From: Mycolicibacterium litorale
Lineage (GTDB): Bacteria; Actinomycetota; Actinomycetes; Mycobacteriales; Mycobacteriaceae
DNA length: 64,000 nt
Assembly (NCBI RefSeq): GCF_014218295.1
Contig: NZ_AP023287.1
Span: 1,054,001 to 1,118,000, forward strand
Direction: 5' to 3'
The position numbers and the translations under genes are program-made. The notes beneath the pieces are model-generated. The model saw nothing but the letters and a program-made list of their open reading frames with translations. It was not told the origin of the DNA and made no database searches. Positions within the stretch are counted from its first letter, which is position 1, and the number at the start of each line of letters is the position of its first letter. Positions 1-64,000 of this stretch are shown here, piece after piece.

Positions 1-1200
1 CTCGCGGGGCAGCTTCACGTCGTAGGCGTCGGCCAGAGCCGACAGCTGCCTGCCGATCTCGGCGTAGCTCATCTCGCCCAGCGTCGACATGGTCAGCGGC
101 GTGGCGAACTTCTCCAGGTCCCTGGCGGCCTCGGCCTCCGGCTTCACCGTGCCGACCGCGCCCATCATGACGACGATCTTGCCCGCGGCGGCGTGGTCCT
201 TCTTCACCAGCAGCGCGTACACGAGTTCGCGCAGCAGCCAGCGGGTCCGCGGATCGATGCGGCCCATGATGCCGAAGTCGAAGAACACGATCTTGCCGTC
301 GGCGTCGACGTAGAGGTTGCCCGCGTGCAGGTCGCCGTGGAACAGCCCATGCCGCAGCCCGCCCTCGAACAGGCTGAACAGCAGCGCCTTGACCAGTTCG
401 GTGCCGTCGAAGCCGGCCTTGCGGATGGCGGCGGCGTCGTCGATGCGGATGCCCGACACCCGCTCCATCGTCAGGACCCGCTCGCTGGTCAGATCCCAGT
501 ACACCTGCGGCACCCGGATGTTGCGGCCCAGCGGCGAGGCGTGCATATGCGACACCCAGGCGTCCATGGACTGCGCCTCGAGCCGGAAGTCGAGCTCCTC
601 GGCGAGGTTGTCGGCGAAATCGGCGACGACGTCCTGCGCGCTCAGCCGCTGACCGAGTTTGGCGAACTCGACGAGGCGGGCGCCGCGCTTGAGGATCTGC
701 AGATCGGCCGCGACGCGGCGGCGGATGCCAGGCCGCTGGATCTTGACGACGACCTCCTCGCCGCTGTGCAGGGTCGCGTAGTGCACCTGCGCGATGGACG
801 CCGACGCGAACGGCTTGTCATCGAAACTCTTGTAGAGGTTCTTCGGATCGTCGCCGAGTTCCTCGCGCAGCAACCTGGCCACCTCGTCGGGGTTGGCTGG
901 CGGCACCCGGTCGAGCAGGCTGCGGAACTCCTTGGACAGCGATTCGCCGAACGCGCCCGGACTCGACGCGATGATCTGTCCGAATTTGACGTAGGTGGGT
1001 CCGAGATCGGCGAAGGTCTGCGGAACCTGCTTGATGATCTTCTGCGAGAGGTTGCCGCGTCCGCGGAGATTGGTCAGGACGCGCGCGCCGGTCCGGGTGA
1101 TCTGCCACCCGGTCGCGCCGACGCGGGCCGCCTCGACCGGCAACGGCACCCGGTCCAGTCTGGCAACCTCTCGGTGCTGGGTCTTTCGCGTGGCACTCAT
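1..1200 (-). CDS. ABC1/AarF/UbiB-family atypical kinase (3' end outside window)
   Basis: Reading leftwards from an ATG at 1198-1200, the frame stays open to the window edge, so the C-terminus is missing. It shows the ABC1 kinase signatures in order: KFGQ (residues 72-75), an Ala-rich ASIAQVH loop, an invariant-lysine segment VVVKIQRPG, the catalytic HGDLHAGN loop and the DFG metal motif. UbiB/AarF/ADCK proteins are atypical ATPases linked to isoprenoid-lipid and quinone biology. The substrate here is unknown. Gene order matches M. tuberculosis Rv0647c, upstream of the rplJ region. An acyltransferase stub lies 52 bp upstream on the same strand. Confidence 0.9.
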   Translation of the reverse strand, partial: MSATRKTQHREVARLDRVPLPVEAARVGATGWQITRTGARVLTNLRGRGNLSQKIIKQVPQTFADLGPTYVKFGQIIASSPGAFGESLSKEFRSLLDRVPPANPDEVARLLREELGDDPKNLYKSFDDKPFASASIAQVHYATLHSGEEVVVKIQRPGIRRRVAADLQILKRGARLVEFAKLGQRLSAQDVVADFADNLAEELDFRLEAQSMDAWVSHMHASPLGRNIRVPQVYWDLTSERVLTMERVSGIRIDDAAAIRKAGFDGTELVKALLFSLFEGGLRHGLFHGDLHAGNLYVDADGKIVFFDFGIMGRIDPRTRWLLRELVYALLVKKDHAAAGKIVVMMGAVGTVKPEAEAARDLEKFATPLTMSTLGEMSYAEIGRQLSALADAYDVKLPRE

Positions 1201-1252
1201 AGCAGACAGTGTCTCAAAGTGCGCGGGGAGGGGAAAAAGCGTGTGCCTCGCG

Positions 1253-1528
1253 TCACAGTCCGGCGGGGACGGATTGCTGGACCGGCTCGTAGGCGTCCGG
1301 TCGGGCGGCGAACGCGCACAACCCGACCGCGACAAGGAAGCCGGAGACGACGAAGAAGATGTCGATGCCGACGGATCCGCCGGCCGGCCAGCCCCACAGA
1401 TGGTGGGCGAACACCGCCAGCACCGCGACCATCCGCAGACCCTGGATGTCCAGCCGCTGATTCGCCCGTTCGGCCCGCCGACGCCGTCGCCGCGACGTCT
1501 CCCGGTACCGGTCCACCATTGTTGCCAC
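1253..1528 (-). pseudogene. Truncated acyltransferase-3 (OafA/YrhL-like) N-terminal fragment
   Basis: This 91-residue frame begins with an Arg-rich cytosolic stretch. It then matches the start of acyltransferase-3 membrane enzymes: LDIQGLRMVAVLAVFAHH (first helix with the conserved His) and GVDIFFVVSGFL-like GIDIFFVVSGFLVA (second helix). Members normally have about 350-700 residues and ten helices, but here a stop follows after two. The remaining tail is not homologous and the kinase gene starts 52 bp further on. I read it as a gene remnant. A functional two-helix protein remains possible because the frame itself is clean. Confidence 0.6.
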
Positions 1529-1757
1529 GAAACTCCCAAGTTTGATTGCGCAAACTCACTGTGTTGCACTGCCAGCGCACGTGAGCAAGAGGAAGATCAT
1601 CTCCGAATCAGCTCAGTTATGCGCGATGGAGATTCGAAGCGGTAACTGTTCACGCGCCGAACCGCCAGAATTCACCTCGCGGAGGTGGGAGTGCGGCGGC
1701 GTGCGGGGGTATACGACGCTCGACGCCTTCCCACTCTCGGAAAGACCAGGTGTTGAC

Positions 1758-2075
1758 ATGACCAAGCGCATATCAGGGCTCGTCGGAGCGGTGACAGTGC
1801 TGGCCGCGATCGGGCTCGCCGGCCCGGCGGCCGCGGCGGACTCGTGGGAGATGCCCGATGTCGAAGGGGCGATCCTGCAGGAAGCCCACGACACCATCCT
1901 GTCGACCACCGGGGGCGCCGTGGTGCCTCAGACGTCGACGGCCGACGGGACGCCCTACGAGCAGATCAACCTGACGAACTGGGTGGTGTGCTCGCAGTCG
2001 CCGTCGGCCGGCGGGACGATCACCGTGGACGAGCCGCCGCAGCTCGAGGTCGCGCGGTTCAACAGCTGCGGGTGA
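1758..2075 (+). CDS. Small secreted PASTA-like protein
   Basis: The protein has 105 residues. The first ~30 form a classic signal peptide (MTKR, a hydrophobic core, then AAAA-D). The mature part resembles one PASTA repeat: MPDVEGAILQEAHD at the start, and NWVVCSQSPSAGG near the end, where PASTA domains have their W-V-x-x-Q-x-P-x-x-G motif. Two Cys residues may form a disulfide. PASTA domains bind peptidoglycan or related surface ligands, so a cell-envelope role is plausible but unproven. The ATG at 1758 is preferred over upstream in-frame starts because the signal peptide begins there. Confidence 0.75.
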   Translation: MTKRISGLVGAVTVLAAIGLAGPAAAADSWEMPDVEGAILQEAHDTILSTTGGAVVPQTSTADGTPYEQINLTNWVVCSQSPSAGGTITVDEPPQLEVARFNSCG

Positions 2076-2094
2076 GCCGGCTTCGCGTCGGGCG

Positions 2095-2898
2095 TCAGCT
2101 CGGGGCGCCGACCGCGCGGCGCACGGAGATGTGGCCGGACCCGGTCCGGGCATGGACGACGAGCTTCTCCTCGCCGTCCGCCGGACCGCTCGACGGGTCG
2201 AGCGTGTTGGCGAGGGTGCCGGAGCGGGTGTGCACGTCCAACTTGGCCGCGGTGCCCTCCGGGATGCCGACACCGACGTCACCGCTGCTGGTCGTCACCG
2301 TGATGGCGCCGTTGACGGCCGTGGCGACCGACACGTCCCCCGACGCCGTCTGAGCGGTGACCGCTCCGTGCAGCGTCTCGATGGCCAGTGCGCCGCGGGC
2401 CGACTGGAATCTCAGGTCACCCTCGAGTGTGCCGATGTTCGCGTCACCCGACGCCGTCGCGAACGCGACGCTTCCGGTCACGCTGCGCGCGGCGACGTCA
2501 CCGGACGCTGTGTCGGCCTTGATGTTCCCCTCGACGACGTCGAACCGCGCGGCACCGCTCACCGACGAGAACCGGCAGTCGCCGAGGACGCCGTCGCTGG
2601 ACAGGTCGGCCGACGCCGACGACGCCTTGAGCCGCGAATTGCTCGGTAGCGCAATGTCTATCGACACGGCACCGCCTTTGCCGAGGGCGATGAACTTCGG
2701 CCCGGCCGACACCGTCAGCTTCCCGTGCCGGAAGTCGACCCGGGCATGTTCGGCGGCCCGGACGTCCGAGGGCCGGGCGGGGTCGCGGGGACGGACCTGC
2801 ACGACGGTGTCGGTGCGGTCGTCGGCCGCGAGGTGCACCGAACCCGCGACCACCTCGACGATCGCGGTGATGGGCTCGGGGGTGTGGAATTCGGGCAT
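2095..2898 (-). CDS. DUF4097 beta-strand repeat protein
   Basis: The protein has 267 residues with no signal peptide. After an N-terminal strand segment, it consists of short repeats of the type TASGDVxxxSVxGxVxxxTASGD, the hallmark of the right-handed beta-helix-like DUF4097/DUF4098 family. Biochemical function is unknown. Family members are often encoded with small DNA-binding proteins or sigma/anti-sigma genes. That fits here, since a ribbon-helix-helix-like gene ends 20 bp upstream of its start on the same strand. The pair is probably one transcription unit. Confidence 0.8.
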   Translation of the reverse strand: MPEFHTPEPITAIVEVVAGSVHLAADDRTDTVVQVRPRDPARPSDVRAAEHARVDFRHGKLTVSAGPKFIALGKGGAVSIDIALPSNSRLKASSASADLSSDGVLGDCRFSSVSGAARFDVVEGNIKADTASGDVAARSVTGSVAFATASGDANIGTLEGDLRFQSARGALAIETLHGAVTAQTASGDVSVATAVNGAITVTTSSGDVGVGIPEGTAAKLDVHTRSGTLANTLDPSSGPADGEEKLVVHARTGSGHISVRRAVGAPS

Positions 2899-2918
2899 GT
2901 GTGTCTCCCTTCGTCAGG

Positions 2919-3404
2919 TCAGCGGACCCAGCCGGTGAACGATCTGTCGGTGTGCGATCTCGGCCGCTGTGCGGACGCGGCGTCGCCGAAGGCCCCGGCC
3001 ACGGCACGAACCAGCCAGGCGTTGACCGACACCCCGGCACTGCGGGCGGCCGATTCGACCGCGGGCCGCATGCTTTCGGGAAGTCGCAGCGTCACGCGCC
3101 ACGTGCCGCCGGTCTCGTCACTGTCCGGCGGCGCCGCCACGGGCGGTTCCCGGTCCGGCTCGGGGGCCGTCGCCACGACGAACTCCGGATCCCGGCCGCG
3201 CAGTCGCACCTCCACCGAACCGGGAGCCAGCTGGCGCGTGAGGTCGTCGGCGGCGTCGGACAGCGCTTCGAGCAACGCCAGGCGAAGCGCCGAGTCCAGC
3301 GGCGCGGTCAGCCGCTCGGCGAGCGCCTCGGCGTCAGCCCCGCCCGCGGCGGCGGCGACACCGAGTTCGTGGCGGACGCGGTCGACATACGGCTGCAAGT
3401 CCAT
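2919..3404 (-). CDS. Ribbon-helix-helix-like protein encoded upstream of the DUF4097 gene
   Basis: The protein has 161 residues. The C-terminal third (about residues 100-145) reads WRVTLRLPESMRPAVESAA then GVSVNAWLVRAVAG, which is the strand-helix-helix pattern of HicB/Arc-type DNA-binding domains. The first ~95 residues are helical and unassigned. An Ala/Pro/Glu-rich linker separates the two parts. The gene lies 20 bp upstream of the DUF4097 gene, so it probably regulates or partners that protein. No toxin gene is adjacent, so I do not call it an antitoxin. Confidence 0.7.
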   Translation of the reverse strand: MDLQPYVDRVRHELGVAAAAGGADAEALAERLTAPLDSALRLALLEALSDAADDLTRQLAPGSVEVRLRGRDPEFVVATAPEPDREPPVAAPPDSDETGGTWRVTLRLPESMRPAVESAARSAGVSVNAWLVRAVAGAFGDAASAQRPRSHTDRSFTGWVR

Positions 3405-3467
3405 GACGCCATGATGACATCACTGTGACATCACATCAAGTGTCATTGTGACGTCGTCGGGTGACGG

Positions 3468-4460
3468 TCAGGCGAAGCTCTGCTCGATCTCGTCGCGGCT
3501 GCGCACCGGATCGGAACCCAGCACGTACGTCGGCACGGTGTGCGGCACGGTGGTGCCACCCCTGACCCGGGCCCGGGCCTGCTCGAACTCCGGCGCCGGC
3601 CCCGCCGCGGCATGCAGGCCGTTGATGACGCCCCACACCGCGGTGCGCCGGGCGGTGCGTTCGACGATGTTCGGATCACTGTGCTGGATGAGCTGTTTGG
3701 CCCACTTCGGCATGGTGTCGCGGATCGCCCAGTCGACGACGCTCTGCGGAAGCCCCACGTTGGGGCCGGTGGCCATCGCCGTTCCGTGGGTGACGGCCAG
3801 CCGGGGCAGGTAGGAGCGCAGACATTCGGCGGTGTCGGCCTTGGTGGTGGGCAGGTCGGTGCCGCCCAGCGCGTGCCCGATGCGGACGAACTCGCCGTAG
3901 TAACGGTCGATCTCCTTGCCGCGCAATGGATTCGGATGGTACAGCTCGTGCGCGGTGGCGATACCCCACACGACGGTGGCGTAGTTCCAGCGCAGCCAGT
4001 CCGGATCGTCGGCGTCGTAGCGCAGCCCGTCGGGGCGCACGCCCTTGATCGTGTGGTGCATGGAGCGCACCGTGGTGGCGAGCTTCTCGGCGGTCTCGGT
4101 CGACCCGTATGCGGTGCCGATGAAGAAGGCCACCGAGTGGCCGAGGCGGGCCATCGCGCCGGCGGGGTCGATCCGCCCGGTGGCCGTACCCTTGTCGTCG
4201 CGTTCGACCAGCCGGGAGTGGTGCATGCCCATCCAGAAGATGCTCGGGTCGAGCCGTTCCATGTAGGCCGCGCACTGCAGACCGAAGATCAGCGCCTCCA
4301 TGTGCGAATGCACATGCCACACCGCGCTTTTCGGGCCGAACCACCCCGGGTCGCCGACCGGTGCGGCGAACTCCATGCCGCGGAAGTAATTGCGCCGCAT
4401 GCCGCCGTAGTCGATGCGTCCGCGTACCCACTGGGTGAGGATCTCGTGCGGCATGTCCAC
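3468..4460 (-). CDS. MpaB/DUF2236-family oxygenase
   Basis: The protein has about 330 residues of the all-helical, heme-linked MpaB/DUF2236 family (relatives include latex-clearing protein and mycophenolate-pathway MpaB). Conserved His/Arg-containing segments are visible, for example HVHSHMEALIFG near the N-terminus and IATAHELYHPNPL in the middle. I chose the GTG at 4458-4460 because AGGAGG (complement of 4468-4473) lies 7 nt upstream; an ATG two codons later is the alternative. The gene is divergent from a TetR regulator whose operator-like palindrome lies between them, so it is probably the regulator's target. The substrate is unknown. Confidence 0.75.
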   Translation of the reverse strand: MDMPHEILTQWVRGRIDYGGMRRNYFRGMEFAAPVGDPGWFGPKSAVWHVHSHMEALIFGLQCAAYMERLDPSIFWMGMHHSRLVERDDKGTATGRIDPAGAMARLGHSVAFFIGTAYGSTETAEKLATTVRSMHHTIKGVRPDGLRYDADDPDWLRWNYATVVWGIATAHELYHPNPLRGKEIDRYYGEFVRIGHALGGTDLPTTKADTAECLRSYLPRLAVTHGTAMATGPNVGLPQSVVDWAIRDTMPKWAKQLIQHSDPNIVERTARRTAVWGVINGLHAAAGPAPEFEQARARVRGGTTVPHTVPTYVLGSDPVRSRDEIEQSFA

Positions 4461-4516
4461 GGCGGTGCCTCCTGATGCGGATCGGCGACGGGTGCGTCCA
4501 CCGTACCGCTTTGGAT

Positions 4517-4534
4517 ACATCTGTGACCAGATGT
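4517..4534. promoter_or_regulatory. Likely TetR operator (7-4-7 perfect palindrome)
   Basis: The 98-bp gap between the divergent oxygenase and TetR genes contains ACATCTG-TGAC-CAGATGT, a perfect inverted repeat with 7-bp arms. It lies 25 bp before the tetR start codon. TetR-family repressors commonly bind such a site between themselves and a divergent target, so autoregulation together with control of the oxygenase is inferred. Confidence 0.6.
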
Positions 4535-4558
4535 CGGGGCAACACGTACGCTGAGCGG

Positions 4559-5158
4559 ATGCCGACACCGACCCGATGGGCCGGCGTGCCGCTGACCGAC
4601 CGGCGCGCCGAACGCCGCGCGCTGCTGATCGACGCCGCGCTGCGGCTGTTCGGATCCGGCGGGGAGGCGGCGCTGGCCGTGCGTTCGGTGTGCCGCGAAT
4701 GCGGGCTCAACACCCGCTACTTCTACGAGAGCTTCGCCGACACCGACGAGCTGCTGGGCGCGGTCTACGACGAGGTCAGCGCCCAGCTGGCCGCCGATGT
4801 GGCCGCCGCGATGGCCGCGGCGGGGGAGTCCCTGCGGGCCCGCACCCGCGCCGGCATCGCCGCGGTGCTGGGTTTCAGCTCGGCCGATCCGCGGCGGGGC
4901 CGGGTTTTGTTCACCGACGCCAGGGCCAACCCGGTGCTCGCCGCGCGACGCGCCGCCACCCAGGACCTGCTGCGCGAAGCGGTGCTGGTCGAAGGGTGGC
5001 GGCTGCATCCCGACTCCGACCCGGTGGCCGCGCAGGTCGGCGCCGCCATGTACACCGGCGCGATGGCCGAACTGGCGCAGCAGTGGCTGGCCGGCACGCT
5101 CGGCGACGACCTGGACGCCGTCGTCGACTACGCGCTGCGGCTGGTGCTCGACCGCTGA
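4559..5158 (+). CDS. TetR-family transcriptional regulator
   Basis: The protein has 199 residues. The N-terminal helix-turn-helix spans roughly residues 12-58. It begins with RRAERRALLIDAALRLFG and ends with the recognition-helix region LNTRYFYESFADTDELL, typical of TetR proteins. The C-terminal ligand domain is variable, with no recognisable ligand class. The ATG at 4559 starts the protein just before the HTH. Upstream in-frame codons would run through the palindromic operator and are unlikely. It is transcribed divergently from the MpaB-type oxygenase. Confidence 0.9.
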   Translation: MPTPTRWAGVPLTDRRAERRALLIDAALRLFGSGGEAALAVRSVCRECGLNTRYFYESFADTDELLGAVYDEVSAQLAADVAAAMAAAGESLRARTRAGIAAVLGFSSADPRRGRVLFTDARANPVLAARRAATQDLLREAVLVEGWRLHPDSDPVAAQVGAAMYTGAMAELAQQWLAGTLGDDLDAVVDYALRLVLDR

Positions 5159-5165
5159 GCGCGGC

Positions 5166-5768
5166 TCACGCCGGCTGCGTCGGACGCCAGCGGCGGATGA
5201 AGTCGGTCTCCGGCCACTCCTCGTGGGCGGCCATCAACTCGTACATCGTGGCCCGGTCGATCGACTCGCGGATGATGTCGGCGTGGCCGGCGTGGCGGGT
5301 CAACTCCTCGATCAGGTGCAGCGCCACCCAGCGCACCGACCAGTGGTCGACGTCCTTGGGGAACCACGGCACCTCGTGCGGTACCGGCACCGGCGTGGCG
5401 AGGTCGGCCTCCCGCAGCACCCGCAGCGTCTCGACGTTCTGCGCGCGCAGCGACTCCAGCAGCTCCTCGAGCGTCTCGTCCTCGCGCATGACGTACTGGT
5501 CCTGGTAGTCGCGCATCTGCTCCTCGACCGGCCGCGGATCCGGCGGCGGGAAGTCCGGTGCGCTCGCCATCCGCTGCGTCCATCCCTGCTGCACACCGGT
5601 GGCGTGCTTGATCAGGCCGCCGATCGACAGGGCGCTGACCGACGGCGTCGAGCGCGCCTGCTCGTCGGTCAACCCGTAGGCGACGGAGAAGAACGCGTTC
5701 TGGTTGAACGCGAGGAACTCGATCAGGCTCTGCCGTTCGTCGGCGGCGGGCAGGGGCAATCCGGGCAT
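5166..5768 (-). CDS. DinB-family protein (second of a tandem pair)
   Basis: The protein has 200 residues with the DinB/YfiT four-helix architecture. The conserved His positions that bind a metal appear in GGLIKHATGVQQGW and in the C-terminal LHLIEELTRHAGHADIIRES segment. Family members are thiol- or metal-dependent transferases/hydrolases of mostly unknown substrate. The ATG overlaps the stop codon of the upstream DinB gene by one base, so the two are translationally coupled. The 3' end nearly meets the convergent tetR gene. Confidence 0.85.
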   Translation of the reverse strand: MPGLPLPAADERQSLIEFLAFNQNAFFSVAYGLTDEQARSTPSVSALSIGGLIKHATGVQQGWTQRMASAPDFPPPDPRPVEEQMRDYQDQYVMREDETLEELLESLRAQNVETLRVLREADLATPVPVPHEVPWFPKDVDHWSVRWVALHLIEELTRHAGHADIIRESIDRATMYELMAAHEEWPETDFIRRWRPTQPA

Positions 5769-6298
5769 CAGCGATTCTCCTTTGTGGTGTGAACGTAAAG
5801 GTCTCGGATACAAGCGATTTCGGCACCGTGGTGAATCACCTCGCGGTTGATGTGCAACACCAGCGCGCTCATCGGGTAGTCGGCGTACGGACCCTCGGCC
5901 GGGCCGCACGGCCGCGCCAGTGCGGCGTCGTCGAGTGAGCGGACCCCGGTGATCCAGCGCGCGTACTCCTCGTCGAGCTGGCGCAGCGCGGTGGCGGCGT
6001 CGGTGGCGTAGGACCACGACTGGTAGTCGGCGGGCGGGCCGCCGAAATGCGAATGGCTGCGCATCGCCAGCACTCCGACGATCACGTGCGCCATCCGCCA
6101 CGCGATCGTCGTGAACGGTTCGGGTTGCGGTGGCGGATACCTGAAGTCGATGCCGCCGTCGGGGTGCACGGTCCAGCAGCCCGGGACCGGCTCCCAGAAG
6201 TACTCGGTGTCGGTGAGCCCCTCCAACCGGGGCCGCAACGCCTGCGTCCAGTGGAAGTCCACCTGGTCGACCAACTGCGTGATGAGGTCCATGCACAC
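5768..6298 (-). CDS. DinB-family protein (first of a tandem pair)
   Basis: The protein has 176 residues. It has the DinB-like fold, with an N-terminal MDLITQLVDQVDFHW helix, WRMAHVIVGVLAMRSHSHFG in the middle and INREVIHHGAEIACIRDLY near the end, the last carrying the usual metal-ligand His pair. It could start at the first Met or at the MDL two codons later. It precedes and overlaps a second DinB gene. Whether the two proteins form a heterodimer is unknown. Confidence 0.8.
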   Translation of the reverse strand: MCMDLITQLVDQVDFHWTQALRPRLEGLTDTEYFWEPVPGCWTVHPDGGIDFRYPPPQPEPFTTIAWRMAHVIVGVLAMRSHSHFGGPPADYQSWSYATDAATALRQLDEEYARWITGVRSLDDAALARPCGPAEGPYADYPMSALVLHINREVIHHGAEIACIRDLYVHTTKENR

Positions 6299-6337
6299 AG
6301 CGTCGCACCGCTTTAGGACAGGTTCGGTCCTATGAGA

Positions 6338-7042
6338 TCACCACTGCGGTGCACCGCTGAGGCGGCCGGCGGCGAAGTCGGCACCCTGCCTGGTCAGATC
6401 GCCGTCGTAGCTGCCCGGGGTGTGCATCGCGAAATTGAGGCCGTCGGAGCAGACCGGATCCTCGACGGCGCACAGCTTCATCGTCTTCGCCTCGTAGAGC
6501 GGCCCGATCTCCACCGGCGGCTCACCGAGGAAGTTCATGGCACGCACGTTCGGCAGGCCGAACAGGACGACGGCGGCCACGTGGTCGGCGACCTCGGGTT
6601 GCAGCGGTTTGGGCACCGTCGCCGGGTCCACGCCGCTTGGCACGGCCGCCGAGGTGACGAAGCCCGCCACCGCCGCGCCCTGCGAGTATCCGCCCAGCAC
6701 CAACTGGGTGTCCGGACACGTCTCGACCATCGACAGCACGCGGGCGCCCGCATCCCTCACGCCGTCGACGCCGGTGGCCCACTGGTCGGTCGCCGGGTAA
6801 TTGACCGGATACACGGCCAGCGAGCGGTCGCCGACCTGCGGCCGCAGGGCGTCGATGAAGGCCTGCCCCGTCGGACCCACGCCCGGCGGTTCATGGGTTC
6901 CGCGGGCGAAGATCACCTCGATGTCGGGGCACGGTGCGGCCGACGCGGTCGGTGCCACACCGGTCGACACCGTCGTCATCGCCAGAATCACCGCGCCGGG
7001 AAAACCCAGGACGTTCTTGAGACCCACGTTTCGCACCCCCAT
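6338..7042 (-). CDS. Secreted cutinase-family esterase
   Basis: From the ATG at 7040-7042 the protein has 234 residues. A signal peptide occupies about residues 1-36, ending in TASAA before the mature CPDIEVIFARGT start typical of mycobacterial cutinases. The nucleophile elbow GGYSQG places Ser120; the catalytic Asp and His are at about 195 (EDPVC) and 207. Conserved Cys residues flank the domain. Mycobacterial cutinase-like proteins are exported lipases, esterases or phospholipases. A longer reading frame exists upstream, but the signal peptide supports this start. Confidence 0.88.
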   Translation of the reverse strand: MGVRNVGLKNVLGFPGAVILAMTTVSTGVAPTASAAPCPDIEVIFARGTHEPPGVGPTGQAFIDALRPQVGDRSLAVYPVNYPATDQWATGVDGVRDAGARVLSMVETCPDTQLVLGGYSQGAAVAGFVTSAAVPSGVDPATVPKPLQPEVADHVAAVVLFGLPNVRAMNFLGEPPVEIGPLYEAKTMKLCAVEDPVCSDGLNFAMHTPGSYDGDLTRQGADFAAGRLSGAPQW

Positions 7043-7163
7043 GCATTCCGGATGTCCTCGAACAACTCGGCCGTCGATGTCGCGCTCGACCCGTCCGACG
7101 CCACATCGCCGATGATGCAGCACTTCAGGGAGCAACGTCGCCGCTTCGCGATCACATTCCGGG

Positions 7164-8165
7164 TCAGTTACGCGTCCACGCCTCAGTCTGCGTGAGCCGC
7201 AGCAGGTAGGCGAGCGACGGCAACACGATGACCCCGGCCAGCGCCACCACGATCAGCAACCCGACGAGCGTGGCCTGCGCGCCCGCGGCGTCGTCGATCG
7301 TCACCTCGTCGACCAGCAGCCACGGGTACTGGCCGACGCCCCATCCGGTGATCACCGACGCGACCGCCACCGCGGCGGGCACCCGGCTGATCGCGTAGCG
7401 GCGGCGAAACACCAGCCACAGCGCGGCCACCCCGGCCAGCAGCGCGACCACCAGCAGCGGTGCGGCGTGGGTGCGCAACCCGGCGGCGAGCGTGGGCGCG
7501 TCGCGGGTGACCGGGTACAGCCCGGCGAAGACGACCAGTCCCGTGACGACGCCGACGCCGAGCGTGCGCCGGCGCAGGCCGTCGGCCAGGTCGGTGTCCC
7601 CGGCGCGGTCGGCGTCGGCGGTGAGGAACACCCCGGCCAGGAAGACACACGTCGCCACCGCAAGGCACCCGCCCACCAGCGACGTCGGGTTGAGCCAGGA
7701 CCCGACCCGGTCGCCGTAGCCCTCCGCGGGCACGCGGCCCGAGGCGATCGCGCCCGCGACCGTGCCGAGGAAGAACGGGCTGATCAACGACGAGGCCGCG
7801 AAGATCGCGCCGAACAGCCGCGCCTGCGACACCGTCTCGGAGTACTTGCGGAACGCGAAACTGGCCCCGCGCAACACGATTCCGGCGAGCGCCAGGGCCA
7901 GCGGGATGAACAACGTCGTCGTCGCCGCGGCGAACGTCGCCGGGAACCCGGTCCACCAGATCACCAGGATGTAGATCAGCCACACGTGGTTGGCCTCCCA
8001 CACCGGCCCGATGCTGTGGTCGACCAGGGTGCGGACCTTCGCGCCGCTGCGGGCGTCGCCCGCGGTGAGATCGTAGAACCCCGACCCGAAGTCGGCACCG
8101 CCGAACAGGGCGTAGACGACGACGCCGAGGAACATGGCCATCGCCACCAGCGTCGCCAGCGTCAC
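7164..8165 (-). CDS. cydB: Cytochrome bd ubiquinol oxidase subunit II
   Basis: The protein has 333 residues and about eight to nine membrane helices. It opens with ATLVAMAMFLGVVVYALFGG ADFG, the CydB N-terminal signature, and contains GPVWEANHVWLIYILVIWW, the family's most conserved loop. The GTG start overlaps the cydA stop (GTGA), so the two are co-translated. Subunit II scaffolds the oxidase and contacts the heme-bearing subunit I. No cydDC heme/thiol exporter genes are adjacent. Confidence 0.92.
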   Translation of the reverse strand: MTLATLVAMAMFLGVVVYALFGGADFGSGFYDLTAGDARSGAKVRTLVDHSIGPVWEANHVWLIYILVIWWTGFPATFAAATTTLFIPLALALAGIVLRGASFAFRKYSETVSQARLFGAIFAASSLISPFFLGTVAGAIASGRVPAEGYGDRVGSWLNPTSLVGGCLAVATCVFLAGVFLTADADRAGDTDLADGLRRRTLGVGVVTGLVVFAGLYPVTRDAPTLAAGLRTHAAPLLVVALLAGVAALWLVFRRRYAISRVPAAVAVASVITGWGVGQYPWLLVDEVTIDDAAGAQATLVGLLIVVALAGVIVLPSLAYLLRLTQTEAWTRN

Positions 8166-9550
8166 GGCACCGACTCCGTGCGCGGCGGCCCGTACGGGCT
8201 GGGCAGATCGGTCTCGCCGGCCCGCCACCGCCGTGCCATCGACCGCAGGACGACGACGGCGCCGACCGTCATGCCCAGATAGATGACGAGCACTGCGATG
8301 TAGCTCCACCACAGCCCGCTGCTCTCGCTGGCGGCGTCGACGGTCCTCAGCACCCCGTACACCGTCCACGGCTGACGGCCCACTTCGGTTGCCACCCAAC
8401 CAGATTCGAGGGCAACCACGGCCAGCGGCCCGACGGCGACGGCCAGCCACAGAAACCACCTGTTGCCCAACAAATCCCGCCCGCGCCACCGGGCCACCCA
8501 GTACACCGCCGCCACGACCACCAGCAGCGTGCCGATGCCGACCATCGCCTGGAACGCCAGATGCGTGATGTTGACCGGCGGCCACTGGTTGCGGGGAATC
8601 TCGTTCAACCCGGGCACCGGCGCGTCCCACGAGTTACGCGCGATGATCGACCCCAGCCTCGGGATGGTCAGCGCCCACTCCACCTTGCCGTCGATCAACA
8701 CCCCGCCGAGCCGCAGCGGCGCCGGGCTCTCGGTGGTCTGCGCCAGTTCGAACGCCGCGAGCTTCGCGGGCTGACTGTCGTGGATCCGCATGCCCAGGAC
8801 ATGGCCGATGAACGGTTGGGCGACCGCGGCGACCGACGCGAACGCGAACGGCACGGTGAACCCCAACCGGTGGTGGGCGTCGGTCCGGCCGCGCAGCATC
8901 CCGAACGCGTACACCCCGGCCACCGTCATCCCGACGACGATGAACGCCCCGACCCACATGTGGGCGAACTGCAACCACACCGCGTCGTTGAACATCGCCC
9001 GCCACGGGTTGACGTCGACGACCTCGCCGTCGCGGATCGCGAACCCGGCCGGATTGTTCATCCACGCGTTCACCGACACCACGCAGAACGTGCCGACGAC
9101 CCCGGACACGGCCATCGGGACCAGCATGAGCAGGTGCCGTCGCGGTGGCATGCGGCCCCAGCCGTACAGGTAGAGCCCGAGGAAGATCGCCTCGACGAAG
9201 AACGACAAGCCCTCGAACGCGAACGGCAACCCCAGCACGTCGCCGAACCGGCCCATCAGACCCGGCCACAGCAGACCCATCTCGAAACTCAGCACGGTCC
9301 CCGAGACGGCGCCGATCGCGAACAGCACGGCCGACACCTTGGCCCAGCGCTGCGCCAGGCCGAGGGCGACAGGGTCGTCGCGCACGATGCCGCGGCGGTG
9401 GACGACGAAGATGATCGTCGGGAACGCCACGCCGAAGCAGGCCAGCACGATGTGCCAGCCGAGTGAGAACGCCATCTGCTGACGGGCGGGCAGCAGACCG
9501 GGCGGCTCACCTTCGGCAGCGAACAGCAGCAGGGTGTCGGTCAACCCCAT
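8162..9550 (-). CDS. cydA: Cytochrome bd ubiquinol oxidase subunit I (short Q-loop type)
   Basis: The protein has 462 residues with nine predicted membrane helices. RQQMAFSLGWHI near the N-terminus carries the conserved heme-ligand His (about residue 33). ESGWVATEVGRQPW is the conserved GRQPW quinol-site motif. E. coli CydA has 522 residues. The shorter length here fits the truncated-Q-loop or cyanide-insensitive (CioA-like) subgroup. The enzyme would oxidise menaquinol and reduce oxygen at the membrane without proton pumping. It forms an operon with cydB. Confidence 0.9.
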   Translation of the reverse strand: MGLTDTLLLFAAEGEPPGLLPARQQMAFSLGWHIVLACFGVAFPTIIFVVHRRGIVRDDPVALGLAQRWAKVSAVLFAIGAVSGTVLSFEMGLLWPGLMGRFGDVLGLPFAFEGLSFFVEAIFLGLYLYGWGRMPPRRHLLMLVPMAVSGVVGTFCVVSVNAWMNNPAGFAIRDGEVVDVNPWRAMFNDAVWLQFAHMWVGAFIVVGMTVAGVYAFGMLRGRTDAHHRLGFTVPFAFASVAAVAQPFIGHVLGMRIHDSQPAKLAAFELAQTTESPAPLRLGGVLIDGKVEWALTIPRLGSIIARNSWDAPVPGLNEIPRNQWPPVNITHLAFQAMVGIGTLLVVVAAVYWVARWRGRDLLGNRWFLWLAVAVGPLAVVALESGWVATEVGRQPWTVYGVLRTVDAASESSGLWWSYIAVLVIYLGMTVGAVVVLRSMARRWRAGETDLPSPYGPPRTESVP

Positions 9551-9623
9551 GACCGGGGGATGCCCCGGAATGCGCCGGCTAAAAGCGCGGATTGATCGAT
9601 CGTGTGGCGGGTACCGCGACGGC

Positions 9624-10118
9624 ATGGATCTGCGCCGACCGCCCACACCGCTGCCGGGTTTCCTGATGGGCCTGGGTTTCGGCGGCTTCGTCGACGGAAT
9701 CGTGCTGCACGAGATACTGCAGTGGCACCACATGATCAGCGGGACCGAACCGACCGACACCGTCGCCGGCCTGGAACTCAACGTCGTCGCCGACGGCTTC
9801 TTCCACGTCGTCACGTGGCTGCTGGTGATGGCAGGGACCACGCTGACCGTGGTGTCGTGGCGGCAGGGGCGGCTGGCACCGAACTGGTCGTTCCACCTCG
9901 GCCTGCTCGTCATGGGCTGGGGCGTGTTCAACGTGGTCGAAGGGCTGATCGACCACCAGCTGCTGGGCGTGCATCACGTGCGCGACGACCTCGGCGCGCC
10001 GTTGTCGTGGGACATCGGGTTCCTGGTCTTCGGGGTGCTGCTGACCGCCGGCGGGTGGTGGCTCTACCGCCGTGGCGTCCGCACGCTCATCGTTCAGAGG
10101 ACAGAATCCGTCCGGTGA
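9624..10118 (+). CDS. DUF2243 membrane protein
   Basis: The protein has 164 residues with four hydrophobic segments. The family motif GFGGFVDGIVLHEILQWHHM is visible near residues 18-37, with His-rich positions repeated later (DGFFHVV, IDHQLLGVHHVRDD). These His residues suggest metal or heme binding, but function is unknown. It is transcribed divergently from cydAB with only 73 bp between start codons, so it may share regulatory sites with that oxidase. Confidence 0.85.
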   Translation: MDLRRPPTPLPGFLMGLGFGGFVDGIVLHEILQWHHMISGTEPTDTVAGLELNVVADGFFHVVTWLLVMAGTTLTVVSWRQGRLAPNWSFHLGLLVMGWGVFNVVEGLIDHQLLGVHHVRDDLGAPLSWDIGFLVFGVLLTAGGWWLYRRGVRTLIVQRTESVR

Positions 10119-10137
10119 CTCTGGCACGCTGAGGTGC

Positions 10138-11091
10138 GTGTCCGAAACCACCGGCCGGGTGCTGCAGCTGCTGGGACTGCTGCAGTCACGGCGGGTGTGG
10201 ACCGGGGAGGAGCTCGCTGAGCGGCTCGGCGTGACGACCCGCAGCGTGCGCCGCGACATCGACCGGCTGCGTGAGCTCGGCTACCCCGTCGCGGCCAGCA
10301 AAGGCCACGGCGGCGGCTACCAACTCGGCGCCGGCGCGGCCCTTCCGCCCCTGCTGCTCGACCCCGACGAGGCCGTCGCGATGGCCGTCTGCCTGCGGCT
10401 CGCCGCCGGCGGATCCGTCGCCGGGGTCGGGGAGTCGGCGCTGCGCGCGCTGAGCAAGCTCGACCAGGTGATGCCGTCGCGGCTGCGCTCGCAGGTCTCC
10501 GCGGTCCACGACGCCACCGTGACGATCACGTCCGCGACGTCGGAAGTCGTCGCCCCCGAGGTCCTCATGACGCTGGCGCGGGCGTGCCGCGACCACGAAC
10601 ACGTCACCGCCGGATACGTCGACCGGGCCGGCACCTCCACCCGGCGCCGCCTCGAGCCCTACCAGCTCGTGACCACCGGCAGGCGCTGGTACCTGCTCGG
10701 CTACGACCGCGACAAGCAGGACTGGCGCAGCCTGCGGCTGGACCGGATGGCCGACGTCACCGCGGCGGGCACCACCTTCGTCCCGCGCGAGGCGCCCGAC
10801 GCCGCCGAGTACGTGCGCCGCTCGATCAGCGCCTCGCCCTACCGCTACGTCGCCCGCGTGCGCTACCAGGTGCCCGCCGACGTCATCGCCGCGCACTTCC
10901 CGCCGGCCTCGGCGCAGATCGACCCCGACGGCCCGCACGCGTGCATCGTCACCGCGGGCGCCGACGACCCCGAACGCATGGCGCTCTACTTCGCCGTCGC
11001 CGGTGCGGAATTCGAGGTGCTCGAACCGCCGGAAGTGATCGCCGCCGCGCGTACCGTGGCCGACCGGCTGCGCCGCGCCGTCAGTCCGTGA
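10138..11091 (+). CDS. HTH/WYL-domain transcriptional regulator
   Basis: The protein has 317 residues. An N-terminal HTH_11/DeoR-type helix-turn-helix covers about residues 5-60 (ELAERLGVTTRSVRRDIDRL). A WYL domain follows around residues 140-220, with LVTTGRRWYLLGYDRD as its signature segment, and then a WCX-like C-terminal extension. WYL proteins sense small ligands or nucleic acids. The GTG start lies 19 bp after the DUF2243 gene, so co-transcription is likely. The 3' end overlaps the convergent nucleotidyltransferase-like gene by 11 bp. Confidence 0.88.
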   Translation: MSETTGRVLQLLGLLQSRRVWTGEELAERLGVTTRSVRRDIDRLRELGYPVAASKGHGGGYQLGAGAALPPLLLDPDEAVAMAVCLRLAAGGSVAGVGESALRALSKLDQVMPSRLRSQVSAVHDATVTITSATSEVVAPEVLMTLARACRDHEHVTAGYVDRAGTSTRRRLEPYQLVTTGRRWYLLGYDRDKQDWRSLRLDRMADVTAAGTTFVPREAPDAAEYVRRSISASPYRYVARVRYQVPADVIAAHFPPASAQIDPDGPHACIVTAGADDPERMALYFAVAGAEFEVLEPPEVIAAARTVADRLRRAVSP

Positions 11092-11632
11092 TGCCGAGCC
11101 GGTTCGTCAACACCAGGAACGCCTCCGCGAACGGGTTCTCCGCGGTGTCGGCGCGCACCTGCTCCCAGTCCACCCGCTCACGCACGGCGCGCACCGCGGG
11201 CAGCAGCGCCGCATAGTCGCAATGGTGCTCGTTGAGCGAGTTGAGCTTCTCGGTGACGACGTGCGTCGGCGGCAGCACCCGCATCCGGATCGCCAGCACG
11301 TCGAGTTCCTCGGCGGCCGCCACATCCTGCGCCGTCACCGGTTTGCCGTTGAGGGCGTGCAGCACGTCGATCACGAAATCGTCGCCCACGCACGCCTTGA
11401 ACAACCAGTCCTCCGGCGTGCGCTCGATGCGGAACCCGGCCTTCTCCAGCGTCAGCGCCGCCGACTCGGTGTCCTCCTCGGCCACGACGAAGTCGACGTC
11501 GTGCACCGGTTCGGGACCTCCGTAGGCCCACAGCGCGTAGCTGCCCGCCAGCGCGAAGTCCGGTCCGTGCGCGCGCAGCGCGGAGGCCGAGCGGCGCAAC
11601 GCATCGCGCAGGGCGTCGTTTCGGGCAGACAT
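11081..11632 (-). CDS. Nucleotidyltransferase-fold protein
   Basis: The protein has 183 residues. FALAGSYALWAYGG followed by PVHDVDFVVAEED gives the G-S ... D-x-D pattern of the polymerase-beta nucleotidyltransferase superfamily (DUF1814/MNT-like). A later short helix with LPPTHVVTEKLNSLNEHHCD resembles the C-terminal region of AbiEii/MNT proteins. No HEPN or AbiEi-like partner is adjacent, so a toxin-antitoxin role cannot be claimed. Confidence 0.7.
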   Translation of the reverse strand: MSARNDALRDALRRSASALRAHGPDFALAGSYALWAYGGPEPVHDVDFVVAEEDTESAALTLEKAGFRIERTPEDWLFKACVGDDFVIDVLHALNGKPVTAQDVAAAEELDVLAIRMRVLPPTHVVTEKLNSLNEHHCDYAALLPAVRAVRERVDWEQVRADTAENPFAEAFLVLTNRLGITD

Positions 11633-11695
11633 CGGCCTACTTTCGTGGTGTCGGTCGGGTGTCGGTCAGACCCTGGGGCGGGTACCTAGTACCCC

Positions 11696-12463
11696 ATGCG
11701 GGTGGCGACATTCAACATTCTGCACGGGCGCAGCGTGCACGACGGCGACGTCAACCTCGACCGGCTGCGCGAGGCCATCCGCGAACTCGACGCGGACATC
11801 GTCGCGCTGCAGGAGGTCGACCTCGACCAGCCCCGGTCCGGCAAAGCCGACCTCACCGCCGTCGCGGCCGAGGCCATGCGCGCGGTCAGCCACCGCTTCG
11901 TCGCGGCGATCGCCGGCACCCCGGGGGCGACGTGGATGGCCGCCACCGGACGCGAACAACCCGGGACCGCCGCCTACGGCATCGCGCTGCTGTCGCGTTT
12001 CCCGGCCGAGACCTGGCAGGTGGTGCGGCTGCCGCGGATCCCGGTGCGGTTCCCGATGTACCTGCCCGGCCCGAACCGGGTGCAGATCGTCAACGAGGAG
12101 CCCCGCGCCGCGATGGTCGGCACGTTCGACACCCCACTCGGGCCGCTCACGGTCGCCAACACGCACCTGTCGTTCGTGCCGGGGTGGAACCGCGTGCAGA
12201 TGCGCCACCTGGTGCGGGACCTGCGCGGGTTCAAGGGTCCCCGCATGCTCGTCGGCGACCTCAACATGACGCCGCCGACACCGGCGCGGTGGACGAAGAT
12301 GCGCCCACTCGGGGAGGCGCTGACCTTCCCGGCCGACGCCCCCGACCGTCAACTCGACCACGTCCTCACCGACGATCCGTCGCTGCGCGTCGAACACTGC
12401 GAGGCGGTGAGCCTGCCGCTGTCGGATCACCGCGCGCTGGTCGTCGACATCACCTGCGACTGA
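11696..12463 (+). CDS. Endonuclease/exonuclease/phosphatase-family hydrolase
   Basis: The protein has 255 residues. EEP signatures are in order: RVATFNILHG (Asn7), DADIVALQEVD (Glu40, metal ligand), VANTHLSF, LVGDLNMTPP (Asp/Asn catalytic pair) and LSDHRALVVDI (terminal Asp-His). This superfamily hydrolyses phosphodiester or phosphomonoester bonds in nucleic acids, inositol phosphates or sphingolipids. No signal peptide is visible, so it is probably cytosolic. The substrate is not assignable. Confidence 0.88.
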   Translation: MRVATFNILHGRSVHDGDVNLDRLREAIRELDADIVALQEVDLDQPRSGKADLTAVAAEAMRAVSHRFVAAIAGTPGATWMAATGREQPGTAAYGIALLSRFPAETWQVVRLPRIPVRFPMYLPGPNRVQIVNEEPRAAMVGTFDTPLGPLTVANTHLSFVPGWNRVQMRHLVRDLRGFKGPRMLVGDLNMTPPTPARWTKMRPLGEALTFPADAPDRQLDHVLTDDPSLRVEHCEAVSLPLSDHRALVVDITCD

Positions 12464-12551
12464 AAGCGGAAGGTTTAGCCCGCAAGGGGGAGCGGTACCC
12501 GTTGCGTGCCGGCCTCCGGACGGAGATCGGTGTGGCAGAAGGAAGATTCCG

Positions 12552-12860
12552 ATGGAACTCGTCGCGGCTTCAGAGGTACTCGCCCGATCGTCGACGCTGA
12601 CCAGCGTCGGCTGGATCGGCTACATCATCATCGGCGCACTCGCCGGATGGATCGCGGGGAAGATCGTCAAAGGGGGCGGTTCCGGCCTCCTGATGAACAT
12701 CGTCATCGGCATCGTCGGTGCGCTGATCGGCGGGTTCCTGCTGAGCTTCTTCGTCGATACGGCTAGCGGCGGTTGGTGGTTCACGCTGTTCACCGCGATC
12801 CTGGGTGCGGTGATCCTGTTGTGGATCGTCGGGCTTTTCCAGCGCCGCCGCGTCGGCTGA
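12552..12860 (+). CDS. GlsB/YeaQ/YmgE-family small membrane protein
   Basis: The protein has 102 residues with three hydrophobic helices. Family motifs are WIGYIIIGALAGWIAGKIVKG, split here as the first helix and its glycine-rich exit, then GIVGALIGGFLL. Transglycosylase-associated/GlsB proteins are stress-linked envelope proteins of unknown mechanism. The N-terminal 20 residues are less conserved. The ROK kinase gene starts 24 bp downstream. Confidence 0.85.
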   Translation: MELVAASEVLARSSTLTSVGWIGYIIIGALAGWIAGKIVKGGGSGLLMNIVIGIVGALIGGFLLSFFVDTASGGWWFTLFTAILGAVILLWIVGLFQRRRVG

Positions 12861-12884
12861 CAGCCGCACCGCCCTCCGAGCGGC

Positions 12885-13793
12885 ATGACGGATCTGACAC
12901 TGGCGCTCGACATCGGCGGCACGAAGATCGCCGCCGCGCTCGTCGACCCCTCCGGTGCGCTCGTCCACCGGGCGACACTGCCCACGCCGAGAACCGATGC
13001 CGAGGCGGTGTGGAGTGTCTGTGCGCAGCTCATCGCATCGGCTGTGGCGGCCGGGCGGGGTGAGGTGTCGCGGGTCGGGATCGGGTCGGCCGGTCCGATC
13101 GACCTGCCGGCCGGGACCGTGAGCCCGATCAATCTGACTGTGTGGCAACGGTTTCCGATCGTCTCGCGGGTGGCGACGCTGACCGGCCTGCCGGTGCGGC
13201 TCGGCGGCGACGGGCTGTGCATGGCGATGGGTGAGCGGTGGTGCGGGGCCGGGCGCGACGCGCGGTTTCTGCTCGGCATGGTCGTGTCGACCGGCGTCGG
13301 CGGCGGGCTCGTCCTCGACGGCGCCCCCTACGACGGGCGCACCGGCAATGCCGGCCACGTCGGCCACGTCGTCGTCGACCCCGGCGGTGCGCTGTGCTCG
13401 TGCGGCGGGCACGGCTGCGTCGAGACCGTCGCGGCGGGACCGCGGATGGTGCAGTGGGCGCGGTCGCAGGGATGGACCGCCCCGCCCGACGCCGACGCCA
13501 AGGAACTGGCGTCGGCGGCGGTCGCGGGCGATGCCGTCGCGCGGCAGGCCTACGAACGCGGCGCGCGGGCCGTCGCCGCGATGATCGCGTCCGTCGGCGC
13601 GGTGTGCGACCTCGATCTCGTGGTGATCGGCGGGGGAGTCGCCCGCGCCGGCGCCCTGCTGTTCGATCCGCTGCGTGCGGCGCTGGCCGACTACGCGGGA
13701 CTGTCCTTCCTGCGCGATCTGCGGGTGCTGCCCGCGCAGCTCGGCGGCGACGCCGGACTCGTCGGCGCCGCGGCGCTCGCGATTGCCGGGTGA
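12885..13793 (+). CDS. ROK-family sugar kinase
   Basis: The protein has 302 residues. ALDIGGTKIAAAL (residues 7-19) is the ATP-binding phosphate-1 motif. GNAGHVGHVVVDPGG and CSCGGHGCVET contain the ROK Zn-binding His/Cys set, and VVIGGGVARAG is the adenosine motif. There is no N-terminal HTH, so this is a kinase rather than a ROK repressor. It probably phosphorylates glucose, ManNAc or a related sugar. The position just upstream of rplJ matches M. tuberculosis Rv0650. Confidence 0.9.
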   Translation: MTDLTLALDIGGTKIAAALVDPSGALVHRATLPTPRTDAEAVWSVCAQLIASAVAAGRGEVSRVGIGSAGPIDLPAGTVSPINLTVWQRFPIVSRVATLTGLPVRLGGDGLCMAMGERWCGAGRDARFLLGMVVSTGVGGGLVLDGAPYDGRTGNAGHVGHVVVDPGGALCSCGGHGCVETVAAGPRMVQWARSQGWTAPPDADAKELASAAVAGDAVARQAYERGARAVAAMIASVGAVCDLDLVVIGGGVARAGALLFDPLRAALADYAGLSFLRDLRVLPAQLGGDAGLVGAAALAIAG

Positions 13794-13815
13794 GCGGTTT
13801 GGGTACGCGACCGTC

Positions 13816-13956
13816 ATGACCGCTCCGTCCGAACCCCAGCCCACGCAGACCCCCAACCCCGGCACGCCGAGCGAGACCCCCGAACGCCTGACCCCGGCCG
13901 AGACCCCGGAGCGCCTCACGCCCGCCGAATCCCCGGAGCGCCTCGCACCGGAGTAG
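13816..13956 (+). CDS. Short Pro/Glu repeat protein, hypothetical
   Basis: This 46-residue frame consists of a Pro/Thr-rich head and three near-identical copies of TPERLTPAE (TPERLTPAE, TPERLTPAE, SPERLAPE). It begins 20 bp after the ROK gene stop and ends just before the rplJ promoter. It has no signal peptide or membrane helix and would be disordered. I do not recognise a function. Translation is uncertain, though the repeat periodicity in a clean frame argues against random sequence. Confidence 0.4.
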   Translation: MTAPSEPQPTQTPNPGTPSETPERLTPAETPERLTPAESPERLAPE

Positions 13957-13969
13957 CCCGCAGCGCGTT

Positions 13970-13999
13970 TTGGCTGATCGCGGCATCGTCCGCTATCCT
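13970..13999 (+). promoter_or_regulatory. Predicted housekeeping promoter of rplJ-rplL
   Basis: TTGGCT (13970-13975) and TATCCT (13994-13999) are separated by 18 bp, a reasonable SigA-type pair. A start about 7 bp later would place the whole L10 leader structure in the transcript. Confidence 0.5.
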
Positions 14000-14002
14000 C
14001 GT

Positions 14003-14160
14003 GTGGTTCCACCGAAGACCGTCGGTCACCGATGAACACCTGCGTGAATCGCAGGCGTCATCGGTCGAAGGTCCCGGATCCGTCCGGGCGGCCCACGCAG
14101 GAGGACGAGGCACGTTATCTGTTTGCGCCCCGACCTGTCTGCGTCGGGGCGTTCGTCGTT
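14003..14160 (+). ncRNA. Ribosomal protein L10 leader (autoregulatory mRNA element)
   Basis: The ~215-nt leader between the promoter and rplJ contains the conserved actinobacterial L10-leader elements: an AAGACCGTCGGTC-type segment, a stem with GAAUCGCAGG, and the AGGAGGACGAGGC segment. A 9-bp hairpin with arms at 14126-14134 and 14143-14151 follows. In the known mechanism, L10(L12)4 binds the leader and lowers translation or transcription of rplJL. Exact ends are approximate; an Rfam L10_leader covariance search would fix them. Confidence 0.75.
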
Positions 14161-14218
14161 TCCGGCCCCTGGCCTCCGCTTCGGTGGTGCATCCGATACC
14201 CACCACAAGGAGGCATGC

Positions 14219-14746
14219 ATGGCCAAGGCTGACAAGGCCACGGCGGTTGCCGACATTGCCGAGCAGTTCAAGGAGGCGACGGCCACCGTCGTCACCGAGT
14301 ACCGCGGGCTGAAGGTGGCCGACCTCGCGCAGCTGCGTCGCTCGCTCGGGGACTCCGCCACCTACACCGTCGCAAAGAACACCCTGGTCAAGCGTGCGGC
14401 TTCCGAAGCCGGCATCGACGGCCTTGACGAACTGTTCGCCGGCCCGACGGCGATCGCGTTCGTCAAGGGCGAGCCGGTCGACGCCGCCAAGGCGATCAAG
14501 AACTTCGCCAGGGACCACAAGGCGCTCGTCATCAAGGGCGGCTACATGGAGGGCCGGGCGCTCAGCGTCGAAGAGGTCAACCGGATCGCCGACCTCGAGT
14601 CCCGCGAGGTGCTGCTGGCCAAGATGGCCGGCGCGATGAAGGGCAACCTGGCCAAGGCCGCCGGGCTGTTCAACGCTCCCGCATCGCAGGTGGCCCGCCT
14701 GGCCGCGGCGCTGCAGGAGAAGAAGTCCGGCGAAGACGCCGCTTGA
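14219..14746 (+). CDS. rplJ: 50S ribosomal protein L10
   Basis: The protein has 175 residues beginning [17 protein letters not shown]. The L10 core is clear: [32 protein letters not shown] and an Ala/Lys-rich C-terminal helix that carries L7/L12 dimers. The start is fixed by AAGGAGG about 5 nt upstream of the ATG. It forms the base of the ribosomal stalk. It is co-transcribed with rplL 45 bp downstream and autoregulated through the leader. Confidence 0.98.
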
Positions 14747-14791
14747 TCACCACCCCCACAAGACCGAAGTAAGTAAGGAAAGGACCACACC

Positions 14792-15181
14792 ATGGCCAAG
14801 CTGTCCACCGAGGAACTGCTCGACGCGTTCAAGGAAATGACGCTGCTGGAGCTCTCCGAGTTCGTCAAGCAGTTCGAGGAGACCTTCGAGGTCACCGCCG
14901 CCGCTCCGGTCGCGGTCGCCGCTGCCGGCCCCGCCGGTGGCGCCCCCGCCGAGGCTGCCGAGGAGCAGTCGGAGTTCGACGTCATCCTCGAGAGCGCCGG
15001 CGAGAAGAAGATCGGCGTCATCAAGGTCGTCCGCGAGATCGTCTCGGGCCTGGGCCTCAAGGAGGCCAAGGACCTGGTCGACAGCGCTCCGAAGCCGATC
15101 CTGGAGAAGGCTGCCAAGGAGGCTGCCGACGACGCCAAGGCCAAGCTCGAGGCCGCAGGCGCGACGGTCACCGTCAAGTAG
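14792..15181 (+). CDS. rplL: 50S ribosomal protein L7/L12
   Basis: The protein has 129 residues. The N-terminal dimerisation helix ([20 protein letters not shown]) is followed by an Ala/Pro/Gly-rich hinge and the globular domain with [20 protein letters not shown] and [12 protein letters not shown]. This is the flexible stalk protein that recruits translational GTPases. A Shine-Dalgarno GGAAAGGA precedes the ATG. A strong terminator lies 15 bp after the stop codon. Confidence 0.98.
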
Positions 15182-15196
15182 TTCACCACGACACGC

Positions 15197-15230
15197 GAAC
15201 CGCCCGGGATCATCCGATCCCGGGCGGTTC
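15197..15230 (+). terminator. Intrinsic terminator after rplL
   Basis: A perfect 14-bp stem (15197-15210 with 15217-15230) has a 6-nt loop and is followed by CGTGTTTG. It ends the rplJL transcript before mkl. Confidence 0.85.
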
Positions 15231-15363
15231 CGTGTTTGCGAAGTTTGTCAGTCCCCGTCACGATGTTGCGGACACACGTGTTGCCACAATGGCCTGTGCG
15301 CTACAGTGACTCAAGCCACAGGCCAGGGAGACGTGGCTCGAAGCACTCTGGGAAGGATCGCGC

Positions 15364-16446
15364 GTGGGCATTGGCATTCAAGTTGAGGGGCTGACGAAGT
15401 CCTTCGGGCCCCAGCGAATCTGGGAAGACGTCACCATGGAGATCCCGGCCGGTGAGGTCAGCGTGCTCCTGGGTCCGTCCGGTACCGGTAAGTCGGTGTT
15501 CCTCAAGTCGCTGATCGGCCTGCTGCGGCCCGAGCGCGGCAAGATCATCGTCGACGGCACCAACATCATCGAGTGCTCGGCCAAAGAGCTCTACGAGATC
15601 CGCACCCTGTTCGGCGTCATGTTCCAGGACGGTGCGCTGTTCGGCTCGATGAGCCTCTACGACAACACGGCTTTCCCGCTTCGTGAGCACACGAAGAAGA
15701 AGGAAAGCGAGATCCGCAAGATCGTCATGGAGAAGCTCGAACTCGTCGGCCTCGGCGGCGACGAGAACAAGTTCCCCGGCGAGATCTCCGGCGGTATGCG
15801 CAAGCGTGCCGGCCTGGCCCGCTCCCTGGTGCTCGACCCGCAGATCATCCTCTGCGACGAGCCCGACTCCGGTCTGGACCCCGTCCGTACCGCCTACCTG
15901 TCGCAGCTGCTGATCGACATCAACGCGCAGATCGACTGCACGATCCTCATCGTCACGCACAACATCAACATCGCCCGTACGGTCCCCGACAACATGGGCA
16001 TGCTGTTCCGCAAGCACCTGGTCATGTTCGGCCCGCGCGAGGTGCTGCTGACCAGTGACGAGCCGGTGGTCCGCCAGTTCCTCAACGGCCGCCGGATCGG
16101 GCCGATCGGCATGTCGGAGGAGAAGGACGAGTCGACGATGGCCGAAGAGCAGGCCATGGTCGACGCCGGTCACCACGACGGCGGTGTCGAGGAGATCGAG
16201 GGTGTGCCGCCCCAGATCCAGGCGACGCCCGGTATGCCGGAGCGCCGCGCGGTGGCCCGTCGTCAGGCCCGTGTGCGCGAGATCCTGCACACCCTGCCGC
16301 CCAAGGCGCAGCAGGCCATCCGTGAGGACCTCGACGGGACGAACAGCTTCCACACGCGCGACTTCCCGGACGAGCCGACCACGCGTCAGCACCACCACGT
16401 CGACGATTCGCCGACCGCCTCGATCCCGGTGGCCCGCGAAAGCTGA
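15364..16446 (+). CDS. mkl: Mce transport system ATPase
   Basis: The protein has 360 residues starting from GTG. The ABC ATPase core has Walker A GPSGTGKS (37-44), signature ISGGMRKRAGLARSL and Walker B IILCDEPDSGLDPV. A C-terminal extension of about 110 residues, rich in Glu/Arg/His, is specific to actinobacterial Mkl/MceG. Mkl energises the Mce lipid importers encoded elsewhere, so it acts as a shared ATPase. In M. tuberculosis it is Rv0655. Here it directly follows rplL without the intervening Rv0653c-Rv0654 genes. Confidence 0.95.
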   Translation: MGIGIQVEGLTKSFGPQRIWEDVTMEIPAGEVSVLLGPSGTGKSVFLKSLIGLLRPERGKIIVDGTNIIECSAKELYEIRTLFGVMFQDGALFGSMSLYDNTAFPLREHTKKKESEIRKIVMEKLELVGLGGDENKFPGEISGGMRKRAGLARSLVLDPQIILCDEPDSGLDPVRTAYLSQLLIDINAQIDCTILIVTHNINIARTVPDNMGMLFRKHLVMFGPREVLLTSDEPVVRQFLNGRRIGPIGMSEEKDESTMAEEQAMVDAGHHDGGVEEIEGVPPQIQATPGMPERRAVARRQARVREILHTLPPKAQQAIREDLDGTNSFHTRDFPDEPTTRQHHHVDDSPTASIPVARES

Positions 16447-16458
16447 CCCCTGCGTCAC

Positions 16459-16490
16459 GTCAGCCCCAGCAGACTTCTGCTGGGGCTGAC
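16459..16490 (+). terminator. Intrinsic terminator after mkl
   Basis: A stem of 13-14 bp (16459-16472 with 16477-16490) and a 4-nt loop lies 13 bp after the mkl stop codon, followed by GTATTTCTGG. Confidence 0.8.
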
Positions 16491-16510
16491 GTATTTCTGG
16501 GGCGCCTTCG

Positions 16511-16568
16511 CCGAACGTGCACTCAGTGCGAAATCTCGGCCGTTTTTTCGCAGTGAGTTCACGTTCGG
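16511..16568. repeat. Hyphenated inverted repeat, 23-bp arms
   Basis: The left arm (16511-16533) and right arm (16546-16568) pair at 21 of 23 positions across a 12-nt loop. The arms carry the core GAACGTG and its complement CACGTTC. The element lies between the mkl terminator and the next gene. It is too far from mkl to be its main terminator and looks like a dispersed intergenic palindrome. Confidence 0.7.
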
Positions 16569-16677
16569 TGGCGCGGCCCGACTCGTGAGTGATCAAGAGC
16601 CGCCCAGCGGGTTCCGGCAAACTCACGACGTCCGTCTTCTGCCGCCGCTACCGTTTGCTGCGACGGACGGGGGCGGT

Positions 16678-18486
16678 ATGGCGAACCGGGTTCTGGCGTG
16701 GCTGGGCGTGGGTCTGTTGACGGGCTGGCTGGCGTCGGTGCTGGCCTTCGGGAGCGCCGTGGCGTGGGCCGACACCGGGACGGAGACCACCTCCGGCGAG
16801 ACGTCGACGGCCGAACCGGCCGAGGACGAGCCCGCGCCGGCCGAGACGACGCCTCCCGAGGACGCCGACGAGCCCGAACAGCCGGAGGACGACGTCCCCG
16901 ACGAGGAGCTACCGGAGGAGCTGCCCGCTGAGCTGCCCGAGGAGGAACCTCCGGCCGAGGACCCTCCGGCCGAGGAGCCGGCCGACGAACCCGTCGAAGA
17001 ACCCGTCGAGACCGAGGTCGTCGAGACGCCGGAACCCGAGCCCCCCGCGGCCGAGGAGCACGAGTCGGCAACCCCCGAGCTCGGGGCGCCCGAGGAGACT
17101 CCCGTGGAGGAGGTGCCGGTCGAGGAGGTGCCGCCGCACGACGATCCGGCGGTCGAGGAGGCCGCGGCCCGGGTCGAAGACGTCGACGCAGAGGTGGCGA
17201 CCGTGTTCGCCACCGATGACGCCACCGTCGAGGAACCCACGCACCGCGAGGAGACCCGCGCCGTCGCCGCGGCGGCACCGCTCACTCCGCAGGGCCCGAC
17301 GCTGATCAACATCGTCGGCACGCTGTTCTTCAACGTCTTCGACGCGGTCGTGAAGTGGTTCGAGGGTCCGCCGGCCGTCCCGCCGAACACCGCCGTCCGG
17401 GTCGAGCGCCGACCGCTGGAGATCGACTGCGGCGACGGGTACACCGTCGACGCCGACTGGTACTTCCCGACCGAGACCGAACCCGACAAGATCATCTTCT
17501 TCGCTCACGGGGGCTTCGCCCGCGCCGGGCTGTACAACGTCACCGCCGCCGAACTCGCCGAGCGCAACAACGCCATCGTGGTGGCGCCCTCGGTCACGTC
17601 GAATCCCTTCGCCTGCGACGGCTGCGCACAAGGCCTCGATCCGATGCACGCGGCGGTCGCCAGGCTCTTCCTCGGCGACCGTGAGGCGCTGACCGCCAGT
17701 GCCCACGCCGCCGGCTGGGAAGGGGACCTGCCCGAGCGTTTCGTCATCGCCGGCCATTCCGGGGGCGGCCAACTGGCCGCGGGCGCGGCGGGTTACTACA
17801 CGCAGTACGCATCGGACGCCGATGACCGCGACCTCGCCGGGGTGCTCCTGCTCGACACGTCGCCGGTCGGCGGAGCGCTGGAGCGCGCTCTCGGCAAAAT
17901 CCCCGACGACATCGCGGTGTACACGATCTCGGCGGCGCCGGGGCCGCTGAACAGCTACGGCGGCGCCGACGAGGTGCTGGCCGCCGAGCGGGACGGATTC
18001 GTCGGTGTCCGGCTGATCGGCGGCACCCACACCGACTCGTGGCGGTGGACCAACACCGTCGCCCAGTTCTTCGTGGGACTGGGGACCGGGGGACCGGCGC
18101 CACCGCAGAACGTCGAGGCGGTCCAGGTGCTCGCGCAGGGGTGGATCACCGACTGGTTCCGCACCGATCCGGCGACGCCGAAGGTCGGCTACTACGGCGA
18201 GCGCGGCACGGTGATCGACATCCCGACCGCCGCCGGAACCGCCCAGGCCTACGTCGCGCCGGGGCCGGCCGCGCAGATGACGATCCTCGACCGGATCCTC
18301 GAAGCCGCGGTCGATTCGATGGCTCTGCTGCAGGCGTTCAGCGGCAACTGTGCCGTCGATCCCGGCACCTACCAGCCCTCCAACCAGCACCTCGCGGTGA
18401 AGAACTCCACAGACAAGATCGTGTCATCTCTTGACGGGAGACGGTTGACGGGCCAATCTGTTGGGCAGCATGTATGTACGGATTGA
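16678..18486 (+). CDS. Secreted alpha/beta hydrolase with long Pro/Glu-rich N-terminal region
   Basis: The protein has 602 residues from the ATG at 16678. A hydrophobic signal segment (about residues 1-33, ending AVAWA) is followed by roughly 160 residues that are almost only Glu, Pro, Ala, Asp and Val. The C-terminal ~380 residues form an alpha/beta hydrolase. FFAHGGFARAG is the oxyanion strand region, and VIAGHSGGG places the nucleophile at Ser361. It is probably a cell-envelope esterase or lipase. The acidic region may span the cell wall. Substrate unknown. Confidence 0.8.
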   Translation: MANRVLAWLGVGLLTGWLASVLAFGSAVAWADTGTETTSGETSTAEPAEDEPAPAETTPPEDADEPEQPEDDVPDEELPEELPAELPEEEPPAEDPPAEEPADEPVEEPVETEVVETPEPEPPAAEEHESATPELGAPEETPVEEVPVEEVPPHDDPAVEEAAARVEDVDAEVATVFATDDATVEEPTHREETRAVAAAAPLTPQGPTLINIVGTLFFNVFDAVVKWFEGPPAVPPNTAVRVERRPLEIDCGDGYTVDADWYFPTETEPDKIIFFAHGGFARAGLYNVTAAELAERNNAIVVAPSVTSNPFACDGCAQGLDPMHAAVARLFLGDREALTASAHAAGWEGDLPERFVIAGHSGGGQLAAGAAGYYTQYASDADDRDLAGVLLLDTSPVGGALERALGKIPDDIAVYTISAAPGPLNSYGGADEVLAAERDGFVGVRLIGGTHTDSWRWTNTVAQFFVGLGTGGPAPPQNVEAVQVLAQGWITDWFRTDPATPKVGYYGERGTVIDIPTAAGTAQAYVAPGPAAQMTILDRILEAAVDSMALLQAFSGNCAVDPGTYQPSNQHLAVKNSTDKIVSSLDGRRLTGQSVGQHVCTD

Positions 18487-18537
18487 GGACGCCAGCCAGC
18501 GTTTGACCGGTCCTGTCATACGTCCGTGGTATGGCAG

Positions 18538-18566
18538 TTGAGGAATACGCCGTCCTGCGCTATCGT
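18538..18566 (+). promoter_or_regulatory. Predicted rpoB promoter
   Basis: TTGAGG (18538-18543) and TATCGT (18561-18566) are separated by exactly 17 bp in the otherwise empty 290-bp region upstream of rpoB. This fits a SigA promoter giving a leader of about 200 nt. A second possible -35 (TTGACC, 18503-18508) lacks a well-spaced -10. Confidence 0.55.
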
Positions 18567-18727
18567 TGGACGTTGCGCTGGCTGCATCCTGCCCACCTCA
18601 CCTGCACCCGACACCGTGGACCTAGCCTGAGCCTGGTTTTCGCTCAGTGACCTCGACGCGTGCCGCGTTTCGGGGGGCCCGGACAGGCCGCTATGCCAGC
18701 CGAACCGACGCAGATACGCGGCGCTAG

Positions 18728-26265
<7,538 letters not shown>

Positions 26266-26294
26266 GACCGACCGCTAGTCGAGCACGAGAATCG

Positions 26295-26326
26295 GCCCCC
26301 GGGACTTCTTGTCCCGGGGGCTTTTT
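26295..26326 (+). terminator. Intrinsic terminator after rpoC
   Basis: A perfect 11-bp GC stem (26295-26305 with 26311-26321) with loop TTCTT is followed directly by TTTTT. This is a textbook terminator for the rpoBC transcript. Confidence 0.93.
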
Positions 26327-26348
26327 CGTGCGCGTGGGTCGTGAGCGG

Positions 26349-26405
26349 CGAGTGTGCGGTTTCATACGCGAATCGCGGTGGCGGGCGTATCGACTCGCAC
26401 ACTCG
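26349..26405. repeat. Two-part symmetric inverted repeat between rpoC and the crotonase gene
   Basis: CGAGTGTGCG (26349-26358) pairs with CGCACACTCG (26396-26405). Inside these, ATACGC (26364-26369) pairs with GCGTAT (26385-26390). The gaps between outer and inner arms are exactly 5 nt on each side and the centre is 15 nt. It lies between two convergent gene ends, beyond the rpoC terminator. Confidence 0.65.
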
Positions 26406-26413
26406 GCGGGCGG

Positions 26414-27295
26414 CTAGGACCCGCCGGCCCAGTCGTCGTAGAACGGCGGCATATCGGCCGAGGCGCGCGTGGTGAAGTCGGGATCGCGCTTCTCGCGGAA
26501 CGCCGCCACTCCCTCGGCGCCGTCGGCGATGCTCGTGTAGAACATCGCCAGCGAGTCCACCCGGTGGGCGTCGACCGGGTGATCGAGCGTCGCGTTCCGA
26601 TACATCATCTGACGCGTGAGAGCGACCGCGACCGGTGACCGGCCCTTCGTCCACCGATCCGCGAGAGCCTTTGCCGCCGCGAGTAATTCGTCGCCGCTGT
26701 GGACGGAGCGAACCAGTCCCATGCGGTGAGCCGACTCGGCGTCGAGGATGTCCGCGGAGAACACGAGATCGAGCGCGACGTCCATCCCGACGATCCGCGG
26801 CAGGAACCATGTCGACGCTGCTTCCGGGGTGATTCCGAGCTTGCCGAACACGAAGCCGATTCGGCCGCGATCGCCGATCAGTCTCGCGTCCATCGCCAGT
26901 GTCATGGTCGCGCCGATGCCCACCGCGGGCCCGTTGATCGCGGCGATCACCGGTTTGCGGCAGGCGTGGATGGCCAGCGTGACCCGGCCACCGGTGTCGC
27001 GGACGCCGCGGAGCTTCGGGTCGGAGAGGTCATCCATGTCGGCGAGCGTCGGGCGTTGGCTTTCGTCGAGCCCGAAGGCGTTACCCGACGCGGCGAGATC
27101 CATGCCTGCGCAGAAGGCGCGCCCGGCACCCGTCACGATCACCGCACGGATGTCGTCGCGCTCGTTGACGTGGCCGAACGTCCATTCCAACTCTTCGGCC
27201 ATGGCGACGGTGAAGGCGTTCAGTTGTTCGGGGCGGTCGAGCGTGACGACGAGCACGCCGTCTTCGACATCGTGTCTCAGGGTGGTCAGGTCCAT
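26414..27295 (-). CDS. Enoyl-CoA hydratase/isomerase-family (crotonase) protein
   Basis: The protein has 293 residues. Crotonase-fold motifs are present: VVTLDRPEQLNAFT, GAGRAFCAGMDL (oxyanion-hole strand) and AAINGPAVGIGATMTLAMD. At the usual first catalytic Glu position it seems to have Thr (GATM), and the second Glu is not evident in the FGKLGITPEAAS segment. It may therefore be an isomerase or another crotonase activity rather than a classical hydratase. It is divergent from the acyl-CoA dehydrogenase genes to its right, with a 231-bp gap. Confidence 0.85.
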   Translation of the reverse strand: MDLTTLRHDVEDGVLVVTLDRPEQLNAFTVAMAEELEWTFGHVNERDDIRAVIVTGAGRAFCAGMDLAASGNAFGLDESQRPTLADMDDLSDPKLRGVRDTGGRVTLAIHACRKPVIAAINGPAVGIGATMTLAMDARLIGDRGRIGFVFGKLGITPEAASTWFLPRIVGMDVALDLVFSADILDAESAHRMGLVRSVHSGDELLAAAKALADRWTKGRSPVAVALTRQMMYRNATLDHPVDAHRVDSLAMFYTSIADGAEGVAAFREKRDPDFTTRASADMPPFYDDWAGGS

Positions 27296-27526
27296 GTCGG
27301 GCCTCCGTGATCTGTGGACGTCGTCAGGACGTTAGCAGTGCGTTCACCTCGGACTGCTCTATCCCGTGTCGCCTCGGTGTCCCGCCTCGTGGTCAGCGCT
27401 TCCTGGGGCGTCCAAGGCCTGCGCTAGGTTGTGCACAGCGACTGGCGGTCGGGTCGACGGGCCGGTGTGCCGGGCTCCGGCACACCGCCTGCGAGCGCCG
27501 TGAGTCGGCGGCAGAGAGGACCAACC

Positions 27527-28660
27527 GTGCGAACGACTTTGGTGCCCGCATCCGTCGGGACGACCGAGCTGCGCGCGCTGCGCACCGAGGTGCGGACCTT
27601 CCTGCGTGACTCCATCGCCAACGGCGATTTCGTGCCCAAAGCCGATGCATGGCAGTCGAGTATCGACGTCGACTTCAGCCGTCGACTTGCCGAGCGCGGC
27701 TGGATCGGTATGACCATCCCGGTCGAGTACGGCGGTCACGGGCGCACGCCACTGGAGCGGTTCGTGGTCACCGAGGAACTGCTCGCGCACGGTGCCCCGG
27801 TCGCCGCCCACTGGATCGCCGACCGGCAGATGGCGCCGTCGATCCTGGCCCACGGCACCGAAGAGCAGAAGCGCAAGTACCTCCCCGGTATCGCACGGGC
27901 CGAACGCTTCTTCGGCATCGGGATGAGCGAACCGGACTCGGGTTCCGATCTGGCCTCGGTGCGCACCCGCGCGACGCCCGACGGCGACCGCTGGCGCATG
28001 AGCGGCACCAAGCTGTGGACGACGTCGGCGCATGTCGCCACCAACATGATCGTGCTCGCCCGCACCGACGAGGGCGAACGCCACCAGGGGCTGTCACAGT
28101 TCGTGGTGGACCTGCCCAATCCCGGCATCGCGATCAACCCGATCATCACCATCGACGGCGAGCACCACTTCAACGAGGTGGTCTTCGACGACGCGGTCCT
28201 GGAGGCCGACGCGCTGCTTGGCACACGCGGGCAGGGGTGGCGGCAGGTGACGGGGGAACTCGCCAACGAGCGTTCCGGTCCCGAACGGCTGCTCAGCCCG
28301 TTCCCGCTGCTGGCGGCTTGGGGGCGCGAGGTCGACGCCGACGATGCCCCGGCCACGCTGGAACTCGGACGGCTGGTGTCGCGGCTGATCGTGTTGCGGC
28401 AGATGTCGCTGGGGGTGGCGCGCGAGCTCGCGGCGGGAAGGCAACCCGCTGTCGAGGCTGCCCTGGTCAAAGATCTCGGGACGACGTTCGAGGGCGATCT
28501 GGTCGAGACGGTGCGGCGGATGGCGATGACCGAACCGGGCAGCGCGGCAACGGAATTCGATGCGCTGCTGGCCGACGGGGTGCGGCACACTCCGGCGTTC
28601 ACCCTCCGTGGTGGCACCAACGAAGTTCTCCGCTCGATCGTCGCGAAGGGACTGGCGTGA
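27527..28660 (+). CDS. Acyl-CoA dehydrogenase
   Basis: The protein has 377 residues. GTG at 27527 is chosen because GAGAGGA lies 6 nt upstream. Acyl-CoA dehydrogenase features are clear: IGMSEPDSGSDLASVRTRA (flavin/substrate loop), WTTSAHVATNMIVLARTD, and a C-terminal helix bundle ending in RGGTNEVLRSIVAKGL. FAD-dependent alpha,beta-oxidation of an acyl-CoA is the expected reaction. It overlaps the next gene by 4 bp (GTGA) and may form an alpha2beta2 enzyme with it, as many actinobacterial FadE pairs do. Confidence 0.9.
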   Translation: MRTTLVPASVGTTELRALRTEVRTFLRDSIANGDFVPKADAWQSSIDVDFSRRLAERGWIGMTIPVEYGGHGRTPLERFVVTEELLAHGAPVAAHWIADRQMAPSILAHGTEEQKRKYLPGIARAERFFGIGMSEPDSGSDLASVRTRATPDGDRWRMSGTKLWTTSAHVATNMIVLARTDEGERHQGLSQFVVDLPNPGIAINPIITIDGEHHFNEVVFDDAVLEADALLGTRGQGWRQVTGELANERSGPERLLSPFPLLAAWGREVDADDAPATLELGRLVSRLIVLRQMSLGVARELAAGRQPAVEAALVKDLGTTFEGDLVETVRRMAMTEPGSAATEFDALLADGVRHTPAFTLRGGTNEVLRSIVAKGLA

Positions 28661-29700
28661 CGATGCACATGACCGACACCCATGGACACCTCGACGATCT
28701 TCGCGCCACCGCGCGGGGGGTGTCCGCGACGCACCTGGCCGTCGACTCCCATCCGAATCCGGCGCTGGACCGGGAGCTGTGGGATGAGCTCGAGAAGCTG
28801 GGCTTCATCGGGCTGTGCGCACCGGAATCCGTCGGTGGCGCGGACGGCGATCTGCTGGACGCGGCGGCGGTCCTCGGCGAACTCACCACCGCCCGGATAC
28901 CGTTCGCCGAGGCGGCGTTCATCGCCGCCCCCGCTCTCGGGACGGCGGGGCTGGCGCTGCCGAGTGGTCCCTTCACCGCGGCGCAGGGCGCGGTGGCGAT
29001 GGAAGCCGGCACGGTCAGTGGTCAGGTCGACCGGGTGCCGTTCGCGCGCGACTGCGAGTCGCTGGTCCTGCTCGTGCCGGGGGCACAGCCGGTGCTGTGC
29101 GTGATCTCGCTGGGCGGCGACGGGGTCAGCGTCGAGGCCGGCCAGAACCTCGCTGGCGAACCCCGCGACACGGTGGCCCTGCGGCAGGTGACGCCCCTCG
29201 CGTCCGCCGAGGTGGCCGGAGATGATGTCACGGCGTGGCAGCTGCGGGGCGCGCTCGCCCGCGCCGTCGCCTCGGCGGGCGCCGCGGCGGCCATCGTGGA
29301 CCAGACCGCGCGCTATGTCTCCGAGCGCGTCCAGTTCGGCCGCCCGCTGATGAAATTCCAGGTCGTGCAGCACGCCGTCGCCAGGATGGCGGCCGACGCG
29401 ACGGCGATGCAGACCGCGGCGACCGCCGCGACGCTGGCGATGCTGGAGGGTTCCGACTCGACCGAGATGATGGTGGCCGCCGCGAAGGCCGAGACCGCGA
29501 TCCTGTCCCGTCCTGTCACCGCCGCGGCTCATCAGGCCCACGGCGCGATCGGGTTCACCCAGGAGCACGTGCTGGGAGCGCTGACGACGCGGCTGTGGGC
29601 CTGGCGCGAAGAGTTCGGCAACGAACGGTACTGGCATCAGCGTCTTGGCGAGCTCGCTCGCGGGCGCGACCTGTGGCAACTCGTGACAGGGCAGCAGTAG
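28657..29700 (+). CDS. Acyl-CoA dehydrogenase, partner subunit
   Basis: The protein has 347 residues. GTG at 28657 overlaps the upstream stop, with GAAGGG 6 nt before it. The N-terminal half is weakly conserved. The C-terminal half has YVSERVQFGRPLMKFQVVQH and the AHQAHGAIGFTQEHVLG segment typical of acyl-CoA dehydrogenases. Short, partly degenerate FadE subunits encoded directly after a full-length one often form heterotetramers in actinobacteria, as known for steroid-catabolic ChsE1-ChsE2. That arrangement is inferred here. Confidence 0.85.
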   Translation: MTMHMTDTHGHLDDLRATARGVSATHLAVDSHPNPALDRELWDELEKLGFIGLCAPESVGGADGDLLDAAAVLGELTTARIPFAEAAFIAAPALGTAGLALPSGPFTAAQGAVAMEAGTVSGQVDRVPFARDCESLVLLVPGAQPVLCVISLGGDGVSVEAGQNLAGEPRDTVALRQVTPLASAEVAGDDVTAWQLRGALARAVASAGAAAAIVDQTARYVSERVQFGRPLMKFQVVQHAVARMAADATAMQTAATAATLAMLEGSDSTEMMVAAAKAETAILSRPVTAAAHQAHGAIGFTQEHVLGALTTRLWAWREEFGNERYWHQRLGELARGRDLWQLVTGQQ

Positions 29701-29738
29701 CCGGCTCGGCTCGGGTCGGCAGAGGACGAGGAGTTCCG

Positions 29739-29828
29739 ATGGTGAGTGACCAGGCGGTCGACGTCTCGGGCGGCAGGGGGTCCACCGCGTGGGCCCCGAC
29801 GCCGACCGTACCCACCGCCGGGCGGTGA
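29739..29828 (+). CDS. Possible 29-residue leader ORF
   Basis: ATG at 29739 has a good AGGAG about 5 nt upstream and opens a 29-codon frame ending in TGA at 29826-29828. That stop overlaps a GTG (29825-29827) in the CoA-transferase frame. The peptide is rich in Gly, Thr and Pro and matches nothing I recognise. It could be a translational-coupling leader, or the original start of the CoA-transferase separated from it by a frameshift. Confidence 0.3.
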   Translation: MVSDQAVDVSGGRGSTAWAPTPTVPTAGR

Positions 29829-30979
29829 CACCGGGCCCACTGGCCGGAGTCACGGTGCTGGACTTCTCCACCACCTTCTCCGGCCCGTTCTGCACACTGC
29901 AGCTGGCCGACCTCGGCGCTGACGTCGTCAAGATCGAAGCGCCGGGCGGTGACATCACGCGCGGCCTCGGCACGAGCCGCGAACCGGGGATGGGTTCGGT
30001 CTTCCTCGCATGCAATCGCGGCAAGTCCAGTGTCGTCCTCGACCTCAAGGACGAATCACACTGGGAAGTGCTGGATTCGCTGCTCGCCAACGCCGACGCC
30101 CTGGTTCACAACATGCGTCCGCCAGCCGCCGAGAAGCTGGGGATCGGACCGCAACGGGTGCTCGAGATCAACCCGCGGCTCGTGCATCTCGCCATCACCG
30201 GCTACGACACCCGTGGACCCTACGGCCCACGTCCCGCGTACGACGACACCGTGCAGGCGATGAGCGGGTTGGCGTGGCTGCAGGGTCTCAACAGCGGTGA
30301 GCCGACCTACGTCGCGAGCGCGGTCGTCGACAAGGTGACCGGGATGTCCGCGGCCATGGCGTTGATCGCCGCTCTCTACGCGGCGGAACGCAGCGGCGTC
30401 GGGCAGGCCGTCGAGGTGCCGATGTTCGAGACGATGGTGGGCTTCAACCTCACCGAGCAGTGGGGTGGCCGCGCCTTCGTCCCGGCCCTGGGTGACACCG
30501 GGTACGCGCGGATGCGCACGGAGTACCGACGCCCCTACCGGACCAGCGACGGCGTCATCTCGGTGCTGGTGTACCACGAGGGTCATTGGCGCCGCTTCCT
30601 CGGGGCGATCGGGAAAGGCCATCTGCTCGAGCGTGACGAATTTCGCACCACCGCAGCACGAAACGACAACATCGACGCGCTGTACCGAATGCTCGCCGAG
30701 GAACTCGTGACGCGGACGACAGCCGAGTGGCTCGAGTTCTTCGAGCGGATCGACGTGCCGGTGGCGCCGGTGAAGTCGCTCGACGAACTGTTCGACGACG
30801 AACACCTCGAAGCCGTCGAGTTCTTCCACGAGGTCGGTGACGGCACCGACCGCTACCTGATGGCGCGCCCCGCATTCCGGTTCAGCGGTACACCGGTGGC
30901 CGAACCGCGCGACATGCGGCTGCCGGGTCGCCTCGGGGGAGAGGGGTCGGGCTCCCGCGGGCGGCCGGCCGTGTCGTAG
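29789..30979 (+). CDS. Family III (CaiB/BaiF) CoA-transferase
   Basis: The protein has up to 396 residues. The GTG at 29789 has AGGGGG 8 nt upstream; the GTG at 29825 is an alternative that couples to the small ORF before it. Family features are GVTVLDFSTTFSGPFCTLQLA, LGADVVKIEAPGGD, NRGKSSVVLDL and the catalytic Asp in AVVDKVTGM (Asp181 in the long form). It would move CoA between a thioester and an acid, probably feeding the adjacent acyl-CoA dehydrogenase pair. Confidence 0.88.
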   Translation: MGPDADRTHRRAVTPGPLAGVTVLDFSTTFSGPFCTLQLADLGADVVKIEAPGGDITRGLGTSREPGMGSVFLACNRGKSSVVLDLKDESHWEVLDSLLANADALVHNMRPPAAEKLGIGPQRVLEINPRLVHLAITGYDTRGPYGPRPAYDDTVQAMSGLAWLQGLNSGEPTYVASAVVDKVTGMSAAMALIAALYAAERSGVGQAVEVPMFETMVGFNLTEQWGGRAFVPALGDTGYARMRTEYRRPYRTSDGVISVLVYHEGHWRRFLGAIGKGHLLERDEFRTTAARNDNIDALYRMLAEELVTRTTAEWLEFFERIDVPVAPVKSLDELFDDEHLEAVEFFHEVGDGTDRYLMARPAFRFSGTPVAEPRDMRLPGRLGGEGSGSRGRPAVS

Positions 30980-30999
30980 CGCCTCACTAGACTGAGTCC

Positions 31000-31758
31000 G
31001 TGCTCATCGGTTCGCATGTCCGCAACGACGATCCCCTGGCCGCCGCGCAGGATGACGGCGCCGACGTGGTGCAGTTCTTCCTCGGCGACCCGCAGAGCTG
31101 GAAGAAACCGAAACCTCGTGAGGACGCCGAGGCGCTCAAGGCGTCGAGCATCCCGCTCTACGTGCATGCCCCGTACCTGATCAACGTCGCCTCGGCCAAC
31201 AACCGGGTGCGTATCCCGTCGCGCAAGATCCTGCAGGACACCTGCGATGCGGCCGCCGAGGTGGGCGCCACCGCCGTCATCGTGCACGGCGGCCACGCCG
31301 ACGACAAGGACATGGAAGCCGGTTTCGAGCGGTGGGCCAAGGCGCTGGACCGGCTCGAGACGACGGTCCCCGTGTACCTGGAGAACACCGCGGGCGGCGA
31401 CCACGCGATGGCCAGGTACTTCGACACCATCGGCCGGCTGTGGGACCACATCGGCGACTACGGCATCGGTTTCTGCCTCGACACCTGCCACGCGTGGGCG
31501 GCGGGGGAGGCGCTGATCGACGCGGTCTCCCGGATCAAGCGCATCACCGGCCGCATCGACCTGGTGCACTGCAACGACTCTCGCGATGCCGCCGGCTCGG
31601 GGGCTGATCGGCACGCCAACTTCGGCAACGGCCAGATCGACCCGCAGCTGCTCGTCGCGGTCGTGGAGGCCGCCGACGCACCCGTCATCTGTGAGACCTC
31701 CGACGACGGCCGCAAGGACGACATCGCCTTCCTGCGCGAGCACGTCGGCCGCACGTAG
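31000..31758 (+). CDS. nfo: Endonuclease IV (AP endonuclease)
   Basis: The protein has 252 residues from GTG at 31000. It starts [21 protein letters not shown], as in mycobacterial End/Nfo. Zinc-ligand motifs of the TIM-barrel enzyme are visible: [42 protein letters not shown] and [18 protein letters not shown]. It cleaves DNA at abasic sites in base-excision repair. The position after rpoC matches M. tuberculosis Rv0670. Confidence 0.95.
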
Positions 31759-31891
31759 CGCCGCGGCCCGTGAAGGGGCGGCCGGTGTGACGCAGTCGAG
31801 GTCACACTTCGATTGCGAACCGACGTCGAACGACAGGTGGCGACGCGGTTAACTAGGCTTGTCGGGCCAGCACCGACTCCGAAAGGCCGAT

Positions 31892-33076
31892 GTGTCCGCA
31901 ATTGACCAGTCGTCGATTGCGCTGACGCCACCAGACGTCGCGTCGCGCAAGCGCGGCCTGACGATCGCCCGGTGGACGGCGATCGCCGTGTGGGCCGCCG
32001 TCGTGGTGTACCGCACGGCCACCGACGGGTTCGCGTTCAACCGGGAACTGGTGTTGCTCTACATCGCCACGGGCCTGCTCGCCGCCAGCATCGGGCAGGG
32101 CCGCCGGATGTTCTACGTCCTCCGCGACTGGCTGCCGTTCGCGCTGGTGCTGCTGGCCTACGACCTGAGCCGCGGCGCGGCGACCCTCGTCGGCCGGCCC
32201 ACGCTGTGGCACTGGCAGGCCGACGCCGACCGGTGGCTCTTCTTCGGGTCCATGCCCACCGTGTGGCTACAGGAGCGCCTCAAGCTCCCGACGCCACCCT
32301 GGTGGGAGATCGGCATCAGCAGCGTCTACATGTCGTTCTTCATCCTCCCCTACGTGATCGCCGGGGTGCTGTGGCTGCGCAACCGCGAGGAGTGGAAAGC
32401 GTTCGTGCGGTTGTTCGTCGGCCTGAACGTCGCGGCGTTGACCGTCTACGCGCTGTTCCCCGCCGCCCCGCCCTGGGCGGCGGCGCGGTGTACGGCGGCC
32501 GACGTCCAGGGCGGCCCGTCGGATCCGCAGTGCATGTTCCGTTCGGCGCGGGGGGTGCCCGACGGCGGCGTGCTCGGTGCGATGCAGTTCAGCCAGGACG
32601 GCGCGAACCAGTGGGTGGAGCGGATCGTCGGGCGCGGCTGGGGCAAGTTGAACCTGCACTCGGCGACGGCGTTGCTCGACGCCGGCCAGGCAAGCGTGAA
32701 CCTGGTGGCGGCGATCCCGTCGCTGCACGCCGGGATGACCGCGGCGATCGCGGCGTTCCTGTGGCATCGCGTGCACCGCGGGTGGCGGCCCGTGCTGGTC
32801 GCCTACGTGCTGATCATGGCGTTCACGCTGGTGTACACGGCCGAGCACTATGTCGTCGACATCCTGCTGGGGTGGGCGTTCGCGGCGGCGGCGGTCTTCG
32901 CGCTGAACCGCTACGACGCCTGGAAGCGGGCGCGGGCGTCAGCTCGAGGTGAGGTAGACCTTGCGGAGGGTCTCGGTGACCGTCCAGACCGTCTCGGCGC
33001 CGGCCGCCAGACGGACGACGTCGCCGGGGTGCAGGTCGAACGCCGGGCTGTCGTCGGCGAACTCGACTCGCGCTGA
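31892..33076 (+). CDS. PAP2-family membrane phosphatase or inositol-phosphorylceramide-synthase-like protein
   Basis: The protein has 394 residues with about six membrane helices. The GTG at 31892 has GAAAGG 5 nt upstream. PAP2-type catalytic motifs appear near the end: AAIPSLHAGMT (domain 2 with the acid/base His) and AEHYVVDILLGW (domain 3 with the nucleophilic His). The family acts on lipid phosphates at the membrane. The last ~45 residues are an Arg/Asp-rich tail lying antisense to the cupin gene (138-bp overlap), probably because the ancestral stop was lost. Confidence 0.82.
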   Translation: MSAIDQSSIALTPPDVASRKRGLTIARWTAIAVWAAVVVYRTATDGFAFNRELVLLYIATGLLAASIGQGRRMFYVLRDWLPFALVLLAYDLSRGAATLVGRPTLWHWQADADRWLFFGSMPTVWLQERLKLPTPPWWEIGISSVYMSFFILPYVIAGVLWLRNREEWKAFVRLFVGLNVAALTVYALFPAAPPWAAARCTAADVQGGPSDPQCMFRSARGVPDGGVLGAMQFSQDGANQWVERIVGRGWGKLNLHSATALLDAGQASVNLVAAIPSLHAGMTAAIAAFLWHRVHRGWRPVLVAYVLIMAFTLVYTAEHYVVDILLGWAFAAAAVFALNRYDAWKRARASARGEVDLAEGLGDRPDRLGAGRQTDDVAGVQVERRAVVGELDSR

Positions 33077-33280
33077 CCCGCTCAGCACGACGAACACCTC
33101 GTCGGCCTCGACGTCGCGCATACCGCCGGTGCTCATCTCCCACACGCCGACCTGCAGACCGCTGAGTTCGGTGAGCGGTCGGACGCCCGTGGTGGGGGCG
33201 CCGGCGACGATCTGATCGGTCGGTACCGGTTCGTGGTCGAGGTCGAGGGCGGCGGCGTGGACGACGGAATTCGGCTGCAC
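32939..33280 (-). CDS. Cupin-domain protein (Cupin_3-like)
   Basis: The protein has 113 residues with no signal peptide. The single cupin barrel shows G-x-MRDVEADEVFVVLSGSARVEF in motif 1 and FDLHPGDVVRLAAG in motif 2. The (S)ugar-sensing or ethanolamine-utilisation-like Cupin_3 family is the nearest recognisable group. Its 3' end lies opposite the last 46 codons of the PAP2 gene. It is divergent from fadE8, with 81 bp between the start codons. Confidence 0.8.
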   Translation of the reverse strand: MQPNSVVHAAALDLDHEPVPTDQIVAGAPTTGVRPLTELSGLQVGVWEMSTGGMRDVEADEVFVVLSGSARVEFADDSPAFDLHPGDVVRLAAGAETVWTVTETLRKVYLTSS

Positions 33281-33361
33281 CGGGTCAGTATGACGGCAGC
33301 CGGTGAGCGTGACGCATTACAGGTCTTGTGCGACTGTCGCCGTAGGTGTAACACTGCCGGT

Positions 33362-35020
33362 ATGCCCGACACGCACGTCGTCACCAACCAGGTCCCGCCG
33401 CTCGAGGACCACAACCCGGCCACCTCGCCGGTGCTCGTCGAGGCGCTGATTCGCGAAGGCGGGCAGTGGGGCCTCGACGAGGTCACCGCGCTGGGCGCGC
33501 TCTCGGGAAGCGCGCAGGCTCAGCGCTGGGGTGAGCTCGCCGACCGCAACCGCCCCGTGCTGCACACCCACGACCGCGTCGGTCACCGCGTCGACGAGGT
33601 CGAGTTCGACCCCGCCTACCACGAGCTGATGCGCACCGCGATCGCACACGGTCTGCACGCCGCGCCCTGGGCGGACGACCGTGCCGGCGCCCACGTCGTC
33701 CGCGCCGCCAAGACGTCGGTGTGGACACCGGAGCCGGGGCACATCTGCCCGATCTCGATGACCTACGCCGTCGTGCCCGCGCTGCGCTTCAATCCCGAAC
33801 TCGCCGCCGTCTACGAACCGCTGCTGACCAGCCGCGTGTACGACCCCGAACTCAAGGTGCCCACCACCAAGGCCGGCATCACCGCGGGTATGTCGATGAC
33901 CGAGAAACAGGGCGGCTCCGACGTGCGCGCCGGCACCACGCAGGCGGTGCCGAACGGTGACGGCACCTACACACTGACCGGGCACAAATGGTTCACCTCG
34001 GCGCCGATGTGCGACATCTTCCTCGTGCTCGCCCAGGCGCCCGGCCGGGGTGAGCGAAGCGACGGGGGATCAGGCGGTCTGTCGTGCTTCCTCCTGCCGC
34101 GCATCCTGCCCGACGGCACCCGCAACCGAATGCTGTTGCAGCGCCTTAAGGACAAGCTCGGCAACCACGCCAACGCCTCCAGCGAGGTCGAGTACGACGG
34201 CGCCACCGCGTGGCTGGTCGGCGAGGAGGGCCGCGGTGTGCCGACCATCATCGAGATGGTCAACCTCACCCGGCTCGACTGCACGTTGGGATCGGCGACG
34301 AGCATGCGTAGCGGCCTCACCAGGGCGGTCCACCACGCGCGGCACCGCAAGGCGTTCGGCGAGTATTTGATCGACCAGCCACTGATGCGCAACGTGCTCG
34401 CCGACCTCGCGGTCGAGGCCGAGGCCGCCACCATGGTCGCGATGCGGATGGCCGGCGCCACCGACCGCGCCGTGCGCGGCGACTCGCGGGAAGCGCTGCT
34501 GCGGCGGATCGGGCTGGCCGCCGCCAAGTACTGGGTGTGCAAACGCGCCACCCCGCACGCGGCCGAGGCGATGGAGTGCCTCGGCGGCAACGGTTACGTC
34601 GAGGATTCGGGCATGCCGCGGTTGTATCGCGAGGCGCCGCTGATGGGGATCTGGGAGGGCTCCGGCAACGTCAGCGCGCTGGATACGTTGCGTGCCATGG
34701 TGACTCGGCCCGACAGTGTCGAGGTGCTGTTCGACGAGCTCGCGCAGGTCTCCGGTGAGGACCCGCGCCTCGGCGTGCACGTCGACGGGCTGAAGCAGGC
34801 GCTCGGCGACGTCGAGACCATCCAGTACCGGGCCCGCAAGGTCGCCGAGGACATCTGCCTGGCGTTGCAGGGTGCGCTGCTCGTGCGACACGGGCATCCC
34901 GCGGTGGCGGAGGCGTTCCTGGCGACCCGATTGGACCGCCGGTGGGGCGGGGCGTTCGGCACCCTGCCGGTCGGACTGGACCTCGACCCGATCCTCGAGC
35001 GTGCGCTGGTGACGGCGTGA
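33362..35020 (+). CDS. fadE8: AidB-like acyl-CoA dehydrogenase FadE8
   Basis: The protein has 552 residues, longer than ordinary acyl-CoA dehydrogenases and matching the AidB/DR-like class. It contains MSMTEKQGGSDVRAGTTQA (flavin loop), HKWFTSAPMCDIFLVLAQA and AMECLGGNGYVEDSGMPRLY with the following REAPLMGIWEG. The ATG at 33362 follows a short intergenic region. Order fadE8-echA4-paaX-echA5 is that of M. tuberculosis Rv0672-Rv0675. AidB relatives bind DNA or act on branched acyl-CoAs; the actual substrate is unknown. Confidence 0.92.
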   Translation: MPDTHVVTNQVPPLEDHNPATSPVLVEALIREGGQWGLDEVTALGALSGSAQAQRWGELADRNRPVLHTHDRVGHRVDEVEFDPAYHELMRTAIAHGLHAAPWADDRAGAHVVRAAKTSVWTPEPGHICPISMTYAVVPALRFNPELAAVYEPLLTSRVYDPELKVPTTKAGITAGMSMTEKQGGSDVRAGTTQAVPNGDGTYTLTGHKWFTSAPMCDIFLVLAQAPGRGERSDGGSGGLSCFLLPRILPDGTRNRMLLQRLKDKLGNHANASSEVEYDGATAWLVGEEGRGVPTIIEMVNLTRLDCTLGSATSMRSGLTRAVHHARHRKAFGEYLIDQPLMRNVLADLAVEAEAATMVAMRMAGATDRAVRGDSREALLRRIGLAAAKYWVCKRATPHAAEAMECLGGNGYVEDSGMPRLYREAPLMGIWEGSGNVSALDTLRAMVTRPDSVEVLFDELAQVSGEDPRLGVHVDGLKQALGDVETIQYRARKVAEDICLALQGALLVRHGHPAVAEAFLATRLDRRWGGAFGTLPVGLDLDPILERALVTA

Positions 35021-35105
35021 CGGTGCCGGACGAGCGTGCGCAGATGCTGCTGCGACGGCGGCGTGTCGCGTGCAGACACGCACGGTCGCGGAGCGAGGTG
35101 ACCCG

Positions 35106-36044
35106 ATGACGCACGCGATCCGGCCCGTCGACTTCGACAACCTCAAGACCATGACCTACGAGGTGACCGGGCGCATCGCCCGGATCACCTTCAACCGGCC
35201 CGAGAAGGGCAACGCGATCGTCGCCGACACCCCGCTGGAGCTGTCGGCGCTGGTCGAACGCGCCGACCTCGACCCCAATGTGCACGTGATCCTGGTATCC
35301 GGCCGCGGCGAGGGCTTCTGCGCCGGCTTCGACCTGTCCGCGTACGCCGAAGGCTCGTCGAGCGCGGGCGGCGGAAGCCCCTACCGCGACACCGTGCTGT
35401 CCGGTAAGACCCAGGCCGTCAACCACCTGCCGGATCAGCCGTGGGACCCGATGATCGACTACCAGATGATGAGCCGCTTCGTGCGCGGCTTCTCCAGCCT
35501 GCTGCACTGCGACAAACCGACCGTGGTCAAGATCCACGGCTACTGCGTGGCCGGCGGCACCGACATCGCTCTGCACGCCGACCAGGTGATCGCCGCCGCG
35601 GACGCGAAGATCGGCTACCCGCCCACCCGCGTGTGGGGGGTGCCCGCGGCCGGGATGTGGGCCCACCGGCTCGGTGACCAGCGCGCGAAACGCCTTCTGC
35701 TGACCGGGGATTGCCTCACCGGCCGACAGGCCGCCGAATGGGGCCTCGCCGTCGAGGCGCCCGAACCGGAGGACTTGGATGACCGGGTCGAGCGCCTCCT
35801 TCAGCGCATCGCCGCGGTGCCGGTCAACCAGCTGATCATGGTCAAACTCGCGATGAACTCGGCGCTGCTGCAGCAGGGGGTGGCCACCAGCCGGATGGTC
35901 AGCACGGTGTTCGACGGCATCGCCCGCCACACACCCGAGGGCCACGCGTTCGTCGCGCAATCGCGCGAACACGGGTTCCGCGAGGCCGTCCGGCAGCGCG
36001 ACGAACCGTTCGGCGACCACGGCCGCCGCGCATCCGGGGTGTAG
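35106..36044 (+). CDS. echA4: Enoyl-CoA hydratase EchA4
   Basis: The protein has 312 residues from the ATG at 35106. Crotonase motifs are RITFNRPEKGNAIV, SGRGEGFCAGFDLSAYAEG and HGYCVAGGTDIALHADQVI. The position of the first catalytic Glu is occupied by Thr/Asp (GGTDIAL), so the exact reaction is uncertain. The gene starts 85 bp after fadE8 and ends 2 bp before the PaaX-type regulator, matching the Rv0673 context. Confidence 0.9.
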   Translation: MTHAIRPVDFDNLKTMTYEVTGRIARITFNRPEKGNAIVADTPLELSALVERADLDPNVHVILVSGRGEGFCAGFDLSAYAEGSSSAGGGSPYRDTVLSGKTQAVNHLPDQPWDPMIDYQMMSRFVRGFSSLLHCDKPTVVKIHGYCVAGGTDIALHADQVIAAADAKIGYPPTRVWGVPAAGMWAHRLGDQRAKRLLLTGDCLTGRQAAEWGLAVEAPEPEDLDDRVERLLQRIAAVPVNQLIMVKLAMNSALLQQGVATSRMVSTVFDGIARHTPEGHAFVAQSREHGFREAVRQRDEPFGDHGRRASGV

Positions 36045-36046
36045 CC

Positions 36047-36778
36047 ATGCGGTTGACGGCGCGGTCGGTGGTGCTGTCGGTACTGCTGGGTGCACATCCG
36101 GCGTGGGCCACCGCGAGCCAACTGATCCGCCTCACCGCCGATTTCGGCATCCGCGAACCCACCGTGCGGGTGGCGTTGACGCGCATGGTCGGTGCCGGCG
36201 ACCTGGTGCGCTCCGCGGACGGCTACCGGTTGTCCGACCGCCTGCTGGCGCGGCAGCGGCGCCAGGACGACGTCATCGACCCGCGGACGCGTCCGTGGGA
36301 CGGCACCTGGACCACGCTGGTGATCACCAGCGTCGGCACCGACGCGCGCACCCGCGCGGCGTTGCGGAACACGCTGCAGGACAACCGCTTCGGAGAGCTC
36401 CGCGAGGGCGTCTGGCTGCGTCCGGACAACCTTGCCACCGCGCTGCCCGACGAGGTCACCGAACGGGTGCGGATCCTGCACGCCAGCGACGACGACCCGG
36501 CCGGCCTGGCCGGCCGGCTGTGGGACCTCTCGGCGTGGGCGGACAAAGGTCATCGGCTGCTCGACGACATGGCCGCGGCGCGCGACATCCCGGCCCGCTT
36601 CGTGACCGCCGCCGCGATCGTCCGCCACCTGCTCACCGATCCCGTGCTGCCCGCCGAGCTCCTACCCGACGGCTGGCCGGGAGCCGGATTACGCACGGCC
36701 TACACGGATTTCGCCGCCGAACTCGTCGAGCGGCGCGACGCCCGATTAGGCGATGCCCAACTGATGGAGGCGACATGA
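36047..36778 (+). CDS. PaaX-family transcriptional regulator
   Basis: The protein has 243 residues. The N-terminal winged helix (about residues 1-70, with FGIREPTVRVALTRMVGAGD) is followed by the PaaX central domain (WDGTWTTLVITSV) and a PaaX-C-like helical region. PaaX proteins repress aryl/acyl-CoA catabolic genes and are released by CoA thioesters. It lies between echA4 and echA5 and overlaps echA5 by 4 bp, so control of this fadE8-ech operon is likely. It is equivalent to Rv0674. Confidence 0.9.
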   Translation: MRLTARSVVLSVLLGAHPAWATASQLIRLTADFGIREPTVRVALTRMVGAGDLVRSADGYRLSDRLLARQRRQDDVIDPRTRPWDGTWTTLVITSVGTDARTRAALRNTLQDNRFGELREGVWLRPDNLATALPDEVTERVRILHASDDDPAGLAGRLWDLSAWADKGHRLLDDMAAARDIPARFVTAAAIVRHLLTDPVLPAELLPDGWPGAGLRTAYTDFAAELVERRDARLGDAQLMEAT

Positions 36779-37539
36779 CACAACCGGTGCGCGTCGAACG
36801 CGACAGTGCGGTGACCACGGTCATCATCGACCGGCCCGACGCCCGCAACGCCGTCAACCGGCCCACCGCCGAGGCGCTGTACGAAGCGTTCGACGACTTC
36901 GACCGTGACGACACCGCGTCGGTCGCCGTGCTGTGGGGCGACCACGGCACGTTCTGCGCGGGCGCCGACCTCAAGGCGTTCGGCACCCCAGACGCGAACG
37001 CCGTCCATCGAAGCGGGCCGGGGCCGATGGGACCGACGCGCATGGTGCTGTCCAAACCCGTCATCGCGGCGATCAGCGGCTACGCCGTCGCCGGGGGACT
37101 GGAGCTGGCGCTGTGGTGCGATCTGCGGGTCGTCGAGGAGGACGCGGTCCTCGGCGTGTTCTGCCGCCGCTGGGGGGTGCCGCTGATCGACGGCGGTACC
37201 GTGCGGCTGCCGCGGCTGATCGGCCAGAGCCGGGCGATGGACCTGATCCTCACCGGCCGCCCCGTCGACGCCGCCGAGGCTCACGCGATCGGGCTGGCCA
37301 ACCGGGTGGTGCCGAAAGGTCAGGCGCGCAGGCAGGCCGAGGAGCTGGCCGCCGAGATCGCCCGCTTCCCGCAGCAGTGCATGCGCTCGGACCGGCTGTC
37401 GGCGCTGGGGCAGTGGGGGCTGCCGGAGGCCGACGCGATCGACCGGGAGTTCGCCAGTATCTCGCGGGTCAAAGACGAGGCCCTCGAGGGTGCGGGCCGC
37501 TTCGCCGCGGGCGCGGGACGCCACGGCGCGAAGGCCTGA
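36775..37539 (+). CDS. echA5: Enoyl-CoA hydratase EchA5
   Basis: The protein has 254 residues. ATG at 36775 overlaps the regulator stop (ATGA). Motifs are VIIDRPDARNAVN, HGTFCAGADLKAFG and ISGYAVAGGLELALWCDLR, with the first catalytic Glu present. The second Glu position is not conserved (FCRRWGVPLIDGG). It is equivalent to Rv0675 and marks the left end of the conserved backbone before the accessory island. Confidence 0.9.
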   Translation: MTQPVRVERDSAVTTVIIDRPDARNAVNRPTAEALYEAFDDFDRDDTASVAVLWGDHGTFCAGADLKAFGTPDANAVHRSGPGPMGPTRMVLSKPVIAAISGYAVAGGLELALWCDLRVVEEDAVLGVFCRRWGVPLIDGGTVRLPRLIGQSRAMDLILTGRPVDAAEAHAIGLANRVVPKGQARRQAEELAAEIARFPQQCMRSDRLSALGQWGLPEADAIDREFASISRVKDEALEGAGRFAAGAGRHGAKA

Positions 37540-37569
37540 GCGCGCGCCACCAACTCACGGCGGGCCGCG

Positions 37570-38727
37570 TCAGTCGCCGATAGGGACCAAAGTCAGGCTG
37601 GCCGGAGCGATCTGCACCGTCACCTTCGTCTCCGGTGCATGTGACACCGTGGGCTCGCATCGCGCCCGGATATCCTGATCGCCAACGCGAATGATGTGGT
37701 CGACGGCATCGCCGACGAAGCTGCGGGTGATTACGGCGCCGTGCAACTGGTTGGGCACGTCGCTGGACAGGTGCGGATCGTCGATGACAGTGACCGCCTC
37801 CGGGCGCACGGCCAGCACCACCGACTCACCGCTTCCCATCTGCACATCAGTCTCCACGAGCAATCGCCCCCGCTCCGTGTCGACCAAGAGGTGCCCGTTC
37901 TGCCGCCGGTCGACTGTGCCGGGAATGAAGTTCGACGTCCCGATGAATTCGGCGACGAAACGGTTGGCGGGCCGCTCGTAGATGTCGCGTGGGCTGCCCA
38001 GCTGCATCACTTTGCCGGCTTTCATGACCGCGATCCGGGAGGAAAGTGCCAACGCCTCGATTTGATCGTGCGTGACATAGACCGACGTGATGCCGAGCTC
38101 ACGTTGCAGGCGCTTGAGTTCGAACCGCAGAGACTCCCGCAGCTTGGCGTCCAAGTTGGACAGCGGCTCGTCGAGCAACAGTAGCGGAGGCTCGGTGACC
38201 AGCGCCCGTGCCAGTGCCAGGCGTTGCTGCTGCCCGCCGGAGAGCTTGGTTGCCTGCCGGCCCGCCAAATGCGCCAGCTCCATCGTCTCCAGGACGGCGC
38301 CGACTTTCTGCTCGATCTGCTTCTTGCTGAGGCGTTTCTTGCGTGGGATGACCTGCAGTGGGAACGCTACATTGTCGAATACCTTCATGTGTGGCCAGAT
38401 CGCATACGACTGGAACACCATGCCGAGGCCACGTTCGTTCGGGGGCATGTGAAATGCCTTGCCCTGTCCTGCGCTGAACAGGACTCGCTCACCGACCTTG
38501 ATGGTGCCGGAGTCGGGCCGTTCGAGGCCGGCGACTGACCGCAGGGTTGTGGTCTTGCCGCAGCCTGAGGGGCCCAACAGGGTGAAGAGCTCGCCTTCCT
38601 CGACGGTGATGCTGACGTCGTCGATGGCGCGCACCGTGTTGTCCGCTTCGACTGCGCCCTTCGCAACCTTCTTACGGGATTCCTTCTCGCCCTGGTATGT
38701 CTTGATGAGGTTGGTGATTTCCAACAT
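37570..38727 (-). CDS. ABC transporter ATP-binding protein (Fe3+/polyamine-type)
   Basis: The protein has 385 residues. Walker A is GPSGCGKT (52-59), the signature is LSGGQQQRLALARAL, and Walker B with D-loop is LLLLDEPLSNLDAKLRESLRF. The C-terminal ~110 residues form a TOBE-like domain, as in PotA/FbpC/MalK-type importers. It is the last gene of a three-gene importer operon (binding protein, fused permease, ATPase) at the left edge of the catabolic island, so it probably energises uptake of the island's substrate. Confidence 0.92.
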   Translation of the reverse strand: MLEITNLIKTYQGEKESRKKVAKGAVEADNTVRAIDDVSITVEEGELFTLLGPSGCGKTTTLRSVAGLERPDSGTIKVGERVLFSAGQGKAFHMPPNERGLGMVFQSYAIWPHMKVFDNVAFPLQVIPRKKRLSKKQIEQKVGAVLETMELAHLAGRQATKLSGGQQQRLALARALVTEPPLLLLDEPLSNLDAKLRESLRFELKRLQRELGITSVYVTHDQIEALALSSRIAVMKAGKVMQLGSPRDIYERPANRFVAEFIGTSNFIPGTVDRRQNGHLLVDTERGRLLVETDVQMGSGESVVLAVRPEAVTVIDDPHLSSDVPNQLHGAVITRSFVGDAVDHIIRVGDQDIRARCEPTVSHAPETKVTVQIAPASLTLVPIGD

Positions 38728-38758
38728 GTGGGTTCCTTGATCCGTTATCTGTCGGGAG

Positions 38759-40537
38759 TCATTCGCGCAAGCCGATATTGGCGCCGAGCTTGTAGGCGAT
38801 CGTCACGAAGGCGACCAGTGTGCCGACCATGACGATGCCGAGCGCGGAGACTGCCGACATCTCGCCCTTCTCGTAGAACTGGAAGGTCACAATGGCCAGC
38901 ACCTCGTTACCGGGGCTGTACAGCAGAATCGAGCTGGACAGCTCGCGGATCGACACGATCACGATGTAGATCCAGCCGGCGACGATGCCGGGCATCATCA
39001 ACGGCAGGACCACCCGCCGCGTCGTCTGCCACCAACTGGCCCCGGATACAGCGGCAGATTCTTCCAACTCGCCGGAGATCTGGGTCAGAGACGAGGTGGC
39101 ATAACGCATTCCGTAAGGCATGAAGCGAGTCACGTAGGCGATCATTAAGATCAACAGCGTGCCGTACACCGGAATCGGCAGTGGGTTGCGCAGGTAGACG
39201 AACGAGATCGCCACGCCCATGACCAAGCCGGGAACGATCAGCGGCAGGAACGTCAGCTGGTCGACGACCTGACGACCAGGTGTCTTGGTTCGCAGCACCA
39301 GCCACGATGCCAGTGCGGTCAGGATCATGACGATGGTGGCCGCACCGCAGGACAGGATGATCGAGTTGATCACCGAGCGGGTAAAGATCCGATTGTCGAA
39401 CAGCGCAGCGTAATTGCTCAGCGAGAAGTCGGAGAACGATGCGAACGAGAAACCCTGATAGTAGGGCACCAACGAGTTGTAGAGCATGATCAGCACCGGC
39501 AGGGCGGTGGTCACACCGAAGTACAGGAGCACCAGTGTGCCGACCAGGCCGCGGGCACGGCCAAGGTCCAGCGGGCGAGGCCGGAAGCCTTTGCCGGTGA
39601 CCGTCGCGTAGTCCTTGCCGCGTCCACTGAGCTTGTTGACCGACCAGACGCCGAGGATCGAGACCAGCACGAGGCCGATGGACAGGGCGCCGGCGGCGCC
39701 GTAGTCATACGGGTACTGGCGCAGCGTGTCGAAGATCTCGCTGACGAAGACGTTGATGCGGTCGGGCAGGCCCAGCAGGACCGGCACCTCGAAGCTGGTC
39801 AGTGCGTTCACACCGGTGACTAGCAGAGCGCCGGCGATCGCCGGGCGGCACAGCGGCAGTGTGACCCGGCGGATCATCGTCAATTTGCTTGCCCCGCATA
39901 CCAGTGCGGATTCCTCAAGGGCGGGGTCCATGGACCGGAAGGCTGCGACCATGAACAGGAAGACCAGCGGCGCCGAATGTGTGCCCTCCACCCAGATCAT
40001 GCCCGTCATGGAAAAGATGTCGAAGATCGGATGACCGATGAGCGCGTTGGACACCTGATTGAGGACGCCGACGCGTTCGCTGGAGAGCATGATCCACGAG
40101 ATGGTGTAGAGGAGACCCGGGATGATCAGGGGCACCATGGCCGTGGCGACCAGCAGCGGTCGGAACGGCACATTGGTCCGGACGGTGACATAGGCCAGGA
40201 ACGTGCCGGTGACGAACGACAGCAGCGTCGCGCCCACTGTGAAGATCAGTGAGTTCTGCACCAATGTCGGCAATTCCGGGCTGGTGTAGGCGCGCGAGAA
40301 TCCGCCGAGGGAGAATACGCCCTTGTCGACGAATGTGCCGTACGCCAGGTAGAGCAGTGGCGTCAGCGTGAGATAGCCGATGACGATGACAACGGCGAGC
40401 AGCACAAATGATCGCGGCTGCCGTATGTTCTTGGCCAATCCCGCCAATCGATTCGGTGACGGCGGCGCCGCCGCAGCCGATCGGCCGACCGCGGCGTCAC
40501 CTCCTTCGAGTGTGGACGTACTTGATGTGACAGTCAT
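38759..40537 (-). CDS. Fused ABC transporter permease (two BPD_transp_1 domains)
   Basis: The protein has 592 residues with about twelve membrane helices. Two copies of the inner-membrane permease domain are fused, as in FbpB/ThiP-type iron or phosphonate importers. EAA-like loops occur near EESALVCGASKLTMIRRVTLP in the first half and EESAAVSGASWWQTTRRVVLP in the second. It lies 24 bp after the binding-protein gene and 31 bp before the ATPase gene. Confidence 0.92.
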   Translation of the reverse strand: MTVTSSTSTLEGGDAAVGRSAAAAPPSPNRLAGLAKNIRQPRSFVLLAVVIVIGYLTLTPLLYLAYGTFVDKGVFSLGGFSRAYTSPELPTLVQNSLIFTVGATLLSFVTGTFLAYVTVRTNVPFRPLLVATAMVPLIIPGLLYTISWIMLSSERVGVLNQVSNALIGHPIFDIFSMTGMIWVEGTHSAPLVFLFMVAAFRSMDPALEESALVCGASKLTMIRRVTLPLCRPAIAGALLVTGVNALTSFEVPVLLGLPDRINVFVSEIFDTLRQYPYDYGAAGALSIGLVLVSILGVWSVNKLSGRGKDYATVTGKGFRPRPLDLGRARGLVGTLVLLYFGVTTALPVLIMLYNSLVPYYQGFSFASFSDFSLSNYAALFDNRIFTRSVINSIILSCGAATIVMILTALASWLVLRTKTPGRQVVDQLTFLPLIVPGLVMGVAISFVYLRNPLPIPVYGTLLILMIAYVTRFMPYGMRYATSSLTQISGELEESAAVSGASWWQTTRRVVLPLMMPGIVAGWIYIVIVSIRELSSSILLYSPGNEVLAIVTFQFYEKGEMSAVSALGIVMVGTLVAFVTIAYKLGANIGLRE

Positions 40538-40561
40538 CGATCTCTCTCGGTTTCCGCCGGC

Positions 40562-41716
40562 TCACTTCTGGCCGAGCACAGCGTCGAATCGCTTGGTCCA
40601 CTCTTCGCGACCGGTGGTGAACTTCTCCGGGTCGGTGGAGAACAGCTTGTCCTCGGGGATGCCGTCCAGCGGACCGCCCGGGAGCGGGACGGCGGTCGGG
40701 GTTCGATCGTCGTTCGCCAGGATCTCCTGACCTTCGGTCAGCAGGAAGTCGACGAACAACATGGCGGCGGCCGGATGCGGCGCGTTCTTCAAGATGGTCG
40801 CGCCCTGGGACTGGAAGATCAACGGCTCGATGAAGCTGCCGTCAGACTTCCGCCACGCCACAGGCGCATTGGGGTCCTTCTCCAGCAGTCGGTCGATGGA
40901 CTGGGTGTACACCGACAACGACACCGGGAACTCACCAGCCAGCAGCAGCTGAGCTTGGACCGTGTGTCCGGCGTTGAAAGTCGAGTAGGAGGCGAGAGTG
41001 CTGATCATGTCGTCGACCTGCTCCTCGGTCCACCCCTTCTCGGTGGTGTAGTAGTCCATGACGCCCGTGTACCAAATCCAGTCACGCGGATCGATCGACA
41101 ACTTGCCCTTCCACTTAGGGTCGGTGAAGCCGTCGAGGGTGTCGGGCAGCTCGTCCTCGTTGACGAGGTTGGTGTTCCAGCCTTGGGTGTACACGCTGAG
41201 CCGGGTGGCCGCGACGTTGGTCTCGGGGTCGTAGCCGGGGATTCTGTCGGTCAGCTCGGGGTTGATGTACTCATACGTCATGCCCTGATCGGAGATGCTG
41301 AACGACTCCGAATCGTCGAGCACGTCGGCCCCGTAGAACCCAGCGCCGTACTCCTGCAAGATCCGTTGCAACACGGTGTCGGACTGGCCGGAGTACATCT
41401 CCACCGAGATGTCGTACTTGTCCTCGAAGGCGGCGATCACCGGGTCCATTCCCGACGCCGCGGTGTAGAAGACAACGGTTCCTTCCGCCTCGGCCGCCTT
41501 GACCAGTGCGTCGGTGCGCTCCTGGCCGGTCATCGCGTTGAATTTGTCCAGCGTCTCGGCGGCGGTACCCGGCCCGGAGTCCGCGGCGCCCGATCCAGCG
41601 GTTCCGCTGTCGCCGCAGCTGGTGAGGACAAGGCTGGCCACAACACCCATTGCGGCGACCGCCTTGCCAAGACAGCGGCGGTTGAACTGTGTTGATGTGC
41701 TACCGACTGACTTCAT
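40562..41716 (-). CDS. ABC transporter substrate-binding lipoprotein
   Basis: The protein has 384 residues. The ATG at 41714-41716 has GAGGAG 8 nt upstream. A signal peptide with lipobox LTSC gives a lipid-anchored mature start after about residue 32. The mature protein has the Fe3+/AfuA/2-aminoethylphosphonate-type fold, with VVFYTAASGMDPVIAAFE near its start and WKGKLSIDPRDWIWYTG in the middle. It delivers its ligand to the fused permease. The ligand class cannot be told from sequence; the island context favours an organic acid. Confidence 0.9.
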   Translation of the reverse strand: MKSVGSTSTQFNRRCLGKAVAAMGVVASLVLTSCGDSGTAGSGAADSGPGTAAETLDKFNAMTGQERTDALVKAAEAEGTVVFYTAASGMDPVIAAFEDKYDISVEMYSGQSDTVLQRILQEYGAGFYGADVLDDSESFSISDQGMTYEYINPELTDRIPGYDPETNVAATRLSVYTQGWNTNLVNEDELPDTLDGFTDPKWKGKLSIDPRDWIWYTGVMDYYTTEKGWTEEQVDDMISTLASYSTFNAGHTVQAQLLLAGEFPVSLSVYTQSIDRLLEKDPNAPVAWRKSDGSFIEPLIFQSQGATILKNAPHPAAAMLFVDFLLTEGQEILANDDRTPTAVPLPGGPLDGIPEDKLFSTDPEKFTTGREEWTKRFDAVLGQK

Positions 41717-41767
41717 CGTCTTCACTCCTCGAGCCGAAACGCCTGAAATGTGGTCTGGGTCTCAGTG

Positions 41768-41796
41768 AGCATTGCAGCAACGAATGTTGCAGTCAA
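41768..41796 (-). promoter_or_regulatory. Predicted promoter of the ABC importer operon, with operator in the spacer
   Basis: On the minus strand, TTGACT (complement of 41791-41796) and AATGCT (complement of 41768-41773) are 17 bp apart. The spacer is occupied exactly by operator copy 1. A repressor bound there would block RNA polymerase. Confidence 0.5.
41774..41791 (+). promoter_or_regulatory. Island operator, copy 1 (GCAGCAA-N5-GTTGCA)
   Basis: GCAGCAACGAATGTTGCA contains a perfect GCAAC-GAAT-GTTGC dyad. It lies in the 154-bp region between the divergent importer operon and the dihydroxyphthalate-decarboxylase-like gene. The same 7-5-6 pattern recurs at 44184 and 59806. A rightward promoter (TTGCAG 41787-41792, TAATAT 41811-41816) also overlaps it. 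Confidence 0.6.
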
Positions 41797-41870
41797 GGAA
41801 AACGAGTCGATAATATGTACCATCGTAGTGATCGCTGTCACATAGACTAGTTGCCAACGGAACGAGAATC

Positions 41871-42884
41871 GTGCTGACGCTGTCTTTTGCCTCCGCCATC
41901 AACGAACGCACCCGCCCGATCATGGACGGCACCGTCCGGCCCGAGGGCATCACGTTGAATACTGTGGTGTCCGACCCCGCTGAAACCTTCTGCCGCATGC
42001 TGAAATTCGGCGACTTCGACGTTTCGGAGATGTCGATCTCCTCGTTGATGATGGCGGTGGAACGCGGCGCCGACCTCGTCGCCATCCCGGCGTTCCCGGC
42101 GCGGCGCTTCATGCACCTCGAGTTGAGCTGCCACCGCGACTCCGGAATCGACCACCCGTCCGACCTCTCCGGCAAACGCTTGGCAGTCGGCGACTACCAG
42201 CAGACCGCCGCGCTGTGGACCCGCGGCGTCCTCGAGCAAGATTTCGGCGTCTCGCAGTACGACATTCAGTGGTACATGGAGCGCACACCCGACCGAAGCC
42301 ACGCCGCCGCGACAGGTTTCGACCTGCCTGACGGTATTTCGCTGTCCTACATCCCCCCGGACAAGAGCATGTCCACCATGCTGTTCAACCACGAGATCGA
42401 CGCGGCGATGGTCAAGCGTGCGATGCGCAAGCCATCGAGCAACGCCGTGGAGCGGTCGGCATCGATTAAGGTCTCGGCCGAGGCGCTCAGCAAGGTGACC
42501 AAGCCTGTGTTCGGGGATCCGCTGGCAGAAGGCAAGCGGTTCATCGAGGCGCACGGCTTCCTGCCGGTCAACCACACCTACGTGGTCCGCGGTGACGTGG
42601 CCCGCGAGCATCCCTGGGTGCCGTTCAACATCTTCAAAGCGATGGTCGCGGCCAAGGAGGTCGCCGAGCGGGACATCATCAAGCAAGTCCCGCTGACCCT
42701 CGTCTTCGCCGAGTACTACTACGAGAAAACGCGGGAACTGCTCGGCAAGGATCTGTTCCCTTACGGTGTGCGCGCGAACCGGGCGGCACTGGAGACACTC
42801 GCCGACTACTCCCACGAACAGGGTCTGACCAAGAAGCGCGTCGACGTCGACAGCCTGTTCGCGCCGAGCACGCTCGACTTCTGA
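41871..42884 (+). CDS. 4,5-dihydroxyphthalate decarboxylase-family / NMT1-like binding-fold protein
   Basis: The protein has 337 residues with no signal peptide. It has the periplasmic-binding fold used by the 4,5-dihydroxyphthalate decarboxylase (Pht5) family: DPAETFCRMLKFGDFDVSEMS, DLSGKRLAVGDYQQTAALW, HPWVPFNIFKAM and a C-terminal LFPYGVRANRAALETLADYSHEQGL. The typical D-W-P-Y-G-x-x-x-N-R motif appears as D-L-F-P-Y-G-V-R-A-N-R. In phthalate pathways these proteins decarboxylate dihydroxylated aromatic acids. That activity is inferred only. The MFS gene starts 4 bp after its stop. Confidence 0.8.
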   Translation: MLTLSFASAINERTRPIMDGTVRPEGITLNTVVSDPAETFCRMLKFGDFDVSEMSISSLMMAVERGADLVAIPAFPARRFMHLELSCHRDSGIDHPSDLSGKRLAVGDYQQTAALWTRGVLEQDFGVSQYDIQWYMERTPDRSHAAATGFDLPDGISLSYIPPDKSMSTMLFNHEIDAAMVKRAMRKPSSNAVERSASIKVSAEALSKVTKPVFGDPLAEGKRFIEAHGFLPVNHTYVVRGDVAREHPWVPFNIFKAMVAAKEVAERDIIKQVPLTLVFAEYYYEKTRELLGKDLFPYGVRANRAALETLADYSHEQGLTKKRVDVDSLFAPSTLDF

Positions 42885-42888
42885 CCTC

Positions 42889-44181
42889 GTGAGCGTTGGC
42901 CTACGGCAACGAATCTCGACCGCCGCGGTGCGTTCGGTGCGCTCGCTGCGGATACGTAACTACCGGCTGTTCTTCACGGGGCATTCGATCTCGGTCACGG
43001 GCACCTGGATGCAGCGGGTGGCTCAGGACTGGTTGGTCTTCGAGATCACCGACAGCCCGGTGGCGATCGGCATCGCGCTCGCGCTGCAGTTCGGCCCGAT
43101 TCTGCTGCTGGGTATCTGGGGCGGGGTCATCGCCGACCGCGTGGACCGCCGTACGACGCTGATCGTGACGCAGGTGATCCAGCTGATCCTGGCCCTCGTC
43201 CTAGGCGTGCTGGCCGTGGCATCGGTGATCGAGCTGTGGATGGTGTTCTTGTTCGCACTGTTGCTGGGCCTGGTCACCGTCGTCGATCAACCGGTGCGGC
43301 AATCCTTCGTGGCGAACCTGGTGCACCGGGACAGTTACGCGAACGCGCAGGTGCTCAACTCGACCGCGCAGAACCTCGGCAAGTTCATCGGACCGGCCAT
43401 CGCCGGTGCCGTGATCGCCTGGCAGGATGTCGGGGCCGCGTTCCTAATCAACGCGCTGTCCTTCGTGGCCATGCTCGTCGCGTTGGCCTTGATGAAGCGC
43501 TCGGAGTTGTTGCCGCAGCCTCGGCTTGCCCGGGGAAAGGGGCAGGCGCGCGAGGGTGTGGTCTATGTCTGGCGTCATCCCCAGCTGCGCATCGCCATGG
43601 TTCTCCTCGTCGTGGTGTCGGTGCTCGGGCAGAACTTCCGGGTGGTGTTCCCGATCATCGGCGCGATGTTCGGCGGCGACGCGGGAGCCTACGGCAGCCT
43701 GATGGCCGCTCTGGGACTTGGTGCGCTGGTGGCGGCGCTGTTCACGGCCGCGCGCGAGACCGCGACCACCGGAAGCCTGGTTGTTGCAGCGATCGGCTTC
43801 GGGGTGCTCAGTACGGTGTTGGCCGGCAGCCCGGGACTGACCTTCGCGTTGGTGGTGACCGCCGGGCTCGGCGTGACCAACTTCGTGTTCAACACGCTGG
43901 TGCGCACCGTGATGCTGCTGGTGTCGGATGCGCAGATGCAGGGCCGGGTGATGGCATTGCACGGACTGGTGTTCTTGGGCAGCACCCCGATCGGCGGCCT
44001 GATCATCGGCTGGGTGTGCGAGCAGTGGGGTGTGCGGGTCGGGTTGCTGGTGGGCGGCGTCAGTGTGCTTCTCAGCGCCGCGGGGGCGATCGGAATGTCC
44101 CGGCGCGCTTCGAAAGTCGCCTCAGGATCACCTGGACGCCACGTCGGAGCAGATATTGCGGCGCGACCTCGAAACCATTGA
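42889..44181 (+). CDS. MFS transporter (EntS-like)
   Basis: The protein has 430 residues with about twelve membrane helices. It opens with LRIRNYRLFFTGHSISVTGT and has the A-motif-like loop GVIADRVDRRTTLI between helices 2 and 3, typical of the enterobactin-exporter-like MFS clade. It may export a pathway intermediate or import a substrate. It is co-transcribed with the upstream decarboxylase-like gene. Its stop codon lies inside the -35 of the next promoter. Confidence 0.9.
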   Translation: MSVGLRQRISTAAVRSVRSLRIRNYRLFFTGHSISVTGTWMQRVAQDWLVFEITDSPVAIGIALALQFGPILLLGIWGGVIADRVDRRTTLIVTQVIQLILALVLGVLAVASVIELWMVFLFALLLGLVTVVDQPVRQSFVANLVHRDSYANAQVLNSTAQNLGKFIGPAIAGAVIAWQDVGAAFLINALSFVAMLVALALMKRSELLPQPRLARGKGQAREGVVYVWRHPQLRIAMVLLVVVSVLGQNFRVVFPIIGAMFGGDAGAYGSLMAALGLGALVAALFTAARETATTGSLVVAAIGFGVLSTVLAGSPGLTFALVVTAGLGVTNFVFNTLVRTVMLLVSDAQMQGRVMALHGLVFLGSTPIGGLIIGWVCEQWGVRVGLLVGGVSVLLSAAGAIGMSRRASKVASGSPGRHVGADIAARPRNH

Positions 44182-44205
44182 CAGCAGCAATAAGTGTTGC
44201 ATAGT
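44178..44205 (+). promoter_or_regulatory. Predicted promoter of the 14-gene catabolic operon
   Basis: TTGACA (44178-44183, consensus -35) and CATAGT (44200-44205) are 16 bp apart, with operator copy 2 filling the spacer. Transcription would begin about 44212, almost on the ATG at 44213, so leaderless translation from that ATG is possible. Confidence 0.5.
44184..44201 (+). promoter_or_regulatory. Island operator, copy 2 (GCAGCAA-N5-GTTGCA)
   Basis: GCAGCAATAAGTGTTGCA has the same 7-5-6 layout as copies 1 and 3. It abuts the -35 of the ThDP-enzyme operon promoter, and the RpiR regulator gene is the third gene of that operon. Confidence 0.6.
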
Positions 44206-44233
44206 GTCTAATATGAAGGAAGAGGAGATGCAG

Positions 44234-46003
44234 ATGCGGATGGTAGACGCACTGGCGGAATGGTTCGAGGCCGCGGGAGTGACCCACTACTACGGGTACT
44301 GCGGTGGCGCCGTCTGGCCACTGATGGACGCTCTGGTGGATCATCCGAACATGCACGGGGTGCAGGCCAAGCACGAGTCACATGCGGTACATCAGGCCGA
44401 CATCCACTATCGGGTGAACGGTGCCATCGCTCCGGTGATCGTCACCAAAGGTCCCGGTCTGCTGAACTGCGTGGGCGGCGTCGCCAGCGCGATGCACGAC
44501 GCCATCCCGATGCTCGTGATCGCCGGTTCCGGACCCACCCACTTCCTGGGCAAGGCCGGTATGCAGGAGCTCTTCTACTCCGGGTATGACGACGCCGTTC
44601 CCGTTTTGCGTCCCATCACCAAGGGTTCCTGGTTGGTGGTGCGCCCCGACACTGCGATCGACACTTTCAACCACGCGATGCGGGTGGCAACCAGCGGCCG
44701 TCCCGGACCAGTGTTCATCCAGATCCCGCTCGACGTACAGCTCGGCCTGATTGAAGGAGAGGTCGAAGCACCCGTGCGCCGCTCGGTACGCCAGCGCACC
44801 CGAGTGGACTCCGCCGACATCGCTGAGGCCGAAGCTCTGCTGAAGGACGCCAAGCGGCCCGTGCTGCTGGCGGGCGGCGGGCTGGTGCGCTCAGAAGGCG
44901 GTGCCGCAGCCCTGAAGGGGTTCGCCGAACAACGCGGAGTTCCCGTCATCACCACGCTCCCCGGGAAGGGCCTGGTCGACGAGGAGCACGAACTGTCCCT
45001 CGGCTGCGTCGGCCGCTCGGGCACCGAATGTGCCGCCCGGGCCACCCGCGAGGCGGACTTGGTGATCGCACTCGGCGCCAGGTTCTCCGACAACCACACG
45101 GTGAACTGGCGAAAAGGCGCCATCTACGACATGGAACAGACCAAGCTGATCCAGGTGAACGTCGACCCGGAGGAGATTGGGCGCAACTACTCCGTAGATC
45201 TCGGGCTCGTCGGCGACAGTGCAGCCTTCCTGGAAGACCTGCTGGTTGCCGGTGATGGCGCTCCCGACGCATACGGCGACTGGGTGTCGACCGTCAAGGA
45301 GTTCAAGCGGGAATGGCGCGAGTCGATCCAGTCGGTGCTGACCGCCCCGACCTCCCCAATCCACCCGGGCAGGATGTGTCACGAGATCGGTGAGCTGCTC
45401 GCCGACCGCGGCCGAGTGTTCTGCGATATCGGTGACGTCATACAGTACGCCGAGCCATACATGACCATCCGACGCCCCGGCGCCTGGCACATCAGCCCCG
45501 GTATGGCGGAAATGGGTTGGGCGGCACAGGGTGCCATCGGCGCATGCTTGGCAGCGCCCGGTGAACCGGCGGTCGCGCTCACCGGAGACGGCGCCTTCAT
45601 GATGGGCCCGCAGGCGGTGGCCACCGCCGTCGAGCAGGGGCTGCCCGTCATCTGGGTGATCCTCAACAACTTGGAACTCGGCATCGAGCGCAAGGGTGCC
45701 AACGGAAAGTTCGGTCGCAGCCACCCGTGGTACTCGTTCACCATCGCGGGCTCCGGCGAACCGTACACGCCGGATTACGCGGCAATGGCGCGCTCATTCG
45801 GCGCCGACGGTGAGCGCATCGACGAAACCGGTCAGTTCCGTCCCGCGCTCGAGAAGGCATTGGTCAGCGGACGGCCGACGGTTCTCGACGTCGCGGTGGA
45901 CACCTCCATCCCCAGCTACTTCACCAAGGGGCTCGACCGCGCCTACCCCGACACCTGGGGTGAGAGCTACCCGTCCTACGGCGGACTGAAGCTGGCGCGA
46001 TGA
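44234..46003 (+). CDS. Thiamine-diphosphate-dependent enzyme (acetolactate synthase-like)
   Basis: The protein has 589 residues from the ATG at 44234, which has AGAGGAG 6 nt upstream; in-frame ATGs at 44213 and 44228 are alternatives. The PYR domain has the catalytic Glu48 in KHESHAVHQADIHYR. The PP domain has the ThDP/Mg motif GDG (451-453) ending in NN (478-479). The three-domain layout is that of acetolactate synthase and benzoylformate decarboxylase. It overlaps an aldehyde dehydrogenase gene, so decarboxylation of a 2-oxo acid to an aldehyde is one attractive reading. The substrate is unknown. Confidence 0.88.
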   Translation: MRMVDALAEWFEAAGVTHYYGYCGGAVWPLMDALVDHPNMHGVQAKHESHAVHQADIHYRVNGAIAPVIVTKGPGLLNCVGGVASAMHDAIPMLVIAGSGPTHFLGKAGMQELFYSGYDDAVPVLRPITKGSWLVVRPDTAIDTFNHAMRVATSGRPGPVFIQIPLDVQLGLIEGEVEAPVRRSVRQRTRVDSADIAEAEALLKDAKRPVLLAGGGLVRSEGGAAALKGFAEQRGVPVITTLPGKGLVDEEHELSLGCVGRSGTECAARATREADLVIALGARFSDNHTVNWRKGAIYDMEQTKLIQVNVDPEEIGRNYSVDLGLVGDSAAFLEDLLVAGDGAPDAYGDWVSTVKEFKREWRESIQSVLTAPTSPIHPGRMCHEIGELLADRGRVFCDIGDVIQYAEPYMTIRRPGAWHISPGMAEMGWAAQGAIGACLAAPGEPAVALTGDGAFMMGPQAVATAVEQGLPVIWVILNNLELGIERKGANGKFGRSHPWYSFTIAGSGEPYTPDYAAMARSFGADGERIDETGQFRPALEKALVSGRPTVLDVAVDTSIPSYFTKGLDRAYPDTWGESYPSYGGLKLAR

Positions 46004-47442
46004 CGGAGCGGGACACCAGCGCCGTCCCGCTACTCGTGGGCGGGAGGTGGGAACACGACGGCAACTTGCTGACCGCGACCGCAGCCGGGGACGGCCGCGT
46101 GCTGGGACACACCTTCGAGGCGACGCCGGACCAACTCAACCGGGCCACCGACGCCGCGGTGCGCGCCTTCGGAATCACCCGGAAGCTCGCGTCGTTCGAG
46201 CGCGGTGAGATGCTGCGCCGCGCAGCGGATCTGATCATGGCCGAGGTGGACTCTGTCGGTGCCTCGCTGGCCGCTGAAATCGGCAAGCCCATCACCGACG
46301 CTCGCCTGGAGGTGCGGCGCACCGCCGCCGCGTTCCGCATGGCGGGCGAGGAGTCCGAGCGGATCGGCGGCGAGGTCATGCCGTTGGATCTACTGCCGAC
46401 GTCCCGCGGTCGGTGGGGGATCACCCGGCAGATGCCGATCGGCCCGATCGCCGCAATCTCGCCGTTCAACGTTCCGCTGAGCCTGTCGGCGCACAAGGTG
46501 GCTCCTGCGCTGGCTGCCGGGTGCAGTGTTGTCTTGAAACCGGATTCCCGTGCGGCACTGACGATGTTGCGGCTGGCAGAGCTGCTGGTCGAGGCCGGCG
46601 TACCCGAGGGCGCGCTGAGCGTGTTGCCGATGAGCACCGATGTCGGCGACCTCATGGTGACCGACGACCGGTTCCAGATGGTGACATTCACCGGATCGGT
46701 GCGGGCCGGGTGGGATATCAGGGCTCGGGCGGGTACCAAGAAGGTCACCCTCGAATTGGGTGGCACCGCCCCGGTGATCGTCGACGAGACCGCCGACCCG
46801 GCGCACGCCGCTGCTCGCACGGTGGCCGGCGCCTTCAAGTTCGCCGGGCAGCTGTGCATCAGCGTGCAACGTGCCATCGTGCACCGCAGCGTGTACGACG
46901 AGTACCTCGACGCACTGGTCAAAGGCGCAGCCACCCTCAGGGTCGGCGACCCGCTGGACGACGCCACCCAGGTCGGACCGATGATCTCCGGGCCTGCGGC
47001 GCAACGCATCCGGGAGTGGATCGACGAGGCGGTGGCAGGTGGTGCGCGAGTGCTCACCGGCGAACCCGGTGACGGCCCATATGTCGCGCCGCACGTACTC
47101 GACCGCGTCCCGCCGGAATCACAACTCGGCTGCCAGGAGGCGTTTGGCCCGGTGGTCACCGTGACACCGTTCGACGACATCGACGAGGCGTTCGCCATGG
47201 CCGATGCCACCCCGTACGGGCTGCAGGCCGGGTACTTCACCCGGGACCTGAACAGGTCGTGGCGGGCTTTCGACGACCTGGAGTTCGGTGCCGTCATCAT
47301 CAACGACGTGCCGGCCTTCCGGGTCGACAACATGCCGTTCGGCGGCGTGAAGAGTTCGGGGCTCGGCCGGGAGGGGATCCGGTGGGCGATCGCCGACATG
47401 ACGGAGCCACGCCTGCTCGTGGTCGCTCCCGAAGCCGGATAG
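46000..47442 (+). CDS. NAD(P)-dependent aldehyde dehydrogenase
   Basis: The protein has 480 residues. Catalytic Glu252 lies in VTLELGGTAPVIV and Cys286 in FAGQLCISVQR; Asn157 is in SPFNVPL. All three are in the expected order. ATG overlaps the stop of the ThDP enzyme (ATGA). The gene probably oxidises an aldehyde made by that enzyme or by the thiolase-like/DUF35 pair further down the operon. Confidence 0.92.
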   Translation: MTERDTSAVPLLVGGRWEHDGNLLTATAAGDGRVLGHTFEATPDQLNRATDAAVRAFGITRKLASFERGEMLRRAADLIMAEVDSVGASLAAEIGKPITDARLEVRRTAAAFRMAGEESERIGGEVMPLDLLPTSRGRWGITRQMPIGPIAAISPFNVPLSLSAHKVAPALAAGCSVVLKPDSRAALTMLRLAELLVEAGVPEGALSVLPMSTDVGDLMVTDDRFQMVTFTGSVRAGWDIRARAGTKKVTLELGGTAPVIVDETADPAHAAARTVAGAFKFAGQLCISVQRAIVHRSVYDEYLDALVKGAATLRVGDPLDDATQVGPMISGPAAQRIREWIDEAVAGGARVLTGEPGDGPYVAPHVLDRVPPESQLGCQEAFGPVVTVTPFDDIDEAFAMADATPYGLQAGYFTRDLNRSWRAFDDLEFGAVIINDVPAFRVDNMPFGGVKSSGLGREGIRWAIADMTEPRLLVVAPEAG

Positions 47443-47459
47443 ACAGGGGAGGAACTGCA

Positions 47460-48344
47460 ATGTCCGCAGCACCGTTGGACGACGTCACCGAAACCGTGCG
47501 GGGCAAGTACGACAAACTGACGAACTCTCAGAAGAGAATCGCCGAGACCATCATCGAGGATCCGGAGTTCGTCGCGTTCGCGACCGTCGACAAGCTGGCC
47601 ACCCGGCTCGACGTCGCCGCCTCGACGGTCGTCAGATTCGCGTACAAGCTAGGGTTGGACGGCTACCAGGATCTGCAGGAGCGCATCCGGCAGCAGATCC
47701 GCAACCAGTACCGCGCTGTCGGCGACGCCGAAGGCGCCACCACTCCGACCAGTCACCTTGCGGGGACTTCGTTCCAGGACTCATTGGACCGGGATCTCGC
47801 GCACCTACAGCGCACCGCACGGTCGCTGCACAGAGATGTGCTCGCGCAGGCGGTCACCGCCCTGGCCGATGCCGAGCATGTCTACATCACCGGCGACCTC
47901 ACGTCCTACTGCCTTGCCCATTTCACCGCGATCGCGGTGGGACGCACGCGCGAACGGGTTCGGCTGGTCCAAGCCGACGCTGAAGGTGCGACAGCACTGC
48001 TCGAGATGGGACCCGACGATGTGCTGCTGGCCTACACGTTCCCGCCGTACTCCCGCAACGTACTTCGCGTCGTCGAATCTGCGGTGCGCCGCCGAACCCT
48101 GACCATCGGAGTGACCGATGCGGCGATTTCCCCGGTGGGGCAGCGGGTTTCGATTGTTCTGTCGGCGGTGGCATCCGGCATCGGTCCGCAGAACACGCTG
48201 GTCTCCGGTATGGCGGTGGCCAATGCGCTGGTGAACGGGCTGATCCAGCGCGACGAGGCAAAGTCGATCGAACGCTACAAGGCAGTCGGGGCCCTGGCCG
48301 CGGATTGGGACTTGTTCGTACTGGGGCCCGACAATGGCAGCTGA
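47460..48344 (+). CDS. RpiR/MurR-family transcriptional regulator
   Basis: The protein has 294 residues from the ATG at 47460, preceded by GGGGAGGA. The N-terminal HTH_6 domain (about residues 10-80) contains TNSQKRIAETII and VAASTVVRFAYKLGLDGYQD. A SIS domain covers roughly residues 125-260. RpiR proteins bind inverted repeats and sense phospho-sugars or other small anions through SIS. It is the only clear regulator in the island and the best candidate to bind the three GCAGCAA-N5-GTTGCA sites. It overlaps the next gene by 11 bp. Confidence 0.9.
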   Translation: MSAAPLDDVTETVRGKYDKLTNSQKRIAETIIEDPEFVAFATVDKLATRLDVAASTVVRFAYKLGLDGYQDLQERIRQQIRNQYRAVGDAEGATTPTSHLAGTSFQDSLDRDLAHLQRTARSLHRDVLAQAVTALADAEHVYITGDLTSYCLAHFTAIAVGRTRERVRLVQADAEGATALLEMGPDDVLLAYTFPPYSRNVLRVVESAVRRRTLTIGVTDAAISPVGQRVSIVLSAVASGIGPQNTLVSGMAVANALVNGLIQRDEAKSIERYKAVGALAADWDLFVLGPDNGS

Positions 48345-49584
48345 CTCTCAATTCATCGAACCGACCGCCGGACCACTGGACGGCGTCCGAGTCCTCGACC
48401 TCGCGGACCCGCTGGGCGCCTACGGCGGTCGGCTGTTGGCCGACCTGGGCGCCGAGGTCATCCGGATCGATCCCGTCAACGGGCCCTGCAGCGTCGACTG
48501 CGCACCCTTCTGGCTGGATGCGGACCGCCCGCGCGTGAGTCTCTTCGAGCGGTTCGTCAATGCGGGCAAGAAATCGGTCACTCTGGAGCTGCGTGCCCCG
48601 GAGGCCGAGCGCATCGTCTCCGAGCTGCTGGCCAGCGCCGACATCGTGCTGGAGAGTCCGGGCCCCGTGCTGGCCGCCGCGGGCTGGCCGGAGGATCGCG
48701 TCGCAGCGCTGAACCCACGTCTCATTCGCGTCCAGGTGTCACCATATGGCGCGTCCGAAGTCGAATCCAACGTGGTCTCGGATGATCTGGTGTTACTCGG
48801 TGCCGGCGGACTGCTGTCGATGGGTGGCTACCCCGACATCGGCCCGGTGGCCGTCTACGGTCAGCAGACCACCTACATGGCTTCTATCTTCGGCGCGGTG
48901 GCGGCGATTGCCGGGCTAATCGGGCGCCACCGCGGGGCTGAGCCGGAGACCGCGGATGTGTCGGCGCAGGAATGTGTGGCGCAGGCGCTGGAGGAGAGCG
49001 TGATGCGCTATGCGATGACAGGTGAGATCCGGTCATCCCAAGGAGAGGTCGCCAAGGAAGCCGGCACCGGCAGCTATCGCTGCGCCGACGGGTACGTCAG
49101 CATGGTCGCGGGTCGACTCGGCACGGCGGCCGCGTGGGATTCCCTGGTCCGCTGGCTAGCCGAAAGTGATTCGGCGGCAACCGTATTGACGAGCGAGCAG
49201 TGGTCACGCTTCGAGTTCCGGCAGCGGCCGGAATCCATCGAGGAGTTCCGCGAGACCTTCGAACGCTTCGCCGCGACCCGCACTCGCCAGGAGTTGTACC
49301 GGGAAGCTCAGGAGCGTGGCATCGCCCTGTCCCCGGTCAACGACCTCAACGCTGTGATGGAGGACGCGCAGTTGCTGAACCGCAGTTTCTTCGTCGAGCT
49401 CGATGATCCCGAACTCGCCAGGCCGATGACGTATCCGGGGTTGCCGTACAGCATGAGCGGGACCCCGCTTCGCAAGCCGCAGGCCGCCCCGCGGCGTGGC
49501 GCCGACAATGCCGACATCTACCTCAAGACCGTCGGCCTCAGCCGCGACGAGCTGGAGAGCCTTGCCGCACGGGGCGTGCTGTGA
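48334..49584 (+). CDS. Family III CoA-transferase subunit lacking the catalytic Asp
   Basis: The protein has 416 residues. Typical CaiB/BaiF segments are VRVLDLADPLGAYGGRLLADL, here read as the N-terminal Rossmann part, and NAGKKSVTLEL. At the position of the catalytic Asp, family members have D-x-x-x-G-M; this protein reads VYGQQTTYM (residues 174-182), so Gln replaces Asp. The next gene encodes a homologue with the Asp intact. This fits a heteromeric transferase with one catalytic subunit, as described for benzylsuccinate CoA-transferase BbsEF. Confidence 0.85.
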   Translation: MAADSQFIEPTAGPLDGVRVLDLADPLGAYGGRLLADLGAEVIRIDPVNGPCSVDCAPFWLDADRPRVSLFERFVNAGKKSVTLELRAPEAERIVSELLASADIVLESPGPVLAAAGWPEDRVAALNPRLIRVQVSPYGASEVESNVVSDDLVLLGAGGLLSMGGYPDIGPVAVYGQQTTYMASIFGAVAAIAGLIGRHRGAEPETADVSAQECVAQALEESVMRYAMTGEIRSSQGEVAKEAGTGSYRCADGYVSMVAGRLGTAAAWDSLVRWLAESDSAATVLTSEQWSRFEFRQRPESIEEFRETFERFAATRTRQELYREAQERGIALSPVNDLNAVMEDAQLLNRSFFVELDDPELARPMTYPGLPYSMSGTPLRKPQAAPRRGADNADIYLKTVGLSRDELESLAARGVL

Positions 49585-50795
49585 CGGCATCGAAGCCGCT
49601 CGCCGGGCTGCGAGTCCTCGATTTCGCCTGGATCGGTGCCGGCGCGCTGGTCACCAAGGCCCTCGGTGAGCTCGGAGCCGAGGTCATCAGGATCGAGTCG
49701 CGGGCGCGGCCAGACAACCTACGGCAGTCACCGCCCTTCCCGCCCGGCGTCAGGAACCTGGACGCCTCCGGGTACTTCGCATCGCGCAACCCCGGCAAGA
49801 AGAGTGTGGCGCTGAACATGAAGCACCCAGGGGCCAGAGCGATCGCGATGACACTGGCCGAGCAGTCCGACGTGTTCGCCAGTAACTTCCGGACCGGAGT
49901 GTTGGAGCGCTGGGGTATGGGCTATGACGATGTGCGAGAGGTGAACTCACGTATCGTGTACCTCACGATGCCGATGCAGGGCCGGGAAGGCCCGCACCGC
50001 AATTACGTCGGTTTCGGCTCGACCATCGCCGCACTCGCGGGGCTGGTACATACGACAGCGGTGCCGGGCCGTGCTCCCATCGGCACCGGCACGCACTATC
50101 CCGACCACGTGCCGAACCCGGGCCATGCGCTGGTCGCGTTGCTGGCGGCGATATACCACCAGCAGCGCACCGGTGAGGGCCAGTACGTCGAGCTGTCCCA
50201 GCTCGAGTCCACCGTCAACGTCGTCGGACACGGGATCCTGCAGAGTTCGATCGGCGGGGATGTGCGGCCGTCCGGCAACCGGCTGCCCGGCTGCGCTCCC
50301 CGGGGTGTGTACCGGTGTGCGTCAGGGGAGTGGCTCGCCATCTCGTGTCGCTCGGATCACCATTGGGACGCCATGGCGAAGGAGTTGGGCCGCCCGGAGT
50401 GGTTGACGGACAGCAAGTTCGCCACCGTGTACGACCGGATCGAGCATGCCGACCAGCTCGACGCCGAGCTCGCCGCCACGCTGGAATCGGTGTCCAGGTC
50501 GGCGGTCGTCGACAAGCTGGTGGCGGCTGGAGTGCCCGCTGGGCCGGTCAACAGTGCCAAGGACATGCTCAATGACCCCCACCTGGTCGAGCGCGAGTTC
50601 TGGCAGCCGGTGCAGCACCGGGTGATCGGTGAGATCCCGATGTCGCATCTGCCGTTCCGCATCGGAAGTGGCCCACGCCCGACCATGACACCGCCGCCGT
50701 TGCTGGGCGAGCACACCAGAGAGGTGGCCACCACCTTACTCGGTATGACCGATGGCCAGTACGAGGAGCTGGCCGCCGACGGGCTGTTCTACTGA
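49581..50795 (+). CDS. Family III CoA-transferase, catalytic subunit
   Basis: The protein has 404 residues. GTG overlaps the previous stop (GTGA). It carries LRVLDFAWIGAGALVTKALG, RNPGKKSVALNM and, at the catalytic position, HYPDHVPNPGHALVALLAA with Asp175 intact. Together with the upstream subunit it probably transfers CoA from succinyl-CoA or a similar donor to the carboxylate that enters the pathway. BbsEF and phthalate SptAB are the described analogues. Confidence 0.88.
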   Translation: MTASKPLAGLRVLDFAWIGAGALVTKALGELGAEVIRIESRARPDNLRQSPPFPPGVRNLDASGYFASRNPGKKSVALNMKHPGARAIAMTLAEQSDVFASNFRTGVLERWGMGYDDVREVNSRIVYLTMPMQGREGPHRNYVGFGSTIAALAGLVHTTAVPGRAPIGTGTHYPDHVPNPGHALVALLAAIYHQQRTGEGQYVELSQLESTVNVVGHGILQSSIGGDVRPSGNRLPGCAPRGVYRCASGEWLAISCRSDHHWDAMAKELGRPEWLTDSKFATVYDRIEHADQLDAELAATLESVSRSAVVDKLVAAGVPAGPVNSAKDMLNDPHLVEREFWQPVQHRVIGEIPMSHLPFRIGSGPRPTMTPPPLLGEHTREVATTLLGMTDGQYEELAADGLFY

Positions 50796-51547
50796 TGGCC
50801 GCCGTCGATTGGGAACGCCGGGGTTCGGCGGGATGGGTTCGGCTGAACCGGCCGGATCGCCGGAACGCCATCGATGTGGCCACACGTCGGGGGTTGGCCG
50901 AGGCTTTCACCCTGCTGGAATCCGACCCCGAGGTCGGGGTCATCGTGCTCACCGGCACCGGGTCGATGTTCTGCGCCGGGGTGGACCTGCACGAGCCGAC
51001 GCCCGAGCGCGGACTGCTCGATCTCGGTGAGCAGGTGAGCGCTCCCATCGAACGATGCCCGCTGCCTGTGGTGGCCGCGATGAACGGACCCGCTGTCGGT
51101 GGTGGATTCGAATTGGCACTGGCTTGCGACATGCGAGTCGCGACGGACACCGCCTGGTTCGCGTTGACCGAGCTGCGCATCGGAAGCCTGCCCGGTAGCG
51201 GCGGCACCCAACGCCTGTTCGAGTCGTTGCCGCCTGCGGTGGCCTGGAAGATGCTGCTGACAGGCAGCCGGATCAGTGCGTCGGAAGCCGAACGGTTCGG
51301 GCTGATCAGCGATGTCTTCGACGAGCAGAGCTTCGAGTCCGACGTCGCAGAGCTGATCTCGAACCTCGCTGGAGCCGCGCCACTTTCGGTGCGAGCGGCG
51401 AAAATGGCGCACGCCGCCGGCAGAGCTGGGAATTCCGGTATGGCGATGGAACGCCTGCTGTGGCGAATGTTGGTCGAAACCGAAGACCGGGCCGAGGGCC
51501 GGGCCGCGTTCCGCGAGAAGCGTGCACCACGCTTCCGCGGTCGCTGA
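50795..51547 (+). CDS. Enoyl-CoA hydratase
   Basis: The protein has 250 residues. Both catalytic Glu residues of classical hydratases are present: Glu106 in GGGFELALACD and Glu126 in ALTELRIGSLPGSGGTQRL. That distinguishes it from the other crotonases in this window. The start codon overlaps the preceding stop (TGATG). In the operon it sits between a CoA-transferase pair and a thiolase-like/DUF35 pair, the position of BbsH in benzylsuccinate beta-oxidation. Confidence 0.92.
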   Translation: MAAVDWERRGSAGWVRLNRPDRRNAIDVATRRGLAEAFTLLESDPEVGVIVLTGTGSMFCAGVDLHEPTPERGLLDLGEQVSAPIERCPLPVVAAMNGPAVGGGFELALACDMRVATDTAWFALTELRIGSLPGSGGTQRLFESLPPAVAWKMLLTGSRISASEAERFGLISDVFDEQSFESDVAELISNLAGAAPLSVRAAKMAHAAGRAGNSGMAMERLLWRMLVETEDRAEGRAAFREKRAPRFRGR

Positions 51548-51578
51548 GTCATTCAGACACAGGAGAGGAGCGGTGCAC

Positions 51579-52727
51579 ATGGGGTGGCGCAAAGCGGCCA
51601 TCACCGGAGTGGGCGTCAGCCGACAGGGCAAGTTTCCTGGGGAGACGCCGAATTCCCTTGCCGCCGAGGCTTTCGTCGCGGCGCTCGAAGACGCTGGGTT
51701 ACGGCGTGAGGACGTCGACGGTCTGCTGACCATGCCGGGGACCAAGTCACCCGAAGGCGCCAAGCACTACCTCGCCCTCGGAGAACTGCTCGGCATCAAT
51801 CCGGTACTGACCGGCAGCCTGTCGATGGGCGGCGCGACCGCCGGAGTCTTGATTCAGCAGGCGGCGCTTGCGATCGAGGCGGGCATGGCGAACACCGTGG
51901 TCTGCATCTTCGGTGACACCGCCAAGACTGGTGGCAGCCGCTTCAACGCCGACGCCGGCACCGACAGCGACTCATGGGGTATCTGGGGCATGTTCGGCAA
52001 TGCCGCCAACAGCGCATTCGGCGCGACCCGGCACATGGCGCTGCACAACACCACCAGCGAGCAGCTGGGCTGGATCGCGGTGACCACACGAAAGCACGCA
52101 TCACTGAATCCAAATGCGATCATGCGGGAACCGATCACCATCGACGACCACCAGAACTCGCGGATGATCGTCGACCCGCTGCATCTGCTGGACTGCTGCA
52201 TCATCTCCGACGGGGCGGTGGCGATCATCGTGACCTCCGCCGAGCGGGCCAAGGACAACGCCAGCACACCGGTCGAGCTGTGGGGTATGGGCCAGGGTCA
52301 CACGCTGGTGAAACTCGGTACCCCTGACTGGTGGTATCTGCCGCACCAGGCCGACTGCATCAGCCGCGCCTACCGTATGGCCGGCGTAGGTCCGGAGAAC
52401 ATCGACGTGGCACAGCTCTACGACAACTTCACGATCTCGGTGTTGTTCTGGTTGGAGCACGCCGGGTTCTGCAAACCGGGTGAGGCCGGTGAGTTCGTCC
52501 AGGGCGGCACCAGGATCAGCCTGGGGGGTGAGCTGCCGATCAACACGGCGGGCGGCAATCTGTCGGAGTCCTACATGCAGGGCTGGCTGCACGTCGTCGA
52601 AGGGGTGCGTCAGATCCGCGGCGAGTGTGGACAGCGCCAGGTCGATAGAGCGCGGCTGGCGCTGGTGACCGGGCGGGGGATGACACTCAACACCGCCAGC
52701 TGCCTGATCCTCGGGGAGGCCTCATGA
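51579..52727 (+). CDS. Thiolase-like (Ltp2-type) protein without nucleophilic Cys
   Basis: The protein has 382 residues; ATG at 51579 has GGAGAGGAG 8 nt upstream. The fold is of the SCP2-thiolase/lipid-transfer type. The loop that normally carries the nucleophilic Cys reads SMGGATAGVLIQQ (about 82-94), with no Cys. Tyr281 (YDNFT) and Tyr332 (SESYMQG) match tyrosines conserved in the steroid aldolase Ltp2, and EPITIDDHQNSR with LLDCC also resembles Ltp2. With the DUF35 partner encoded next, a retro-aldol lyase is more likely than a thiolase. Activity is inferred. Confidence 0.82.
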   Translation: MGWRKAAITGVGVSRQGKFPGETPNSLAAEAFVAALEDAGLRREDVDGLLTMPGTKSPEGAKHYLALGELLGINPVLTGSLSMGGATAGVLIQQAALAIEAGMANTVVCIFGDTAKTGGSRFNADAGTDSDSWGIWGMFGNAANSAFGATRHMALHNTTSEQLGWIAVTTRKHASLNPNAIMREPITIDDHQNSRMIVDPLHLLDCCIISDGAVAIIVTSAERAKDNASTPVELWGMGQGHTLVKLGTPDWWYLPHQADCISRAYRMAGVGPENIDVAQLYDNFTISVLFWLEHAGFCKPGEAGEFVQGGTRISLGGELPINTAGGNLSESYMQGWLHVVEGVRQIRGECGQRQVDRARLALVTGRGMTLNTASCLILGEAS

Positions 52728-53152
52728 GCAGAGCATTCATCAAACCCGTACTGACCGATGTCAACCGGGGCTTCTGGGAGGCCGCGGCCGACGGCGTGCT
52801 GTCGGTGCAGCGCTGCGACGACTGCCTGGAGCTGCGCTACCCGCCGGCGTTGCGATGCCCGGAATGCCTATCGGCCAACTGGTCCTGGCAGCCGTTGTCC
52901 GGCCGCGGAGAAGTGCTGTCCTACATCGTGATCCATCAGAAGTACAACGCCGCCTGGGCGGACCGGGTGCCCTATAACGTGGCCATCATCCAACTGGAGG
53001 AGGGCCCTCGCATGATCAGCAATGTGGTGCCCCTTTCAGGCGGTGATGTCGAAGTCGGCATGCCGGTACAGGTGGTGTTCGAAGACGAAGACGGCGTGGC
53101 GATCCCCAGGTTCGCCCCGACCGCGCCGGACGAGAGCGAAGGAGAATCATGA
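52724..53152 (+). CDS. DUF35 Zn-ribbon/OB-fold protein
   Basis: The protein has 142 residues. Four Cys (31, 34, 45, 48 in CDDC and CPEC) form the rubredoxin-like zinc ribbon. An OB-fold acyl-CoA-binding domain follows (GRGEVLSYIVIHQKY). DUF35 proteins are obligate partners of thiolase-like enzymes, as in Ltp2-ChsH2 and BbsB-BbsA. It overlaps the thiolase-like gene and the UbiD gene by 4 bp each. Confidence 0.9.
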   Translation: MSRAFIKPVLTDVNRGFWEAAADGVLSVQRCDDCLELRYPPALRCPECLSANWSWQPLSGRGEVLSYIVIHQKYNAAWADRVPYNVAIIQLEEGPRMISNVVPLSGGDVEVGMPVQVVFEDEDGVAIPRFAPTAPDESEGES

Positions 53153-54666
53153 CCACCGAACGTGTCGTCGGCGGGAAGAGCGTGCGCGAGAACAGCTTCG
53201 ACGAGCAAGTGGCACCCGAGGTCGTCGCGGACAAGAAGGTGCCCCGCGACACCCGCGAGTGGCTGGCCCGCGCGTCGGCGATGGGCGAGCTCAAGGTGCT
53301 CGAAGGTGTGGACTGCGAGAAGGGCATCGGGCAGATCACCGAGATGCTTCACCACGACGACGACGCCCCGGCTGTCCTGTTCGACGGCATCCCCGGCTAC
53401 CCGAAGGGGTTCCGGATGCTGGTCAACACCCTGTCCCGGCGCAACCGGCTGGCCATGACCATCGGCCTGGACGAGAACATCTCCGCGGCAGGTGTCGTCG
53501 ATGCGTGGGAGCAGTGGCTGACCGAGGTCAAGCCACTTCCGGTGAACACCGTCACCAGCGGCCCGATCACCGAGAACATCGACACCGGCGACGACGTGGA
53601 CCTCCTGAAGTTCCCGACGCCGCTGTGGCACGAGGAAGACGGCGGCCGCTACATCGGCACAGCCGTGGCGATCGTCACCAAGGACCCCGACACCGGCGTC
53701 GTCAACTACGGCACGTACCGGGCAATGGTGCACGACCGCAACCACACCGGTCTTTACATCTCACCCGGCAAACACGGCCGGGCCCACCAGGAAGCATGGA
53801 TGGCGCGCCGGGAGCCGATGCCGTGTGTGATGCTGGTCGGTTTGTCCCCGCTGCACTTCCTCGGTGCCGCGCTCGAGATCCCGGAGGGTGTCAATGAACT
53901 GGAGTGGCTCGGCGGTGTCACCGGCGAGCCTGTCGACTGTATCGAGGGCAAGCTCACCGGTCTGCCGATTCCGGCGGGTGCCGAGATAGCGCTGGAGGGT
54001 TTCGTCCTACCCGACGAGAAGCGGATGGAAGGACCATTCGGCGAATGGACCGGCTACTACGCTTCCAAGGAGCAGGAACAGCCCGTATTCCGAGTGGACG
54101 CGGTGTATCACCGCAACGACCCGATCATGCTGGGGTGTCCGCCGCAGAAGCCGCCGTACGAGGGCCAGAAGTTCCAGCAGTACGGCCGCAGTGCCAACCT
54201 GCGTCGCGAACTGCGCGCCGCCGGCGTCCCCGGAGTCACCGCCGCTTGGGCGCACAGCGTCGGCGGTTGCCGACTGTTCAACGTCGTCGCCATCAAGCAG
54301 CAGTACGCGGGCCATGCCACCCAGGCCGGCTTGGCGGCCATCTCGTGTCGGCAGGGCACCTACCTGGGCCGAGTGGTGGTCGTCGTCGACGAGGACATCG
54401 ACGTCACGGATCTGCACGAGGTGATCTGGGCGGTGTGCACCCGTCATGATCCCGAGCGTGATGTCCAGATCATCAAGCGCACCACCAGCGGAAACCTCGA
54501 TCCCGCAATCGAACCCGGGAAGAAGGGCTACAACAGCAGACTGCTGATCGATGCCACCCGGCCGTGGGAGTGGCGGGACAAGTTCCCGGCCGCCATGGGG
54601 CCCGAGCCCGAGGAGAAGGCGCAGGTTCGCGAGGACTGGGGATGGATCCTGCGGGGAGGTAAGTGA
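53149..54666 (+). CDS. UbiD-family prenylated-FMN-dependent decarboxylase
   Basis: The protein has 505 residues. NYGTYRAM (Arg191) and AGAEIALEG (Glu279, Glu283) match the Arg and Glu residues used by UbiD enzymes with prFMN. EGPFGEWTGYY is the family's most conserved segment. UbiD enzymes decarboxylate or carboxylate unsaturated and aromatic acids, and phthaloyl-CoA decarboxylase is one branch. A UbiX gene in the same operon would supply the cofactor. It starts with an ATGA overlap. Confidence 0.93.
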   Translation: MTTERVVGGKSVRENSFDEQVAPEVVADKKVPRDTREWLARASAMGELKVLEGVDCEKGIGQITEMLHHDDDAPAVLFDGIPGYPKGFRMLVNTLSRRNRLAMTIGLDENISAAGVVDAWEQWLTEVKPLPVNTVTSGPITENIDTGDDVDLLKFPTPLWHEEDGGRYIGTAVAIVTKDPDTGVVNYGTYRAMVHDRNHTGLYISPGKHGRAHQEAWMARREPMPCVMLVGLSPLHFLGAALEIPEGVNELEWLGGVTGEPVDCIEGKLTGLPIPAGAEIALEGFVLPDEKRMEGPFGEWTGYYASKEQEQPVFRVDAVYHRNDPIMLGCPPQKPPYEGQKFQQYGRSANLRRELRAAGVPGVTAAWAHSVGGCRLFNVVAIKQQYAGHATQAGLAAISCRQGTYLGRVVVVVDEDIDVTDLHEVIWAVCTRHDPERDVQIIKRTTSGNLDPAIEPGKKGYNSRLLIDATRPWEWRDKFPAAMGPEPEEKAQVREDWGWILRGGK

Positions 54667-55595
54667 TGCGCTTCGGGCTGTCGCTGGCCAACAAGGGAGA
54701 AGGTTGCGGGCCCGAGTCGCTGGACGCCGGCGCCGGTGCCGCAGAACGCCTGGGCTGGGACAGCGTCTGGGTGACCGACCACCTGATGGTGCCCAACGGT
54801 CCCGAAGCCGGTGAGTACGGCGTCATGTTGGAAGCGCTGACCGCGCTGACGTACGTCGCCGCCCGCCACCGCCGGGTGACGGTCGGCACCAGCGTGATCG
54901 TGCCCGCCATGCGGGACGCGCCGCTGCTGGCCAAGGAGTTGGCGACGATCGACGTGCTGTCCGGGGGCCGGTTGGTGGTCGGCGTCGGAGTGAGCGACAA
55001 GGGCGACATCATCGAGTACACCAATCTCGGTAAAGCCGAGCGCTTCCCGCGCCGCGGCGCCTACCTCGATGAGGCCGTCGCGCTCTGGCGGCACCTGTGG
55101 TCGGGTAAGATCGAACCGTTCATCGGTGAGTTCCACACGCTGTCCGACTACAGCTTCCTGCCGCTGCCAGTTCAAGGCGCCGGCATTCCCATCTGGTGTG
55201 GTGGTCGCAGCGAGCGGGCGCTGCGCCGCACCGCCGAGCTGGCCGACGGCTACCACGCCGCGCAGACCGGACCGGCTGACCTCGCCGGGCGAGTGCCGCG
55301 TCTAGCGGAACTCACTGCGCAGCAAGGGCGCCCGATGCCCACCCTGTCCGTGCGGGCACGCGTGGAGTTCGGTCCGTCGACCCGAAGTGTCTACACGCTG
55401 CACGGATCCGAAGACGCCATGGTCGACGAGCTGCTCGAGTTCGCCCGCGCGGGCGCCGACGAGATTCTGCTGGTGTTCGACGCGGAGCGACCGCACGATA
55501 TAGAGCGGGCCGTGAACCGGTTTCACGAGAACGTCATCGAGCCGTTCCGGGCTCGAAGCGGCGATTTCGAACCTGCGGAAGCAGGCCGCCCTTGA
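54666..55595 (+). CDS. LLM-class flavin/F420-dependent oxidoreductase
   Basis: The protein has 309 residues. The ATG at 54666 is chosen because GGGGAGG lies 6 nt upstream. The bacterial-luciferase-like TIM barrel is shown by LGWDSVWVTDHLMVP, GTSVIVPAMRD and DVLSGGRLVVGVGVSDKGD. Mycobacterial members often use F420 instead of FMN. A stand-alone fbiA, which makes an F420 precursor, lies 6 kb downstream in the same island. It could be a monooxygenase, dehydrogenase or reductase on the pathway. Confidence 0.88.
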   Translation: MRFGLSLANKGEGCGPESLDAGAGAAERLGWDSVWVTDHLMVPNGPEAGEYGVMLEALTALTYVAARHRRVTVGTSVIVPAMRDAPLLAKELATIDVLSGGRLVVGVGVSDKGDIIEYTNLGKAERFPRRGAYLDEAVALWRHLWSGKIEPFIGEFHTLSDYSFLPLPVQGAGIPIWCGGRSERALRRTAELADGYHAAQTGPADLAGRVPRLAELTAQQGRPMPTLSVRARVEFGPSTRSVYTLHGSEDAMVDELLEFARAGADEILLVFDAERPHDIERAVNRFHENVIEPFRARSGDFEPAEAGRP

Positions 55596-56977
55596 CGCAC
55601 AGCGTGGAAAGTGAGCTGAGCCGGTTCGTCGCGGAACTGGAGTGGGACGACGTGCCCGCGCCCGTGCAAAAGCGGGTTCTCGACATCTGGGCCGACACCC
55701 TCGCCAATGCGTTGGCGGGCCGGCGGGCCGCCAACACTGCGGTGGTCCAACAGCTGGCCGACCGGCTGTGCGGTCCCGGTGAGAGCACCGTGATCGGCGG
55801 TGCGACGGCGTCACTGACCGCAGCGGCTCTGATCAACGGGCATCAGATCACCGCATTCACCATGTGCGACGTCTACCGGCCCGCGTTGTGCCATATCACC
55901 CCCGAGGTGGTGCCTGCGGCGCTGGCGGTCGCCGAAGGCGGCGACGTCGGCGGGCGCGAACTTCTCACCGGGCTCGCGGTGGGACTGGAGGTCACCGCGC
56001 GCCTCGGTCTCGGCATCGACTATCCGAGCTTCCGCGGAAAAGGTTGGCACACACCGGGGATCATCGGAACCGTCGGGGCGGCCTGCGCGGCGGCCCGCGT
56101 CATCGGGCTGAACGACCGCGGTGTGAGGGCGGCCATGGGGCTGGGGGTGAGCCAGGCATCGGGCACCTTCGCCGCGCTCGGCACACCGGCGGTCAAGTTC
56201 CATCAGGGCAGGGGTGCGGTGTCCGGTCTATGGGCGGCCATGTTCACCGCCGACGGACTGGGCGGCACCGAGCGCGGCCTTACCCACTCCGACGGCGGGC
56301 TGTTCACCACCTACGCCGACGGTGGCCGTCCCGAGCTGGTGACCGAGGGCCTGGGCCGAATCTGGGAGCTCGAGCAGATCTCGCTGCGGCGCTGGCCGGC
56401 CGCCAGTTCACTGCAGTCGTTGGTCGCGGCGCTACTCGAACTCGGTGACGATCTCGATCCGCTCGAGGCCATCGCATCGGTCGAGATCGCGCTGCCGCCC
56501 ACACCGTTCGAGATGTGCGCGCACGTGGGCTGGGACGACGAACTCACGGCCATGCAGTCGACGCGGTACGTCACCGCTGTCGTGCTGACCGACCGCCGGT
56601 GCTGGATCGACAGTTTCGGCGCCGTCCGGCGTGCGGACCCGACGCTGGTGGACTTCGCCGCCCACCAGGTGACCGTCGTCCGCGACGACACTCTGCCACC
56701 CACCGGCGTCGAGGTCCGGATCGTCGCCGGCGGACGGGTGTCGGCGCTGCGCCGCGACCGTGCGCCCGGAGAGCCGCGAGAGCCCCTGACACGTTCACAA
56801 ATCGACGGAAAGGTCGAACAGGCCAGCGCCGGCACGCCGATCGCCGCGGCGGGCCGTCTCGACGACGTGACCACCCGGGTGGGCGATCGGAGGGTGGTCG
56901 AAGTATGCGTCGACCTGCGAACGACGGCAGCGGCGAACCGCGGAGGAAACGATCGTGAGTACGCAGCCAGCCGCTGA
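55592..56977 (+). CDS. MmgE/PrpD-family protein
   Basis: The protein has 461 residues starting from TTG, overlapping the previous stop (TTGA). PrpD-type features include an N-terminal helical domain with VQKRVLDIWADTLANALAGR and the central GHQITAFTMCDVYRPALCH, FHQGRGAVSGLWAAMFTADG segments. The family includes 2-methylcitrate dehydratase, cis-aconitate decarboxylase and iminodisuccinate epimerase-like enzymes. A role in hydration, dehydration or decarboxylation of a polycarboxylic intermediate is plausible. Confidence 0.88.
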   Translation: MTHSVESELSRFVAELEWDDVPAPVQKRVLDIWADTLANALAGRRAANTAVVQQLADRLCGPGESTVIGGATASLTAAALINGHQITAFTMCDVYRPALCHITPEVVPAALAVAEGGDVGGRELLTGLAVGLEVTARLGLGIDYPSFRGKGWHTPGIIGTVGAACAAARVIGLNDRGVRAAMGLGVSQASGTFAALGTPAVKFHQGRGAVSGLWAAMFTADGLGGTERGLTHSDGGLFTTYADGGRPELVTEGLGRIWELEQISLRRWPAASSLQSLVAALLELGDDLDPLEAIASVEIALPPTPFEMCAHVGWDDELTAMQSTRYVTAVVLTDRRCWIDSFGAVRRADPTLVDFAAHQVTVVRDDTLPPTGVEVRIVAGGRVSALRRDRAPGEPREPLTRSQIDGKVEQASAGTPIAAAGRLDDVTTRVGDRRVVEVCVDLRTTAAANRGGNDREYAASR

Positions 56978-57431
56978 GGTCCGGTTGCCCCCACCGGTGG
57001 CCGCACTCGCCGACGGCAGCGATCTGGCGAACAAAGTGGGACAGACGATCTCGCTGATCACCATCGACGAGAACGGCTGGCCCCGGTTGGCATTGTTGAG
57101 CATCGGTGAGGTGTACAGCGCGTCGGGCACCGACATCAGACTGGCGCTGCACGCAGGCTCGGGTACCACCGCGGCCCTCACCGCGTCGGGCCGTGCACTA
57201 CTCAACACCGTTCTCGAGGCCACCAACTATCGCATCCGCGTTCAGGTCGAACGTGTCGACCGCGGGCCCGGTCCGCTGGCGTTCTTCACCGGTACCGTCA
57301 TCGCCGTGGACGAGGATCGGGTGCCGTACGCCGAGCTCACCTCAGGTATCACCTATTCCCTCAGGAACGAGGAGGCCGTCTTGGTGCGGTGGCAGCGGCA
57401 ACTGGCTCAGATGCAGGAGCTCGGCACATGA
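56955..57431 (+). CDS. PNPOx-like split-barrel flavin/F420-binding protein
   Basis: The protein has 158 residues. The split-barrel fold of the pyridoxamine-5'-phosphate-oxidase superfamily is suggested by VGQTISLITIDENGWPRLALLS and VYSASGTDIRLALHAGS, with a strand-rich C-terminal half. Members bind FMN, F420 or heme. Function here is unknown. It overlaps the PrpD gene by 23 bp and the ubiX gene by 4 bp, so it belongs to the operon. Confidence 0.75.
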   Translation: MSTQPAAEVRLPPPVAALADGSDLANKVGQTISLITIDENGWPRLALLSIGEVYSASGTDIRLALHAGSGTTAALTASGRALLNTVLEATNYRIRVQVERVDRGPGPLAFFTGTVIAVDEDRVPYAELTSGITYSLRNEEAVLVRWQRQLAQMQELGT

Positions 57432-58009
57432 CGCGGCGGATCATCGTCGGGATCACCGGCGCCAGCGGGTCCATCCTCGGCATCCGAGCGCTGGAGCGCT
57501 TACGCGAGTTCGAGGTCGAAACGCATCTGATCATCAGCGCCTGGGGCGCCCGCACCCTGGAACACGAATCCGGCTGGACCGTCGAGGAAGTGCGCCGGCT
57601 GGCCGATGTGGTTCACAAGCCGGGCGATCTGGGGGCCACCGTCTCCAGCGGATCTTTCCGCACCGACGGTATGCTGATCGCGCCCTGCAGCATGAAGACG
57701 GTCGCCGCGATCGCCCACGGGTACACCGAGGATCTGGTGGCCCGCGCCGCCGACGTGATCCTCAAAGAGCGGCGCCGGCTGGTTCTGATGGCCCGGGAGG
57801 CTCCACTCAGCGAAGTCCATCTGGAGAACCTGCTCAAGCTCGCACGCATGGGCGTCTCCATCGTGCCGCCGATGCCCGCCTTCTACAACCGGCCCAAGAC
57901 ACTGGAGGATGTGGTGGACCACATCGTGGTTCGCGCACTGGACCAGTTCGACCTGGTGGCCGAGGACGCCCCCCGCTGGGACGGCCACGTGACCAAACAG
58001 CGTCCGTGA
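57428..58009 (+). CDS. ubiX: UbiX-family flavin prenyltransferase
   Basis: The protein has 193 residues from the ATG at 57428. GITGASGSILGIRALE is the FMN-binding start. IAPCSMKTVAAIAHGY, RAADVILKERRRLVLMAREAPLSE and MPAFYNRPKTLEDVVDHIV are the characteristic UbiX blocks. UbiX prenylates FMN to prFMN, the cofactor required by the UbiD-type decarboxylase encoded five genes upstream. That is strong support for a working UbiD reaction in this operon. Confidence 0.94.
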   Translation: MTRRIIVGITGASGSILGIRALERLREFEVETHLIISAWGARTLEHESGWTVEEVRRLADVVHKPGDLGATVSSGSFRTDGMLIAPCSMKTVAAIAHGYTEDLVARAADVILKERRRLVLMAREAPLSEVHLENLLKLARMGVSIVPPMPAFYNRPKTLEDVVDHIVVRALDQFDLVAEDAPRWDGHVTKQRP

Positions 58010-58986
58010 GCGCGCACCCGGAACCGGCCCGTTACCCGGAGAAGCGGTTGCGCGCAGCGGCCGTTCGGTCCCGCCTGATGTTGCAGGTGGCATCGGTGCT
58101 GGTGGCCGACGAGGAGTGGCGCGATCAGCAGGTGCGGATCGAGATGCGTCCACCGGGCGGCCAGCAGTGGCGTACCGCGCTGTTCGCCAGCGACGGCATC
58201 GAGGCGGTCGCAGCCGTGCTGGGTGGTGACAGCCAGTTCGCGATCCTCAACCCCGCGACCGCGATTCGCTCTGCGCTGCTGCGGCTTCCGGGTGCCCGCG
58301 GTAACGAACTCGCTGCGATCGCGACGGTACCGTCTTACGATCAGCTCGGCCTGTCGGTCCGCGCCGAGTTCGGGCTGCATACGTTGGCGGAATTGGCCGC
58401 GGTGAAGCCCCGTCTACGGGTGTCGTTGCGGGGGAACCGTCCCACCCACAGCGTGCACCTGGTGCTCGACGACGTATTGGCCTCCGCCGGCATCTCGCTC
58501 GACGACATCCGGTCCTGGGGCGGCGAGGTGCGATACGACGATGGACTGCCGCACAAGGCTCCCCGTACCGGCCTGCTGCGTGACGGCGTCATCGACGCCA
58601 TCTTTGACGAGGGCGTCTACAACTGGGTGGAGTTGGCTAACGACGCGGGGTTGCGGTTCTTGAGCCTGTCCGACGATACGGTGGCCCAGCTGCAGAGCCA
58701 GGGCTACCGGTCCGGCACTCTGCGTAAGGACCGTTATCAGACCCTCGAAACCGATGTCACCACACTCGATTTCAGTGGCTTTCTGGTGTTCACCCGATGT
58801 GATGCCGACGTCGAGATGGTGGGGAAGTTCTGCGAGGCCATGGTCGCGGCACGGGAGAAGACCGGCTGGCAGGGCGGACCGGCGCTACCGCTGGAGCAGA
58901 TGGTGTCCGACACCATCGACGCGCCTCTGCCGATCCCGTTCCATCCGGCAGCCGAAGCGACCTGGCGCCGGCACGGGCTGCTCTGA
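58006..58986 (+). CDS. Cytosolic binding-protein-like (NMT1/TAXI-type) protein
   Basis: The protein has 326 residues from a GTG overlapping the ubiX stop (GTGA). It has the two-lobe solute-binding fold of TAXI/NMT1-like proteins: EAVAAVLGGDSQFAILNPATA near the ligand cleft and HTLAELAAVKPRLRVSLRGN at the hinge. There is no signal peptide or lipobox, so it should stay in the cytosol. Related signal-less proteins act as decarboxylases (Pht5) or sensors. It ends the 14-gene operon. Confidence 0.78.
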   Translation: MSAHPEPARYPEKRLRAAAVRSRLMLQVASVLVADEEWRDQQVRIEMRPPGGQQWRTALFASDGIEAVAAVLGGDSQFAILNPATAIRSALLRLPGARGNELAAIATVPSYDQLGLSVRAEFGLHTLAELAAVKPRLRVSLRGNRPTHSVHLVLDDVLASAGISLDDIRSWGGEVRYDDGLPHKAPRTGLLRDGVIDAIFDEGVYNWVELANDAGLRFLSLSDDTVAQLQSQGYRSGTLRKDRYQTLETDVTTLDFSGFLVFTRCDADVEMVGKFCEAMVAAREKTGWQGGPALPLEQMVSDTIDAPLPIPFHPAAEATWRRHGLL

Positions 58987-58994
58987 GGGCCGCG

Positions 58995-59737
58995 CTAGGC
59001 GACCGATCGGGCGATGAAGCCGCCGTCGGCCTCGGTGCGGAAACAACTCTGACGGTTCGAGCCGGCGTTCGCACGCCCTTGGTGATCGAAGTACTGCCGG
59101 ATGGTGTCCAAGGTGACCACGTTGGCCGCCACCCGTATGGCCATCACTCGCCGCCACGGGTTCCCATGCCTCGAGTCCCAACGAGCGGAACCACGGCACA
59201 GGAAAGCGGGTCACCGCGCCGTCCATCAGGCGGGTGGCACTGCTGTCGCGTGCCCGGCTGAACGCCTCGTACAGCGATGCCGGCACCCATGGATACCGTT
59301 CGATGACGTCGCGCTTGATGCATCGAGGGAATGATCCGGGACATGCCGGTCTGCGCCAGGTACTTGCGTTCCTCCTCGCGGCTGTCGTCGAACAGCGGGG
59401 TGATCCGGCCGTCCGATGGAGTGGCTGGGTGGGTGGGCGGGCAGTGAGAATCGCGTCGAGATCGCCGTCGAGGAGCATGTCGTTGAGGAGCGTTCTGCCC
59501 GCGGTCCAGCGATATGCTCTCGGGCGGAACGAATTCACCGAAGCTCTCTGGCCGGCCTGGTTGACGCCGGCATGAACCCACTACACGCTCGCAGATTCCC
59601 GCCGTACGGGCTTGCAGGGTTCCGGAGGTATAGACCAAGTGGGTGTGCGCCCATCCCGGGTAGTCCGATACGCCGGCTCGCGAGGCCGACGGGATGAGTG
59701 ATCCCGGGACGGTGCGGACGAAGATCGACGAGTGCCG
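58995..59737 (-). pseudogene. Decayed 4,5-dihydroxyphthalate decarboxylase-family gene
   Basis: Homology to the Pht5 family is spread over different minus-strand frames, in the correct order. HSSIFVRT begins near 59737. LLNDMLLDGDLDAILTARPP, LFDDSREEERKYLAQTG, RDVIERYPWVPASLYEAFSRA, EWPYG and TLDTIRQYFDHQG then follow, with the stop at 58995-58997. At least three frameshifts separate them, and the N-terminal ~100 residues expected for the family are absent. The stretch 58987-59888 has no intact gene apart from this remnant. Confidence 0.75.
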
Positions 59738-59805
59738 GCGTGCGGTTTGGGTATGACGGCCCCGCTTTGGTCGGTTTTTATGTGAACCGCATCGCCGTGA
59801 GCGTC

Positions 59806-59823
59806 GCAGCAAAATACGTTGCA
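59806..59823 (+). promoter_or_regulatory. Island operator, copy 3 (GCAGCAA-N5-GTTGCA)
   Basis: GCAGCAAAATACGTTGCA repeats the pattern of copies 1 and 2. It lies 66 bp upstream of the SDR start codon. No convincing -35 flanks it, although TAGGGT at 59828-59833 could serve as a -10. Confidence 0.5.
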
Positions 59824-59888
59824 GCTGTAGGGTATGAAGAACTTCATGCACCTGGGTGTAGGGCATCAGCGAGCAACACCACGACGGC

Positions 59889-60689
59889 TTGACCGCGGGA
59901 CAGGTGGTCGACGTGATTGACGACTCCCGCCCGTCGGTCGCGCTCGTCACCGGGTCCTCACGGGGCATCGGCTACGGCATCGCGCGAGGACTGGCGGCAC
60001 AGGGCTACCACGTGGTGCTTAACGCGCGAGACGGCGAACAGCTGGACGCCAGCCGCCGCCGGTTGGCGGACGAGTGTGCCGAGATGGAGACCAGCGGTGT
60101 CATTTACTCCCAACCCTTCGACGTCACCGATCCGGACGCCGTGAGAGCAGCCGTGAGCGCGATAGAAGCCGAAATCGGGCCGTTGAGCACGCTTATCAAC
60201 AACGCCGGAATCATGATGCGACGAGAGCTCACCCAAACAGCGCTCGAACAGTGGGACCAGGCGCTACGTACTAACCTCACTGGCGCCTTCCTGGTAGGGA
60301 CCGCCGTGGCGCCTCATATGATCGCCCGCGGACGCGGCAAGATCGTGAACATCGCATCGGTACAGTCGGTGCTCTCCAGGGCCGGCTTGGGTTCCTATGC
60401 GGCAGCCAAGGGGGCGCTTGCCAGCCTCACGCGCTCGATGTGCGTCGAGTGGGGACAGCACAACATCCAGATCAACGCCGTCGCACCGGGATACATCCTC
60501 ACGGATATGACCGACCAGCTGCGCCGGGATGCATCGTTCTGCGCATGGCTGATGAACCGTGCGCCCGCCCGGCGGTGGGGGACTGTCGAAGACGTCGTCG
60601 GACCGGTCACGTGGCTGTGCTCTCCGCAATCCGACTTCGTCAACGGGCAGATCGTTTACGTCGATGGCGGACTCACCGCTGCTGTCTGA
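59889..60689 (+). CDS. Short-chain dehydrogenase/reductase
   Basis: The protein has 266 residues counted from TTG at 59889; GTG codons at 59904 and 59913 are alternatives. The Rossmann motif is TGSSRGIG (21-28), NNAG follows, and the catalytic Ser157-Tyr170-Lys174 triad is in place (YAAAK). The C-terminal DGGLTAAV is typical of FabG/gluconate-5-dehydrogenase-like SDRs. An operator copy lies upstream, so it probably belongs to the island regulon and could supply the missing 3-hydroxyacyl or alcohol dehydrogenase step. Confidence 0.88.
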   Translation: MTAGQVVDVIDDSRPSVALVTGSSRGIGYGIARGLAAQGYHVVLNARDGEQLDASRRRLADECAEMETSGVIYSQPFDVTDPDAVRAAVSAIEAEIGPLSTLINNAGIMMRRELTQTALEQWDQALRTNLTGAFLVGTAVAPHMIARGRGKIVNIASVQSVLSRAGLGSYAAAKGALASLTRSMCVEWGQHNIQINAVAPGYILTDMTDQLRRDASFCAWLMNRAPARRWGTVEDVVGPVTWLCSPQSDFVNGQIVYVDGGLTAAV

Positions 60690-60721
60690 CGAAAGCGCCA
60701 CCGGCCGCTGCTCACCGCGGC

Positions 60722-61723
60722 TCAGGCGATCAGCCGGACACCCGCCATCTCGAATCCCGCCGTGACCATTTCGGCTGTCGCCGCGGGATCCTTCATCAAC
60801 AACGGCACAGCTCGTACTTCCACACCGTCGACGCGGGCGTCGTCGCCCTCGTGCACCAGCCAGTAGTCGAGTAGTCCGTCCTCGGACCGCGCGCCGTGGT
60901 AACGAGCGACGCCTTCTGACGTGGACTCCACTCCGACGATCGACAGGCACTTGTCGGCCATTCCGCGAAGTGGTCTGCCGCCGATGATGGGCGAGTAGCC
61001 CACTACAGGTGCCGGTGTCGAGCGCAGTGCGTCGCGTACCTCCGGTAGAGCGACTATGGGACCGATGCTGACGACGGGGTTCGACGGCGCGAGGAATACG
61101 ACATCGGCTTGCGTGATGGCGTCTTTCACGCCGGGACCGGGCACCGCTTGATCGGCGCCGACGAATCGAAAGCCGTCCGTGGGCAACTCGGCGCGATAAC
61201 GCACCCACCACTCCTGGAAATGGATCGGTCGCGACTGGTGATCCGAGCCGTCGTCAGGATGCCTGATGACGACGTGTGTCTCGACGCGGTCGTCACTCAC
61301 CGGCAACAGGCGAGCGCCCGGGTTCCAGCGTTCGCACAATCTGTCGATGACCCCCGAGAGTGGCACACCGGCCCGGAGCATCTGGCTCCGTACGAGGTGG
61401 GTGGCCAGGTCGCGGTCGCCAAGACCGAACCAGTCGGGCTGCACGCCGTAGGCCGCGAGTTCCGCTTTGGCATACCACGTTTCGTTCCGACGTCCCCAGC
61501 CGCGCTCATCGTCGATGCCGCCGCCGAGCGTGTACATGCAGGTGTCGAGATCTGGACAGATGCGGACGCCGAACATCCACGCGTCGTCACCGACGTTGAC
61601 CACGGCCGTGAGCTGGTGCTCAGGCACTGCACCGTCGGCGAAGCGCCCCAGTCCCAACAGTTTCTGTATGCCCAACAGGAACCGAGCACCACCAACGCCG
61701 CCGACCAATGCAGTGACCTTCAC
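60722..61723 (-). CDS. fbiA: Phosphoenolpyruvyl/2-phospho-lactate transferase FbiA (F420 biosynthesis)
   Basis: The protein has 333 residues. It begins VTALVGGVGGARFLLG and contains VVNVGDDAWMFGVRICPDLD, YTLGGGIDDERGWG and APSNPVVSIGPIVA, the CofD/FbiA landmarks, all close to mycobacterial FbiA. It makes the F420-0 precursor from Fo. FbiB normally follows fbiA, but here no fbiB is adjacent. This suggests a second copy tied to the island, possibly supporting the LLM-class oxidoreductase. Whether another fbiA exists cannot be seen in this window. Confidence 0.9.
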   Translation of the reverse strand: MKVTALVGGVGGARFLLGIQKLLGLGRFADGAVPEHQLTAVVNVGDDAWMFGVRICPDLDTCMYTLGGGIDDERGWGRRNETWYAKAELAAYGVQPDWFGLGDRDLATHLVRSQMLRAGVPLSGVIDRLCERWNPGARLLPVSDDRVETHVVIRHPDDGSDHQSRPIHFQEWWVRYRAELPTDGFRFVGADQAVPGPGVKDAITQADVVFLAPSNPVVSIGPIVALPEVRDALRSTPAPVVGYSPIIGGRPLRGMADKCLSIVGVESTSEGVARYHGARSEDGLLDYWLVHEGDDARVDGVEVRAVPLLMKDPAATAEMVTAGFEMAGVRLIA

Positions 61724-61817
61724 ACTGAGTGAATGTAGGCGGTCGATGCCGAGGCGTACGTGCGCGGTCGCCTCCGGAGCACGTGTGGGCGATCGACTGC
61801 GCCGGAATCGCGAGAAG

Positions 61818-62231
61818 TCAGCCCTTGGTGATCGTGTTGTTCGAGCCGAGGTCGTCGATCTTGGGATCGCCGTCGCGGTAGGTGACGGTGTTGTTGAGGC
61901 CGACGACCGTGATCTCCTTGTCGACCCGCTCGAACGAGATCGTGTTGTCCGTGCCGCCGATGTTGACGTTCGCGCACGTCCCGCGGACCGTCAGCTTGTT
62001 GTTCGAGCCGCCGACGTTGATCGCCTTGCCGTCGGCGCAGTCGACCTCCGCGGTGGTGCCGACCGAGCCGTAGTTGATCGTGTTGCCGATCTCGACCTGC
62101 GCGCCCGACGTGCCCGCCGTCGCGGTCGGCGTGTTGGTGTCGCTGCTCTCCGAACCACACCCGGCGAGGCCGAAGGCGGCGATCACCGCCAGCGTCGCGA
62201 ACCCTGTGCGGACAGTCGGATGGGCGGTCAT
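61818..62231 (-). CDS. DUF3060 lipoprotein
   Basis: The protein has 137 residues. A signal peptide with lipobox LAGC (about residue 25) is followed by a Thr/Ser-rich linker and a DUF3060 beta-structure with repeated N-N/T motifs (VGGSNNKLTV, IGGTDNTISF, VVGLNNTVTY). Function is unknown. Order and type match M. tuberculosis Rv0679c. It is followed on the same strand by nothing of the island, marking the return to backbone genes. Confidence 0.85.
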   Translation of the reverse strand: MTAHPTVRTGFATLAVIAAFGLAGCGSESSDTNTPTATAGTSGAQVEIGNTINYGSVGTTAEVDCADGKAINVGGSNNKLTVRGTCANVNIGGTDNTISFERVDKEITVVGLNNTVTYRDGDPKIDDLGSNNTITKG

Positions 62232-62259
62232 CGTTCCTCGCTTTCCGGTCTTCGGACCG

Positions 62260-62634
62260 TCAGGCCGGCACGCGGCTGATCCGGTTCGTCATCCCCAGCT
62301 CACGGCCCCGGTCCCAGACGACGGGCTGGCCGTTCTTGTACATCACGGTCTGGTCCCAGCCGTAGACGGTGATGTCGTTGATGACGTTGTCGGCGACGAC
62401 GAGGTTCCCCGAACCCTGCATCGTCACCGCCCAGCAGGTGCCCAGCGCGTAGACCCGATTGCCGTTGCCGTTGACGTGCAGGGTGGCGTTGCGACAGTCG
62501 ACAGTCTGCTGCACCCCGGTGCCGGTGATGTGGGTGTCGCCGTTGACGGCGTGCGCGCTCGGCGCCCCCACAGCCGCCGCGACGAACAGCACGGCGGCCC
62601 CGGCCGCCAGGCCCCGGGCAGTGATCGATCGCAC
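62260..62634 (-). CDS. DUF3060 secreted protein
   Basis: The protein has 124 residues. A signal peptide (about residues 1-29, ending AHA) is followed by a short DUF3060 domain with LHVNGNGNRVYALGTCW and QGSGNLVVADNVIND strands. Two Cys could form a disulfide. It lies 28 bp upstream of the DUF3060 lipoprotein gene and probably shares its transcript. It is the counterpart of Rv0680c. Confidence 0.82.
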   Translation of the reverse strand: MRSITARGLAAGAAVLFVAAAVGAPSAHAVNGDTHITGTGVQQTVDCRNATLHVNGNGNRVYALGTCWAVTMQGSGNLVVADNVINDITVYGWDQTVMYKNGQPVVWDRGRELGMTNRISRVPA

Positions 62635-62768
62635 CGTCGTATCCCTTCGTCGCGCCGACCTGATGGAAAGCAGCGTACGTGCCCCGCCCGACGGTGCGAC
62701 GGCCTTCCGCAGGTTCGAAAGTTCCAGCGGTCGCTGAACCCGGCCAGGCTGGGTACCCTCTCTCGGTG

Positions 62769-63314
62769 ATGCGTCGGCGTGTCAGCGTTGTTGCGGGGGC
62801 GGCTACTGCGGCGGTCACCGCGATGGTGGCCGTCGGTGGGTGCGCGCACACGGTCGCCGGCACCGCGCAGCCCGCGCAATCGGCCGCCGTCCCCGATCCC
62901 GACCGTGACTACGGCTACGTCGACAACCGGTGTGGACTGCTCGAGGATTCGACGGTCTCGGAAACGCTCGGCGCCGACGAGGTGGTGCGCCCCTACAGCG
63001 GTGCGGTCTGCCAGTACGTCCTGGCCCGCGGTCCGGTCATGGTCGACGTCACCTTCTCCTGGTTCGACACCGGCAGCCTCGACCGGGAACGCGCGCTGGC
63101 CGCCGAGCGCGGGGCGGTGCTGACCGACACCGTCGTCGAGCGACACCCGGCCTTCCTGGCCCGGCGCGACGCCACCGGTGTCGCATGTTCGGCGACCGCC
63201 GCCGCGGGTTCCGGGGTGCTGAGCTGGTGGGTGCAGTACCGCGGCCAGCAGTCCGGTGACCCGTGCGTGGACGCGGAGAAGCTGTTGTCGGCCACCCTCT
63301 CCTCGGATCTGTGA
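62769..63314 (+). CDS. DUF3558-type lipoprotein
   Basis: The protein has about 181 residues; a GTG one codon earlier is an alternative start. A signal peptide with lipobox VGGC is followed by a DUF3558 domain, recognised from GYVDNRCGLLEDSTVSETLG, AVCQYVLARG and a C-terminal DPCVDAEKLL segment with paired Cys. It is a predicted cell-surface lipoprotein of unknown function. A second such gene starts 7 bp downstream. Confidence 0.82.
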   Translation: MRRRVSVVAGAATAAVTAMVAVGGCAHTVAGTAQPAQSAAVPDPDRDYGYVDNRCGLLEDSTVSETLGADEVVRPYSGAVCQYVLARGPVMVDVTFSWFDTGSLDRERALAAERGAVLTDTVVERHPAFLARRDATGVACSATAAAGSGVLSWWVQYRGQQSGDPCVDAEKLLSATLSSDL

Positions 63315-63321
63315 GGCCGCG

Positions 63322-63840
63322 ATGAAACCGATCCTCGTATCCGCGATCGCGGCGACCGCGCTGCTGCTGGCCGCCTGCGGAGGCGCCGAACCGCAGACGC
63401 CCGCGCCGGAGGCCGCCCCGCCCACCGGCGCCTTCCGCGTCGACGACTGCAACGGCGTGACCGACGCCGACATCGTCAAGGCGGCGGGCACGTCGGTGTT
63501 CAAGAAGGTCGTCGACAGCGACGCCGGCTGCTTCTGGCAGGAGGACACCATGCTGGGCACCTTCGGCGCCGGGATGGGCATCTCCACCTGGTGGTACCGC
63601 GGCAGCGACATGGACGTCGAACGCGAACTCGAACAGCAGGCGGGCCGGCAGATCACCGAGATGTCGGTCGACGGCAACAAGGGCTTCAAGGCCGCCGACA
63701 CCAGCGCGTGCAGCATCTACGTGGCCAAGGGCGGTGACGTCATCACGTGGTCGATCCAGACCATGAACTCCGCGATGCTGCCGGATCTGTGCTCGATCAC
63801 CGAACGCCTCGCGCAACTCAGCCAACAACGGGTGAACTGA
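63322..63840 (+). CDS. DUF3558-type lipoprotein
   Basis: The protein has 172 residues. A signal peptide with lipobox LAAC (Cys19) leads into a Pro/Ala-rich linker and a DUF3558 domain: VDDCNGVTDADIVKAAG, GCFWQED, and ACSIYVAKGGDVITWSIQ with Cys spacing typical of the family. It is tandem with the preceding lipoprotein and likely co-transcribed. Function is unknown. Confidence 0.85.
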   Translation: MKPILVSAIAATALLLAACGGAEPQTPAPEAAPPTGAFRVDDCNGVTDADIVKAAGTSVFKKVVDSDAGCFWQEDTMLGTFGAGMGISTWWYRGSDMDVERELEQQAGRQITEMSVDGNKGFKAADTSACSIYVAKGGDVITWSIQTMNSAMLPDLCSITERLAQLSQQRVN

Positions 63841-63906
63841 CCCGCCGTAGGGTGAGAGTCTGCGCCGACCGCTTCAGCGTCGGCGACGACGAAGGGTGAA
63901 CAGGAC

Positions 63907-64000
63907 ATGCCGGCTCCACCGGGTCCGCGGCCAGCGGGCGGTCGGGTGCGTCCTGCCGCCAAGACGACCCGGCTGAGCCGCGAGTCGATCGTCAACGCGG
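63907..64000 (+). CDS. TetR-family regulator, 5' part only
   Basis: Only the first 31 codons are inside the window. After a Pro/Arg-rich head, the sequence TTRLSRESIVNA is the usual beginning of a TetR helix-turn-helix domain. A TetR gene (Rv0681) occupies this position upstream of rpsL in M. tuberculosis, which supports the call. The rest of the protein is outside the window. Confidence 0.65.
   Translation, partial: MPAPPGPRPAGGRVRPAAKTTRLSRESIVNA

Follow-up and report, generated by a model that had tools for sequence, protein, structure and literature searches.

A 24.3-kb genomic island in Mycolicibacterium litorale with a predicted 14-gene catabolic operon and a partial counterpart in a Chloroflexi genome

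A sharply bounded island holds the operon

The window analysed here is a 64,000-nucleotide stretch of contig NZ_AP023287.1 of Mycolicibacterium litorale, within which we found a 24.3-kb island (24,278 bp) with sharp edges. The same flanking genes lie 6-1,274 bp apart in 14 of 14 genus mates, and no more than 52 bp apart in 11 of the 14, compared with 24,278 bp here. Mean GC3 is 0.829 for the 16 genes of 41871-58986, versus 0.891 for the 43 other genes of the window. When 250 bp per edge were compared, the two island edges shared no direct repeat of 10 bp or longer. Besides the operon, the island carries an ABC importer, a Pht5-like protein, an MFS transporter, an SDR and a second FbiA. Pfam profiles revealed no acyl-CoA dehydrogenase gene in the island; one is present outside it, upstream of echA-type genes. 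The features are as follows.

37540..61817, no strand: genomic island, between an echA5-like gene (36775-37539) and a DUF3060 gene (61818-62231)
37570..41716, minus: ABC importer with ATPase, fused permease and SBP_bac_1/6 binding protein (Pfam)
41871..42884, plus: Pht5-family (4,5-dihydroxyphthalate decarboxylase) binding-fold protein (Phosphonate-bd/NMT1 Pfam)
42937..44181, plus: MFS transporter (Pfam MFS_3)
44178..44205, plus: sigma-70-like promoter candidate TTGACA-16-CATAGT, directly before the ThDP gene (10/12 consensus)
44234..46003, plus: ThDP-dependent enzyme, acetolactate-synthase superfamily (TPP_enzyme N/M/C; start at 44213, 44228 or 44234)
46000..47442, plus: aldehyde dehydrogenase, ALDH (Aldedh, 464 bits)
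47460..48344, plus: RpiR-SIS transcriptional regulator (HTH_6 + SIS)
48334..49584, plus: CoaT1, family III CoA-transferase subunit without catalytic Asp (Pfam; residue alignment)
49581..50795, plus: CoaT2, family III CoA-transferase subunit with catalytic Asp (Pfam; residue alignment)
50795..51547, plus: enoyl-CoA hydratase, ECH (ECH_1, 194.6 bits)
51579..52727, plus: thiolase-fold, predicted Ltp2-type retro-aldolase (residue alignment)
52724..53152, plus: DUF35/ChsH2-type Zn-ribbon OB-fold partner (Cys-x2-Cys-x10-Cys-x2-Cys, a C4 zinc ribbon)
53149..54666, plus: predicted UbiD-family prFMN decarboxylase, PhdA-like (UbiD N/Rift/C; 342 bits to 7pda)
54663..55595, plus: LLM-class oxidoreductase (TIGR03619, 174 bits against a cut-off of 166.9; best PDB matches are F420 enzymes)
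55592..56977, plus: MmgE/PrpD-fold enzyme (Pfam; PDB matches are IDS-epimerase and cis-aconitate decarboxylases)
56955..57431, plus: predicted divergent PhdC-like prFMN maturase (phmmer E 0.0021 to PhdC 9nk0)
57428..58009, plus: UbiX flavin prenyltransferase (Flavoprotein, 154.6 bits)
58006..58986, plus: TAXI/NMT1-like binding-fold protein (NMT1_3; TRAP_TAXI under cut-off)
59889..60689, plus: short-chain dehydrogenase, SDR, 0.9 kb downstream of the operon and possibly a pathway member
60722..61723, minus: second FbiA/CofD of F420 biosynthesis (TIGR01819, 387 bits, above cut-off)

The initial annotation had described fourteen same-direction genes, nearly all overlapping by 1-23 bp, and this description held. 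Fourteen plus-strand ORFs lie within 44,234-58,986. Given the listed starts, neighbouring genes overlap by 1-23 bp at 11 of the 13 junctions; the remaining two are gaps, one of 17 bp between the ALDH and RpiR genes and one of 31 bp between the ECH and thiolase-like genes. The 14-gene operon, predicted from gene layout, is confirmed as real. Pfam and NCBIfam also agreed with the families first assigned, including UbiD, UbiX, ThDP, ALDH, LLM, PrpD and the binding fold. Matches above Pfam cut-offs were obtained for CoA_transf_3 (twice), ECH_1, Thiolase_C_1, ChsH2-type DUF35, UbiD, Bac_luciferase, MmgE/PrpD, ThDP, Aldedh, RpiR/SIS, Flavoprotein and NMT1_3. Thiolase_N scored under its cut-off in the thiolase-like protein, and the 158-aa product of 56,955-57,431 had no Pfam match. 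Two promoter-type sites were found in the scanned region, where 1.6 are expected by chance. A candidate RpiR operator, a single imperfect 9-nt inverted repeat at 44154-44192, was not convincing.

Neither the Pht5-family nor the TAXI/NMT1-like binding-fold protein has an evident signal peptide when inspected by eye. Among 40 plasmid matches listed for the Pht5-family protein, those annotated as 4,5-dihydroxyphthalate decarboxylase are 33-35% identical over 99%; most of the 40 are annotated as ABC substrate-binding proteins. The TAXI/NMT1-like protein, whose GTG start overlaps the UbiX stop, is 26-28% identical to proteins of two UbiD-bearing loci (L064 and L103).

The CoA module resembles retro-aldolase systems

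CoaT2 has the catalytic Asp (YPDH) and CoaT1 does not (QQTTYM), matching the pair of A. aromaticum EbN1. The BbsEF design is a heteromeric CoA-transferase with one Asp-bearing subunit, and the prediction that CoaT1/CoaT2 is a pair of BbsEF/SptAB design is supported. A plasmid search with CoaT1 (E<=1e-45) returned two relatives, at 37%. The ECH has the two crotonase Glu residues, which lie in GGFEL and ALTE.

In the thiolase-fold enzyme, Gly replaces the nucleophilic Cys, and Tyr is aligned at the sites of both Tyr294 and Tyr344 of TcLtp2, which act as base and acid, respectively (excerpts of PMC12329534). Because it combines Gly at the Cys site with both catalytic Tyr residues of Ltp2, the protein appears to be a retro-aldolase partnered by DUF35 rather than a BbsB. 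The enzyme reads YDNF where the Ltp2 type has YDHF with an oxyanion-hole His; substitution of that His in TcLtp2 cost only 14-fold, according to the same excerpts (PMC12329534). Like Ltp2-ChsH2 (6ok1) and Sal-Shy, the window system joins a thiolase fold lacking the nucleophilic Cys to a DUF35 partner with a C4 zinc ribbon, and its operon includes an ALDH, as Sad serves Sal. Unlike those systems, which have a MaoC/ChsH-type hydratase, it has a crotonase, and in contrast to steroid side-chain systems the operon contains no gene assigned to steroid degradation. A THL search of 246 genomes at E<=1e-105 returned the window protein alone.

A PhdA-like UbiD is accompanied by UbiX and a PhdC-like protein

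The window UbiD is the sole UbiD in its genome, and UbiX is the sole match there at E<=0.001. GTYR and EGPFGE of the UbiD align with 7pda, its nearest solved relative; these positions make up the Glu-Arg-Glu network of UbiD prFMN decarboxylases. Four genus mates encode proteins with 98-99% identity to 7pda over 192 residues, and PhdC adjoins them. PhdC maturases carry a conserved pair of active-site Glu residues and an ExW motif. The maturase candidate is 20-29% identical to 12 PhdC-type proteins, with the Glu140 and Trp146 columns invariant but, in the window protein, extra residues between this Glu and Trp (the ExW motif). The best nine Foldseek matches of its model were all PhdC, but the model has a pLDDT of 67 and its input alignment held PhdC rows, making this result partly circular. 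The arrangement recalls PhdABC, the phenazine-1-carboxylate decarboxylase system of Mycolicibacterium fortuitum, in that a UbiD is accompanied by UbiX and a PhdC-type split-barrel protein. It differs in the divergence of the PhdC-like protein, in a UbiD only 39-41% identical to PhdA-type proteins of genus mates, and in being set within a larger operon.

ThDP, LLM and PrpD-fold enzymes complete the operon

The best PDB match of the ThDP enzyme is BbmA. Assignment as acetolactate synthase or glyoxylate carboligase was not supported: of 52 NCBIfam families matched, none of the best 25 passed its cut-off. The enzyme shares the ThDP superfamily with cyclohexane-1,2-dione hydrolase (4d5g/2pgn) and IolD, ring-opening enzymes in which hydrolytic C-C cleavage of a cyclic diketone is followed by aldehyde oxidation; its similarity to the former is distant (161 bits) and would indicate superfamily membership alone. 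A look at the literature on BbmA and cyclohexanedione hydrolase yielded nothing useful. By a raw count uncorrected for chance, 5 of the 8 lineages read have an aldehyde-oxidising gene (ALDH or AOR) in the neighbourhood of this ThDP type: the window, L130, L112/L113, L127 and the L133-L137 group, taken as a single lineage. It is absent from L125, L126 and L128. A PrpD-fold gene is found nearby in 4 of the 8 (the window, L113, L127 and, at only 22%, L130).

Judged by its family matches, the LLM oxidoreductase is probably F420-dependent. The island FbiA is 75% identical to the resident copy, and each of the 14 other genus genomes searched carries one copy (E<=1e-30). Plasmid searches returned no PrpD relative at E<=1e-60 and no LLM relative at E<=1e-50.

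The core of the operon recurs in a Chloroflexi genome

A groundwater Chloroflexi MAG clusters genes for CoaT, ECH, DUF35, a thiolase fold, ThDP, UbiD, RpiR, LLM and PrpD, together with SDR and ABC genes. The cluster spans two contigs (L112 and L113) that have an exact 141-bp end in common, inside the ThDP gene. Because the same core is clustered in this MAG, we consider the operon to be beyond chance. The synteny on which the initial annotation had staked its reading is not confined to one genome: a second phylum also has the core, which was not found among the other actinobacteria sampled. Identities to the Chloroflexi proteins are 47-48% for ThDP, 68% for UbiD, 46% for RpiR, 48% for LLM and 47% for PrpD, and the two UbiDs are sisters in a quick tree (SH-aLRT 95). 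The CoA-module proteins, in contrast, are only 25-35% identical. The Chloroflexi thiolase-fold enzyme is of the Cys/His type and adjoins the SDR gene, where the window has an aldolase and an ALDH; the 39 kb read contains no ALDH relative, and an AOR gene lies divergently, adjoining CoaT. Neither UbiX nor CofD was found in this MAG, which is possibly incomplete. The former leaves its prFMN supply unexplained, and the latter argues against an F420 role of its LLM.

Modules also appear separately in other stretches. Ten further Chloroflexi loci (L124-L128 and L133-L137), representing all nine other genomes with a ThDP match, have no relatives of UbiD, UbiX, LLM, CoA-transferase, thiolase-like or DUF35 proteins at E<=1e-6. 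In the stretches read, UbiD is missing beside the CoA module of Variovorax and beside ThDP/ALDH/PrpD of Sphingobium, and in L006 UbiD/UbiX are found with cupin and FAA-hydrolase genes. A limited look at the literature found nothing relevant on this gene combination, which does not imply its absence from print.

A proposed route for a cyclic carboxylic acid

The island's bounds, gene content, catalytic-residue patterns and Chloroflexi-conserved core can be read from the sequences themselves. The catabolic type of the operon is supported, and the initial annotation as a whole is partly supported. Our best explanation, to which we assign a probability of roughly 0.45, is that the island is a mobile, foreign-looking, largely self-contained catabolic set, horizontally acquired, that provides a route for a carboxylic acid of aromatic, heteroaromatic or cyclic unsaturated type. 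The importers and MFS transporter would take up the acid. Prenyl-FMN would be made by UbiX and oxidised by the PhdC-like protein, and UbiD would strip a ring carboxyl. The redox state and hydration of the ring would be altered by the PrpD-fold enzyme and the LLM, the latter probably F420-linked. C-C cleavage by the ThDP enzyme would release an aldehyde for oxidation by ALDH. The resulting unsaturated (di)acid would be activated by the CoaT1/CoaT2 heteromer and hydrated by ECH, after which the Ltp2-type aldolase with DUF35 would cleave the 3-hydroxyacyl-CoA, yielding an acyl-CoA plus a carbonyl compound; in the Chloroflexi cluster, the SDR and Cys/His-type thiolase would make this last split instead. 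The RpiR protein may sense an intermediate. The decarboxylation and CoA steps are the firmest of these, and the order of the steps following uptake, as well as the substrate, are guesses. Several observations count against this explanation: the low identity of the CoA-module proteins between the two clusters, the separation of the modules in other stretches, the failure to find UbiX or CofD in the Chloroflexi MAG, and the presence of Phe at the second catalytic Tyr in a 64% relative of the window aldolase.

The island appears to join enzyme steps seldom found together, and part of it is mirrored in another phylum. If the proposal is right, prFMN decarboxylation, ThDP C-C cleavage and a retro-aldol CoA branch are united in one mobile pathway, which would suggest that thiolase-fold/DUF35 aldolases work outside steroid degradation and would provide a natural case of thiolysis and retro-aldol cleavage substituting for each other in a conserved cluster. 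The island is also a delimited set of genes with which the substrates of PhdA-like UbiD enzymes could be probed. A more specific version, which we regard as quite unlikely, is a dioxygenase-free ring opening by prFMN decarboxylation, LLM dearomatisation (with F420H2 or flavin), PrpD-fold hydration and hydrolytic C-C cleavage by ThDP, with a CoA branch whose final cleavage is exchangeable across phyla, by aldolase (with ALDH) or thiolase (with SDR).

Alternative readings

The initial annotation likened the CoA genes to the benzylsuccinate beta-oxidation module BbsABEFGH, which would imply thiolytic degradation of an aryl-substituted succinate. The likeness stands insofar as a heteromeric CoA-transferase pair, a crotonase-type hydratase, a Cys-less thiolase fold and DUF35 are present, but not as to beta-oxidation or BbsB identity: BbsG is missing, as is any acyl-CoA dehydrogenase in the island, and the operon encodes no hydroxyacyl-CoA dehydrogenase (BbsCD-type SDR), the island's SDR lying 0.9 kb downstream of it. 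BbsB (7pxp) carries Cys, HDAF and GHP, whereas the window protein has Gly at the Cys site and Tyr at both His-type sites, and the NCBIfam models for BbsB and BbsA gave 117 bits against a cut-off of 750 and 30 against 250. Bbs-type thiolysis was rejected on these residues and scores, and we consider it very unlikely. The analogy to phthalate degradation, in which the CoA-transferase would make phthaloyl-CoA and the window UbiD decarboxylate it, likewise stands insofar as UbiD, UbiX and the CoA-transferase pair are present. The Pht5-family protein fits it too, as do UbiD relatives in loci with SptAB-like CoA-transferase pairs. These loci, however, hold a second UbiD that is 23-25% identical to the window's. 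In the SptAB/phthaloyl-CoA decarboxylase cluster on plasmid 2 of A. aromaticum EbN1, the paired family III CoA-transferases (31% and 35% to CoaT1/CoaT2), UbiX (61%) and a TAXI-like protein (28%) resemble those of the window, but its phthaloyl-CoA decarboxylase (1,175 bits to 8pmk) is on another UbiD branch, at 24%, the other UbiD there being 48.6% identical to the window's. As the window UbiD, sole in its genome, scores just 54 bits to the solved phthaloyl-CoA decarboxylase versus 342 to 7pda, phthaloyl-CoA decarboxylation was rejected on scores and identity, and seems extremely unlikely.

It is possible, though doubtful, that a side chain is removed before the ring is attacked. CoaT, ECH and the aldolase would convert an aryl- or heteroaryl-acrylate to an aryl aldehyde and acetyl-CoA, ALDH would yield the aryl acid, and UbiD would decarboxylate it, with LLM, PrpD and ThDP acting afterwards. 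Feruloyl-CoA chemistry is one parallel for such release of aryl aldehyde and acetyl-CoA. Another is Sal/Sad bile-acid chemistry, in which the product of the Sal aldolase is an aldehyde that Sad oxidises (excerpts of PMC12329534). The lack of an island acyl-CoA dehydrogenase is consistent with this order of events, as is the exchange of aldolase and ALDH for thiolase and SDR in the Chloroflexi cluster, which would be expected if the beta-carbon were a secondary alcohol. That exchange, however, is based on two clusters, and in other lineages the ThDP enzyme is accompanied by ALDH or AOR, with AOR beside CoaT in the Chloroflexi MAG itself; furthermore, the heteromeric CoA-transferase resembles pairs of the dicarboxylate type. 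Finally, the operon could be a mosaic of two or three unrelated routes with differing substrates (the CoA module, UbiD/PhdC/UbiX and ThDP/ALDH), each of which can be found apart from the rest in some of the stretches read. This is unlikely, as a cluster in another phylum has nine of the gene types, with a related regulator of the RpiR family.

The operon lies within a genomic island

The 14 genes of the operon all lie on the + strand, from 44,234 to 58,986 of the window, in a genome of 5.63 Mb on one contig. Given the starts chosen, neighbouring genes overlap by 1-23 bp at 11 of their 13 junctions, leaving two gaps of 17 and 31 bp. Profile families agree with the gene families named in the initial annotation; its observation of an operon is confirmed and extended, the operon being part of a larger island. 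An echA5-like gene (36,775-37,539) and a DUF3060 gene (61,818-62,231) are 24,278 bp apart in the window, compared with 6-1,274 bp in all 14 genus mates read (52 bp or less in 11). The spacing is 813, 919 and 1,274 bp in the other three (loci L167, L171 and L173); the 1,274-bp interval, that of L167, contains a gene for an iron-type alcohol dehydrogenase. Because the spacing is widened to 0.8-1.3 kb in these three, the site (window 37539/61818) may be an insertion hot spot. The left flank of the window, read by eye, has an rplJL-rpoBC arrangement. Beyond the operon, the island carries an ABC importer, a Pht5-family protein, an MFS transporter, an SDR and a second FbiA:

41871-42884, Pht5-family gene (4,5-dihydroxyphthalate decarboxylase-like, Phosphonate-bd Pfam)
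60722-61723, - strand, second FbiA/CofD gene, 75% identical to the resident copy
G000:C1:1434120-1435112 (elsewhere in the same genome), resident FbiA/CofD copy

Both FbiA copies pass TIGR01819; at E<=1e-30 this genome has two, while a search of 14 further genomes of the genus gave a single copy in each. The 16 genes at 41,871-58,986 have a mean GC3 of 0.829, compared with 0.891 for the remaining 43 gene calls of the window. The island most likely encodes a mobile pathway for an aromatic or cyclic acid; any assignment of a substrate, of a sequence of steps or of reactions to the ThDP, LLM and PrpD enzymes is inferred.

A related cluster in a Chloroflexi MAG

Ortholog-level UbiD was not found in the genus, where matches at E<=1e-75 occurred in 10 of 395 other genomes, all 39-41% identical. 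A search of 395 other genomes from the phylum gave no match at E<=1e-100, and the best UbiD in 99 relatives was 43% identical (the three samples overlap). A contig scan found 87 UbiD relatives, 80 of which were kept. The best (68%) came from a Chloroflexi MAG, and it came out as sister to the window UbiD in a quick tree built from 97 UbiD rows (SH-aLRT 95). Two contigs of this MAG both break off within the ThDP gene, where their terminal 141 bp match exactly. Joined, they read CoaT, SDR, ECH, DUF35, thiolase fold and ThDP, followed by UbiD, an NMT1 binding protein, an ABC ATPase, two permeases, RpiR, LLM and PrpD; an AOR gene adjoins the CoaT divergently. Identity to the window is 46-68% for ThDP, UbiD, RpiR, LLM and PrpD, and 25-35% for the CoA module. 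The 39 kb read held no relatives of ALDH, UbiX or PhdC. Neither UbiX nor CofD was detected in the MAG, which may be incomplete; the lack of CofD counts against an F420 role of LLM.

Decarboxylase and putative prFMN maturase

The window UbiD best matches 7pda (342 bits), which we infer to be PhdA because 192 residues are 98-99% identical to the UbiDs of four genus mates with adjacent PhdC-type genes. Some genus members have UbiD and PhdC proteins that match fragments of the solved 7pda and PhdC 9nk0 at or near full identity; together with the rplJL-rpoBC arrangement of the left flank, this points to a Mycobacterium/Mycolicibacterium. The proposed analogy to phthaloyl-CoA decarboxylation did not hold: phthaloyl-CoA decarboxylase matches poorly (54 bits), and the Aromatoleum aromaticum phthalate UbiD, which at 1,175 bits to 8pmk is that enzyme itself, is only 24% identical to the window UbiD. 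Locus L103, on plasmid 2 of A. aromaticum EbN1, also encodes (at 14908-16422) a UbiD with 48.6% identity to that of the window, annotated simply as a UbiD family decarboxylase, with its own ABC importer and flanked by two copies of the UbiX/phthaloyl-CoA-decarboxylase set.

The 158-aa gene preceding UbiX had no Pfam match. Its product resembles PhdC weakly by sequence (E 0.0021), and the nine best PDB matches of its predicted fold are PhdC (pLDDT 67; partly circular, as the alignment contained PhdC rows). PMC13040415 characterises PhdC as a prFMN maturase that acts oxidatively and carries an ExW motif; in the window protein the Glu and Trp columns are retained, with additional residues separating them. 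PhdC-like proteins in actinobacterial loci L018, L019, L020, L022, L074 and L076 suggest that PhdC-type maturation extends beyond the phenazine system. These loci also carry a CoA-transferase pair and two UbiDs, 23-25% and 47-49% identical to the window's.

Cleavage chemistry and the role of the ALDH

The catalytic Asp is kept in CoaT2 and absent from CoaT1, a pattern also seen in the two paired A. aromaticum CoA-transferases (identities 31% and 35%). The window thiolase-like protein has Gly at the site of the BbsB (7pxp) Cys and Tyr at both the Tyr294 and Tyr344 positions of TcLtp2, so the suggested Bbs-like beta-oxidation fails at residue and family level. Those tyrosines are the base and acid of TcLtp2, and the aldehyde produced by the related Sal is oxidised by an aldehyde dehydrogenase (PMC12329534). 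Aldolase activity of the window protein is likely but not certain, because it carries YDNF in place of the YDHF motif and the second catalytic Tyr is Phe in a Variovorax relative (64%). The Chloroflexi thiolase-fold protein has a thiolase-like Cys and two His, with an SDR adjacent, whereas the window operon has an ALDH without an SDR. Judged from these two clusters' sequences, the cleavage chemistry looks exchanged.

This pairing of aldolase with ALDH and of thiolase with SDR argues that the ALDH serves the aldolase. We slightly favour the ThDP enzyme as its partner, since five of eight lineages read have an aldehyde-oxidising gene close to this ThDP type, a raw count in which five near-identical Chloroflexi loci were taken as one and the 5-kb contig L124 was excluded. 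PrpD-fold genes lie near this ThDP type in four of the eight (46-47% in L113, from the Chloroflexi MAG, and L127; 22% in L130). The island is assembled from modules that also exist separately, which keeps a mosaic of unrelated routes alive as a rival. A Variovorax plasmid carries ECH-CoaT-CoaT-thiolase fold-DUF35 with PrpD and SDR genes and, about 12 kb downstream, ALDH fragments together with a distantly related (26%) ThDP-type gene; a Sphingobium plasmid carries PrpD-ThDP-ALDH-SDR. Neither stretch read held relatives of UbiD, UbiX or LLM. ThDP matches at E<=1e-95 occurred in 10 of 350 genomes searched around the MAG's phylum, and ten loci in the nine other genomes yielded no relative at E<=1e-6 of UbiD, UbiX, LLM or the CoA-module proteins compared there (the CoA-transferases, the thiolase-like protein and DUF35). 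A Pht5-family gene immediately precedes a related UbiD in L046, L048 and L081, and UbiD and UbiX adjoin cupin and FAA-hydrolase genes in L006.

The UbiDs behind these Pht5-family genes are 46% identical to the window's and come from other phyla. Defluviicoccus loci L043, L042, L047 and L079 each combine a UbiD (46-47%) with a PrpD (45-47%); in L043, genes for an HpaB-type hydroxylase, a Rieske oxygenase and an AMP-ligase are found between these two or next to them. A conserved Chloroflexi cluster (L133-L137) encodes a ThDP relative (36-37%), an SDR, an FAD_binding_2 oxidoreductase and an ALDH (37-41%). L127 (genome G1048) combines two PrpD-fold genes (44-46%) with a 37% ThDP relative, near AOR, HpcH/HpaI aldolase, RraA-like and SDR genes.
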